NCBI GenBank assembly: GCA_964019135.1
Contig: OZ025263.1
Span: 36,310,133-36,374,132 of the forward strand
Direction of reading: 5' to 3'
DNA from: Arenicola marina
Taxonomy: Eukaryota > Annelida > Polychaeta > Arenicolidae
DNA: 64,000 nt
The notes under the pieces were generated by a model, which saw nothing but the letters and a program-made list of their open reading frames with translations, was not told the origin of the DNA and searched no databases. The position numbers and the translations under genes are program-made. Position 1 is the stretch's first letter, and every line of letters begins with the position of its first letter. This document shows positions 1 through 64,000 of the stretch, piece by piece.

Positions 1-806
1 CTCCTTACTCTGAACTGGGGCTCCTTACTCTGAGCTGGGGCTCCTTACTCTGAGCTGGGGCTCCTTACTCTGAGCTGGGGCTCCTTACTCTGAGCTGGGG
101 CTCCTTACTCTGAGCTAGGGCTCCTTACTCTGAGCTGGGGCTCCTTACTCTGAGCTCGGGCTTCTTACTCTGAGCTCGGGCTCCTTACTCTGAGCTGGGG
201 CTCCTTACTCTGAGCTGGGGCTCCTTACTCTGAGCTGGGGCTCCTTACTCTGAGCTGGGGCTCCTTACTCTGCGCTGGGGCTCCTTACTCTGAGCTGGGG
301 CTTCTTACTCTGAGCTCGGGCTCCTTACTCTGAGCTCGGGCTCCTTACTCTGAGCTCGGGCTCCTTACTCTGAGCTGGGGCTCCTTACTCTGAGCTGGGG
401 CTCCTTACTCTGAGCTGGGGCTCCTTACTCTGAGCTGGGGCTCCTTACTCTGAGCTCGGGCTCCTTACTCTGAGCTCGGGCTCCTTACTCTGAGCTTGGG
501 CTCCTTACTCTGAGCTGGGGCTCCTTACTCTGAGCTGGGGCTCCTTACTCTGAGCTGGGGCTCCTTACTCTGAGCTGGGGCTCCTTACTCTGAGCTGGGG
601 CTCCTTACTCTGAGCTCGGGCTCCTTACTCTGAGCTCGGGCTCCTTACTCTGAGCTTGGGCTCCTTACTCTGAGCTGGGGCTCCTTACTCTGAGCTGGGG
701 CTCCTTACTCTGAGCTGGGGCTCCTTACTCTGAGCTGGGGCTCCTTACTCTGAGCTGGGGCTCCTTACTCTGAGCTGGGGCTCCTTACTCTGAGCTGGGG
801 CTCCTG
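1..806. repeat. 20-bp minisatellite array (left edge open)
   Basis: Forty consecutive 20-bp units with consensus ctccttactctgagctgggg fill positions 1-800, followed by a 4-base partial unit before the sequence becomes unique. The array is already in phase at base 1, so it continues beyond the window. No unit has an insertion or deletion. Nearly all variation is at unit position 17 (G, C, T or A), with two units carrying T at position 3 (161-180 and 301-320). C-type units contain a SacI site (GAGCTC). I see no coding function; frames reading through it are products of the repeat. Confidence 0.97.
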
Positions 807-1200
807 TCACTAAGGACTGAGAGGAATTGGCGTTTATGCCATTTTTGTGTACACAGTGGCTAGCCTGGGCCAGACAACCACCCGGACGGTGAAGGATCAA
901 GGGATAAGTGAATGAAGTATACACCGGATTAGGAACCCAGGACCGGATACGAAGCAAGGACCTATTGATCTAGAGCGCTAGCCGAACACCCTGCCATGTC
1001 ATCCTAACAGTTGACGCTTGCATTGGCGGACCGAAGAGGAAAGGCGCTGCTGATTGTGCATAAATGTTGGATGATATTGGCTGATGAAAAATATCCCAGT
1101 AATCGCTGTATAAGGTTCTCAGGATCTGTCGTTATTAGATCAGCATGTAATAGACAGGGTGGCCATCCTGTGACCCGTCATGGCAAGACTGGCAAACTTT
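807..1200. other. Unique spacer, no gene recognised
   Basis: About 395 bp of non-repetitive sequence between the 20-bp and 23-bp arrays. Open frames here are short (70 codons or fewer) and run partly into the arrays. A faint tRNA-like arrangement on the minus strand (about 910-985) was considered and not accepted. Confidence 0.7.
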
Positions 1201-2205
1201 AGGTCAGACTGGTGCCCTGATCCGGGTTAGACTGGTGCTCTGATCCGGGTTAGACTGTTGCCCCGTTCAGGGTCAGACTGGTGCCCTGATCCGGGTTAGA
1301 CTGGTGCCCTAGTTAAGCTCAGACTGGTGCTCTGATCCGGGCTAGACTGGTGCCCTGATCCGGGTTAGACTGTTGCCCGGTTCAAGGTCAGATTGGTGCC
1401 CTGATCCGGGTCAGACTGGTGCTCTGATCCGGGTTAGACTGTTGCCCGGTTCAAGGTCAGATTGGTGCCCTGATCCGGGTTAGACTGTTGCCCCGTTCAA
1501 GGTCAGACTGGTGCCCTGATCCGGGTTAGACTGGTGCCCTGGTCAAGCTCAGACTGGTGACCTGATCCGGGTTAGACTGGTGCCCTGATCCGGGTTAGAC
1601 TGTTGCCCCGTTCAAGGTCAGACTGGTGCTCTGATCCGGGTCAGACTGGTGCTCTGATCCGGGTTAGACTGTTGCCCGGTTCAAGGTCAGATTGGTGTCC
1701 TGATCCGGGTTAGACTGGTGCCCTGGTCAAGGTCAGAGTGGTGCCCTGATCCGGGTTAGACTGTTGCCCGGTTCAAAGCCAGATTGGTGCCCTGATCCGG
1801 GCTAGACTGGTGCCCCGGTCAAGGTCAGACTGGTGCCCTGATCCGGGTTAGACTGTTGCCCCGTTCAAGGTCAGACTGGTGCTCTGATCCGGGTTAGACT
1901 GTTGCCCTGATCCGAGTTAGACTGCTGCCCCGTTCAAGGTCAGACTGGTGCTCTGATCCGGGTTAGACTGGTGCCCTGATCCGGGTTAGACTGTTGCCTC
2001 GTTCAAGGTCAGACTGGTGCCCTGATCCCTGTTAGACTGTTGCCCCGTTCAAGGTCAGACTGGTGCTCTGATCCGGGTTAGACTGGTGCCCTGATCCGGG
2101 TTAGACTGTTGCCTCGTTCAAGGTCAGATTGGTGCCCTGATCTGGGTTACACTCGTGCCCTGGTCAAGGTCAGAGTGGTGCTCTGATCCGGGTTAGACTG
2201 GTGCC
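1201..2205. repeat. 23-bp minisatellite array, left part
   Basis: About 44 tandem units of 23 bp. Three related unit types are interspersed: one built on gtcagactggtgccctgat plus ccgg, one on gttagactgttgccccgtt plus caag, and a mixed type ending in ctggtcaag. The array starts abruptly after caaacttta at 1200. It is cut at 2203-2205 by the inserted element and resumes after it. No open frame through it looks like a gene. Confidence 0.95.
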
Positions 2206-2448
2206 GTATTCATAATCACCACTTAGGATACGCCACTGGACTTAGCGCTAAGTGGAAGATTTGTTGAGCGATTATCTGGTTTAAAATCTATAAGTAGTCA
2301 CCTAAGAAGTAGATTTTCTGAATTAAGAATGTGCTAAAATTATATTGAAGAGGATTTCTTAAACATGAGCACCACAACAACGAGCTGGTGAGGCTAAGAC
2401 GAAAATGCACTTTTCGTGCGTAACTTGCCAGGCGATTATCAATACGGC
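2203..2448. mobile_element. MITE-like element with terminal inverted repeats
   Basis: An AT-rich block of about 245 bp sits inside the 23-bp array. Its ends are inverted repeats: GCCGTATTCATAATCACC at 2203-2220, and at 2431-2448 a sequence whose reverse complement is GCCGTATTGATAATCGCC (16 of 18 identical). Internally there is a 14-bp perfect palindrome ACTTAGCGCTAAGT (2240-2253), an 8-bp inverted pair CCACTTAG/CTAAGTGG (2219-2226 and 2248-2255) and another 8-bp pair AAAATCTA/TAGATTTT (2283-2290 and 2310-2317). It has no transposase frame, so it would be non-autonomous. The target duplication is short and ambiguous (GC or GCC on both sides). The superfamily is not assignable from sequence alone. 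Confidence 0.75.
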
Positions 2449-2506
2449 CCCTGGTCAAGGTCAGACTGGTGCCCTGTCGTGGGTCAGACTGGTGCCCTGT
2501 TCTGGG
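2449..2506. repeat. 23-bp minisatellite array, right remnant
   Basis: After the inserted element the 23-bp repeat resumes with ctggtcaag and two further gtcagactggtgccctg units before turning unique. The phase fits the units left of the element, which shows that the array is older than the insertion. Confidence 0.88.
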
Positions 2507-2730
2507 TCTTTCCTCCGCGCTATATATTTGATGTGGGCGTCTGTTGACGGCAGAGAGTGCCACCTTCTATCAGAAAGCCACGGGACTCACTGCGGGAAAA
2601 GTGACTTTGCTTGTCAGGCGACCCACAGCCTAAGGTATGATTGTCCCTCGACAACAATGGCGGGTTGGGCCAGGGCTGTATTGGTTGAGCACCTCGTGAT
2701 GTCATCTGTTCATTGTTCATATCGCGCTGA
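2507..2730. other. Unique spacer, nothing recognised
   Basis: About 220 bp of non-repetitive sequence between two arrays. A frame of 167 codons (2405-2908, plus) crosses the inserted element, this spacer and the start of the next array. It has no recognisable domain and is best read as chance. Confidence 0.6.
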
Positions 2731-4757
2731 GCCGGGTTTCCACTGTGAGGAGGCCACACTCAGACAGCGTACCACTGTGAGAACACCACACTCATCTGGC
2801 GTACAACTTAGCCGGCGTACCACTGAGAGGACACCACTCTCATCTGACGTACAACTCAGCCGGCGTACCACTGTGAGGACACCCATATCAGCCGGCGTGC
2901 CACTGTGAGAACGCCCCTTTCAGCCGGCCTACCACTCAGCCGGCGTACCAGTGTGAGGACGCCCCTCTCAGCCGGCGTACCACTGTGAGGACGCTTCTAT
3001 CAGCCGGCGTACCACTCAGCCGGCGTACCACTATGAGGACGCCCCTCTCAGCCGGCGTACTACTGTGAGGGCGCCTCTCTCATCCGGCGTACCACTGTAA
3101 GGACGCCCCTCCACGCCGGCGTACCACTAACTGCGAAGAAATCCCCACTCAACCGGCGTACCACTGTAAGGACGCTCCTCTCAGCCGGCGTACCACTGTA
3201 AGGACGCCCCTCTCAGCCGGCGTACTACTGTGAGGGCGCCTCTCTCATCCGGCGTACCACTGTAAGGACGCCCCTCCAGGCCGGCGTACCACTAACTGCG
3301 AAGAAATCCCCACTCAACCGGCGTACCACTGTAAGGACGCTCCTCTCAGCCGGCGTACCACTGTAAGGACGCCCCTCTCAGCCGGCGTACCACTGTCAGA
3401 ACGCCCCTTTCAGCCGGCCTACCACTCATCCGGCGTACCACTGTGGAGACACCCCTCGCAGCCGGCGTACCACTGTGAGGACGCTTCTATCAGCCGGCGT
3501 ACCACTGTGAAGAAGCCCCTCTTAGTTGGCGTACCACTGCGAGGACGCCTCTATCAGCCGGCGTACTACTGTGAGGACGCCCCTATCAGCCGGCGTACCA
3601 TTGTGAGGACGCCAGACTCAGACGTCGTACCCCTGTAAGGACGTTCCTCTCATCCGGCGTACCACTGTGAGGACGCTCCTCTCATCCGGCGTACCACTGT
3701 GAGGACGCCCCTCTCATCCGGCGTACCATTGTGAGGACGCCAGACTCAGACGTCGTACCACTGTAAGGACGCCCCTCTCATCCGGCGTACCACTGTGAGG
3801 ACGCCAGACTCAGACGTCGTACCACTGTAAGGACGCCCCTCTCATCCGGCGTACCACTGTAAGGACGCCCCTCTCAGCCGGCGTACCACTGTGAGGACGC
3901 CAGACTCAGACGTCGTACCACTGTAAGGACGCCTCTCTCATCCGGCGTACCACTGTAAGGACGCCCCTCTAGGCCGGCGTACCACTAACTGCGAGGAATC
4001 CCCACTCAATCGGCGTACCACTGTAAGGACGCCCCTCTCAGCCGGTGTACCACTGTGAGGACGCCAGACTCAGACGTCGTACCACTGTAAGGACCCCCCT
4101 CCCGGCCGGCGTACCACTAACTGCGAGGAATCCCCAGTCAACCGGCGTACCACTGTAAGGACGCCCCTCTCAGCCGGCGTACCACTGTAAGGACGCCCCT
4201 CTTAGCCGGCGTACCACTAACTGCGAGGAATCCCCACTCAGCCAGCGTACCACTGTAAGGACGCTCCTCTCATCCGGCGTACCACTGTAAGGACGCCCCT
4301 CTCAGCCGGCATACCCCTAACTGCGAGGAATTCCCACTCAACCGGCGTACCACTGTAAGGACGCCCCTCCCGGCCGGCGTACCATTGTAAGGGCGCCCCT
4401 CTCAGCCAGCGTACCACTGTAAGGACGCTCCTCTCATCCGGCGTACCACTGTAAGGACGCCCCTCTCAGCCGGCGTACCATTGTAAGGATGCCCCTCTCA
4501 GCCGGCGTACCACTAACTGCAAGGAATCCCCACTCAACCGGCGTACAACTGTAAGGACGCCCCTCTCAGCCGGCGTACCACTGTAAGGACGCCCCTCTCA
4601 GCCGGCGTACCATTGTAAGGACGCCCCTCTCAGCCGGCGTACCACTAACTGCGAGGAATCCACACTCAGCCAGCGTACCACTGTAAGGACGTCCCTATCA
4701 GCCGGCGTACCACTCAGCCGGCGTACCACTAACCGTGACGAATCCCCACTCAGCCGT
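2731..4757. repeat. 32-bp minisatellite with interspersed 36-bp units
   Basis: About 60 tandem units. The main unit is 32 bp: gccggcgtaccactgtga or gtaa followed by ggacgcccctctca. A longer 36-bp form replaces the middle with taactgcgaggaatcccca and recurs about every three to six units from 3121 onward. A shorter form (gccggcgtaccactca) appears near both ends. Units with cagactcagacgtc form a subfamily at about 3610-4080. The first unit (2731-2762) is degenerate. The sequence is unrelated to the larger 31/32-bp array downstream. No gene is evident. Confidence 0.93.
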
Positions 4758-5108
4758 GTTCCGCTGACATTAATCAGTAGTCGACCATTGTTCTCCGCGT
4801 CTCTAGGTGACATGACAACGCGCAAAAACATCAATGTAAAAATCGACACTCATTTATCAGGGAGCGGCCATCAACATTCATCTGTGAGGGCGTCTGGTGA
4901 TTGTCACGTGGCGCAGGGCTCGGGGACAAAGGCCCCCTGGCGGTGACACTCGCCAGCTTTGTAACTCGCCATACGTCTCCATCACCTGGAGAATGCCAAG
5001 CTCGGCGTCCATGTATGCGTCATTTCCGGTTCACTCAAAATGACGGATACCTGCTGAACTGAGTGACCGTAATTCTCCTAGGCGGGTGTGGTTTTGTGGG
5101 CGTGCCCC
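4758..5108. other. Unique spacer, nothing recognised
   Basis: About 350 bp of single-copy-looking sequence between the 32-bp array and a G-rich simple repeat. I see no credible exon, RNA gene or transposon end here. Confidence 0.6.
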
Positions 5109-5225
5109 CGGGGGTGGCGGGGTGGCGGGGGTAGCGGGGTAGCGGGGTAGCGGGGTGGTGAAGTGGGGGGGGGGGGTGGCGGGGTGGCGGGGTGGCGGTG
5201 TGGTGGGGTGGCGGGGTGGCGGGGC
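5109..5225. repeat. 8-bp G-rich simple repeat
   Basis: An imperfect run of ggggtggc / ggggtagc octamers, including a pure G stretch at about 5165-5176. The plus strand is strongly G-rich and could form G-quadruplexes. The 68-codon minus frame over it is low-complexity proline, threonine and histidine and is not a gene. Confidence 0.9.
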
Positions 5226-5389
5226 TGACAGACCTGGTCACGTGGAAGGTTCTTCCTTCCTGAGCTCTAAGATAGATGGCGGCTCCTGGGCCCCCGAAGT
5301 CTTTGAGAACCTCTCAATAGTGACGGGGGATTAAGATACATGATGCAGACAACATGTGTGTCATCCGGGCACCTTAGGCCGCCGCTCGT
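5226..5389. other. Unique spacer, nothing recognised
   Basis: A short non-repetitive stretch between the simple repeat and the GC-rich tRNA-like patch. No supported feature. Confidence 0.55.
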
Positions 5390-5845
5390 GATTGATAGCT
5401 GCCCCTCCCCCCCGCAGCCCCCCGGGCCGCCCAACCAGGGGGGCTAGGGAGCGGGGCGGCGGAGGGGGGGCACCTAGCCTGTCGGTCAGATCCAGAGCCC
5501 TCCCCCCTCCCTCCCCCCACCCTGCCTGGGGGAGAGGACCCCCCCCCCCGGGTACCGACCTCGTCAAGCGGCGCTCCGGAATCCGCAGCCAGGGGGCGCT
5601 GGGGTGCTGAGTGGACCACGTGATGCCAGGGAGTACACAGGCGGAGCGTGCCATGAAGGACGGGCGCACAGCGGGCACTCGAACCCGCGACCTTTCGGTC
5701 GGCGCACTGGCAACTCGATAAGGTCGAATGTTTGCTCACGCGAGCAACGGGGGCAAGTGGTGGGGGTGGGTGGGTAGCGGGCACGGGGGGTGGGTGGGGT
5801 CGGGAGGGGGGGGGATACAACGCTACGGGGGGTGGATCCATGTTC
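5390..5845 (-). mobile_element. GC-rich tRNA-derived SINE-like patch
   Basis: The patch is very GC-rich, with long C and G runs at about 5400-5560 and 5755-5845. On the minus strand, 5675-5685 reads GGTTCGAGTGC, close to the RNA polymerase III B-box (GGTTCGANTCC). It is preceded by CGACCGAAAGGTCGCG, which resembles the variable-loop and T-arm part of a tRNA. I do not see a convincing A-box or a full cloverleaf, so an intact tRNA is not claimed. Overlapping frames in several registers (60-157 codons) are low-complexity or tRNA-like translations and are not treated as genes. Confidence 0.45.
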
Positions 5846-6436
5846 ACATATCAAACATCTCTGTAACAGTATTTTCCCTCAGCAGAGAAGCAACAAAGAA
5901 GCAACATTAATGAGACAAATACATGAGCCGAAAAATTATATTTGGGTATAAGCAATAATACCTACATATCTTGGTCATTATCAGAAAATAAGATTCTTTC
6001 AGTATCCGCAACAAAACATTTTTTTAAGCTGTTTCCATACTTTTTTTCAGGTTGGCTCACATGCTTGACTTCACTCTGTCCAAGCTGACCGAAGTCTACG
6101 CTGCCATTAAATGAGAGATGGCTATTTGTCAACTCCGTTACGGTAACCGGCAACTTATTGACAGGTTGAGTAACGGAGCTGACAGTAACGGAGTTGACAA
6201 CAAGCACGTTTTCTGCATCACTTGCATTCACAGTTTGTTAGTTATTTGCCCGAATAACGATATTCTCAATTGCGTCTTATATGCGAAACGGAATTTGTGG
6301 TGATCTTAGTAACAATGACTCTTTCTGTGTGTATATAGAGAGACGAGTTAAGGCCGTATGAGCCCTACGTGAAGGGTTTATGGTTCTTTTCAACTACTGG
6401 TACAAAATTGTAAAATGTTCACCAGATACGTCTTTT
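5846..6436. other. Spacer left of the large array, with short inverted repeats
   Basis: About 590 bp of more balanced composition. It holds a perfect 16-bp inverted repeat, TTGTCAACTCCGTTAC at 6126-6141 and its reverse complement at 6185-6200, with an imperfect third copy (taacggagctgacag, 6171-6185) abutting the right arm. A minus-strand frame of 89 codons (5962-6231) covers this but begins at GTG and shows no known domain. A run of T (tcttttt) lies directly before the first unit of the large array. Confidence 0.6.
6126..6200. repeat. 16-bp perfect inverted repeat with third copy
   Basis: The two arms, 6126-6141 and 6185-6200, are exact reverse complements separated by 43 bp. The right arm is preceded by a near-copy in direct orientation. 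This could fold into a stem-loop or be the remnant of a small palindromic element. Function unknown. Confidence 0.8.
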
Positions 6437-8579
6437 TATAGGGGTCTGGAAGGGCGGGGGGGTCCAGTGTATAGGGGTCTGGAAGGGCGGGGGATCCAGT
6501 GTATAGGGGTCTGGAAGGGCGGGGGGTCCAGTGTATAGGGGTCTGGAAGGGCGGGGGGTCCAGTGTATAGGGGTCTGGAAGGGCGGGCGGTCCTGTGTAT
6601 AGGGGTCTGGAAGGGCGGGGGATCCAGTGTAAAGGGGTCTGGAAGGGCGGGGGGTCTAGTGTATAGGGGTCTGGAACGGCGGGGGGGGGGATCCAGTGTA
6701 TAGGGGTCTGGAAGGGCGGGGGATCCAGTGTATAGGGGTCTGGAAGGGCGGGGGTCCAGTGTATAGGGGTCTGGAAGGGCGGGGGTCCAGTGTATAGGGG
6801 TCGGGAAGGGCCGGGGGTCCAGTGTATAGGGGTCTGGAAGGCGGGGGGTCCAGTGTATAGGGGCCTGGGAAGGGCGGGGGATCCAGTGTATAGGGGTCTG
6901 GAAGGGCGGGGGATCCAGTGTACAGGGGCCGGGAAGGGCGGGGGGTCCAGTGTATAGGGGTCTGGAAGGGCGAGGGGTCCAGTGTATAGGGGTCTGGAAG
7001 GGCGGGGGATCCAGTGTATAGGGGGCTGGAAGGGGCGGGGGATCCAGTGTATAGGGGTCTGGAAGGGCGGGGGGTCCAGTGTATAGGGGTCTGGAAGGGC
7101 GGGGGGTCCAGTGTATAGGGGGCTGGGAAGGGCCGGGGGTCCAGTGTATAGGGGCCGGGAAGGGCGGGGGGTCCAGTGTATAGGGGTCTGGAAGGGCGGG
7201 GGATCCAGTGTATAGGGGGCTGGAAGGGCGGGGGATCCAGTGTATAGGGGTCTGGAAGGGCGGAGGTCCAGTGTATAGGGGTCTGGAAGGGCGGGGGGTC
7301 CAGTGTATAGGGGCCGGGAAGGGCGGGGGATCCAGTGTATAGGGGTCTGGAAGGGCGGGGGTCCAGTGTATAGGGGGCTGGAAGGGCGGGGGGTCCAGTG
7401 TATAGGGGTCTGGAAGGGCGGGGGTCCAGTGTATAGGGGGCTGGAAGGGCGGGGGATCCAGTGTATAGGGGGCTGGAAGGGCGGGGGGGACCAGTGTATA
7501 GGGGTCGGGAAGGCGGGGGGTCCAGTGTGTAGGGGGCTGGAAGGGCGGGGGATCCAGTGTATAGGGGTCTGGAAGGGCGGGGGATCCAGTGTATAGGGGT
7601 CTGGAAGGGCGGGGGTCCAGTGTATAGGGGTCGGGAAGGGCGGGGATCCAGTGTATAGGGGGCTGGAAGGGCGGGGGATCCAGTGTATAGGGGTCTGGAA
7701 GGGCGGGGGATCCAGTGTATAGGGGTCTGGAAGGGCGGGGGTCCAGTGTATAGGGGGCTGGAAGGGCGGGGGATCCAGTGTATAGGAATCTGGAAGGGCG
7801 GGGGTCCAGTGTATAGGGGTCTGGAAGGGCGGGGGGGTCCAGTGTATAGGGGTCTGGAAGGGCGGGGGGTCCAGTGTATAGGGGGCTGGAAGGGCGGGGG
7901 GTCCAGTGTATAGGGGTCTGGAAGGGCGGGGGATCCAGTGTATAGGGGGCTGGAAGGGCGGGGGATCCAGTGTATAGGGGCCGGGAAGGGCGGGGATCCA
8001 GTGTATAGGGGCCGGGAAGGGCGGGGGGTCCAGTGTATAGGGGGCTGGAAGGGCGGGGGGTCCAGTGTATAGGGGTCTGGAAGGGCCGGGGGTCCAGTGT
8101 ATAGGGGTCTGGAAGGGCGGGGGGTCTAGTGTATAGGGGTCTGGAAGGGCGGGGGGTCCAGTGTATAGGGGTCTGGAAGGGCGGGGGATCCAGTGTATAG
8201 GGGGCTGGAAGGGCGGGGGGTCCAGTGTATAGGGGTCTGGAAGGGCGGGGGATCCAGTGTATAGGGGTCGGGAAGGGCGGGGGATCCAGTGTATAGGGGG
8301 CTGGAAGGGCGGGGGGTCCAGTGTATAGGGGCCGGGAAGGGCGGGGGATCCAGTTTATAGGGGGCTGGGAGGGCGGGGGATCCAGTGTATAGGGGGCTGG
8401 AAGGGCGGGGGGTCCAGTGTATAGGGGTCTGGAAGGGCGGGGGGTCCAGTGTATAGGGGGCTGGAAGGGCGGGGGGTCCAGTGTGTAGGGGTCTGGAAGG
8501 GCGGGGGATCCAGTGTATAGGGGTCTGGAAGGGCGGGGGATCCAGTGTATAGGGGTCTGGAAGGGCGGGGGGTCCAGTG

Positions 8580-8836
8580 TATAGGGGTCTGGAAGGGCGG
8601 GGGATCCAGTGTAAAGGGGTCTGGAAGGGCGGGGGATCCAGTGTATAGGGGTCTGGAAGGGCGGGGGGTCCAGTGTATAGGGGGCTGGAAGGGCGGGGGA
8701 TCCAGTGTATAGGGGTCTGGAAGGGCGGGGGATCCAGTGTAAAGGGGTCTGGAAGGGCGGGGGATCCAGTGTATAGGGGTCTGGAAGGGCGGGGGGTCCA
8801 GTGTATAGGGGGCTGGAAGGGCGGGGGATCCAGTGT
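8580..8836 (+). repeat. Local 128-bp (4-unit) tandem duplication
   Basis: A rare unit variant, gtaaagg in place of gtatagg, occurs at 8611 and again at 8739. The neighbouring unit order is the same, giving a 128-bp shift equal to four 32-bp units. This is a small, recent-looking in-register duplication inside the array. Confidence 0.75.
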
Positions 8837-11800
8837 ATAGGGGGCTGGAAGGGCGGGGGGTCCAGTGTATAGGGGTCTGGAAGGGCGGGGTTCCAGTGTA
8901 TAGGGGTCTGGAAGGGCGGGGGGTCTAGTGTATAGGGGTCTGGAAGGGCGGGGGATCCAGTGTATAGGGGGCTGGAAGGGCGGGGGATCCAGTGTATAGG
9001 GGTCTGGAAGGGCGGGGGTCCAGTGTATAGGGGTCTGGAAGGGCGGTGGGTCCAGTGTATAGGGGCCGGGAAGGGCGGGGGATCCAGTGTATAGGGGTCT
9101 GGAAGGGCGGGGGATCCAGTGTATAGGGGGCTGGAAGGGCGGGGGATCCAGTGTATAGGGGGCTGGAAGGGCGGGGGTCCAGTGTGTAGGGGTCGGGAAG
9201 GGCGGGGGGTCCAGTGTATAGGGGGCTGGAAGGGCGGGGGATCCAGTGTATAGGGGGCTGGAAGGGCGGGGGGTCCAGTGTATAGGGGTCTGGAAGGGCG
9301 GGGGGTCCAGTGTATAGGGGTCTGGAAGGGCGGGGGATCCAGTGTATAGGGGGCTGGAAGGGCGGGGGATCCAGTGTATAGGGGTCTGGAAGGGCGGGGT
9401 TCCAGTGTATAGGGGTCTGGAAGGGCGGGGGGTCTAGTGTATAGGGGTCTGGAAGGGCGGGGGTCCAGTGTCTAGGGGGCTGGAAGGGCGGGGGATCCAG
9501 TGTATAGGGGTCTGGAAGGGCGGGGGGTCCAGTGTATAGGGGTCTGGAAGGGCGGGGGATCCAGTGTATAGGGGTCTGGAAGGGCGGGGGGTCCAGTGTA
9601 TAGGGGTCTGGAAGGGCGGGGGATCCAGTGTATAGGGGGCTGGAAGGGCTTGGGATCCAGTGTATAGGGGGCTGGAAGGGCGGGGGGTCCAGTGTATAGG
9701 GGTCTGGAAGGGCGGGGGGTCCAGTGTATAGGGGTCTGGAAGGGCGGGGGATCCAGTGTATAGGGGGCTGGAAGGGCGGGGGTTCCAGTGTATAGGGGTC
9801 TGGAAGGGCGGGGTTCCAGTGTATAGGGGTCTGGAAGGGCGGGGGGTCTAGTGTATAGGGGTCTGGAAGGGCGGGGGTCCAGTGTATAGGGGGCTGGAAG
9901 GGCGGGGGATCCAGTGTATAGGGGGCTGGAAGGGCGGGGGGTCCAGTGTATAGGGGCCGGGAAGGGCGGGGGATCCAGTTTATAGGGGGCTGGAAGGGCG
10001 GGGGATCCAGTGTATAGGGGTCTGGAAGGGCGGAGGTCCAGTGTATAGGGGTCTGGAAGGGCGGGGGATCCAGTGTATAGGGGGCTGGAAGGGCGGGGGA
10101 TCCAGTGTATAGGGGTCTGGAAGGGCGGGGTTCCAGTGTATAGGGGTCTGGAAGGGCGGGGGGTCTAGTGTATAGGGGTCTGGAAGGGCGGGGGTCCAGT
10201 GTATAGGGGGCTGGAAGGGCGGGAGATCCAGTGTATAGGGGTCTGGAAGGGCGGGGGGTCCAGTGTATAGGGGTCTGGAAGGGCGGGGGATCCAGTGTAT
10301 AGGGGTCTGGAAGGGCGGGGGATCCAGTGTATAGGGGCCGGGAAGGGCGGGGGGTCCAGTGTATAGGGGGCTGGAAGGGCGGGGGATCCAGTGTATAGGG
10401 GGCTGGAAGGGCGGGGGATCCAGTGTATAGGGGTCTGGAAGGGCGGGGGTCCAGTGTATAGGGGGCTGGAAGGGCGGGGGATCCAGTGTATAGGGGCCGG
10501 GAAGGGCGGGGATCCAGTGTATAGGAGCCGGGAAGGGCGGGGGTCCAGTGTATAGGGGGCTGGAAGGGCGGGGGGTCCAGTGTGTAGGGGTCTGGAAGGG
10601 CCGGGGGTCCAGTGTATAGGGGTCTGGAAGGGCGGGGGGTCTAGTGTATAGGGGTCTGGAAGGGCGGGGGGTCCAGTGTATAGGGGTCTGGAAGGGCGGG
10701 GGATCCAGTGTATGCGGGGCTGGAAGGGCGGGGGGTCCAGTGTATAGGGGTCTGGAAGGGCGGGGGATCCAGTGTATAGGGGTCGGGAAGGGCGGGGGAT
10801 CCAGTGTATAGGGGGCTGGAAGGGCGGGGGGTCCAGTGTATAAGGGTCTGGAAGGGCGGGGGGTCCAGTGTATAGGGGTCTGGAAGGGCGGGGGGTCCAG
10901 TGTATAGGGGCCGGGAAGGGCGGGGGGTCCAGTGTATAGGGGTCTGGAAGGGCGGGGGATCCAGTGTATAGGGGTCTGGAAGGGCGGGGGGTCCAGTGTA
11001 TAGGGTTCTGGAAGGGCGGGGGGTCCAGTGTATAGGGGTCTGGAAGGCCGGGGTCCAGTGTATAGGGGTCTGGAAGGGCGGGGGTCCAGTGTATAGGGGC
11101 CGGGAAGGGCGGGGGGTCCAGTGTATAGGGGTCTGGAAGGGCGGGGGATCCAGTGTATAGGGGTCTGGAAGGGCGGGGGGTCCAGTGTATAGGGGTCTGG
11201 AAGGGCGGGGGATCCAGTGTATAGGGGCCGGGAAGGGCGGGGGATCCAGTGTATAGGGGGCTGGAAGGGCGGGGGGTCCAGTGTATAGGGGTCTGGAAGG
11301 GCGGGGGATCCAGTGTATAGGGGTCTGGAAGGGCGGGGGATCCAGTGTATAAGGGTCTGGAAGGGCGGGGGTCCAGTGTATAGGGGTCTGGAAGGGCGGG
11401 GGATCCGGTGTATAGGGGTCTGGAAGGGCGGGGGATCCAGTGTATAGGGGTCTGGAAGGGCGGGGGGTCCAGTGTATAGGGGTCTGGAAGGGCGGGGGGT
11501 CCAGTGTATAGGGGCCGGGAAGGGCGGGGGGTCCTGTGTATAGGGGTCTGGAAGGGCGGGGGTCCAGTGTATAGGGGCCGGGAAGGGCGGGGATCCAGTG
11601 TATAGGGGGCTGGAAGGGCGGGGGGTCCAGTGTATAGGGGTCTGGAAGGGCGGGGGATCCGGTGTATAGGGGTCTGGAAGGGCGGGGGTCCAGTGTATAG
11701 GGGTCTGGAAGGGCGGGGATCCTGTGTATAGGGGTCTGGAAGGGCGGGGGTCCAGTGTATAGGGGCCGGGAAGGGCGGGGATCCAGTGTATAGGGGGCTG

Positions 11801-11879
11801 GAAGGGCGGGGGGTCCAGTGTATAGGGGTCTGGAAGGGCGGGGGATCCAGTGTATAGGGGTCTGGAAGGGCGCGGGTCC

Positions 11880-12120
11880 AGTGTATAGGGGCCGGGAAGG
11901 GCGGGGGGTCCTGTGTATAGGGGTCTGGAAGGGCGGGGGTCCAGTGTATAGGGGCCGGGAAGGGCGGGGGGTCCTGTGTATAGGGGTCTGGAAGGGCGGG
12001 GGTCCAGTGTATAGGGGCCGGGAAGGGCGGGGGGTCCTGTGTATAGGGGTCTGGAAGGGCGGGGGTCCAGTGTATAGGGGCCGGGAAGGGCGGGGGATCC
12101 AGTGTATAGGGGGCTGGAAG
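11880..12120 (+). repeat. 63-bp dimer subrepeat within the array
   Basis: Here a 32-bp ccggg unit ending in tcctgtg alternates with a 31-bp tctgg unit several times, giving a 63-bp dimer. Since 63 is divisible by 3, the plus strand stays open for 107 codons (11818-12141) with a 21-residue period. The same cassette recurs at 23560, 28596, 31446, 34488, 42493 and 45626, and shortened at 38569. It is one of the markers used to trace the higher-order repeat. Confidence 0.8.
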
Positions 12121-15100
12121 GGCGGGGGGTCCAGTGTATAGGAGTCTGGAAGGGCGGAGGATCCAGTGTATAGGGGTCTGGAAGGGCGGGGGTCCAGTGT
12201 ATAGGGGCCGGGAAGGGCGGGGGGTCCTGTGTATAGGGGTCTGGAAGGGCCGGGGTCCAGTGTATAGGGGCCGGGAAGGGCGGGGGGTCCTGTGTATAGG
12301 GTTCTGGAAGGGCGGGGGTCCAGTGTATGGGGGTCTGGAAGGGCGGGGGATCCAGTGTATGGGGGTCTGGAAGGGCGGGGGGTCCAGTGTATAGGGGTCT
12401 GGAAGGGCGGGGGGTCCAGTGTATAGGGGTCTGGAAGGGCGGGGGGTCCAGTGTATAGGGGTCTGGAAGGGCGGGGGGTCCAGTGTATAGGGGCCGGGAA
12501 GGGCGGGGGGTCCAGTGTATAGGGGTCTGGAAGGGCGGAGAGTCCAGCGTATAGGGGTCTGGAAGGGCGGGGGATCCAGTGTATAGGGGTCTGAAAGGGC
12601 GGGGGGTCTAGTGTATAAGGGTCTGGAAGGGCGGGGGGTCCAGTGTATAGGGGCCGGGAAGGGCGGGGGGTCCTGTGTATAGGGGTCTGGAAGGGCGGGG
12701 GGTCCAGTGTATAGGGGTCTGGAAGGGCGGGGGATCCAGTGTATAGGGGTCTGGAAGGGCGGGGGGTCCAGTGTATAGGGGTCTGGAAGGGCGGGGGGTT
12801 CAGTGTATAGGGGTCTGAAAGGGCGGGGGGTCTAGTGTATAGGGGTCTGGAAGGGCGGGGGTCCAGTGTATAGGGGTCGGGAAGGGCGGGGGGTCCAGTG
12901 TATAGGGGTCTGGAAGGGCGGGGGGTCCAGTGTATAGGGTTCTGGAAGGGCGGGGGGTCCAGTGTATAGGGGTCTGGAAGGGCGGGGGGTCCAGTGTATA
13001 GGGGTCTGAAAGGGCGGGGGGTCTAGTGTATAGGGGTCTGGAAGGGCGGGGGTCCAGTGTATAGGGGTCTGGAAGGGCGGGGGATCCAGTGTATAGAGGT
13101 CTGGAAGGGCGGGGGTCCAGTGTATAGGGGTCTGGAATGGCGGGGGATCCAGTGTATAGGGGTCTGGAAGGGCGGGGGTCCAGTGTATAGGGGCCGGGAA
13201 GGGCGGGGGGGGTCCTGTGTATAGGGGTCTGGAAGGGCGGAGGTCCAGTGTATAGGGGCCGGGAAGGGCGGGGGATCCAGTGTATAGGGGGCTGGAAGGG
13301 CGGGCGGTCCTGTGTATAGGGGTCTGGAAGGGCGGGGGATCCAGTGTATAGGGGTCTGGAAGGGCGGGGGGTCCAGTGTATAGGGGTCTGGAAGGGCGGG
13401 GGGTCCAGTGTATAGGGGTCTGGAAGGGCGGAGAGTCCAGTGTGTAGGGGCCGGGAAGGGCGGGGGGTCCTGTGTATAGGGGTCTGGAAGGGCGGGGGTC
13501 CAGGGTATAGGGGCCGGGAAGGGCGGGGGATCCAGTGTATAGGGGTCTGGAAGGGCGGGCGGTCCTGTGTATAGGGGTCTGGAAGGGCGGGGAGTCCAGT
13601 GTATAGGGGTCTGGAAGGGCGGGGGGTCCAGTGTATAGGGGTCTGGAAGGGCGGGGGATCCAGTGCATAGGGGGCTGGAAGGGCGGGGGGTCCAGTGTAT
13701 AGGGGTCTGGAAGGGCGGGGGATCCAGTGTATAGGGGGCTGGAAGGGCGGGGGGTCTAGTGTATAGGGGTCTGGAAGGGCGGGGGATCCAGTGTATAGGG
13801 GTCTGGAAAGGCGGAGGTCCAGTGTATAGGGGCCGGGAAGGGCGGGGTGTCCAGTGTATAGGGGTCTGGAAGGGCGGGGGTCCAGTGTATGGGGGCCGGG
13901 AAGGGCGGGGGGTCCAGTGTATAGGGGTCTGGAAGGGCGGGGGTCCAGTGTATAGGGGCCGGGAAGGGCGGGGTGTCCAGTGTATAGGGGTCTGGAAGGG
14001 CGGGGGTCCAGTGTATAGGGGCCGGGAAGGGCGGGGCTCCAGTGTATAGGGGCCGGGAAGGGCGGGGGATCCAGTGTATAGGGGTCTGGAAGGGCGGGGA
14101 ATCCAGTGTATAGGGGTCTGGAAGGGCGGGGGATCCAGTGTATAGGGGGCTGGAAGGGCGGGGGATCCAGTGTATAGGGGTCTGGAAGGGCGGGGGTCCA
14201 GTGTATAGGGGCCGGGAAGGGCGGGTGGTCCAGTGTGTAGGGGTCTGGAAGGGCGGGGGTCCAGTGTATAGGGGCCGGGAAGGGCGGGGGTCCAGTGTAT
14301 AGGGGTCTGGAAGGGCGGGGGATCCAGTGTATAGGGGTCTGGAAGGGCGGGGGTCCAGTGTATAGGGGCCGGGAAGGGCGGGGGGTCCAGTGTATAGGGG
14401 TCTGGAAGGGCGGGGGTCCAGTGTATAGGGGCCGGGAAGGGCGGGGGATCCAGTGTATAGGGGTCTGGAAGGGCGGGGGTCCAGTGTATAGGGGTCTGGA
14501 AGGGCGGGGGGTCCAGTGTATAGGGGTCTGGAAGGGCAGTGGGGCCAGTGTATAGGGGTCTGGAAGGGCGGGGGATCCAGTGTATAGGGGCCGGGAAGGG
14601 CGGGGGTCCAGTGTATAGGGGCCGGGAAGGGCGGGGGATCCAGTGTATAGGGGGCTGGAAGGGCGGGGGGTCCAGTGTATAGGGGCCGGGAAGGGCGGGG
14701 GTCCAGTGTATAGGGGCCGGGAAGGGCGGGGGATCCAGTGTATAGGGGGCTGGAAGGGCGGGGGATCCAGTGTATAGGGGTCTGGAAGGGCGGGGGTCCA
14801 GTGTATAGGGGCCGGGAAGGGCGGGGGGTCCAGTGTATAGGGGTCTGGAAGGGCGGGGGGTCTAGTGTATAGGGGTCTGGAAGGGCGGGGGTCCACTGTA
14901 TAGGGGCCGGGAAGGGCGGGGGGTCCAGTGTATAGGGGTCTGGAAGGGCGGGCGGTCCTGTGTATAGGGGTCTGGAAGGGCGGGGTGTCCAGTGTATAGG
15001 GGGCTGGAAGGGCGGGGGATCCAGTGTATAGGGGGCTGGAAGGGAGGGGGGTCCAGTGTATAGGGGGCTGGAAGGGCGGGGAATCCAGTGTATAGGGGTC

Positions 15101-16000
15101 TGGAAGGGCGGGGTTCCAGTGTATAGGGGTTTTGAAGGGCGGGGGGTCTAGTGTATAGGGGTCTGGAAGGGCGGGGGTCCAGTGTATAGGGGGCTGGAAG
15201 GGCGGGGGATCCAGTGTATAGGGGGCTGGAAGGGCGGGGGGTCCAGTGTATAGGGGCCGGGAAGGGCGGGGGATCCAGTTTATAGGGGGCTGGAAGGGCG
15301 GGGGATCCAGTGTATAGGGGGCTGGAAGGGCGGGGGATCCAGTGTATAGGGGTCTGGAAGGGCGGAGGTCCAGTGTATAGGGGTCTGGAAGGGCGGGGGA
15401 TCCAGTGTATAGGGGGCTGGAAGGGCGGGGGATCCAGTGTATAGGGGGCTGGAAGGGCGGGGGGTCCAGTGTATAGGGGCCGGGAAGGGCGGGGGATCCA
15501 GTTTATAGGGGGCTGGAAGGGCGGGGGATCCAGTGTATAGGGGGCTGGAAGGGCGGGGGATCCAGTGTATAGGGGTCTGGAAGGGCGGAGGTCCAGTGTA
15601 TAGGGGTCTGGAAGGGCGGGGGATCCAGTGTATAGGGGGCTGGAAGGGCGGGGGATCCAGTGTATAGGGGGCTGGAAGGGCGGGGTTCCAGTGTATAGGG
15701 GTCTGGAAGGGCGGGGGGTCTAGTGTATAGGGGTCTGGAAGGGCGGGGGTCCAGTGTATAGGGGGCTGGAAGGGCGGGGGATCCAGTGTATAGGGGTCTG
15801 GAAGGGCGGGGGGTCCAGTGTATAGGGGTCTGGAAGGGCGGGGGATCCAGTGTATAGGGGTCTGGAAGGGCGGGGGATCCAGTGTATAGGGGCCGGGAAG
15901 GGCGGGGGGTCCAGTTTATAGGGGGCTGGAAGGGCGGGGGATCCAGTGTATAGGGGGCTGGAAGGGCGGGGGATCCAGTGTATAGGGGGCTGGAAGGGCG

Positions 16001-17872
16001 GGGGATCCAGTGTATAGGGGTCTGGAAGGGCGGGGGTCCAGTGTATAGGGGGCTGGAAGGGCGGGGGATCCAGTGTATAGGGGCCGGGAAGGGCGGGGAT
16101 CCAGTGTATAGGGGCCGGGAAGGGCGGGGGTCCAGTGTATAGGGGGCTGGAAGGGCGGGGGGTCCAGTGTATAGGGGTCTGGAAGGGCCGGGGGTCCAGT
16201 GTATAGGGGTCTGGAAGGGCGGGGGGTCTAGTGTATAGGGGTCTGGAAGGGCGGGGGGTCCAGTGTATAGGGGTCTGGAAGGGCGGGGGATCCAGTGTAT
16301 GGGGGGCTGGAAGGGCGGGGGGTCCAGTGTATAGGGGTCTGGAAGGGCGGGGGATCCAGTGTATAGGGGTCGGGAAGGGCGGGGGATCCAGTGTATAGGG
16401 GGCTGGAAGGGCGGGGGGTCCAGTGTATAGGGGCCGGGAAGGGCGGGGGATCCAGTTTATAGGGGGCTGGAAGGGCGGGGGATCCAGTGTATAGGGGGCT
16501 GGAAGGGCGGGGGATCCAGTGTATAGGGGTCTGGAAGGGCGGAGGTCCAGTGTATAGGGGGCTGCAAGGGCGGGGGGTCCAGTGTATAGGGGTCTGGAAG
16601 GGCGGGGGATCCAGTGTATAGGGGTCTGGAAGGGCGGGGGATCCAGTGTATAGGGGGCTGGAAGGGCGGGGGATCCAGTGTATAGGGGTCTGGAAGGGCG
16701 GGGGATCCAGTGTATAGGGGTCTGGAAGGGCGGGGGATCCAGTGTATAGGGGTCTGGAAGGGCGGGGGATCCAGTGTATAGGGGGCTGGAACGGCGGGGG
16801 ATCCAGTGTATAAGGGTCTGGAAGGGCGGGGGGTCCAGTGTATAGGGGTCTGGAAGGGCGGGGGGTCCAGTGTATAGGGGCCGGGAAGGGCGGGGGGTCC
16901 AGTGTATAGGGGTCTGGAAGGGCGGGGGATCCAGTGTATAGGGGTCTGGAAGGGCGGGGGTCCAGTGTATAGGGTTCTGGAAGGGCGGGGGGTCCAGTGT
17001 ATAGGGGTCTGGAAGGCCGGGGTCCAGTGTATAGGGGTCTGGAAGGGCGGGGGTCCAGTGTATAGGGGCCGGGAAGGGCGGGGGGTCCAGTGTATAAGGG
17101 TCTGGAAGGGCGGGGGATCCAGTGTATAGGGGTCTGGAAGGGCGGGGGGTCCAGTGTATAGGGGTCTGGAAGGGCGGGGGATCCAGTGTATAGGGGCCGG
17201 GAAGGGCGGGGGATCCAGTGTATAGGGGGCTGGAAGGGCGGGGGGTCCAGTGTATAGGGGTCTGGAAGGGCGGGAGATCCAGTGTATAGGGGTCTGGAAG
17301 GGCGGGGGATCCAGTGTATAAGGGTCTGGAAGGGCGGTGGTCCAGTGTATAGGGGTCTGGAAGGGCGGGGGATCCGGTGTATAGGGGTCTGGAAGGGCGG
17401 GGGATCCAGTGTATAGGGGTCTGGAAGGGCGGGGGTCCAGTGTATAGGGGTCTGGAAGGGCGGGGGGTCCAGTGTATAGGGGTCTGGAAGGGCGGGGAGT
17501 CCAGTGTATAGGGGTCTGGAAGGGCGGGGGTCCAGTGTATAGGGGTCTGGAAGGGCGGGGGATCCGGTGTATAGGGGTCTGGAAGGGCGGGGGTCCAGTG
17601 TATAGGGGTCTGGAAGGGCGGGGATCCAGTGTATAGGGGTCTGGAAGGGCGGGGGATCCAGTGTACAGGGGTCTGGAAGGGCGGGGGTCCAGTGTATAGG
17701 GGTCTGGAAGGGCGGGGGGTCCAGTGTATAGGGGTCTGGAAGGGCGGGGGGTCCAGTGTATAGGGGCCGGGAAGGGCGGGGGGTCCTGTGTATAGGGGTC
17801 TGGAAGGGCGGGGGTCCAGTGTATAGGGGCCGGGAAGGGCGGGGATCCAGTGTATAGGGGGCTGGAAGGGCG
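16001..17872 (+). repeat. 1,872-bp tandem duplication, copy 1
   Basis: This stretch matches 17873-19744 at an exact offset of 1,872 bp, judged from many marker variants: ggaacggcgg at 16788 and 18660, ggaaggccgg at 17011 and 18883, and identical 75-codon frames at 16902 and 18774. One clear difference is A at 17275 against G at 19147. The copies part company where the left reads gggggatcc and the right ggggggtcc. Confidence 0.85.
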
Positions 17873-19744
17873 GGGGATCCAGTGTATAGGGGTCTGGAAG
17901 GGCGGGGGTCCAGTGTATAGGGGGCTGGAAGGGCGGGGGATCCAGTGTATAGGGGCCGGGAAGGGCGGGGATCCAGTGTATAGGGGCCGGGAAGGGCGGG
18001 GGTCCAGTGTATAGGGGGCTGGAAGGGCGGGGGGTCCAGTGTATAGGGGTCTGGAAGGGCCGGGGGTCCAGTGTATAGGGGTCTGGAAGGGCGGGGGGTC
18101 TAGTGTATAGGGGTCTGGAAGGGCGGGGGGTCCAGTGTATAGGGGTCTGGAAGGGCGGGGGATCCAGTGTATGGGGGGCTGGAAGGGCGGGGGGTCCAGT
18201 GTATAGGGGTCTGGAAGGGCGGGGGATCCAGTGTATAGGGGTCGGGAAGGGCGGGGGATCCAGTGTATAGGGGGCTGGAAGGGCGGGGGGTCCAGTGTAT
18301 AGGGGCCGGGAAGGGCGGGGGATCCAGTTTATAGGGGGCTGGAAGGGCGGGGGATCCAGTGTATAGGGGGCTGGAAGGGCGGGGGATCCAGTGTATAGGG
18401 GTCTGGAAGGGCGGAGGTCCAGTGTATAGGGGGCTGCAAGGGCGGGGGGTCCAGTGTATAGGGGTCTGGAAGGGCGGGGGATCCAGTGTATAGGGGTCTG
18501 GAAGGGCGGGGGATCCAGTGTATAGGGGGCTGGAAGGGCGGGGGATCCAGTGTATAGGGGTCTGGAAGGGCGGGGGATCCAGTGTATAGGGGTCTGGAAG
18601 GGCGGGGGATCCAGTGTATAGGGGTCTGGAAGGGCGGGGGATCCAGTGTATAGGGGGCTGGAACGGCGGGGGATCCAGTGTATAAGGGTCTGGAAGGGCG
18701 GGGGGTCCAGTGTATAGGGGTCTGGAAGGGCGGGGGGTCCAGTGTATAGGGGCCGGGAAGGGCGGGGGGTCCAGTGTATAGGGGTCTGGAAGGGCGGGGG
18801 ATCCAGTGTATAGGGGTCTGGAAGGGCGGGGGTCCAGTGTATAGGGTTCTGGAAGGGCGGGGGGTCCAGTGTATAGGGGTCTGGAAGGCCGGGGTCCAGT
18901 GTATAGGGGTCTGGAAGGGCGGGGGTCCAGTGTATAGGGGCCGGGAAGGGCGGGGGGTCCAGTGTATAAGGGTCTGGAAGGGCGGGGGATCCAGTGTATA
19001 GGGGTCTGGAAGGGCGGGGGGTCCAGTGTATAGGGGTCTGGAAGGGCGGGGGATCCAGTGTATAGGGGCCGGGAAGGGCGGGGGATCCAGTGTATAGGGG
19101 GCTGGAAGGGCGGGGGGTCCAGTGTATAGGGGTCTGGAAGGGCGGGGGATCCAGTGTATAGGGGTCTGGAAGGGCGGGGGATCCAGTGTATAAGGGTCTG
19201 GAAGGGCGGTGGTCCAGTGTATAGGGGTCTGGAAGGGCGGGGGATCCGGTGTATAGGGGTCTGGAAGGGCGGGGGATCCAGTGTATAGGGGTCTGGAAGG
19301 GCGGGGGTCCAGTGTATAGGGGTCTGGAAGGGCGGGGGGTCCAGTGTATAGGGGTCTGGAAGGGCGGGGAGTCCAGTGTATAGGGGTCTGGAAGGGCGGG
19401 GGTCCAGTGTATAGGGGTCTGGAAGGGCGGGGGATCCGGTGTATAGGGGTCTGGAAGGGCGGGGGTCCAGTGTATAGGGGTCTGGAAGGGCGGGGATCCA
19501 GTGTATAGGGGTCTGGAAGGGCGGGGGATCCAGTGTACAGGGGTCTGGAAGGGCGGGGGTCCAGTGTATAGGGGTCTGGAAGGGCGGGGGGTCCAGTGTA
19601 TAGGGGTCTGGAAGGGCGGGGGGTCCAGTGTATAGGGGCCGGGAAGGGCGGGGGGTCCTGTGTATAGGGGTCTGGAAGGGCGGGGGTCCAGTGTATAGGG
19701 GCCGGGAAGGGCGGGGATCCAGTGTATAGGGGGCTGGAAGGGCG
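17873..19744 (+). repeat. 1,872-bp tandem duplication, copy 2
   Basis: Second copy of the 59-unit block. The two copies make up most of the longest stop-free minus frame of the window (15720-20195), which therefore contains an internal repeat of about 624 residues. The exact edges are uncertain by about one unit because the flanking units are alike. Confidence 0.85.
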
Positions 19745-22248
19745 GGGGGTCCAGTGTATAGGGGTCTGGAAGGGCGGGGGATCCGGTGTATAGGGGTCTG
19801 GAAGGGCGGGGGTCCAGTGTATAGGGGTCTGGAAGGGCGGGGATCCTGTGTATAGGGGTCTGGAAGGGCGGGGGTCCAGTGTATAGGGGCCGGGAAGGGC
19901 GGGGATCCAGTGTATAGGGGGCTGGAAGGGCGGGGGGTCCAGTGTATAGGGGTCTGGAAGGGCGGGGGATCCAGTGTATAGGGGTCTGGAAGGGCGGGGG
20001 TCCAGTGTATAGGGGCCGGGAAGGGCGGGGGATCCAGTGTATAGGGGGCTGGAAGGGCGGGGGATCCAGTGTATAGGGGTCTGGAAGGGCGGGGGTCCAG
20101 TGTATAGGGGCCGGGAAGGGCGGGGGGTCCAGTGTATAGGGGTCTGGAAGGGCGGGGGGTCTAGTGTATAGGGGTCTGGAAGGGCGGGGGTCCACTGTAT
20201 AGGGGCCGGGAAGGGCGGGGGGTCCAGTGTATAGGGGTCTGGAAGGGCGGGCGGTCCTGTGTATAGGGGTCTGGAAGGGCGGGGTGTCCAGTGTATAGGG
20301 GTCGGGAAGGGCGGGGGTCCAGTGTATAGGGGTCTGGAAGGGCGGGGGGTCTAGTGTATAGGGGGCAGGAAGGGCGGGGGATCCAGTGTATAGGGGGCTG
20401 GAAGGGCGGGGGATCCAGTGTATAGGGGGCTGGAAGGGCGGGGGGTCCAGTGTATAGGGGTCTGGAAGGGCGGGGGGTCCAGTGTATAGGGGTCTGGAAG
20501 GGCGGGGGATCCAGTGTATAGGGGGCTGGAAGGGCGGGGAATCCAGTGTATAGGGGTCTGGAAGGGCGGGGTTCCAGTGTATAGGGGTCTGGAAGGGCGG
20601 GGGGTCTAGTGTATAGGGGTCTGGAAGGGCGGGGGTCCAGTGTATAGGGGGCTGGAAGGGCGGGGGATCCAGTGTATAGGGGGCTGGAAGGGCGGGGGGT
20701 CCAGTGTATAGGGGCCGGGAAGGGCGGGGGATCCAGTTTATAGGGGGCTGGAAGGGCGGGGGATCCAGTGTATAGGGGGCTGGAAGGGCGGGGGATCCAG
20801 TGTATAGGGGTCTGGAAGGGCGGAGGTCCAGTGTATAGGGGTCTGGAAGGGCGGGGGATCCAGTGTATAGGGGGCTGGAAGGGCGGGGGATCCAGTGTAT
20901 AGGGGGCTGGAAGGGCGGGGGGTCCAGTGTATAGGGGCCGGGAAGGGCGGGGGATCCAGTTTATAGGGGGCTGGAAGGGCGGGGGATCCAGTGTATAGGG
21001 GGCTGGAAGGGCGGGGGATCCAGTGTATAGGGGTCTGGAAGGGCGGAGGTCCAGTGTATAGGGGTCTGGAAGGGCGGGGGATCCAGTGTATAGGGGGCTG
21101 GAAGGGCGGGGGATCCAGTGTATAGGGGGCTGGAAGGGCGGGGTTCCAGTGTATAGGGGTCTGGAAGGGCGGGGGGTCTAGTGTATAGGGGTCTGGAAGG
21201 GCGGGGGTCCAGTGTATAGGGGGCTGGAAGGGCGGGGGATCCAGTGTATAGGGGTCTGGAAGGGCGGGGGGTCCAGTGTATAGGGGTCTGGAAGGGCGGG
21301 GGATCCAGTGTATAGGGGTCTGGAAGGGCGGGGGATCCAGTGTATAGGGGCCGGGAAGGGCGGGGGGTCCAGTTTATAGGGGGCTGGAAGGGCGGGGGAT
21401 CCAGTGTATAGGGGGCTGGAAGGGCGGGGGATCCAGTGTATAGGGGGCTGGAAGGGCGGGGGATCCAGTGTATAGGGGTCTGGAAGGGCGGGGGTCCAGT
21501 GTATAGGGGGCTGGAAGGGCGGGGGATCCAGTGTATAGGGGCCGGGAAGGGCGGGGATCCAGTGTATAGGGGCCGGGAAGGGCGGGGGTCCAGTGTATAG
21601 GGGGCTGGAAGGGCGGGGGGTCCAGTGTATAGGGGTCTGGAAGGGCCGGGGGTCCAGTGTATAGGGGTCTGGAAGGGCGGGGGGTCTAGTGTATAGGGGT
21701 CTGGAAGGGCGGGGGGTCCAGTGTATAGGGCTCTGGAAGGGCGGGGGATCCAGTGTATGGGGGGCTGGAAGGGCGGGGGGTCCAGTGTATAGGGGTCTGG
21801 AAGGGCGGGGGATCCAGTGTATAGGGGTCGGGAAGGGCGGGGGATCCAGTGTATAGGGGGCTGGAAGGGCGGGGGGTCCAGTGTATAGGGGCCGGGAAGG
21901 GCGGGGGATCCAGTTTATAGGGGGCTGGAAGGGCGGGGGATCCAGTGTATAGGGGGCTGGAAGGGCGGGGGATCCAGTGTATAGGGGTCTGGAAGGGCGG
22001 AGGTCCAGTGTATAGGGGGCTGCAAGGGCGGGGGGTCCAGTGTATAGGGGTCTGGAAGGGCGGGGGATCCAGTGTATAGGGGTCTGGAAGGGCGGGGGAT
22101 CCAGTGTATAGGGGGCTGGAAGGGCGGGGGATCCAGTGTATAGGGGTCTGGAAGGGCGGGGGATCCAGTGTATAGGGGTCTGGAAGGGCGGGGGATCCAG
22201 TGTATAGGGGTCTGGAAGGGCGGGGGATCCAGTGTATAGGGGGCTGGA

Positions 22249-25200
22249 ACGGCGGGGGATCCAGTGTATAAGGGTCTGGAAGGGCGGGGGGTCCAGTGTA
22301 TAGGGGTCTGGAAGGGCGGGGGGTCCAGTGTATAGGGGCCGGGAAGGGCGGGGGGTCCAGTGTATAGGGGTCTGGAAGGGCGGGGGATCCAGTGTATAGG
22401 GGTCTGGAAGGGCGGGGGGTCCAGTGTATAGGGTTCTGGAAGGGCGGGGGGTCCAGTGTATAGGGGTCTGGAAGGCCGGGGTCCAGTGTATAGGGGTCTG
22501 GAAGGGCGGGGGTCCAGTGTATAGGGGCCGGGAAGGGCGGGGGGTCCAGTGTATAAGGGTCTGGAAGGGCGGGGGATCCAGTGTATAGGGGTCTGGAAGG
22601 GCGGGGGGTCCAGTGTATAGGGGTCTGGAAGGGCGGGGGATCCAGTGTATAGGGGCCGGGAAGGGCGGGGGATCCAGTGTATAGGGGGCTGGAAGGGCGG
22701 GGGGTCCAGTGTATAGGGGTCTGGAAGGGCGGGGGATCCAGTGTATAGGGGTCTGGAAGGGCGGGGGATCCAGTGTATAAGGGTCTGGAAGGGCGGTGGT
22801 CCAGTGTATAGGGGTCTGGAAGGGCGGGGGATCCGGTGTATAGGGGTCTGGAAGGGCGGGGGATCCAGTGTATAGGGGTCTGGAAGGGCGGGGGTCCAGT
22901 GTATAGGGGTCTGGAAGGGCGGGGGGTCCAGTGTATAGGGGTCTGGAAGGGCGGGGAGTCCAGTGTATAGGGGTCTGGAAGGGCGGGGGTCCAGTGTATA
23001 GGGGTCTGGAAGGGCGGGGGTCCAGTGTATAGGGGTCTGGAAGGGCGGGGGATCCGGTGTATAGGGGTCTGGAAGGGCGGGGGTCCAGTGTATAGGGGTC
23101 TGGAAGGGCGGGGATCCAGTGTATAGGGGTCTGGAAGGGCGGGGGATCCAGTGTACAGGGGTCTGGAAGGGCGGGGGTCCAGTGTATAGGGGTCTGGAAG
23201 GGCGGGGGGTCCAGTGTATAGGGGTCTGGAAGGGCGGGGGGTCCAGTGTATAGGGGCCGGGAAGGGCGGGGGGTCCTGTGTATAGGGGTCTGGAAGGGCG
23301 GGGGTCCAGTGTATAGGGGCCGGGAAGGGCGGGGATCCAGTGTATAGGGGGCTGGAAGGGCGGGGGGTCCAGTGTATAGGGGTCTGGAAGGGCGGGGGAT
23401 CCGGTGTATAGGGGTCTGGAAGGGCGGGGGTCCAGTGTATAGGGGTCTGGAAGGGCGGGGATCCTGTGTATAGGGGTCTGGAAGGGCGGGGGTCCAGTGT
23501 ATAGGGGCCGGGAAGGGCGGGGATCCAGTGTATAGGGGGCTGGAAGGGCGGGGGGTCCAGTGTATAGGGGTCTGGAAGGGCGGGGGATCCAGTGTATAGG
23601 GGTCTGGAAGGGCGGGGGTCCAGTGTATAGGGGCCGGGAAGGGCGGGGGGTCCTGTGTATAGGGGTCTGGAAGGGCGGGGGTCCAGTGTATAGGGGCCGG
23701 GAAGGGCGGGGGGTCCTGTGTATAGGGGTCTGGAAGGGCGGGGGTCCAGTGTATAGGGGCCGGGAAGGGCGGGGGGTCCTGTGTATAGGGGTCTGGAAGG
23801 GCGGGGGTCCAGTGTATAGGGGCCGGGAAGGGCGGGGGATCCAGTGTATAGGGGGCTGGAAGGGCGGGGGGTCCAGTGTATAGGAGTCTGGAAGGGCGGG
23901 GGATCCAGTGTATAGGGGTCTGGAAGGGCGGTGGTCCAGTGTATAGGGGCCGGGAAGGGCGGGGGGTCCTGTGTATAGGGGCCGGGAAGGGCGGGGGATC
24001 CAGTGTATAGGGGTCTGGAAGGGCGGGGAATCCAGTGTATAGGGGTCTGGAAGGGCGGGGGATCCAGTGTATAGGGGGCTGGAAGGGCGGGGGATCCAGT
24101 GTATAGGGGTCTGGAAGGGCGGGGGTCCAGTGTATAGGGGCCGGGAAGGGCGGGTGGTCCAGTGTGTAGGGGTCTGGAAGGGCGGGGGTCCAGTGTATAG
24201 GGGCCGGGAAGGGCGGGGGTCCAGTGTATAGGGGTCTGGAAGGGCGGGGGATCCAGTGTATAGGGGTCTGGAAGGGCGGGGGTCCAGTGTATAGGGGCCG
24301 GGAAGGGCGGGGGGTCCAGTGTATAGGGGTCTGGAAGGGCGGGGGTCCAGTGTATAGGGGCCGGGAAGGGCGGGGGATCCAGTGCATAGGGGTCTGGAAG
24401 GGCGGGGGTAGAGTGTATAGGGGTCTGGAAGGGCGGGGGGTCCAGTGTATAGGGGTCTGGAAGAGCAGTGGGGCCAGTGTATAGGGGTCTGGAAGGGCGG
24501 GGGATCCAGTGTATAGGGGCCGGGAAGGGCGGGGGTCCAGTGTATAGGGGCCGGGAAGGGCGGGGGATCCAGTGTATAGGGGGCTGGAAGGGCGGGGGGT
24601 CCAGTGTATAGGGGCCGGGAAGGGCGGGGGTCCAGTGTATAGGGGCCGGGAAGGGCGGGGGATCCAGTGTATAGGGGGCTGGAAGGGCGGGGGATCCAGT
24701 GTATAGGGGTCTGGAAGGGCGGGGGTCCAGTGTATAGGGGCCGGGAAGGGCGGGGGGTCCAGTGTATAGGGGTCTGGAAGGGCGGGGGGTCTAGTGTATA
24801 GGGGTCTGGAAGGGCGGGGGTCCAGTGTATAGGGGCCGGGAAGGGCGGGGGGTCCAGTGTATAGGGGTCTGGAAGGGCGGGCGGTCCTGTGTATAGGGGT
24901 CTGGAAGGGCGGGGTGTCCAGTGTATAGGGGTCGGGAAGGGCGGGGGTCCAGTGTATAGGGGTCTGGAAGGGCGGGGGGTCTAGTGTATAGGGGTCTGGA
25001 AGGGCGGGGGTCCAGTGTATAGGGGTCGGGAGGGGCCGGGGGTCCTGTGTATAGGGGTCTGGAAGGGCGGGGGGTCCAGTGTATAGGGGTCTGGAAGGGC
25101 GGGGGGTCTAGTGTGTAGGGGTCTGGAAGGGCGGGGGGTCCACTGTATAGGGTCTGGAAGGGCGGGGGTCTAGTGTATAGGGGTCTGGAAGGGCGGGGGG

Positions 25201-28200
25201 TCCAATGTAGAAGGGTCTGGAAGGGCGGGGGGTCCAATGTATAGAGGTCTGCAAGGGCGGGGGGTCCAGTGTATAGGGGTCTGAAAGGGCGGGGGGTCCA
25301 GTGTATAGGGGTCGGGAAGGGCGGGGGTCCAGTGTATAGGGGTCTGGAAGGGCAGGGGGTCCGGTGTAAAGGGGTCTGCAAGGGCGGGGGGTCCAGTGTA
25401 TAGGGGTCTGGAAGGGCGGGGGTCCAGTGTATAGGGGTCGGGAAGGGCGGGGGGTCCAGTGTATAGGGGTCTGGAAGGGCGGGGGGTCCAGTGTATAGGG
25501 TTCTGGAAGGGCGGGGGGTCCAGTGTATAGGGGTCTGGAAGGGCGGGAGGTCCAGTGTATAGGGGTCTGGAAGGGCGGGGGGTCCAGTGTATAGGGGTCT
25601 GGAAGGGCGGGGGTCCAGTGTATAGGGGTCTGGAAGGGCGGGGGTCCAGTGTATAGGGGTCTGGAAGGGCGGGGGTCCAGTGTATAGGGGTCGGGAAGGG
25701 CGGGGGTTCCAGTGTATAGGGGTCTGGAAGGGCGGGGGGTCCAGTGTATAGGGGTCTGGAAGGGCGGGAGGGACCAGTGTATAGGGGTCTGGAAGGGCGG
25801 GGGGTCCAGTGTATAGGGGTCTGGAAGGGCGGAGAGTCCAGTGTATAGGGGTCTGGAAGGGCGGGGGGTCCAGTGTATAGGGGTCTGGAAGGGGGGGGGG
25901 TCCAGTGTATAGGGGTCTGGAAGGGCGGTGGGGCCAGTGTATAGGGGTCTGGAAGGGCGGGGAGTCCAGTGTATAGGGGTCTGGAAGGGCGGGGGGTCCA
26001 GTGTATAGAGGTTCTGGAAGGGCGGGGGGTCCAGTGTATAGGGGTCTGGAAGGGCGGGGGAGGGATCCAGTGTATAGGGGTCTGGAAGGGCGGGGGGTCC
26101 AGTGTATAGGGGTCTGGAAGGGCGGGGGATCCAGTGTATAGGGGTCTGGAAGGGCGGGGGGGGGATCAAGTGTATAGGGGTCGGGAAGGGCGGGGGGTCC
26201 AGTGTATAGGGGTCTGGAAGGGCGGGGGGGGGGATCCAGTGTATAGGGGTCTGGAAGGGCGGGGGATCCAGTGTATAGGGGTCTGGAAGGGCGGGGGTTC
26301 CAGTGTATAGGGGTCTGGAAGGGCGGGGGTCCAGTGTATAGGGGTCTGGAAGGGCGGGGGGTCCAGTGTATAGGGGTCTGGAAAGGCGGCGGGGGGGGAT
26401 CCAGTGTATAGGGGTCTGGAAGGGTGGGGGGTCCAGTGTATAGGGGTCTGGAAGGGCGGGGGGTCTAGTGTATAGGTGTCTGGAAGGGCGGGGGTCCAGT
26501 GTATAGGGGGCTGGAAGGGCGGGGGATCCAGTGTATAGGGGTCTGGAAGGGCGGGGGGTCCAGTGTATAGGGGTCTGGAAGGGCGGGGGATCCAGTGTAT
26601 AGGGGTCTGGAAGGGCGGGGAATCCAGTGTATAGGGGCCGGGAAGGGCGGGGGGTCCAGTTTATAGGGGGCTGGAAGGGCGGGGGATCCAGTGTATAGGG
26701 GGCTGGAAGGGCGGGGGATCCAGTGTATAGGGGGCTGGAAGGGCGGGGGATCCAGTGTATAGGGGTCTGGAAGGGCGGGGGTCCAGTGTATAGGGGGCTG
26801 GAAGGGCGGGGGATCCAGTGTATAGGGGCCGGGAAGGGCGGGGATCCAGTGTATAGGGGCCGGGAAGGGCGGGGGTCCAGTGTATAGGGGGCTGGAAGGG
26901 CGGGGGGTCCAGTGTATAGGGGTCTGGAAGGGCGGGGGTCCAGTGTATAGGGGTCTGGAAGGGCGGGGGGTCTAGTGTATAGGGGTCTGGAAGGGCGGGG
27001 GGTCCAGTGTATAGGGGTCTGGAAGGGCGGGGGATCCAGTGTATGGGGGGCTGGAAGGGCGGGGGGTCCAGTGTATAGGGGTCTGGAAGGGCGGGGGATC
27101 CAGTGTATAGGGGTCGGGAAGGGCGGGGGATCCAGTGTATAGGGGGCTGGAAGGGCGGGGGGTCCAGTGTATAGGGGCCGGGAAGGGCGGGGGATCCAGT
27201 TTATAGGGGGCTGGAAGGGCGGGGGATCCAGTGTATAGGGGGCTGGAAGGGCGGGGGATCCAGTGTATAGGGGTCTGGAAGGGCGGAGGTCCAGTGTATA
27301 AGGGGCTGCAAGGGCGGGGGGTCCAGTGTATAGGGGTCTGGAAGGGCGGGGGATCCAGTGTATAGGGGTCTGGAAGGGCGGGGGATCCAGTGTATAGGGG
27401 GCTGGAAGGGCGGGGGATCCAGTGTAAAGGGGTCTGGAAGGGCGGGGGATCCAGTGTATAGGGGTCTGGAAGGGCGGGGGATCCAGTGTATAGGGGTCTG
27501 GAAGGGCGGGGAATCCAGTGTATAGGGGGCTGGAACGGCGGGGGATCCAGTGTATAAGGGTCTGGAAGGGCGGGGGGTCCAGTGTATAGGGGTCTGGAAG
27601 GGCGGGGGGTCCAGTGTATAGGGGCCGGGAAGGGCGGGGGGTCCAGTGTATAGGGGTCTGGAAGGGCGGGGGATCCAGTGTATAGGGGTCTGGAAGGGCG
27701 GGGGGTCCAGTGTATAGGGTTCTGGAAGGGCGGGGGGTCCAGTGTATAGGGGTCTGGAAGGCCGGGGTCCAGTGTATAGGGGTCTGGAAGGGCGGGGGTC
27801 CAGTGTATAGGGGCCGGGAAGGGCGGGGGGTCCAGTGTATAAGGGTCTGGAAGGGCGGGGGATCCAGTGTATAGGGGTCTGGAAGGGCGGGGGGTCCAGT
27901 GTATAGGGGTCTGGAAGGGCGGGGGATCCAGTGTATAGGGGCCGGGAAGGGCGGGGGATCCAGTGTATAGGGGGCTGGAAGGGCGGGGGGTCCAGTGTAT
28001 AGGGGTCTGGAAGGGCGGGGGATCCAGTGTATAGGGGTCTGGAAGGGCGGGGGATCCAGTGTATAAGGGTCTGGAAGGGCGGTGGTCCAGTGTATAGGGG
28101 TCTGGAAGGGCGGGGGATCCGGTGTATAGGGGTCTGGAAGGGCGGGGGATCCAGTGTATAGGGGTCTGGAAGGGCGGGGGTCCAGTGTATAGGGGTCTGG

Positions 28201-31200
28201 AAGGGCGGGGGGTCCAGTGTATAGGGGTCTGGAAGGGCGGGGGGTCCAGTGTATAGGGGTCTGGAAGGGCGGGGGTCCAGTGTATAGGGGTCTGGAAGGG
28301 CGGGGGTCCAGTGTATAGGGGTCTGGAAGGGCGGGGGATCCGGTGTATAGGGGTCTGGAAGGGCGGGGGTCCAGTGTATAGGGGTCTGGAAGGGCGGGGA
28401 TCCAGTGTATAGGGGTCTGGAAGGGCGGGGGATCCAGTGTACAGGGGTCTGGAAGGGCGGGGGTCCAGTGTATAGGGGTCTGGAAGGGCGGGGGGTCCAG
28501 TGTATAGGGGTCTGGAAGGGCGGGGGGTCCAGTGTATAGGGGCCGGGAAGGGCGGGGGGTCCTGTGTATAGGGGTCTGGAAGGGCGGGGGGTCCAGTGTA
28601 TAGGGGTCTGGAAGGGCGGGGGATCCGGTGTATAGGGGTCTGGAAGGGCGGGGGTCCAGTGTATAGGGGCCGGGAAGGGCGGGGGGTCCTGTGTATAGGG
28701 GTCTGGAAGGGCGGGGGTCCAGTGTATAGGGGCCGGGAAGGGCGGGGGGTCCTGTGTATAGGGGTCTGGAAGGGCGGGGGTCCAGTGTATAGGGGCCGGG
28801 AAGGGCGGGGGGTCCTGTGTATAGGGGTCTGGAAGGGCGGGGGTCCAGTGTATAGGGGCCGGGAAGGGCGGGGGATCCAGTGTATAGGGGGCTGGAAGGG
28901 CGGGGGGTCCAGTGTATAGGAGTCTGGAAGGGCGGGGGATCCAGTGTATAGGGGTCTGGAAGGGCGGTGGTCCAGTGTATAGGGGCCGGAAAGGGCGGGG
29001 GGTCCTGTGTATAGGGGCCGGGAAGGGCGGGGGATCCAGTGTATAGGGGTCTGGAAGGGCTGGGAATCCAGTGTATAGGGGTCTGGAAGGGCGGGGGATC
29101 CCGTGTATAGGGGGCTGGAAGGGCGGGGGATCCAGTGTATAGGTATCTGGAAGGGCGGGGGTCCAGTGTATAGGGGCCGGGAAGGGCGGGTGGTCCAGTG
29201 TGTAGGGGTCTGGAAGGGCGGGGGTCCAGTGTATAGGGGCCGGGAAGGGCGGCGGTCCAGTGTATAGGGGTCTGGAAGGGCGGGGGATCCAGTGTATAGG
29301 GGTCTGGAAGGGCGGGGGTCCAGTGTATAGGGGCCGGGAAGGGCGGGGGGTCCAGTGTATAGGGGTCTGGAAGGGCGGGGGTCCAGTGTATAGGGGCCGG
29401 GAAGGGCGGGGGATCCAGTGTATAGGGGTCTGGAAGGGCGGGGGTCCAGTGTATAGGGGTCTGGAAGGGCGGGGGGTCCAGTGTATAGGGGTCTGGAAGA
29501 GCAGTGGGGCCAGTGTATAGGGGTCTGGAAGGGCGGGGGATCCAGTGTATAGGGGCCGGGAAGGGCGGGGGTCCAGTGTATAGGGGCCGGGAAGGGCGGG
29601 GGATCCAGTGTATAGGGGGCTGGAAGGGCGGGGGGTCCAGTGTATAGGGGCCGGGAAGGGCGGGGGTCCAGTGTATAGGGGCCGGGAAGGGCGGGGGATC
29701 CAGTGTATAGGGGGCTGGAAGGGCGGGGGATCCAGTGTATAGGGGTCTGGAAGGGCGGGGGTCCAGTGTATAGGGGCCGGGAAGGGCGGGGGGTCCAGTG
29801 TATAGGGGTCTGGAAGGGCGGGGGGTCTAGTGTATAGGGGTCTGGAAGGGCGGGGGTCCAGTGTATAGGGGCCGGAAAGGGCGGGGGGTCCAGTGTATAG
29901 GGGTCTGGAAGGGCGGGCGGTCCTGTGTATAGGGGTCTGGAAGGGCGGGGTGTCCAGTGTATAGGGGTCGGGAAGGGCGGGGGTCCAGTGTATAGGGGTC
30001 TGGAAGGGCGGGGGGTCTAGTGTATAGGGGTCTGGAAGGGCGGGGGTCCAGTGTATAGGGGTCGGGAGGGGCCGGGGGTCCTGTGTATAGGGGTCTGGAA
30101 GGGCGGGGGGTCCAGTGTATAGGGGTCTGGAAGGGCGGGGGGTCTAGTGTGTAGGGGTCTGGAAGGGCGGGGGGTCCACTGTATAGGGTCTGGAAGGGCG
30201 GGGGTCTAGTGTATAGGGGTCTGGAAGGGCGGGGGGTCCAATGTAGAAGGGTCTGGAAGGGCGGGGGGTCCAATGTATAGAGGTCTGCAAGGGCGGGGGG
30301 TCCAGTGTATAGGGGTCTGAAAGGGCGGGGGGTCCAGTGTATAGGGGTCGGGAAGGGCGGGGGTCCAGTGTATAGGGGTCTGGAAGGGCGGGGGGTCCGG
30401 TGTAAAGGGGTCTGCAAGGGCGGGGGGTCCAGTGTATAGGGGTCTGGAAGGGCGGGGGTCCAGTGTATAGGGGTCGGGAAGGGCGGGGGGTCCAGTGTAT
30501 AGGGGTCTGGAAGGGCGGGGGGTCCAGTGTATAGGGTTCTGGAAGGGCGGGGGGTCCAGTGTATAGGGGTCTGGAAGGGCGGGAGGTCCAGTGTATAGGG
30601 GTCTGGAAGGGCGGGGGGTCCAGTGTATAGGGGTCTGGAAGGGCGGGGGATCCAGTGTATAGGGGCCGGGAAGGGCGGGGGATCCAGTGTATAGGGGGCT
30701 GGAAGGGCGGGGGGTCCAGTGTATAGGGGTCTGGAAGGGCGGGGGATCCAGTGTATAGGGGTCTGGAAGGGCGGGGGATCCAGTGTATAAGGGTCTGGAA
30801 GGGCGGTGGTCCAGTGTATAGGGGTCTGGAAGGGCGGGGGATCCGGTGTATAGGGGTCTGGAAGGGCGGGGGATCCAGTGTATAGGGGTCTGGAAGGGCG
30901 GGGGTCCAGTGTATAGGGGTCTGGAAGGGCGGGGGGTCCAGTGTATAGGGGTCTGGAAGGGCGGGGAGTCCAGTGTATAGGGGTCTGGAAGGGCGGGGGT
31001 CCAGTGTATAGGGGTCTGGAAGGGCGGGGGTCCAGTGTATAGGGGTCTGGAAGGGCGGGGGATCCGGTGTATAGGGGTCTGGAAGGGCGGGGGTCCAGTG
31101 TATAGGGGTCTGGAAGGGCGGGGATCCAGTGTATAGGGGTCTGGAAGGGCGGGGGATCCAGTGTACAGGGGTCTGGAAGGGCGGGGGTCCAGTGTATAGG

Positions 31201-34200
31201 GGTCTGGAAGGGCGGGGGGTCCAGTGTATAGGGGTCTGGAAGGGCGGGGGGTCCAGTGTATAGGGGCCGGGAAGGGCGGGGGGTCCTGTGTATAGGGGTC
31301 TGGAAGGGCGGGGGGTCCAGTGTATAGGGGCCGGGAAGGGCGGGGGGTCCTGTGTATAGGGGTCTGGAAGGGCGGGGGTCCAGTGTATAGGGGCCGGGAA
31401 GGGCGGGGATCCAGTGTATAGGGGGCTGGAAGGGCGGGGGGTCCAGTGTATAGGGGTCTGGAAGGGCGGGGGATCCGGTGTATAGGGGTCTGGAAGGGCG
31501 GGGGTCCAGTGTATAGGGGCCGGGAAGGGCGGGGGGTCCTGTGTATAGGGGTCTGGAAGGGCGGGGGTCCAGTGTATAGGGGCCGGGAAGGGCGGGGGGT
31601 CCTGTGTATAGGGGTCTGGAAGGGCGGGGGTCCAGTGTATAGGGGCCGGGAAGGGCGGGGGGTCCTGTGTATAGGGGTCTGGAAGGGCGGGGGTCCAGTG
31701 TATAGGGGCCGGGAAGGGCGGGGGATCCAGTGTATAGGGGGCTGGAAGGGCGGGGGGTCCAGTGTATAGGAGTCTGGAAGGGCGGGGGATCCAGTGTATA
31801 GGGGTCTGGAAGGGCGGTGGTCCAGTGTATAGGGGCCGGGAAGGGCGGGGGGTCCTGTGTATAGGGGCCGGGAAGGGCGGGGGATCCAGTGTATAGGGGT
31901 CTGGAAGGGCGGGGAATCCAGTGTATAGGGGTCTGGAAGGGCGGGGTATCCCGTGTATAGGGGGCTGGAAGGGCGGGGGATCCAGTGTATAGGGGTCTGG
32001 AAGGGCGGGGGTCCAGTGTATAGGGGCCGGGAAGGGCGGGTGGTCCAGTGTGTAGGGGTCTGGAAGGGCGGGGGTCCAGTGTATAGGGGCCGGGAAGGGC
32101 GGGGGTCCAGTGTATAGGGGTCTGGAAGGGCGGGGGATCCAGTGTATAGGGGTCTGGAAGGGCGGGGGTCCAGTGTATAGGGGCCGGGAAGGGCGGGGGG
32201 TCCAGTGTATAGGGGTCTGGAAGGGCGGGGGTCCAGTGTATAGGGGCCGGGAAGGGCGGGGGATCCAGTGTATAGGGGTCTGGAAGGGCGGGGGTCCAGT
32301 GTATAGGGGTCTGGAAGGGCGGGGGGTCCAGTGTATAGGGGTCTGGAAGGGCGGGGGTCCAGTGTATAGGGGTCGGGAAGGGCGGGGGTTCCAGTGTATA
32401 GGGGTCTGGAAGGGCGGGGGGTCCAGTGTATAGGGGTCTGGAAGGGCGGGAGGGACCAGTGTATAGGGGTCTGGAAGGGCGGGGGGTCCAGTGTATAGGG
32501 GTCTGGAAGGGCGGAGAGTCCAGTGTATAGGGGTCTGGAAGGGCGGGGGGTCCAGTGTATAGGGGTCTGGAAGGGGGGGGGGTCCAGTGTATAGGGGTCT
32601 GGAAGGGCGGTGGGGCCAGTGTATAGGGGTCTGGAAGGGCGGGGAGTCCAGTGTATAGGGGTCTGGAAGGGCGGGGGGTCCAGTGTATAGAGGTTCTGGA
32701 AGGGCGGGGGGTCCAGTGTATAGGGGTCTGGAAGGGCGGGGGAGGGATCCAGTGTATAGGGGTCTGGAAGGGCGGGGGGTCCAGTGTATAGGGGTCTGGA
32801 AGGGCGGGGGATCCAGTGTATAGGGGTCTGGATGGGCGGGGGGGGGGATCAAGTGTATAGGGGTCGGGAAGGGCGGGGGGTCCAGTGTATAGGGGTCTGG
32901 AAGGGCGGGGGGGGGGATCCAGTGTATAGGGGTCTGGAAGGGCGGGGGATCCAGTGTATAGGGGTCTGGAAGGGCGGGGGTTCCAGTGTATAGGGGTCTG
33001 GAAGGGCGGGGGTCCAGTGTATAGGGGTCTGGAAGGGCGGGGGGTCCAGTGTATAGGGGTCTGGAAGGGCGGCGGGGGGGGATCCAGTGTATAGGGGTCT
33101 GGAAGGGTGGGGGGTCCAGTGTATAGGGGTCTGGAAGGGCGGGGGGTCTAGTGTATAGGGGTCTGGAAGGGCGGGGGTCCAGTGTATAGGGGGCTGGAAG
33201 GGCGGGGGATCCAGTGTATAGGGGTCTGGAAGGGCGGGGGGTCCAGTGTATAGGGGTCTGGAAGGGCGGGGGATCCAGTGTATAGGGGTCTGGAAGGGCG
33301 GGGGATCCAGTGTATAGGGGCCGGGAAGGGCGGGGGGTCCAGTTTATAGGGGGCTGGAAGGGCGGGGGATCCAGTGTATAGGGGGCTGGAAGGGCGGGGG
33401 ATCCAGTGTATAGGGGGCTGGAAGGGCGGGGGATCCAGTGTATAGGGGTCTGGAAGGGCAGGGGTCCAGTGTATAGGGGGCTGCAAGGGCGGGGGATCCA
33501 GTGTATAGGGGCCGGGAAGGGCGGGGATCCAGTGTATAGGGGCCGGGAAGGGCGGGGGTCCAGTGTATAGGGGGCTGGAAGGGCGGGGGGTCCAGTGTAT
33601 AGGGGTCTGGAAGGGCCGGGGGTCCAGTGTATAGGGGTCTGGAAGGGCGGGGGGTCTAGTGTATAGGGGTCTGGAAGGGCGGGGGGTCCAGTGTATAGGG
33701 GTCTGGAAGGGCGGGGGATCCAGTGTATGGGGGGCTGGAAGGGCGGGGGGTCCAGTGTATAGGGGTCTGGAAGGGCGGGGGATCCAGTGTATAGGGGTCG
33801 GGAAGGGCGGGGGATCCAGTGTATAGGGGGCTGGAAGGGCGGGGGGTCCAGTGTATAGGGGCCGGGAAGGGCGGGGGATCCAGTTTATAGGGGGCTGGAA
33901 GGGCGGGGGATCCAGTGTATAGGGGGCTGGAAGGGCGGGGGATCCAGTGTATAGGGGTCTGGAAGGGCGGAGGTCCAGTGTATAGGGGGCTGCAAGGGCG
34001 GGGGGTCCAGTGTATAGGGGTCTGGAAGGGCGGGGGATCCAGTGTATAGGGGTCTGGAAGGGCGGGGGATCCAGTGTATAGGGGGCTGGAAGGGCGGGGG
34101 ATCCAGTGTATAGGGGTCTGGAAGGGCGGGGGATCCAGTGTATAGGGGTCTGGAAGGGCGGGGGATCCAGTGTATAGGGGTCTGGAAGGGCGGGGAATCC

Positions 34201-37200
34201 AGTGTATAGGGGGCTGGAACGGCGGGGGATCCAGTGTATAAGGGTCTGGAAGGGCGGGGGGTCCAGTGTATAGGGGTCTGGAAGGGCGGGGGGTCCAGTG
34301 TATAGGGGCCGGGAAGGGCGGGGGGTCCTGTGTATAGGGGTCTGGAAGGGCGGGGGGTCCAGTGTATAGGGGCCGGGAAGGGCGGGGGGTCCTGTGTATA
34401 GGGGTCTGGAAGGGCGGGGGTCCAGTGTATAGGGGCCGGGAAGGGCGGGGATCCAGTGTATAGGGGGCTGGAAGGGCGGGGGGTCCAGTGTATAGGGGTC
34501 TGGAAGGGCGGGGGATCCGGTGTATAGGGGTCTGGAAGGGCGGGGGTCCAGTGTATAGGGGCCGGGAAGGGCGGGGGGTCCTGTGTATAGGGGTCTGGAA
34601 GGGCGGGGGTCCAGTGTATAGGGGCCGGGAAGGGCGGGGGGTCCTGTGTATAGGGGTCTGGAAGGGCGGGGGTCCAGTGTATAGGGGCCGGGAAGGGCGG
34701 GGGGTCCTGTGTATAGGGGTCTGGAAGGGCGGGGGTCCAGTGTATAGGGGCCGGGAAGGGCGGGGGATCCAGTGTATAGGGGGCTGGAAGGGCGGGGGGT
34801 CCAGTGTATAGGAGTCTGGAAGGGCGGGGGATCCAGTGTATAGGGGTCTGGAAGGGCGGTGGTCCAGTGTATAGGGGCCGGGAAGGGCGGGGGGTCCTGT
34901 GTATAGGGGCCGGGAAGGGCGGGGGATCCAGTGTATAGGGGTCTGGAAGGGCGGGGAATCCAGTGTATAGGGGTCTGGAAGGGCGGGGTATCCCGTGTAT
35001 AGGGGGCTGGAAGGGCGGGGGATCCAGTGTATAGGGGTCTGGAAGGGCGGGGGTCCAGTGTATAGGGGCCGGGAAGGGCGGGTGGTCCAGTGTGTAGGGG
35101 TCTGGAAGGGCGGGGGTCCAGTGTATAGGGGCCGGGAAGGGCGGGGGTCCAGTGTATAGGGGTCTGGAAGGGCGGGGGATCCAGTGTATAGGGGTCTGGA
35201 AGGGCGGGGGTCCAGTGTATAGGGGCCGGGAAGGGCGGGGGGTCCAGTGTATAGGGGTCTGGAAGGGCGGGGGTCCAGTGTATAGGGGCCGGGAAGGGCG
35301 GGGGATCCAGTGTATAGGGGTCTGGAAGGGCGGGGGTCCAGTGTATAGGGGTCTGGAAGGGCGGGGGGTCCAGTGTATAGGGGTCTGGAAGGGCGGGGGT
35401 CCAGTGTATAGGGGTCGGGAAGGGCGGGGGTTCCAGTGTATAGGGGTCTGGAAGGGCGGGGGGTCCAGTGTATAGGGGTCTGGAAGGGCGGGAGGGACCA
35501 GTGTATAGGGGTCTGGAAGGGCGGGGGGTCCAGTGTATAGGGGTCTGGAAGGGCGGAGAGTCCAGTGTATAGGGGTCTGGAAGGGCGGGGGGTCCAGTGT
35601 ATAGGGGTCTGGAAGGGGGGGGGGTCCAGTGTATAGGGGTCTGGAAGGGCGGTGGGGCCAGTGTATAGGGGTCTGGAAGGGCGGGGAGTCCAGTGTATAG
35701 GGGTCTGGAAGGGCGGGGGGTCCAGTGTATAGAGGTTCTGGAAGGGCGGGGGGTCCAGTGTATAGGGGTCTGGAAGGGCGGGGGAGGGATCCAGTGTATA
35801 GGGGTCTGGAAGGGCGGGGGGTCCAGTGTATAGGGGTCTGGAAGGGCGGGGGATCCAGTGTATAGGGGTCTGGATGGGCGGGGGGGGGATCAAGTGTATA
35901 GGGGTCGGGAAGGGCGGGGGGTCCAGTGTATAGGGGTCTGGAAGGGCGGGGGGGGGGATCCAGTGTATAGGGGTCTGGAAGGGCGGGGGATCCAGTGTAT
36001 AGGGGTCTGGAAGGGCGGGGGTTCCAGTGTATAGGGGTCTGGAAGGGCGGGGGTCCAGTGTATAGGGGTCTGGAAGGGCGGGGGGTCCAGTGTATAGGGG
36101 TCTGGAAGGGCGGCGGGGGGGGATCCAGTGTATAGGGGTCTGGAAGGGTGGGGGGTCCAGTGTATAGGGTCTGGAAGGGCGGGGGGTCTAGTGTATAGGG
36201 GTCTGGAAGGGCGGGGGTCCAGTGTATAGGGGGCTGGAAGGGCGGGGGATCCAGTGTATAGGGGTCTGGAAGGGCGGGGGGTCCAGTGTATAGGGGTCTG
36301 GAAGGGCGGGGGATCCAGTGTATAGGGGTCTGGAAGGGCGGGGGATCCAGTGTATAGGGGCCGGGAAGGGCGGGGGGTCCAGTTTATAGGGGGCTGGAAG
36401 GGCGGGGGATCCAGTGTATAGGGGCTGGAAGGGCGGGGGATCCAGTGTATAGGGGGCTGGAAGGGCGGGGGATCCAGTGTATAGGGGTCTGGAAGGGCAG
36501 GGGTCCAGTGTATAGGGGGCTGCAAGGGCGGGGGATCCAGTGTATAGGGGCCGGGAAGGGCGGGGATCCAGTGTATAGGGGCCGGGAAGGGCGGGGGTCC
36601 AGTGTATAGGGGGCTGGAAGGGCGGGGGGTCCAGTGTATAGGGGTCTGGAAGGGCCGGGGGTCCAGTGTATAGGGGTCTGGAAGGGCGGGGGGTCTAGTG
36701 TATAGGGGTCTGGAAGGGCGGGGGGTCCAGTGTATAGGGGTCTGGAAGGGCGGGGGATCCAGTGTATGGGGGGCTGGAAGGGCGGGGGGTCCAGTGTATA
36801 GGGGTCTGGAAGGGCGGGGATCCAGTGTATAGGGGTCGGGAAGGGCGGGGGATCCAGTGTATAGGGGGCTGGAAGGGCGGGGGGTCCAGTGTATAGGGGC
36901 CGGGAAGGGCGGGGGATCCAGTTTATAGGGGGCTGGAAGGGCGGGGGATCCAGTGTATAGGGGGCTGGAAGGGCGGGGGATCCAGTGTATAGGGGTCTGG
37001 AAGGGCGGAGGTCCAGTGTATAGGGGGCTGCAAGGGCGGGGGGTCCAGTGTATAGGGGTCTGGAAGGGCGGGGGATCCAGTGTATAGGGGTCTGGAAGGG
37101 CGGGGGATCCAGTGTATAGGGGGCTGGAAGGGCGGGGGATCCAGTGTATAGGGGTCTGGAAGGGCGGGGGATCCAGTGTATAGGGGTCTGGAAGGGCGGG

Positions 37201-40200
37201 GGATCCAGTGTATAGGGGTCTGGAAGGGCGGGGAATCCAGTGTATAGGGGGCTGGAACGGCGGGGGATCCAGTGTATAAGGGTCTGGAAGGGCGGGGGGT
37301 CCAGTGTATAGGGGTCTGGAAGGGCGGGGGGTCCAGTGTATAGGGGCCGGGAAGGGCGGGGGGTCCAGTGTATAGGGGTCTGGAAGGGCGGGGGATCCAG
37401 TGTATAGGGGTCTGGAAGGGCGGGGGGTCCAGTGTATAGGGTTCTGGAAGGGCGGGGGGTCCAGTGTATAGGGGTCTGGAAGGCCGGGGTCCAGTGTATA
37501 GGGGTCTGGAAGGGCGGGGGTCCAGTGTATAGGGGCCGGGAAGGGCGGGGGGTCCAGTGTATAAGGGTCTGGAAGGGCGGGGGATCCAGTGTATAGGGGT
37601 CTGGAAGGGCGGGGGGTCCAGTGTATAGGGGTCTGGAAGGGCGGGGGATCCAGTGTATAGGGGCCGGGAAGGGCGGGGGATCCAGTGTATAGGGGGCTGG
37701 AAGGGCGGGGGGTCCAGTGTATAGGGGTCTGGAAGGGCGGGGGATCCAGTGTATAGGGGTCTGGAAGGGCGGGGGATCCAGTGTATAAGGGTCTGGAAGG
37801 GCGGTGGTCCAGTGTATAGGGGTCTGGAAGGGCGGGGGATCCGGTGTATAGGGGTCTGGAAGGGCGGGGGATCCAGTGTATAGGGGTCTGGAAGGGCGGG
37901 GGGTCCAGTGTATAGGGGTCTGGAAGGGCGGGGGGTCCAGTGTATAGGGGTCTGGAAGGGCGGGGAGTCCAGTGTATAGGGGTCTGGAAGGGCGGGGGTC
38001 CAGTGTATAGGGGTCTGGAAGGGCGGGGGTCCAGTGTATAGGGGTCTGGAAGGGCGGGGGATCCGGTGTATAGGGGTCTGGAAGGGCGGGGGTCCAGTGT
38101 ATAGGGGTCTGGAAGGGCGGGGATCCAGTGTATAGGGGTCTGGAAGGGCGGGGGATCCAGTGTACAGGGGTCTGGAAGGGCGGGGGTCCAGTGTATAGGG
38201 GTCTGGAAGGGCGGGGGGTCCAGTGTATAGGGGTCTGGAAGGGCGGGGGGTCCAGTGTATAGGGGCCGGGAAGGGCGGGGGGTCCTGTGTATAGGGGTCT
38301 GGAAGGGCGGGGGTCCAGTGTATAGGGGCCGGGAAGGGCGGGGATCCAGTGTATAGGGGGCTGGAAGGGCGGGGGGTCCAGTGTATAGGGGTCTGGAAGG
38401 GCGGGGGATCCGGTGTATAGGGGTCTGGAAGGGCGGGGGTCCAGTGTATAGGGGTCTGGAAGGGCGGGGATCCTGTGTATAGGGGTCTGGAAGGGCGGGG
38501 GTCCAGTGTATAGGGGCCGGGAAGGGCGGGGATCCAGTGTATAGGGGGCTGGAAGGGCGGGGGGTCCAGTGTATAGGGGTCTGGAAGGGCGGGGGATCCA
38601 GTGTATAGGGGTCTGGAAGGGCGGGGGTCCAGTGTATAGGGGCCGGGAAGGGCGGGGGGTCCTGTGTATAGGGGTCTGGAAGGGCGGGGGTCCAGTGTAT
38701 AGGGGCCGGGAAGGGCGGGGGGTCCTGTGTATAGGGGTCTGGAAGGGCGGGGGTCCAGTGTATAGGGGTCTGGAAGGGCGGTGGTCCAGTGTATAGGGGC
38801 CGGGAAGGGCGGGGGGTCCTGTGTATAGGGGCCGGGAAGGGCGGGGGATCCAGTGTATAGGGGTCTGGAAGGGCGGGGAATCCAGTGTATAGGGGTCTGG
38901 AAGGGCGGGGGATCCCGTGTATAGGGGGCTGGAAGGGCGGGGGATCCAGTGTATAGGGGTCTGGAAGGGCGGGGGTCCAGTGTATAGGGGCCGGGAAGGG
39001 CGGGTGGTCCAGTGTGTAGGGGTCTGGAAGGGCGGGGGTCCAGTGTATAGGGGCCGGGAAGGGCGGGGGTCCAGTGTATAGGGGTCTGGAAGGGCGGGGG
39101 ATCCAGTGTATAGGGGTCTGGAAGGGCGGGGGTCCAGTGTATAGGGGCCGGGAAGGGCGGGGGGTCCAGTGTATAGGGGTCTGGAAGGGCGGGGGTCCAG
39201 TGTATAGGGGCCGGGAAGGGCGGGGGATCCAGTGTATAGGGGTCTGGAAGGGCGGGGGTCCAGTGTATAGGGGTCTGGAAGGGCGGGGGGTCCAGTGTAT
39301 AGGGGTCTGGAAGGGCGGGGGTCCAGTGTATAGGGGTCGGGAAGGGCGGGGGTTCCAGTGTATAGGGGTCTGGAAGGGCGGGGGGTCCAGTGTATAGGGG
39401 TCTGGAAGGGCGGGAGGGACCAGTGTATAGGGGTCTGGAAGGGCGGGGGGTCCAGTGTATAGGGGTCTGGAAGGGCGGAGAGTCCAGTGTATAGGGGTCT
39501 GGAAGGGCGGGGGGTCCAGTGTATAGGGGTCTGGAAGGGGGGGGGGTCCAGTGTATAGGGGTCTGGAAGGGCGGTGGGGCCAGTGTATAGGGGTCTGGAA
39601 GGGCGGGGAGTCCAGTGTATAGGGGTCTGGAAGGGCGGGGGGTCCAGTGTATAGAGGTTCTGGAAGGGCGGGGGGTCCAGTGTATAGGGGTCTGGAAGGG
39701 CGGGGGAGGGATCCAGTGTATAGGGGTCTGGAAGGGCGGGGGGTCCAGTGTATAGGGGTCTGGAAGGGCGGGGGATCCAGTGTATAGGGGTCTGGATGGG
39801 CGGGGGGGGGGATCAAGTGTATAGGGGTCGGGAAGGGCGGGGGGTCCAGTGTATAGGGGTCTGGAAGGGCGGGGGGGGGATCCAGTGTATAGGGGTCTGG
39901 AAGGGCGGGGGATCCAGTGTATAGGGGTCTGGAAGGGCGGGGGTTCCAGTGTATAGGGGTCTGGAAGGGCGGGGGTCCAGTGTATAGGGGTCTGGAAGGG
40001 CGGGGGGTCCAGTGTATAGGGGTCTGGAAGGGCGGCGGGGGGGGATCCAGTGTATAGGGGTCTGGAAGGGTGGGGGGTCCAGTGTATAGGGGTCTGGAAG
40101 GGCGGGGGGTCTAGTGTATAGGGGTCTGGAAGGGCGGGGGTCCAGTGTATAGGGGGCTGGAAGGGCGGGGGATCCAGTGTATAGGGGTCTGGAAGGGCGG

Positions 40201-43200
40201 GGGGTCCAGTGTATAGGGGTCTGGAAGGGCGGGGGATCCAGTGTATAGGGGTCTGGAAGGGCGGGGGATCCAGTGTATAGGGGCCGGGAAGGGCGGGGGG
40301 TCCAGTTTATAGGGGGCTGGAAGGGCGGGGGATCCAGTGTATAGGGGGCTGGAAGGGCGGGGGATCCAGTGTATAGGGGGCTGGAAGGGCGGGGGATCCA
40401 GTGTATAGGGGTCTGGAAGGGCAGGGGTCCAGTGTATAGGGGGCTGGAAGGGCGGGGGATCCAGTGTATAGGGGCCGGGAAGGGCGGGGATCCAGTGTAT
40501 AGGGGCCGGGAAGGGCGGGGGTCCAGTGTATAGGGGGCTGGAAGGGCGGGGGGTCCAGTGTATAGGGGTCTGGAAGGGCCGGGGGTCCAGTGTATAGGGG
40601 TCTGGAAGGGCGGGGGGTCTAGTGTATAGGGGTCTGGAAGGGCGGGGGGTCCAGTGTATAGGGGTCTGGAAGGGCGGGGGATCCAGTGTATGGGGGGCTG
40701 GAAGGGCGGGGGGTCCAGTGTATAGGGGTCTGGAAGGGCGGGGGATCCAGTGTATAGGGGTCGGGAAGGGCGGGGGATCCAGTGTATAGGGGGCTGGAAG
40801 GGCGGGGGGTCCAGTGTATAGGGGCCGGGAAGGGCGGGGGATCCAGTTTATAGGGGGCTGGAAGGGCGGGGGATCCAGTGTATAGGGGGCTGGAAGGGCG
40901 GGGGATCCAGTGTATAGGGGTCTGGAAGGGCGGAGGTCCAGTGTATAGGGGGCTGCAAGGGCGGGGGGTCCAGTGTATAGGGGTCTGGAAGGGCGGGGGA
41001 TCCAGTGTATAGGGGTCTGGAAGGGCGGGGGATCCAGTGTATAGGGGGCTGGAAGGGCGGGGGATCCAGTGTATAGGGGTCTGGAAGGGCGGGGGATCCA
41101 GTGTATAGGGGTCTGGAAGGGCGGGGGATCCAGTGTATAGGGGTCTGGAAGGGCGGGGAATCCAGTGTATAGGGGGCTGGAACGGCGGGGGATCCAGTGT
41201 ATAAGGGTCTGGAAGGGCGGGGGGTCCAGTGTATAGGGGTCTGGAAGGGCGGGGGGTCCAGTGTATAGGGGCCGGGAAGGGCGGGGGGTCCAGTGTATAG
41301 GGGTCTGGAAGGGCGGGGGATCCAGTGTATAGGGGTCTGGAAGGGCGGGGGGTCCAGTGTATAGGGTTCTGGAAGGGCGGGGGGTCAAGTGTATAGGGGT
41401 CTGGAAGGCCGGGGTCCAGTGTATAGGGGTCTGGAAGGGCGGGGGTCCAGTGTATAGGGGCCGGGAAGGGCGGGGGGTCCAGTGTATAAGGGTCTGGAAG
41501 GGCGGGGGATCCAGTGTATAGGGGTCTGGAAGGGCGGGGGGTCCAGTGTATAGGGGTCTGGAAGGGCGGGGGATCCAGTGTATAGGGGCCGGGAAGGGCG
41601 GGGGATCCAGTGTATAGGGGGCTGGAAGGGCGGGGGGTCCAGTGTATAGGGGTCTGGAAGGGCGGGGGATCCAGTGTATAGGGGTCTGGAAGGGCGGGGG
41701 ATCCAGTGTATAAGGGTCTGGAAGGGCGGTGGTCCAGTGTATAGGGGTCTGGAAGGGCGGGGGATCCGGTGTATAGGGGTCTGGAAGGGCGGGGGATCCA
41801 GTGTATAGGGGTCTGGAAGGGCGGGGGTCCAGTGTATAGGGGTCTGGAAGGGCGGGGGGTCCAGTGTATAGGGGTCTGGAAGGGCGGGGAGTCCAGTGTA
41901 TAGGGGTCTGGAAGGGCGGGGGTCCAGTGTATAGGGGTCTGGAAGGGCGGGGGTCCAGTGTATAGGGGTCTGGAAGGGCGGGGGATCCGGTGTATAGGGG
42001 TCTGGAAGGGCGGGGGTCCAGTGTATAGGGGTCTGGAAGGGCGGGGATCCAGTGTATAGGGGTCTGGAAGGGCGGGGGATCCAGTGTACAGGGGTCTGGA
42101 AGGGCGGGGGTCCAGTGTATAGGGGTCTGGAAGGGCGGGGGGTCCAGTGTATAGGGGTCTGGAAGGGCGGGGGGTCCAGTGTATAGGGGCCGGGAAGGGC
42201 GGGGGGTCCTGTGTATAGGGGTCTGGAAGGGCGGGGGTCCAGTGTATAGGGGCCGGGAAGGGCGGGGATCCAGTGTATAGGGGGCTGGAAGGGCGGGGGG
42301 TCCAGTGTATAGGGGTCTGGAAGGGCGGGGGATCCGGTGTATAGGGGTCTGGAAGGGCGGGGGTCCAGTGTATAGGGGTCTGGAAGGGCGGGGATCCTGT
42401 GTGTAGGGGTCTGGAAGGGCGGGGGTCCAGTGTATAGGGGCCGGGAAGGGCGGGGATCCAGTGTATAGGGGGCTGGAAGGGCGGGGGGTCCAGTGTATAG
42501 GGGTCTGGAAGGGCGGGGGATCCAGTGTATAGGGGTCTGGAAGGGCGGGGGTCCAGTGTATAGGGGCCGGGAAGGGCGGGGGGTCCTGTGTATAGGGGTC
42601 TGGAAGGGCGGGGGTCCAGTGTATAGGGGCCGGGAAGGGCGGGGGGTCCTGTGTATAGGGGTCTGGAAGGGCGGGGGTCCAGTGTATAGGGGCCGGGAAG
42701 GGCGGGGGGTCCTGTGTATAGGGGTCTGGAAGGGCGGGGGTCCAGTGTATAGGGGCCGGGAAGGGCGGGGGATCCAGTGTATAGGGGGCTGGAAGGGCGG
42801 GGGGTCCAGTGTGTAGGAGTCTGGAAGGGCGGGGGATCCAGTGTATAGGGGTCTGGAAGGGCGGTGGTCCAGTGTATAGGGGCCGGGAAGGGCGGGGGGT
42901 CCTGTGTATAGGGGCCGGGAAGGGCGGGGGATCCAGTGTATAGGGGTCTGGAAGGGCGGGGAATCCAGTGTATAGGGGTCTGGAAGGGCGGGGGATCCAG
43001 TGTATAGGGGGCTGGAAGGGCGGGGGATCCAGTGTATAGGGGTCTGGAAGGGCGGGGGTCCAGTGTATAGGGGCCGGGAAGGGCGGGTGGTCCAGTGTGT
43101 AGGGGTCTGGAAGGGCGGGGGTCCAGTGTATAGGGGCCGGGAAGGGCGGGGGTCCAGTGTATAGGGGTCTGGAAGGGCGGGGGATCCAGTGTATAGGGGT

Positions 43201-46200
43201 CTGGAAGGGCGGGGGTCCAGTGTATAGGGGCCGGGAAGGGCGGGGGGTCCAGTGTATAGGGGTCTGGAAGGGCGGGGGTCCAGTGTATAGGGGCCGGGAA
43301 GGGCGGGGGATCCAGTGTATAGGGGTCTGGAAGGGCGGGGGTCCAGTGTATAGGGGTCTGGAAGGGCGGGGGGTCCAGTGTATAGGGGTCTGGAAGAGCA
43401 GTGGGGCCAGTGTATAGGGGTCTGGAAGGGCGGGGGATCCAGTGTATAGGGGCCGGGAAGGGCGGGGGTCCAGTGTATAGGGGCCGGGAAGGGCGGGGGA
43501 TCCAGTGTATAGGGGGCTGGAAGGGCGGGGGGTCCAGTGTATAGGGGCCGGGAAGGGCGGGGGTCCAGTGTATAGGGGCCGGGAAGGGCGGGGGATCCAG
43601 TGTATAGGGGGCTGGAAGGGCGGGGGATCAAGTGTATAGGGGTCTGGAAGGGCGGGGGTCCAGTGTATAGGGGCCGGGAAGGGCGGGGGGTCCAGTGTAT
43701 AGGGGTCTGGAAGGGCGGGGGGTCTAGTGTATAGGGGTCTGGAAGGGATGGGGTCCAGTGTATAGGGGCCGGGAAGGGCGGGGGGTCCAGTGTATAGGGG
43801 TCTGGAAGGGCGGGCGGTCCTGTGTATAGGGGTCTGGAAGGGCGGGGTGTCCAGTGTATAGGGGTCGGGAAGGGCGGGGGTCCAGTGTATAGGGGTCTGG
43901 AAGGGCGGGGGGTCTAGTGTATAGGGGTCTGGAAGGGCGGGGGTCCAGTGTATAGGGGTCGGGAGGGGCCGGGGGTCCTGTGTATAGGGGTCTGGAAGGG
44001 CGGGGGGTCCAGTGTATAGGGGTCTGGAAGGGCGGGGGGTCTAGTGTGTAGGGGTCTGGAAGGGCGGGGGGTCCACTGTATAGGGTCTGGAAGGGCGGGG
44101 GTCTAGTGTATAGGGGTCTGGAAGGGCGGGGGGTCCAATGTAGAAAGGTCTGGAAGGGCGGGGGGTCCAATGTATAGAGGTCTGCAAGGGCGGGGGGTCC
44201 AGTGTATAGGGGTCTGAAAGGGCGGGGGGTCCAGTGTATAGGGGTCGGGAAGGGCGGGGGTCCAGTGTATAGGGGTCTGGAAGGGCGGGGGGTCCAGTGT
44301 ATAGGGGTCTGGAAGGGCGGGGGATCCAGTGTATAGGGGTCTGGAAGGGCGGGGGATCCAGTGTATAGGGGTCTGGAAGGGCGGGGGGTCCGGTGTAAAG
44401 GGGTCTGCAAGGGCGGGGGGTCCAGTGTATAGGGGTCTGGAAGGGCGGGGGATCCAGTGTATAGGGGTCTGGAAGGGCGGGGGGTCCAGTGTATAGGGTT
44501 CTGGAAGGGCGGGGGGTCCAGTGTATAGGGGTCTGGAAGGCCGGGGTCCAGTGTATAGGGGTCTGGAAGGGCGGGGGTCCAGTGTATAGGGGCCGGGAAG
44601 GGCGGGGGGTCCAGTGTATAAGGGTCTGGAAGGGCGGGGGATCCAGTGTATAGGGGTCTGGAAGGGCGGGGGGTCCAGTGTATAGGGGTCTGGAAGGGCG
44701 GGGGATCCAGTGTATAGGGGCCGGGAAGGGCGGGGGATCCAGTGTATAGGGGGCTGGAAGGGCGGGGGCTCCAGTGTATAGGGGTCTGGAAGGGCGGGGG
44801 ATCCAGTGTATAGGGGTCTGGAAGGGCGGGGGATCCAGTGTATAAGGGTCTGGAAGGGTGGGGGATCCGGTGTATAGGGGTCTGGAAGGGCGGGGGGTCC
44901 GGTGTATAGGGGTCTGGAAGGGCGGGGGATCCAGTGTATAGGGGTCTGGAAGGGCGGGGGGTCCAGTGTATAGGGCTCTGGAAGGGCGGGGAGTCCAGTG
45001 TATAGGGGTCTGGAAGGGCGGGGGTCCAGTGTATAGGGGTCTGGAAGGGCGGGGGTCCAGTGTATAGGGGTCTGGAAGGGCGGGGGATCCGGTGTATAGG
45101 GGTCTGGAAGGGCGGGGGTCCAGTGTATAGGGGTCTGGAAGGGCGGGGATCCAGTGTATAGGGGTCTGGAAGGGCGGGGGATCCAGTGTATAGGGGTCTG
45201 GAAGGGCGGGGGTCCAGTGTATAGGGGTCTGGAAGGGCGGGGGTCCAGTGTATAGGGGTCTGGAAGGGCGGGGGGTCCAGTGTATAGGGGTCTGGAAGGG
45301 CGGGGGGTCCAGTGTATAGGGGCCGGGAAGGGCGGGGGGTCCTGTGTATAGGGGTCTGGAAGGGCGGGGCTCCAGTGTATAGGGGCCGGGAAGGGCGGGG
45401 ATCCAGTGTATAGGGGGCTGGAAGGGCGGGGGGTCCAGTGTATAGGGGTCTGGAAGGGCGGGGGATCCGGTGTATAGGGGTCTGGAAGGGCGGGGGTCCA
45501 GTGTATAGGGGTCTGGAAGGGCGGGGATCCTGTGTATAGGGGTCTGGAAGGGCGGGGGTCCAGTGTATAGGGGCCGGGAAGGGCGGGGATCCAGTGTATA
45601 GGGGGCTGGAAGGGCGGGGGGTCCAGTGTATAGGGGTCTGGAAGGGCGGGGGATCCAGTGTATAGGGGTCTGGAAGGGCGGGGGTCCAGTGTATAGGGGC
45701 CGGGAAGGGCGGGGGGTCCTGTGTATAGGGGTCTGGAAGGGCGGGGGTCCAGTGTATAGGGGCCGGGAAGGGCGGGGGGTCCTGTGTATAGGGGTCTGGA
45801 AGGGCGGGGGTCCAGTGTATAGGGGCCGGGAAGGGCGGGGGGTCCTGTGTATAGGGGTCTGGAAGGGCGGGGGTCCAGTGTATAGGGGCCGGGAAGGGCG
45901 GGGGATCCAGTGTATAGGGGGCTGGAAGGGCGGGGGGTCCAGTGTATAGGAGTCTGGAAGGGCGGGGGATCCAGTGTATAGGGGTCTGGAAGGGCGGTGG
46001 TCCAGTGTATAGGGGCCGGGAAGGGCGGGGGGTCCTGTGTATAGGGGCCGGGAAGGGCGGGGGATCCAGTGTATAGGGGTCTGGAAGGGCGGGAAATCCA
46101 GTGTATAGGGGTCTGGAAGGGCGGGGGATCCAGTGTATAGGGGGCTGGAAGGGCGGGGGATCCAGTGTATAGGGGTCTGGAAGGGCGGGGGTCCAGTGTA

Positions 46201-48236
46201 TAGGGGCCGGGAAGGGCGGGTGGTCCAGGGTGTAGGGGTCTGGAAGGGCGGGGGTCCAGTGTATAGGGGCCGGGAAGGGCGGGGGTCCAGTGTATAGGGG
46301 TCTGGAAGGGCGGGGGATCCAGTGTATAGGGGTCTGGAAGGGCGGGGGTCCAGTGTATAGGGGCCGGGAAGGGCGGGGGGTCCAGTGTATAGGGGTCTGG
46401 AAGGGCGGGGGTCCAGTGTATAGGGGCCGGGAAGGGCGGGGGATCCAGTGTATAGGGGTCTGGAAGGGCGGGGCTCCAGTGTATAGGGGTCTGGAAGGGC
46501 GGGGGGTCCAGTGTATAGGGGTCTGGAAGAGCAGTGGGGCCAGTGTATAGGGGTCTGGAAGGGCGGGGGATCCAGTGTATAGGGGCCGGGAAGGGCGGGG
46601 GTCCAGTGTATAGGGGCCGGGAAGGGCGGGGGATCCAGTGTATAGGGGGCTGGAAGGGCGGGGGGTCCAGTGTATAGGGGCCGGGAAGGGCGGGGGTCCA
46701 GTGTATAGGGGCCGGGAAGGGCGGGGGATCCAGTGTATAGGGGGCTGGAAGGGCGGGGGATCCAGTGTATAGGGGTCTGGAAGGGCGGGGGTCCAGTGTA
46801 TAGGGGCCGGGAAGGGCGGGGGGTCCAGTGTATAGGGGTCTGGAAGGGCGGGGGGTCTAGTGTATAGGGGTCTGGAAGGGCGGGGGTCCAGTGTATAGGG
46901 GCCGGGAAGGGCGGGGGGTCCAGTGTATAGGGGTCTGGAAGGGCGGGCGGTCCTGTGTATAGGGGTCTGGAAGGGCGGGGTGTCCAGTGTATAGGGGTCG
47001 GGAAGGGCGGGGGTCCAGTGTATAGGGGTCTGGAAGGGCGGGGGGTCTAGTGTATAGGGGTCTGGAAGGGCGGGGGTCCAGTGTATAGGGGTCGGGAGGG
47101 GCCGGGGGTCCTGTGCATAGGGGTCTGGAAGGGCGGGGGGTCCAGTGTATAGGGGTCTGGAAGGGCGGGGGGTCTAGTGTGTAGGGGTCTGGAAGGGCGG
47201 GGGGTCCACTGTATAGGGTCTGGAAGGGCGGGGGTCTAGTGTATAGGGGTCTGGAAGGGCGGGGGGTCCAATGTAGAAGGGTCTGGAAGGGCGGGGGGTC
47301 CAATGTATAGAGGTCTGCAAGGGCGGGGGGTCCAGTGTATAGGGGTCTGAAAGGGCGGGGGGTCCAGTGTATAGGGGTCGGGAAGGGCGGGGGTCCAGTG
47401 TATAGGGGTCTGGAAGGGCGGGGGGTCCGGTGTAAAGGGGTCTGCAAGGGCGGGGGGGTCCAGTGTATAGGGGTCTGGAAGGGCGGGGGTCCAGTGTATA
47501 GGGGTCGGGAAGGGCGGGGGGTCCAGTGTATAGGGGTCTGGAAGGGCGGGGGGTCCAGTGTATAGGGTTCTGGAAGGGCGGGGGGTCCAGTGTATAGGGG
47601 TCTGGAAGGGCGGGAGGTCCAGTGTATAGGGGTCTGGAAGGGCGGGGGGTCCAGTGTATAGGGGTCTGGAAGGGCGGGGGTCCAGTGTATAGGGGTCTGG
47701 AAGGGCGGGGGTCCAGTGTATAGGGGTCTGGAAGGGCGGGGGTCCAGTGTATAGGGGTCGGGAAGGGCGGGGGTTCCAGTGTATAGGGGTCTGGAAGGGC
47801 GGGGGGTCCAGTGTATAGGGGTCTGGAAGGGCGGGAGGGACCAGTGTATAGGGGTCTGGAAGGGCGGGGGGTCCAGTGTATAGGGGTCTGGAAGGGCGGA
47901 GAGTCCAGTGTATAGGGGTCTGGAAGGGCGGGGGGTCCAGTGTATAGGGGTCTGGAAGGGGGGGGAGTCCAGTGTATAGGGGTCTGGAAGGGCGGTGGGG
48001 CCAGTGTATAGGGGTCTGGAAGGGCGGGGAGTCCAGTGTATAGGGGTCTGGAAGGGCGGGGGGTCCAGTGTATAGAGGTTCTGGAAGGGCGGGGGGTCCA
48101 GTGTATAGGGGTCTGGAAGGGCGGGGGAGGGATCCAGTGTATAGGGGTCTGGAAGGGCGGGGGGTCCAGTGTATAGGGGTCTGGAAGGGCGGGGGATCCA
48201 GTGTATAGGGGTCTGGAAGGGCGGGGGGGGGATCAA
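22249..48236 (+). repeat. Higher-order repeat domain (about 3.0-5.3 kb periods)
   Basis: Four marker variants recur in a fixed order. D (ggaacggcgg): 22249, 27534, 34217, 37255, 41175. B (63-bp dimer cassette): 23560, 28596, 31446, 34488, 38569, 42493, 45626. P (plus-strand frame cassette, often ending cagtggggcc): 24224, 29260, 32110, 35152, 39074, 43157, 46290. C (gatcaagtg): near 26169, 32852, 35893, 39816, 48236. B-to-P is 664 bp in six of seven copies (505 in one). C-to-D is 1,359-1,365 bp in four copies. D-to-B is about 1,311-1,318 bp in three copies. P-to-C is either about 742 or about 1,945 bp. The full period is about 5.3 kb, with shortened versions. Confidence 0.85.
31263..37300 (+). 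repeat. 3.04-kb tandem higher-order copies
   Basis: Markers at 31446, 32110, 32852 and 34217 recur at 34488, 35152, 35893 and 37255 with offsets of 3,042, 3,042, 3,041 and 3,038 bp. The junction lies near 34303, where the same series of ccggg and tcctgtg units restarts. This is a direct tandem duplication of about 96 units; the few bases of offset change reflect small G-run or unit-length differences. Confidence 0.82.
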
Positions 48237-51200
48237 GTGTATAGGGGTCGGGAAGGGCGGGGGGTCCAGTGTATAGGGGTCTGGAAGGGCGGGGGGGGGG
48301 ATCCAGTGTATAGGGGTCTGGAAGGGCGGGGGATCCAGTGTATAGGGGTCTGGAAGGGCGGGGGTTCCAGTGTATAGGGGTCTGGAAGGGCGGGGGTCCA
48401 GTGTATAGGGGTCTGGAAGGGCGGGGGGTCCAGTGTATAGGGGTCTGGAAGGGCGGCGGGGGGGGATCCAGTGTATAGGGGTCTGGAAGGGTGGGGGGTC
48501 CAGTGTATAAGGGTCTGGAAGGGCGGGGGATCCAGTGTATAGGGGTCTGGAAGGGCGGGGGTCCAGTGTATAGGGGCCGGGAAGGGCGGGGGGTCCAGTG
48601 TGTAGGGGTCTGGAAGGGCGGGGGTCCAGTGTATAGGGGCCGGGAAGGGCGGGGGTCCAGTGTATAGGGGTCTGGAAGGGCGGGGGATCCAGTGTATAGG
48701 GGTCTGGAAGGGCGGGGGTCCAGTGTATAGGGGCCGGGAAGGGCGGGGGGTCCAGTGTATAGGGGTCTGGAAGGGCGGGGGTCCAGTGTATAGGGGCCGG
48801 GAAGGGCGGGGGATCCAGTGTATAGGGGTCTGGAAGGGCGGGGGTCCAGTGTATAGGGGTCTGGAAGGGCGGGGGTTCCAGTGTATAGGGGTCTGGAAGG
48901 GCAGTGGGGCCAGTGTATAGGGGTCTGGAAGGGCGGGGGATCCAGTGTATAGGGGCCGGGAAGGGCGGGGGTCCAGTGTATAGGGGCCGGGAAGGGCGGG
49001 GGATCCAGTGTATAGGGGGCTGGAAGGGCGGGGGGTCCAGTGTATAGGGGCCGGGAAGGGCGGGGGTCCAGTGTATAGGGGCCGGGAAGGGCGGGGGATC
49101 CAGTGTATAGGGGGCTGGAAGGGCGGGGGATCCAGTGTATAGGGGTCTGGAAGGGCGGGGGTCCAGTGTATAGGGGCCGGGAAGGGCGGGGGGTCCAGTG
49201 TATAGGGGTCTGGAAGGGCGGGGGGTCTAGTGTATAGGGGTCTGGAAGGGCGGGGGTCCAGTGTATAGGGGCCGGGAAGGGCGGGGGGTCCAGTGTATAG
49301 GGGTCTGGAAGGGCGGGGGTTCCAGTGTATAGGGGTCTGGAAGGGCGGGGGGTCCAGTGTATAGGGGTCTGGAAAGGCGGGAGGGACCAGTGTATAGGGG
49401 TCTGGAAGGGCGGGGGGTCCAGTGTATAGGGGTCTGGAAGGGCGGAGAGTCCAGTGTATAGGGGTCTGGAAGTGCGGGGGGTCCAGTGTATAGGGGTCTG
49501 GAAGGGGGGGGGTCCAGTGTATAGGGGTCTGGAAGGGCGTTGGGGCCAGTGTATAGGGGTCTGGAAGGGCGGGGAGTCCAGTGTATAGGGGTCTGGAAGG
49601 GCGGGGGGTCCAGTGTATAGAGGTTCTGGAAGGGCGGGGGGTCCAGTGTATAGGGGTCTGGAAGGGCGGGGGAGGGATCCAGTGTATAGGGGTCTGGAAG
49701 GGCGGGGGGTCCAGTGTATAGGGGTCTGGAAGGGCGGGGGATCCAGTGTATAGGGGTCTGGAAGGGCGGGGGGGGGATCAAGTGTATAGGGGTCGGGAAG
49801 GGCGGGGGGTCCAGTGTATAGGGGTCTGGAAGGGCGGGGGGGGGATCCAGTGTATAGGGGTCTGGAAGGGCGGGGGATCCAGTGTATAGGGGTCTGGAAG
49901 GGCGGGGGTTCCAGTGTATAGGGGTCTGGAAGGGCGGGGGTCCAGTGTATAGGGGTCTGGAAGGGTGGGGGGTCCAGTGTATAGGGGTCTGGAAGGGCGG
50001 CGGGGGGGGATCCAGTGTATAGGCGTCTGGAAGGGTGGGGGGTCCAGTGTATAGGGGTTTGGAAGGGCGGGGGATCCAGTGTATAGGGGTCTGGAAGGGC
50101 GGGGGTCCTGTGTATAGGGGCCGGGAAGGGCGGGGGGTCCAGTGTGTAGGGGTCTGGAAGGGCGGGGGTCCAGTGTATAGGGGCCGGGAAGGGCGGGGGT
50201 CCAGTGTATAGGGGTCTGGAAGGGCGGGGGATCCAGTGTATAGGGGTCTGGAAGGGCGGGGGTCCAGTGTATAGGGGCCGGGAAGGGCGGGGGGTCCAGT
50301 GTATAGGGGTCTGGATAGGCGGGGGTCCAGTGTATAGGGGCCGGGAAGGGCGGGGGATCCAGTGTATAGGGGTCTGGAAGGGCGGGGGTCCAGTGTATAG
50401 GGGTCTGGAAGGGCGGGGGGTCCAGTGTATAGGGGTCTGGAAGGGCAGTGGGGCCAGTGTATAGGGGTCTGGAAGGGCGGGGGATCCAGTGTATAGGGGC
50501 CGGGAAGGGCGGGGGTCCAGTGTATAGGGGCCGGGAAGGGCGGGGGATCCAGTGTATAGGGGGCTGGAAGGGCGGGGGGTCCAGTGTATAGGGGCCGGGA
50601 AGGGCGGGGGTCCAGTGTATAGGGGCCGGGAAGGGCGGGGGATCCAGTGTATAGGGGGCTGGAAGGGCGGGGGATCCAGTGTATAGGGGTCTGGAAGGGC
50701 GGGGGTCCAGTGTATAGGGGCCGGGAAGGGCGGGGGGTCCAGTGTATAGGGGTCTGGAAGGGCGGGGGGTCTAGTGTATAGGGGTCTGGAAGGGCGGGGG
50801 TCCAGTGTATAGGGGCCGGGAAGGGCGGGGGTCCAGTGTATAGGGGCCGGGAAGGGCGGGTGGTCCAGTGTGTAGGGGTCTGGAAAGGCGGGGGTCCAGT
50901 GTATAGGGGCCGGGAAGGGCGGGGCTCCAGTGTATAGGGGCCGGGAAGGGCGGGGGATCCAGTGTATAGGGGTCTGGAAGGGCGGGGAATCCAGTGTATA
51001 GGGGTCTGGAAGGGCGGGGGATCCAGTGTATAGGGGGCTGGAAGGGCGGGTGGTCCAGTGTATAGGGGTCTGGAAGGGCGGGGGTCCAGTGTATAGGGGC
51101 CGGGAAGGGCGGGTGGTCCATTGTATAGGGGCCGGGAAGGGCGGGGGGACTAGTGTATAGGGGTCTGGAAGGGCGGGGGATCCAGTGTATAGGGGGCTGG

Positions 51201-54200
51201 AAGGGCGGGGGATCCAGTGTATAGGGGTCTGGAAGGGCGGGGGTCCAGTGTATAGGGGCCGGGAAGGGCGGGTGGTCCAGTGTGTAGGGGTCTGGAAGGG
51301 CGGGGGTCCAGTGTATAGGGGCCGGGAAGGGCGGGGGTCCAGTGTATAGGGGTCTGGAAGGGCGGGGGATCCAGTGTATAGGGGTCTGGAAGGGCGGGGG
51401 TCCAGTGTATAGGGGCCGGGAAGGGCGGGTGGTCCAGTGTGTAGGGGTCTGGAAGGGCGGGGGTCCAGTGTATAGGGGCCGGGAAGGGCGGGGGTCCAGT
51501 GTATAGGGGTCTGGAAGGGCGGGGGATCCAGTGTATAGGGGTCTGGAAGGGCGGGGGTCCAGTGTATAGGGGCCGGGAAGGGCGGGGGGTCCAGTGTATA
51601 GGGGTCTGGAAGGGCGGGGGTCCAGTGTATAGGGGCCGGGAAGGGCGGGGGATCCAGTGTATAGGGGTCTGGAAGGGCGGGGGTCCAGTGTATAGGGGTC
51701 TGGAAGGGCGGGGGGTCCAGTGTATAGGGGTCTGGAAGGGCAGTGGGGCCAGTGTATAGGGGTCTGGAAGGGCGGGGGATCCAGTGTATAGGGGCCGGGA
51801 AGGGCGGGGGTCCAGTGTATAGGGGCCGGGAAGGGCGGGGGATCCAGTGTATAGGGGGCTGGAAGGGCGGGGGATCCAGTGTATAGGGGTCTGGAAGGGC
51901 GGGGGTCCAGTGTATAGGGGTCTGGAAGTGCGGGGGGTCCAGTGTATAGGGGTCTGGAAGGGGGGGGGTCCAGTGTATAGGGGTCTGGAAGGGCGTTGGG
52001 GCCAGTGTATAGGGGTCTGGAAGGGCGGGGAGTCCAGTGTATAGGGGTCTGGAAGGGCGGGGGGTCCAGTGTATAGAGGTTCTGGAAGGGCGGGGGGTCC
52101 AGTGTATAGGGGTCTGGAAGGGCGGGGGAGGGATCCAGTGTATAGGGGTCTGGAAGGGCGGGGGGTCCAGTGTATAGGGGTCTGGAAGGGCGGGGGATCC
52201 AGTGTATAGGGGTCTGGAAGGGCGGGGGGGGGATCAAGTGTATAGGGGTCGGGAAGGGCGGGGGGTCCAGTGTATAGGGGTCTGGAAGGGCGGGGGGGGG
52301 ATCCAGTGTATAGGGGTCTGGAAGGGCGGGGGATCCAGTGTATAGGGGTCTGGAAGGGCGGGGGTTCCAGTGTATAGGGGTCTGGAAGGGCGGGGGTCCA
52401 GTGTATAGGGGTCTGGAAGGGTGGGGGGTCCAGTGTATAGGGGTCTGGAAGGGCGGCGGGGGGGGATCCAGTGTATAGGCGTCTGGAAGGGTGGGGGGTC
52501 CAGTGTATAGGGGTTTGGAAGGGCGGGGGATCCAGTGTATAGGGGTCTGGAAGGGCGGGGGTCCTGTGTATAGGGGCCGGGAAGGGCGGGGGGTCCAGTG
52601 TGTAGGGGTCTGGAAGGGCGGGGGTCCAGTGTATAGGGGCCGGGAAGGGCGGGGGTCCAGTGTATAGGGGTCTGGAAGGGCGGGGGATCCAGTGTATAGG
52701 GGTCTGGAAGGGCGGGGGTCCAGTGTATAGGGGCCGGGAAGGGCGGGGGGTCCAGTGTATAGGGGTCTGGATAGGCGGGGGTCCAGTGTATAGGGGCCGG
52801 GAAGGGCGGGGGATCCAGTGTATAGGGGTCTGGAAGGGCGGGGGTCCAGTGTATAGGGGTCTGGAAGGGCGGGGGGTCCAGTGTATAGGGGTCTGGAAGG
52901 GCAGTGGGGCCAGTGTATAGGGGTCTGGAAGGGCGGGGGATCCAGTGTATAGGGGCCGGGAAGGGCGGGGGTCCAGTGTATAGGGGCCGGGAAGGGCGGG
53001 GGATCCAGTGTATAGGGGGCTGGAAGGGCGGGGGGTCCAGTGTATAGGGGCCGGGAAGGGCGGGGGTCCAGTGTATAGGGGCCGGGAAGGGCGGGGGATC
53101 CAGTGTATAGGGGGCTGGAAGGGCGGGGGATCCAGTGTATAGGGGTCTGGAAGGGCGGGGGTCCAGTGTATAGGGGCCGGGAAGGGCGGGGGGTCCAGTG
53201 TATAGGGGTCTGGAAGGGCGGGGGGTCTAGTGTATAGGGGTCTGGAAGGGCGGGGGTCCAGTGTATAGGGGCCGGGAAGGGCGGGGGTCCAGTGTATAGG
53301 GGCCGGGAAGGGCGGGTGGTCCAGTGTGTAGGGGTCTGGAAAGGCGGGGGTCCAGTGTATAGGGGCCGGGAAGGGCGGGGCTCCAGTGTATAGGGGCCGG
53401 GAAGGGCGGGGGATCCAGTGTATAGGGGTCTGGAAGGGCGGGGAATCCAGTGTATAGGGGTCTGGAAGGGCGGGGGATCCAGTGTATAGGGGGCTGGAAG
53501 GGCGGGTGGTCCAGTGTATAGGGGTCTGGAAGGGCGGGGGTCCAGTGTATAGGGGCCGGGAAGGGCGGGTGGTCCATTGTATAGGGGCCGGGAAGGGCGG
53601 GGGGACTAGTGTATAGGGGTCTGGAAGGGCGGGGGATCCAGTGTATAGGGGGCTGGAAGGGCGGGGGATCCAGTGTATAGGGGTCTGGAAGGGCGGGGGT
53701 CCAGTGTATAGGGGCCGGGAAGGGCGGGTGGTCCAGTGTGTAGGGGTCTGGAAGGGCGGGGGTCCAGTGTATAGGGGCCGGGAAGGGCGGGGGTCCAGTG
53801 TATAGGGGTCTGGAAGGGCGGGGGATCCAGTGTATAGGGGTCTGGAAGGGCGGGGGTCCAGTGTATAGGGGCCGGGAAGGGCGGGGGGTCCAGTGTATAG
53901 GGGTCTGGAAGGGCGGGGGTCCAGTGTATAGGGGCCGGGAAGGGCGGGGGATCCAGTGTATAGGGGTCTGGAAGGGCGGGGGTCCAGTGTATAGGGGTCT
54001 GGAAGGGCGGGGGGTCCAGTGTATAGGGGTCTGGAAGGGCAGTGGGGCCAGTGTATAGGGGTCTGGAAGGGCGGGGGATCCAGTGTATAGGGGCCGGGAA
54101 GGGCGGGGGTCCAGTGTATAGGGGCCGGGAAGGGCGGGGGATCCAGTGTATAGGGGGCTGGAAGGGCGGGGGATCCAGTGTATAGGGGTCTGGAAGGGCG

Positions 54201-57200
54201 GGGGTCCAGTGTATAGGGGGCTGGAAGGGCGGGGGGTCCTGTGTATAGGGGGCTGGAAGGGCGGGGGATCCAGTGTATAGGGGCCGGGAAGGGCGGGGGT
54301 CCAGTGTATAGGGGCCGGGAAGGGCGGGGGTCCAGTGTATAGGGGGCTGGAAGAGCGGGGGGTCCTGTGTATAGGGGTCTGGAAGGGCGGGGGTCCAGTG
54401 TATAGGGGCCGGGAAGGGCGGGTGGTCCAGTGTGTAGGGGTCTGGAAGGGCGGGGGTCCAGTGTATAGGGGCCGGGAAGGGCGGGGGTCCAGTGTATAGG
54501 GGTCTGGAAGGGCGGGGGATCCAGTGTATAGGGGTCTGGAAGGGCGGGGGTCCAGTGTATAGGGGCCGGGAAGGGCGGGGGGTCCAGTGTATAGGGGTCT
54601 GGAAGGGCGGGGGTCCAGTGTATAGGGGCCGGGAAGGGCGGGGGATCCAGTGTATAGGGGTCTGGAAGGGCGGGGGTCCAGTGTATAGGGGTCTGGAAGG
54701 GCGGGGGGTCCAGTGTATAGGGGTCTGGAAGGGCAGTGGGGCCAGTGTATAGGGGTCTGGAAGGGCGGGGGATCCAGTGTATAGGGGCCGGGAAGGGCGG
54801 GGGTCCAGTGTATAGGGGCCGGGAAGGGCGGGGGGTCCTGTGTATTGGGGTCTGGAAGGGCAGTGGGGCCAGTGTATAGGGGTCTGGAAGGGCGGGGGAT
54901 CCAGTGTATAGGGGCCGGGAAGGGCGGGGGTCCAGTGTATAGGGGTCTGGAAGGGCGGGGGATCCAGTGTATAGGGGGCTGGAAGGGCGGGGGGTCCAGT
55001 GTATAGGGGTCTGGAAGGGCGGGGGGTCTAGTGTATAGGGGTCTGGAAGGGCGGGGGTCCTGTGTATAGGGGGCTGGAAGGGCGGGGGTCCAGTGTATAG
55101 GGGCCGGGAAGGGCGGGGGTCCAGTGTATAGGGGTCTGGAAGGGCGGGGGGTCCAGTGTATAGGGGTCTGGAAGGGCAGTGGGGCCAGTGTATAGGGGTC
55201 TGGAAGGGCGGGGGATCCAGTGTATAGGGGCCGGGAAGGGCGGGGGTCCAGTGTATAGGGGTCTGGAAGGGCGGGGGATCCAGTGTATAGGGGGCTGGAA
55301 GGGCGGGGGGTCCAGTGTATAGGGGTCTGGAAGGGCGGGGGGTCTAGTGTATAGGGGTCTGGAAGGGCGGGGGATCCAGTGTATAGGGGTCTGGAAGGGC
55401 GGGGGTCCTGTGTATAGGGGGCTGGAAGGGCGGGGGGTCCTGTGTATAGGGGTCTGGAAGGGCGGGGGTCCAGTGTATAGGGGCCGGGAAGGGCGGGGGT
55501 CCAGTGTATAGGGGCCGGGAAGGGCGGGTGGTCCAGTGTGTAGGGGTCTGGAAAGGCGGGGGTCCAGTGTATAGGGGCCGGGAAGGGCGGGGCTCCAGTG
55601 TATAGGGGCCGGGAAGGGCGGGGGATCCAGTGTATAGGGGTCTGGAAGGGCGGGGAATCCAGTGTATAGGGGTCTGGAAGGGCGGGGGATCCAGTGTATA
55701 GGGGGCTGGAAGGGCGGGTGGTCCAGTGTATAGGGGTCTGGAAGGGCGGGGGTCCAGTGTATAGGGGCCGGGAAGGGCGGGTGGTCCATTGTATAGGGGC
55801 CGGGAAGGGCGGGGGGACTAGTGTATAGGGGTCTGGAAGGGCGGGGGATCCAGTGTATAGGGGGCTGGAAGGGCGGGGGATCCAGTGTATAGGGGTCTGG
55901 AAGGGCGGGGGTCCAGTGTATAGGGGCCGGGAAGGGCGGGTGGTCCAGTGTGTAGGGGTCTGGAAGGGCGGGGGTCCAGTGTATAGGGGCCGGGAAGGGC
56001 GGGGTCCAGTGTATAGGGGTCTGGAAGGGCGGGGGATCCAGTGTATAGGGGTCTGGAAGGGCGGGGGTCCAGTGTATAGGGGCCGGGAAGGGCGGGGGGT
56101 CCAGTGTATAGGGGTCTGGAAGGGCGGGGGTCCAGTGTATAGGGGCCGGGAAGGGCGGGGGATCCAGTGTATAGGGGTCTGGAAGGGCGGGGGTCCAGTG
56201 TATAGGGGTCTGGAAGGGCGGGGGGTCCAGTGTATAGGGGTCTGGAAGGGCAGTGGGGCCAGTGTATAGGGGTCTGGAAGGGCGGGGGATCCAGTGTATA
56301 GGGGCCGGGAAGGGCGGGGGTCCAGTGTATAGGGGCCGGGAAGGGCGGGGGATCCAGTGTATAGGGGGCTGGAAGGGCGGGGGATCCAGTGTATAGGGGT
56401 CTGGAAGGGCGGGGGTCCAGTGTATAGGGGGCTGGAAGGGCGGGGGGTCCTGTGTATAGGGGGCTGGAAGGGCGGGGGATCCAGTGTATAGGGGCCGGGA
56501 AGGGCGGGGGTCCAGTGTATAGGGGCCGGGAAGGGCGGGGGTCCAGTGTATAGGGGGCTGGAAGAGCGGGGGGTCCTGTGTATAGGGGTCTGGAAGGGCG
56601 GGGGTCCAGTGTATAGGGGCCGGGAAGGGCGGGTGGTCCAGTGTGTAGGGGTCTGGAAGGGCGGGGGTCCAGTGTATAGGGGCCGGGAAGGGCGGGGGTC
56701 CAGTGTATAGGGGTCTGGAAGGGCGGGGGATCCAGTGTATAGGGGTCTGGAAGGGCGGGGGTCCAGTGTATAGGGGCCGGGAAGGGCGGGGGGTCCAGTG
56801 TATAGGGGTCTGGAAGGGCGGGGGTCCAGTGTATAGGGGCCGGGAAGGGCGGGGGATCCAGTGTATAGGGGTCTGGAAGGGCGGGGGTCCAGTGTATAGG
56901 GGTCTGGAAGGGCGGGGGGTCCAGTGTATAGGGGTCTGGAAGGGCAGTGGGGCCAGTGTATAGGGGTCTGGAAGGGCGGGGGATCCAGTGTATAGGGGCC
57001 GGGAAGGGCGGGGGTCCAGTGTATAGGGGCCGGGAAGGGCGGGGGGTCCAGTGTATTGGGGTCTGGAAGGGCAGTGGGGCCAGTGTATAGGGGTCTGGAA
57101 GGGCGGGGGATCCAGTGTATAGGGGCCGGGAAGGGCGGGGGTCCAGTGTATAGGGGTCTGGAAGGGCGGGGGATCCAGTGTATAGGGGGCTGGAAGGGCG

Positions 57201-60200
57201 GGGGGTCCAGTGTATAGGGGTCTGGAAGGGCGGGGGGTCTAGTGTATAGGGGTCTGGAAGGGCGGGGGTCCTGTGTATAGGGGGCTGGAAGGGCGGGGGT
57301 CCAGTGTATAGGGGCCGGGAAGGGCGGGGGTCCAGTGTATAGGGGTCTGGAAGGGCGGGGGGTCCAGTGTATAGGGGTCTGGAAGGGCAGTGGGGCCAGT
57401 GTATAGGGGTCTGGAAGGGCGGGGGATCCAGTGTATAGGGGCCGGGAAGGGCGGGGGTCCAGTGTATAGGGGTCTGGAAGGGCGGGGGATCCAGTGTATA
57501 GGGGGCTGGAAGGGCGGGGGGTCCAGTGTATAGGGGTCTGGAAGGGCGGGGGGTCTAGTGTATAGGGGTCTGGAAGGGCGGGGGATCCAGTGTATAGGGG
57601 TCTGGAAGGGCGGGGGTCCTGTGTATAGGGGGCTGGAAGGGCGGGGGGTCCTGTGTATAGGGGTCTGGAAGGGCGGGGGTCCAGTGTATAGGGGCCGGGA
57701 AGGGCGGGGGTCCAGTGTATAGGGGTCGGGAAGGGCGGGGGATCCAGTGTATAGGGGGCTGGAAGGGCGGGGGATCCAGTGTATAGGGGTCTGGAAGGGC
57801 GGAAGTCCAGTGTATAGGGGCCGGGAAGGGCGGGGGGTCCAGTGTATAGGGGTCTGGAAGGGCGGGGGGTCTAGTGTATAGGGGTCTGGAAGGGCGGGGG
57901 TCCAGTGTATAGGGGCCGGGAAGGGCGGGGGGTCCAGTGTATAGGGGTCTGGAAGGGCGGGCGGTCCTGTGTATAGGGGTCTGGAAGGGCGGGGTGTCCA
58001 GTGTATAAGGGTCGGGAAGGGCGGGGGGTCCAGTGTATAGGGGTCTGGAAGGGCGGGGGGTCTAGTGTATAGGGGTCTGGAAGGGCGGGGGTCCAGTGTA
58101 TAGGGGTCGGGAGGGGCCGGGGGTCCTGTGTATAGGGGTGTGGAAGGGCGGGGGGTCCAGTGTATAGGGGTCTGGAAGGGCGGGGGGTCTAGTGTGTAGG
58201 GGTCTGGAAGGGCGGGGGGTCCACTGTATAGGGTCTGGAAGGGCGGGGGTCTAGTGTATAGGGGTCTGGAAGGGCGGGGGGTCCAATGTAGAAGGGTCTG
58301 GAAGGGCGGGGGGTCCAATGTATAGAGGTCTGCAAGGGCGGGGGGTCCAGTGTATAGGGGTCTGAAAGGGCGGGGGGTCCAGTGTATAGGGGTCGGGAAG
58401 GGCGGGGGTCCAGTGTATAGGGGTCTGGAAGGGCGGGGGGTCCGGTGTAAAGGGGTCTGCAAGGGCGGGGGGTCCAGTGTATAGGGGTCTGGAAGGGCGG
58501 GGGTCCAGTGTATAGGGGTCGGGAAGGGCGGGGGGTCCAGTGTATAGGGGTCTGGAAGGGCGGGGGGTCCAGTGTATAGGGTTCTGGAAGGGCGGGGGGT
58601 CCAGTGTATAGGGGTCTGGAAGGGCGGGAGGTCCAGTGTATAGGGGTCTGGAAGGGCGGGGGGTCCAGTGTATAGGGGTCTGGAAGGGCGGGGGTCCAGT
58701 GTATAGGGGTCTGGAAGGGCGGGGGTCCAGTGTATAGGGGTCTGGAAGGGCGGGGGTCCAGTGTATAGGGGTCGGGAAGGGCGGGGGTTCCAGTGTATAG
58801 GGGTCTGGAAGGGCGGGGGGTCCAGTGTATAGGGGTCTGGAAGGGCGGGAGGGACCAGTGTATAGGGGTCTGGAAGGGCGGGGGGTCCAGTGTATAGGGG
58901 TCTGGAAGGGCGGAGAGCCCAGTGTATAGGGGTCTGGAAGGGCGGGGGGTCCAGTGTATAGGGGTCTGGAAGGGGGGGGGGTCCAGTGTATAGGGGTCTG
59001 GAAGGTCGGTGATGCCAGTGTATAGGGGTCTGGAAGGGCGGGGAGTCCAGTGTATAGGGGTCTGGAAGGGCGGGGGGTCCAGTGTATAGAGGTTCTGGAA
59101 GGGCGGGGGGTCCAGTGTATAGGGGTCTGGAAGGGCGGGGGAGGGATCCAGTGTATAGGGGTCTGGAAGGGCGGGGGGTCCAGTGTATAGGGGTCTGGAA
59201 GGGCGGGGGATCCAGTGTATAGGGGTCTGGAAGGGCGGGGGGGGGATCAAGTGTATAGGGGTCGGGAAGGGCGGGGGGTCCAGTGTATAGGGGTCTGGAA
59301 GGGCGGGGGGGGGATCCAGTGTATAGGGGTCTGGAAGGGCGGGGGATCCAGTGTATAGGGGTCTGGAAGGGCGGGGGTCCAGTGTATAGGGGTCTGGAAG
59401 GGCGGGGGGTCCAGTGTATAGGGGTCTGGAAGGGCGGCGGGGGGGGATCCAGTGTATAGGGGTCTGGAAGGGTGGGGGGTCCAGTGTATAGGGGTCTGGA
59501 AGGGCGGGGGATCCAGTGTATAGGGGTCTGGAAGGGCGGGGGTCCAGTGTATAGGGGCCGGGAAGGGCGGGGGGTCCAGTGTGTAGGGGTCTGGAAGGGC
59601 GGGGGTCCAGTGTATAGGGGCCGGGAAGGGCGGGGGTCCAGTGTATAGGGGTCTGGAAGGGCGGGGGATCCAGTGTATAGGGGTCTGGAAGGGCGGGGGT
59701 CCAGTGTATAGGGGCCGGGAAGGGCGGGGGGTCCAGTGTATAGGGGTCGGGAAGGGCGGGGGTCCAGTGTATAGGGGCCGGGAAGGGCGGGGGATCCAGT
59801 GTATAGGGGTCTGGAAGGGCGGGGGTCCAGTGTATAGGGGTCTGGAAGGGCGGGGGGTCCAGTGTATAGGGGTCTGGAAGGGCAGTGGGGCCAGTGTATA
59901 GGGGTCTGGAAGGGCGGGGGATCCAGTGTATAGGGGCCGGGAAGGGCGGGGGTCCAGTGTATAGGGGCCGGGAAGGGCGGGGGATCCAGTGTATAGGGGG
60001 CTGGAAGGGCGGGGGGTCCAGTGTATAGGGGCCGGGAAGGGCGGGGGTCCAGTGTATAGGGGCCGGGAAGGGCGGGGGATCCAGTGTATAGGGGGCTGGA
60101 AGGGCGGGGGATCCAGTGTATAGGGGTCTGGAAGGGCGGAGGTCCAGTGTATAGGGGCCGGGAAGGGCGGGGGGTCCAGTGTATAGGGGTCTGGAAGGGC

Positions 60201-62018
60201 GGGGGGTCTAGTGTATAGGGGTCTGGAAGGGCGGGGGTCCAGTGTATAGGGGCCGGGAAGGGCGGGGGGTCCAGTGTATAGGGGTCTGGAAGGGCGGGCG
60301 GTCCTGTGTATAGGGGTCTGGAAGGGCGGGGTGCCCTGTGTATAGGGGTCTGGAAGGGCGGGGTGTCCAGTGTATAGGGGTCGGGAAGGGCGGGGGGTCC
60401 AGTGTATAGGGGTCTGGAAGGGCGGGGGGTCTAGTGTATAGGGGTCTGGAAGGGCGGGGGTCCAGTGTATAGGGGTCGGGAAGGGCCGGGGGTCCTGTGT
60501 ATAGGGGTCTGGAAGGGCGGGGGGTCCAGTGTATAGGGGTCTGGAAGGGCGGGGGGTCTAGTGTGTAGGGGTCTGGAAGGGCGGGGGGTCCACTGTATAG
60601 GGTCTGGAAGGGCGGGGGTCTAGTGTATAGGGGTCTGGAAGGGCGGGGGGTCCAATGTAGAAGGGTCTGGAAGGGCGAGGGGTCCAATGTATAGAGGTCT
60701 GGAAGGGCGGGGGGTCCAGTGTATAGGGGTCTGAAAGGGCGGGGGGTCCAGTGTATAGGGGTCGGGAAGGGCGGGGGTCCAGTGTATAGGGGTCTGGAAG
60801 GGCGGGGGGTCCAGTGTAAAGGGGTCTGCAAGGGCGGGGGGTCCAGTGTATAGGGGTCTGGAAGGGCGGGGGTCCAGTGTATAGGGGTCGGGAAGGGCGG
60901 GGGGTCCAGTGTATAGGGGTCTGGAAGGGCGGGGGGTCCAGTGTATAGGGTTCTGGAAGGGCGGGGGGTCCAGTGTATAGGGGTCTGGAAGGGCGGGAGG
61001 TCCAGTGTATAGGGGTCTGGAAGGGCGGGGGGTCCAGTGTATATGGGGTCTGGAAGGGCGGGGGTCCAGTGTATAGGGGTCTGGAAGGGCGGGGGTCCAG
61101 TGTATAGGGGTCTGGAAGGGCGGGGGTCCAGTGTATAGGGGTTGGGAAGGGCGGGGGTTCCAGTGTATAGGGGTCTGGAAGGGCGGGGGGTCCAGTGTAT
61201 AGGGGTCTGGAAGGGCGGGAGGGACCAGTGTATAGGGGTCTGGAAGGGCGGGGGGTCCAGTGTATAGGGGTCTGGAAGGGCGGAGAGTCCAGTGTATAGG
61301 GGTCTGGAAGGGCGGGGGGTCCAGTGTATAGGGGTCTGGAAGGGGGGGGGTCCAGTGTATAGAGGTCTGGAAAGGCGATGGGGCCAGTGTATAGGGGTCT
61401 GGAAGGGCGGGGAGTCCAGTGTATAGAGGTCTGGAAGGGCGGGGGGTCCAGTGTATAGGGGTTCTGGAAGGGCGGGGGGTCCAGTGTATAGGGGTCTAGA
61501 AGGGCGGGGGAGGGATCCAGTGTATTGGGGTCTGGAAGGGCGGGGGGTCCAGTGTATAGGGGTCTGGAAGGGCGGGGGATCCAGTGTATAGGGGTCTGGA
61601 AGGGCGGGGGGGGGGATCCAGTGTATAGGGGTCGGGAAGGGCGGGGGGTCCAGTGTATAGGGGTCTGGAAGGGCGGGGGGGGGGATCCAGTGTATAGGGG
61701 TCTGGAAGCGCGGGGATCCAGTGTATAGGGGTCTGGAAGGGCGGGGGTTCCAGTGTATAGGGGTCTGGAAGGGCGGGGGTCCAGTGTATAGGGGTCTGGA
61801 AGGGCGGGGGGTCCAGTGTATAGGGGTCTGGAAGGGCGGCGGGGGGGGATCCAGTGTATAGGGGTCTGGAAGGGTGGGGGGTCCAGTGTATAGGGGTCTG
61901 GAAGGGCGGGGGATCCAGTGTATAGGGGTCTGGAAGGGCGGGGGATCCAGTGTATAGGGGTCTGGAAGGGCGGGGGGTCCAGTGTATAGGGGTCTGGAAG
62001 GGCGGGGGGGTCCAGTGT
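48237..62018 (+). repeat. Right part of the array, P-cassette-rich, 2.2-2.5-kb blocks
   Basis: The P cassette becomes dense here: 48660, 50204, 51499, 52660, 53798, 54492, 56009, 56703 and 59641. A rare pair, ccattgtatagg followed by gggactagtg, occurs at about 51121, 53577 and 55789, giving offsets of 2,456 and 2,212 bp. The D and B markers are absent, so this part has a different block structure from the middle. The last kilobase is mostly plain tctgg units rather than increasingly decayed ones. Confidence 0.8.
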
Positions 62019-62603
62019 CGATTTTTCATTTCGTGTCACTTTGGCTAAGTTCAGCGTCGTTGTCCCAAAATCTGTGTCGATGTCACTTTTTATGAGATTT
62101 TCACCTATTTTTTATTATAAAAAAAAAGACTTTTTGGGGGCAAGGAGTACTCTCTTTTGTTTGTAATGTAAGCTTGAACCGCCCCACCCATACCCCCTGT
62201 GGAAAGTCAGCATTGTCACTTTAAAAAGCGGAAATACAATTGTCTAAAGGTCCTGATATATTTATTTCAGACTATTTGCTGTTATGTAGATTTGATTAAT
62301 ATTGGGACATGGAAAAGAAAATAAAAATGCTCGCAAGGTGGAGAAACGTTAGGTCGTTAGGTGGCGCCACGGTGATCCCACCAATTACCTCAATAGCGCG
62401 CGTGGCTCCAGGCCCCTTTCACTTCCTACGAGAAGACGCGCCGTTATCTGTGACGTATTGCGCCATCTGGCGAATATGAACCTTCTCTGAGGGGAGGCAT
62501 TATTTTCCCAGGCTGGTTTTAAGTCTTGGCAACGGAGCTAAAACTGAAATCATGGGACAGCTACATATTTTCTTTCACATCGCTGCTTGAAAAACACCCA
62601 TAA
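62019..62603. other. Right flank of the array, nothing coding recognised
   Basis: About 585 bp of unique sequence, AT-rich at first (62020-62340, with an A9 run near 62119) and more GC-balanced after 62340. It contains a 10-bp palindrome GTGGCGCCAC (about 62361-62370) and a CTCF-like sequence TGCGCCATCTGGCG (62459-62472). Neither is a firm regulatory call. No coding frame of note is seen. Confidence 0.55.
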
Positions 62604-63140
62604 CAAGGGCCTGTAGCAGACGATTTACGCATTCAGACTGCAATGAAGCAATGGGTTGTTAGGAATAACTGTGTGCCTTATATGAATAGCCATCTTCGCA
62701 AAGCCATCAATGTAAAAAATATGCTGAGACGGAAGTTTGAGAAAGTGAGTATCCAAGAGAACTGGGAAAAATACAGACAGCCGAGGAATATGCGTCTACG
62801 GAAAGTAGGCATGCAAAAAGTGTATCAAGGGGACATACGAACGTTAAGAAATTTTGGAAAGACATTGATTGTAAAACCATTGACATCAAGAACAAATGCA
62901 AGCAGCCGAAACGTTATCCTGGACGATGGGGATGAAATAATATCAGATCCATCAAAAATAAGTGACATATGTAATGAATACCTCGTAGACGTTGCCAAAG
63001 ACATAGGCCAACAAGATGACATACCAGATGATCAACCAATAGACGAAACCCTTCTTTATCACAAAGACCATAAATCCGTTATGGCTATAAAGGGAGGTAA
63101 CCAAGGCACAACAGAAACTTTTAACTTAAGGTTAAAATAA
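62604..63140 (+). pseudogene. LINE ORF2 fragment 1: linker before the reverse transcriptase
   Basis: An open stretch of 178 codons; the first ATG is at 62643. It is basic and hydrophilic, including VVRNNCVPYMNSHLRKAI near the start and the acidic stretch DDIPDDQPIDETLLYHKDHK near the end. This style is usual for the segment between endonuclease and reverse transcriptase in CR1/Jockey-like elements. It ends at a TAA just where the reverse transcriptase should begin. Sequence resumes in another frame after 63145 with the first reverse transcriptase blocks missing, which points to an internal deletion at about 63125-63150. Confidence 0.75.
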
Positions 63141-63144
63141 TTAA

Positions 63145-63699
63145 AATAATGCATTTAACAAAAATCTGAAATACGCTGAAATCTTTAAGAAAAAGGAGAA
63201 ATTAGATAACTACAACTACAGGCCGGTAAGTGTTCTCCCCTGCATTTCAAAGATACATGAAAAAATATTGTGTGATCAGCTTATGTCCTTTATGGAACCC
63301 AGGTTATCACCCAGACTAGCTGGGTTTAGAAAGGGACACAGCTGTCAAAGGTCACTGATGCGCTTCGACTCATTAGATAATCTCTCCAAAGCATTCGATT
63401 GTCTTCCACACAGATTATTGATTACCAAGATGAACGCTTATGGCATCAGTAAACAATCTTGTTCGCTTGTTGCAAGTTATCTTACAAACCGCGAACAGAG
63501 GGTAAAATTAAGACATAATCGGAGAGAGTGGATTTCTCTCAAGAAAGGAGTACCACAGGGATCTGTTTTCGGCCCACATCTGTATAATATATTTACGAAT
63601 GACCTGCTAGTATCCACCTTACTGGAAACCGATAAGCATAACTATGCTGATGATAACACTGTGGCGGCTCAAGGTAAGGAGTTAACAGGGTTAAGGTAA
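63145..63699 (+). pseudogene. LINE ORF2 fragment 2: reverse transcriptase palm, deleted
   Basis: The frame opens after a TAA at 63142-63144 and reads FNKNLKYAEI, then NYRPVSVLPCISKI, then AGFRKGHSC. Motif A follows as NLSKAFDCLPH: the residue that is normally the catalytic Asp (DLSKAFD) is Asn (63379-63381), and about 15-20 residues before it seem to be missing. Motif B is GVPQGS (63547-63564) and motif C is YADD (63643-63654). The frame stops at 63697-63699. Motifs B and C are intact, but the motif A change and the deletion make it catalytically dead by inference. Confidence 0.85.
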
Positions 63700-63972
63700 C
63701 ACTAGAGAAGGCGTATAACGGAAAGAACAACGTGATTCACGGACAATTACATTAAAGTCAACCCACGTGAGGACCAAGCAATCTTGTTTGAGAGAAGAAA
63801 CGAACTAGGTAAGGATAGATCTTTTACGGTTTTTGGAACAGAACTGGCAGCGGAACAGGAAGTAACATTATTAGGAATTCAACTGGACTCCACTGGATTA
63901 AATTTCGGCAACGACATATCAATTTTACGCACAGAAATGCCGGCAGAAGCATTAGCTAGGGTGTCTAAATGA
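63700..63972 (+). pseudogene. LINE ORF2 fragment 3: region after the palm
   Basis: Just after the stop the reading continues in another frame (TLEKAYNGKN, about 63699-63729) and then returns to the earlier frame. There TGA at 63733-63735 stands where a Trp codon is expected. From 63736 it reads on as NYIKVNPREDQAILFERRNE and LLGIQLDSTGLNFGNDIS to a TGA at 63970-63972. The KVNP block and the LLGIQLD block are the usual post-palm segments of such reverse transcriptases. The window ends shortly after, so the 3' end and tail of the element are not visible. Confidence 0.75.
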
Positions 63973-64000
63973 ATGAATGTTGATAGTAAACTTATATTAT

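Follow-up and report, generated by a model that had tools for sequence, protein, structure and literature searches.

The array, its units and its marker variants

Within the window, the whole 64,000-nucleotide stretch of Arenicola marina DNA analysed here, TRF and wraparound alignment delimit a G-rich minisatellite array of 55.6 kb. Wraparound alignment resolves it into about 1,747 units of a 32-bp repeat with the consensus TATAGGGGTCTGGAAGGGCGGGGGGTCCAGTG, and TRF reports a 32-bp unit in 1746 copies with 91% matches. There are 187 distinct unit variants; 1,205 units are 32 bp long, 463 are 31 bp and 79 have other lengths. Head-to-tail units of about 10–100 bp with internal variants characterize a minisatellite, and we keep the array in this class although it exceeds the mean range of ~0.5–30 kb given for such arrays (PMC8122249), that range being typical and descriptive rather than a strict definition. 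Direct repeats are also listed in minisatellites flanking the array. The array and its main blocks are as follows:

6437–62018, + strand: the G-rich minisatellite array
6437–14044, + strand: left array part, largely without block copies and rich in singleton variants
15059–22996, + strand: block copy at an offset of 5,458 bp (15059–17537 to 20517–22996; 74/78 units)
15981–19724, + strand: adjacent tandem duplication of 59 units (15981–17852 to 17853–19724; 58/59 units identical)
21152–26438, + strand: one full A-B-C-D cycle, units 463–628 (166 units, 5.29 kb)
31227–37338, + strand: adjacent tandem duplication of 95 units (31227–34300 to 34269–37338; 92/96 units)
34839–42684, + strand: adjacent tandem duplication of 123 units (34839–38760 to 38761–42684; 113/123 units)
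40085–44267, + strand: long-range copy of 21152–25334 at an offset of 18,933 bp, the longest single match (122/132 units; 13 substitutions in 4,183 bp)
45251–48505, + strand: long-range copy of 23185–26438 at an offset of 22,066 bp (93/102 units)
49457–53863, + strand: block copy at an offset of 2,456 bp (49457–51407 to 51913–53863; 61/61 units identical)
53233–57717, + strand: adjacent tandem duplication of 70 units (53233–55506 to 55445–57717; 70/72 units)
61295–61888, + strand: rightmost D-block copy, the most diverged of 8 compared (8–11/18 units differ)

Except for a terminal 3-base fragment, every unit spans 30–38 bp. The off-length units, judged from their 20 commonest forms, mostly vary in a G-run or carry a small insertion or deletion. 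Accordingly, no out-of-register junction was seen in the unit lengths or in these 20 forms. Minus-strand frames reach 1,491 aa, yet a coding function was rejected: with a consensus free of stops in every minus-strand frame and a mixture of 31- and 32-bp units that shifts the reading frame, long open frames would arise even in non-coding DNA. Rfam returned no RNA element at the gathering threshold, and ARAGORN with the bacterial code no tRNA. The 24-base unit core had no exact match in prokaryote or viral contig collections, the right flank of the array none in phages, and a reverse-transcriptase fragment in that flank no confirmed relative among viral contigs; since these collections presumably include animal or plant genomes rarely if at all, this lack of relatives says little.

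An earlier note had described variants D, B, P and C recurring in order along the array, and these markers were recovered at the positions it gave. Marker D (the GGAACGGC unit) lies at 16788, 18660, 22246, 27532, 34216, 37254 and 41179, with an isolated copy at 6673, and marker C (the ATCAAGTG unit) at 26165, 32848, 35889, 39812, 43627, 48232, 49777, 52233 and 59246; the 75 printed bases are identical between B sites 23560/38569 and between P sites 24224/39074. The GGGGTTCCAG pair, spaced 572 bp, was likewise found at 15110/15682 and again, offset by 5,458 bp, at 20568/21140. The recurring ~5.3-kb period read from these markers did not hold. Leaving aside the isolated copy, which makes the first D spacing 10,115 bp, successive D-to-D distances are 1,872, 3,586, 5,286, 6,684, 3,038 and 3,925 bp, with ~5.3 kb separating neighbouring D copies once only, and neighbouring marker spacings range from 1.5 to 7.0 kb. 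The supporting argument, that the segments form closed sums hard to get by chance, is circular, because consecutive distances between ordered markers always add up; only the recurrence of separate segments carries evidence.

Block copies at many offsets

We recoded the array as a string of unit variants and scored ungapped runs at each of the 1,746 possible lags, with 15 first-order Markov strings and 15 shuffles as null models. Ungapped runs replaced a gapped self-alignment that had chained separate blocks into one ~40 kb path and whose Markov null reached 73. The top ungapped score was 517, against maxima of 62.9 in the Markov strings and 24.2 in the shuffles, and 93 block matches, representing 89 lags, scored above the best Markov string. 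These matches cover 85% of the array, and 1,493 of the 1,747 units belong to multi-copy homology classes. Within the 30 top-scoring block pairs 76–100% of units are identical, compared with 5% between neighbouring units.

All six offsets named in the earlier note fall within the best 18 lags. Their best ungapped runs score 472 at 123 units/3,922 bp (rank 2), 408 at 95 units/3,042 bp (rank 3), 314 at 172 units/5,458 bp (rank 7), 250 at 59 units/1,872 bp (rank 12), 229 at 166 units/5,287 bp (rank 15) and 211 at 210 units/6,682 bp (rank 18). Exact 150-base matches within 3 bp of the named offsets number 734 to 2,445 pairs, a count taken without a null. In the whole-array lag profile, on the other hand, only 95 and 123 units top the maximum of 50 Markov strings, while 59, 166, 172 and 210 units do not.

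Block copies extend from ~14,045 to 61,888, well past the limits of 14894 and 48236 proposed before. In the left part they are absent from the first 100 units and partial in the next 140, the copied portion being mainly a B-like segment at 10839–12136, and the first 300 units of the array hold 46 singleton variants. Further right, a block order of roughly A-B-C-D recurs in incomplete versions: the full cycle occurs once, A-B copies stand without C-D at 15.0–20.0 kb, and from 48.5 kb onward C and D occur with A and B both missing. The copies form a mosaic over many offsets, and the data do not support a higher-order repeat with a fixed period, the usual meaning of the term.

Blocks of 59, 70, 95 and 123 units are directly adjoined by their own copies at 95–98% unit identity, and in all four cases the matched stretch is as long as its lag, give or take 2 units. 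When adjacent copies were collapsed greedily, these four events were removed and the procedure halted at 1,400 units; applied to null strings, it found nothing in 5 shuffles and, across 5 Markov strings, a single event of 8 units. The events are nested: with the 95-unit copy collapsed, identity within the 123-unit copy rises from 113 to 117 of 123 units, and with the 59-unit copy collapsed the 172-unit lag shrinks to 113. A fifth, older candidate of 48 units (35/46 identical) lies below the identity limit of the collapse. Amplification by blocks, as proposed in the earlier note, is strongly supported, with cleanly adjacent events of 59–123 units in place of the 100–170 suggested. To unwind the remaining copies, deletions would be needed whose order the data do not give.

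Differences between copies

Copies differ largely by private mutations. Across homology classes of 4–9 copies, 42 of 59 minority variants are absent from the rest of the array. The other 17 of the 59 do occur elsewhere; moreover, among 246 unit pairs that differ (a set that includes indels and pairs with shared history), 47 have both types in at least 10 copies, where random single substitutions give 7% and 3%. These two results point to an additional role of short conversion tracts or of recurrent changes.

Singletons make up 12.4% in the outer fifth and 3.6% in the middle of the array, as expected if the array ends are copied less often. Among five block classes, divergence rises with distance in D2 only (rho 0.57, p 0.001; pairs not independent), and the correlation is not significant in A, B1, C2 and D1. 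This disfavours a purely local tandem model, and calls for long-range copying or for large duplications followed by deletion.

Origin of the mosaic

Taken globally, the block copies, the direct adjacency in four cases, the conserved register and the near-identity of copies are most probably explained by recurrent in-register duplication and deletion of blocks through homologous recombination between misaligned copies. Mechanistically, a break or stalled fork would arise inside the array, perhaps promoted by secondary structure of the G-rich strand, and its repair by homologous recombination would draw on a misaligned copy of the array on the sister chromatid or the homologue. Either unequal exchange or synthesis-dependent/break-induced copying could serve, each event gaining or losing tens to hundreds of units together. 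Repeated nested events of varied size, later overlaid by point mutations and partial deletions, would leave ordered but irregular variant blocks. While the blocks themselves are observed, we infer the recombination route, the deletions and the structural trigger.

Four simulation runs of block duplication and deletion with hand-chosen parameters gave 143–201 matches (93 observed), coverage of 97–100% (85% observed) and top scores of 946–1,899 (517 observed), with fewer variants and singletons than the real array; 3 of the 4 runs reproduced the surplus of singletons towards the edges, at a much weaker level than in the array. The mismatch indicates that the parameters or the model are incomplete.

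The G-runs of the array are confined to one strand. Quadruplex formation by this G-rich strand is a prediction: the mean G4Hunter score is 1.46 (1.21 in one mononucleotide shuffle), 78% of 25-nt windows score at least 1.2 (50% in the shuffle), and the relaxed motif G3N1-12 covers 78% of the array, whereas the strict motif G3N1-7 covers just 16%, with 419 matches against 313 in one shuffle. A precedent for the recombination route is the human minisatellite CEB1, also G-rich, which in yeast rearranges in a Rad51/Rad52-dependent manner when Pif1 is absent, its instability being described as dependent on G4 capacity and homologous recombination (PMC2673046). 

A more specific possibility, which we hold only tentatively and consider unlikely, is a G-quadruplex-driven locus in which fork stalls on one strand trigger directional break-induced copying of ~2–19 kb each time, the left 7.6 kb being largely untouched while copies reach ~130 bp from the right edge. 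If true, the array would be a natural archive, legible in its sequence, of template switching at the kilobase scale in a repeat with short units.

The near-identical blocks might also be absent from the chromosome, the assembler having circled repeat loops twice or joined the arrays of both haplotypes. We regard this as improbable, even if some copies are almost identical, such as the 61/61 units at 2,456 bp, and the 95-unit copies differ by four single-G losses, all from one of them and all within 35861–36797; at these sites a third copy sides with the first, resembling consensus error. Substitutions are present in 28 of the 30 top-scoring pairs, the eight sub-blocks occur in 6–15 copies, many individually different, and joined haplotypes would be expected to show one dominant offset and not 89 lags. 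Still harder to sustain is a regular ~5.3-kb (166-unit) higher-order repeat later trimmed by deletions. The complete cycle at 21152–26438, later cycles that resemble it with parts missing, and block matches at the similar offsets of 5,036 and 5,458 bp would fit it; the single occurrence of the full cycle, the unpaired A-B and C/D stretches, the marker spacings and the 15th rank of lag 166 speak against it. Finally, slippage is common in short repeats, but unit-by-unit slippage with a chance block order is scarcely credible and is refuted as the main process, because adjacent units match in 5.0% of cases (5.8% if independent; 93% in one mutation-free slippage simulation), no more than 3 identical units ever stand in a row, and all 30 null strings stay below 63.

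Copying by whole blocks is a known mode of minisatellite evolution, an ordinary process in an array that is unusually long and legible. Since neighbouring 32-bp units differ and blocks carry marker variants, individual duplication events can be recognized, their sizes measured and their order partly established, which makes the array a clear test case for block copying versus unit slippage in the evolution of long tandem arrays. It also cautions that apparent periods in such arrays may merely reflect the sizes of the latest duplications.

Human hypervariable minisatellites such as CEB1 and MSY1 are likewise built of short tandem variant units whose order records duplications, deletions and conversion. 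The scale differs from MSY1, for which length mutants with 1–3 units changed in a 77-repeat allele are described (PMC2599865), in that matched blocks here reach 132 units among 1,747. In primate alpha satellite, diverged monomers have been amplified as blocks that are more alike than adjacent monomers (PMC8122249). The array shares this co-amplification of diverged units and the greater likeness of blocks than of neighbours, but lacks the fixed head-to-tail block period of a regular repeat of that type. Alpha satellite monomers are about 171 bp and their arrays megabases long, as against 32 bp and 55.6 kb here. Plant centromere satellites form irregular higher-order repeats, with block copies of many sizes and offsets and no single period; the array would resemble them in these respects and differ in the lengths of unit and array, in base composition and in chromosomal setting.

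A G-rich minisatellite array

The window is dominated by a G-rich tandem array, detected by Tandem Repeats Finder and wraparound alignment:

6437–62018, minisatellite array, consensus TATAGGGGTCTGGAAGGGCGGGGGGTCCAGTG

Tandem Repeats Finder counts 1,746 copies and wraparound alignment 1,747 units, of which 1,205 are 32 bp long, 463 are 31 bp and 79 have other lengths; the alignment distinguishes 187 unit variants. At 55.6 kb, the array exceeds the mean minisatellite range of 0.5–30 kb quoted in a review (PMC8122249). A weak two-unit alternation runs through 6437–62018, with even lags (offsets in units) above odd ones in match rate over lags 1–12 by 0.020; none of 1,000 shuffles was as high, while 21 of 1,000 were once block copies had been removed. 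Long open frames are abundant on the minus strand at 12800–62039, but probably carry no coding meaning, because the repeat consensus has no stop codon on that strand.

Block matches along the array

The earlier note had proposed a higher-order repeat with a period of about 5.3 kb and shortened versions, traced by marker unit variants (D, B, P and C). These markers and their offsets are indeed present in the sequence. Following its proposal, we wrote the array out with one symbol per unit variant and searched each lag for ungapped block matches. Among 1,746 lags, those corresponding to its offsets (59, 95, 123, 166, 172 and 210 units) take ranks 12, 3, 2, 15, 7 and 18; their best runs score 211–472, against null maxima of 62.9 (15 first-order Markov strings) and 24.2 (15 shuffles). 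The excess identity at these lags is real, standing far above both nulls. The whole-array lag profile is led by lags 594, 693, 471, 305, 95 and 123, and in this profile none of lags 59, 166, 172 and 210 rises above the maximum of 50 Markov strings. The "closed sums" of marker spacings offered as evidence prove nothing, since any ordered list of positions closes. Nor does a fixed 5.3-kb period hold: neighbouring D copies lie 1,872, 3,586, 5,286, 6,684, 3,038 and 3,925 bp apart, leaving aside an isolated D copy at 6673.

Homology classes were built by linking 93 block matches with a score of at least 63, and the multi-copy classes take in 1,493 of the 1,747 units. The strongest single match joins blocks 18.9 kb apart, with 122 of 132 units identical. 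The blocks follow a preferred order, A-B-C-D:

14045–14994, single C copy directly ahead of the following A-B copies
15.0–20.0 kb, A-B copies without C-D
21152–26438, full A-B-C-D cycle of 166 units
31–40 kb, cycles in which B, C or D is shortened
48.5 kb onward, C and D copies with some segments peculiar to this region, without A or B

Adjacent copies, whose length equals their lag within 2 units, are found as follows:

at 15981, 59 units
at 31227, 95 units
at 34839, 123 units
at 53233, 70 units

These copies are nested: once one is collapsed, another matches better. Substitutions separate the 30 highest-scoring block pairs by between 0 and 0.74%, and single-base indels come on top of this.

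Origin of the block copies

Slippage is set apart from block copying by a neighbouring-unit match rate of 5.0% (a single mutation-free slippage simulation gave 93%), by identical-unit runs of three at most, and by a register that units keep, save for G-run and small insertion/deletion variants. The route with the best support is homologous recombination involving misaligned copies. Most differences between copies are private: of 59 minority variants, 42 are absent elsewhere in the array, indicating that copies arise as blocks and mutate afterwards. Singleton frequency is 12.4% in the outermost fifth, against 3.6% in the middle, and of eight D copies compared the one at the right edge has diverged most. 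This agrees with Smith's classical model, as summarised in the same review (PMC8122249), where out-of-register exchange turns unselected sequence repetitive. The single allele analysed is compatible with unequal exchange, with synthesis-dependent annealing and with break-induced copying. The G-rich strand could act as the trigger, by analogy with what is described for CEB1 in yeast (PMC2673046); for this array, quadruplex formation is a prediction, with a G4Hunter mean of 1.46 and the strict motif covering only 16%.

Some results fit this route poorly. Four runs of a simulated block model gave more matches, coverage and higher top scores than the real array, with fewer singletons; divergence tracks distance in just one of five block classes, and only four duplication events could be unwound. 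Moreover, 17 of the 59 minority variants are found elsewhere in the array, and among 246 unit pairs that differ, 47 consist of two common types (random single substitutions: about 7% and 3%), so that a contribution from short-tract conversion or recurrent change is likely.

Assembly error may lie behind block copies, above all the most identical ones. The 95-unit copy shows four differences, each the loss of one G within 35861–36797. They sit in G-runs of the middle one of three block copies, the outer two agreeing, and look like local consensus error in a long-read assembly.

Both the process and the class are already known; the array does not represent a new kind, but makes a good example owing to its size, the size of its blocks and the ease with which single events can be read.

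Flanks of the array

1–805, 20-bp minisatellite, left flank
1202–2205, 23-bp minisatellite, left flank
2758–4730, 16/32-bp minisatellite, left flank
63145–63696, reverse-transcriptase fragment, right flank (Pfam RVT_1, E 1.8e-22)

The clustered minisatellites and the retrotransposon sequence hint at a eukaryotic host. Multi-unit sub-periods also appear in the left-flank minisatellites at 1202–2205 (46, 69 and 115 bp) and 2758–4730 (48, 80 and 112 bp). Judged by eye, 5640–5740 resembles the B-box portion of a short interspersed element derived from a tRNA; ARAGORN, run with the bacterial code, reported no tRNA. To the right of the array the sequence is AT-richer. The reverse-transcriptase fragment, which has stops downstream and R2 elements as its best solved relatives by sequence (E 2e-4), probably derives from a non-LTR retrotransposon.
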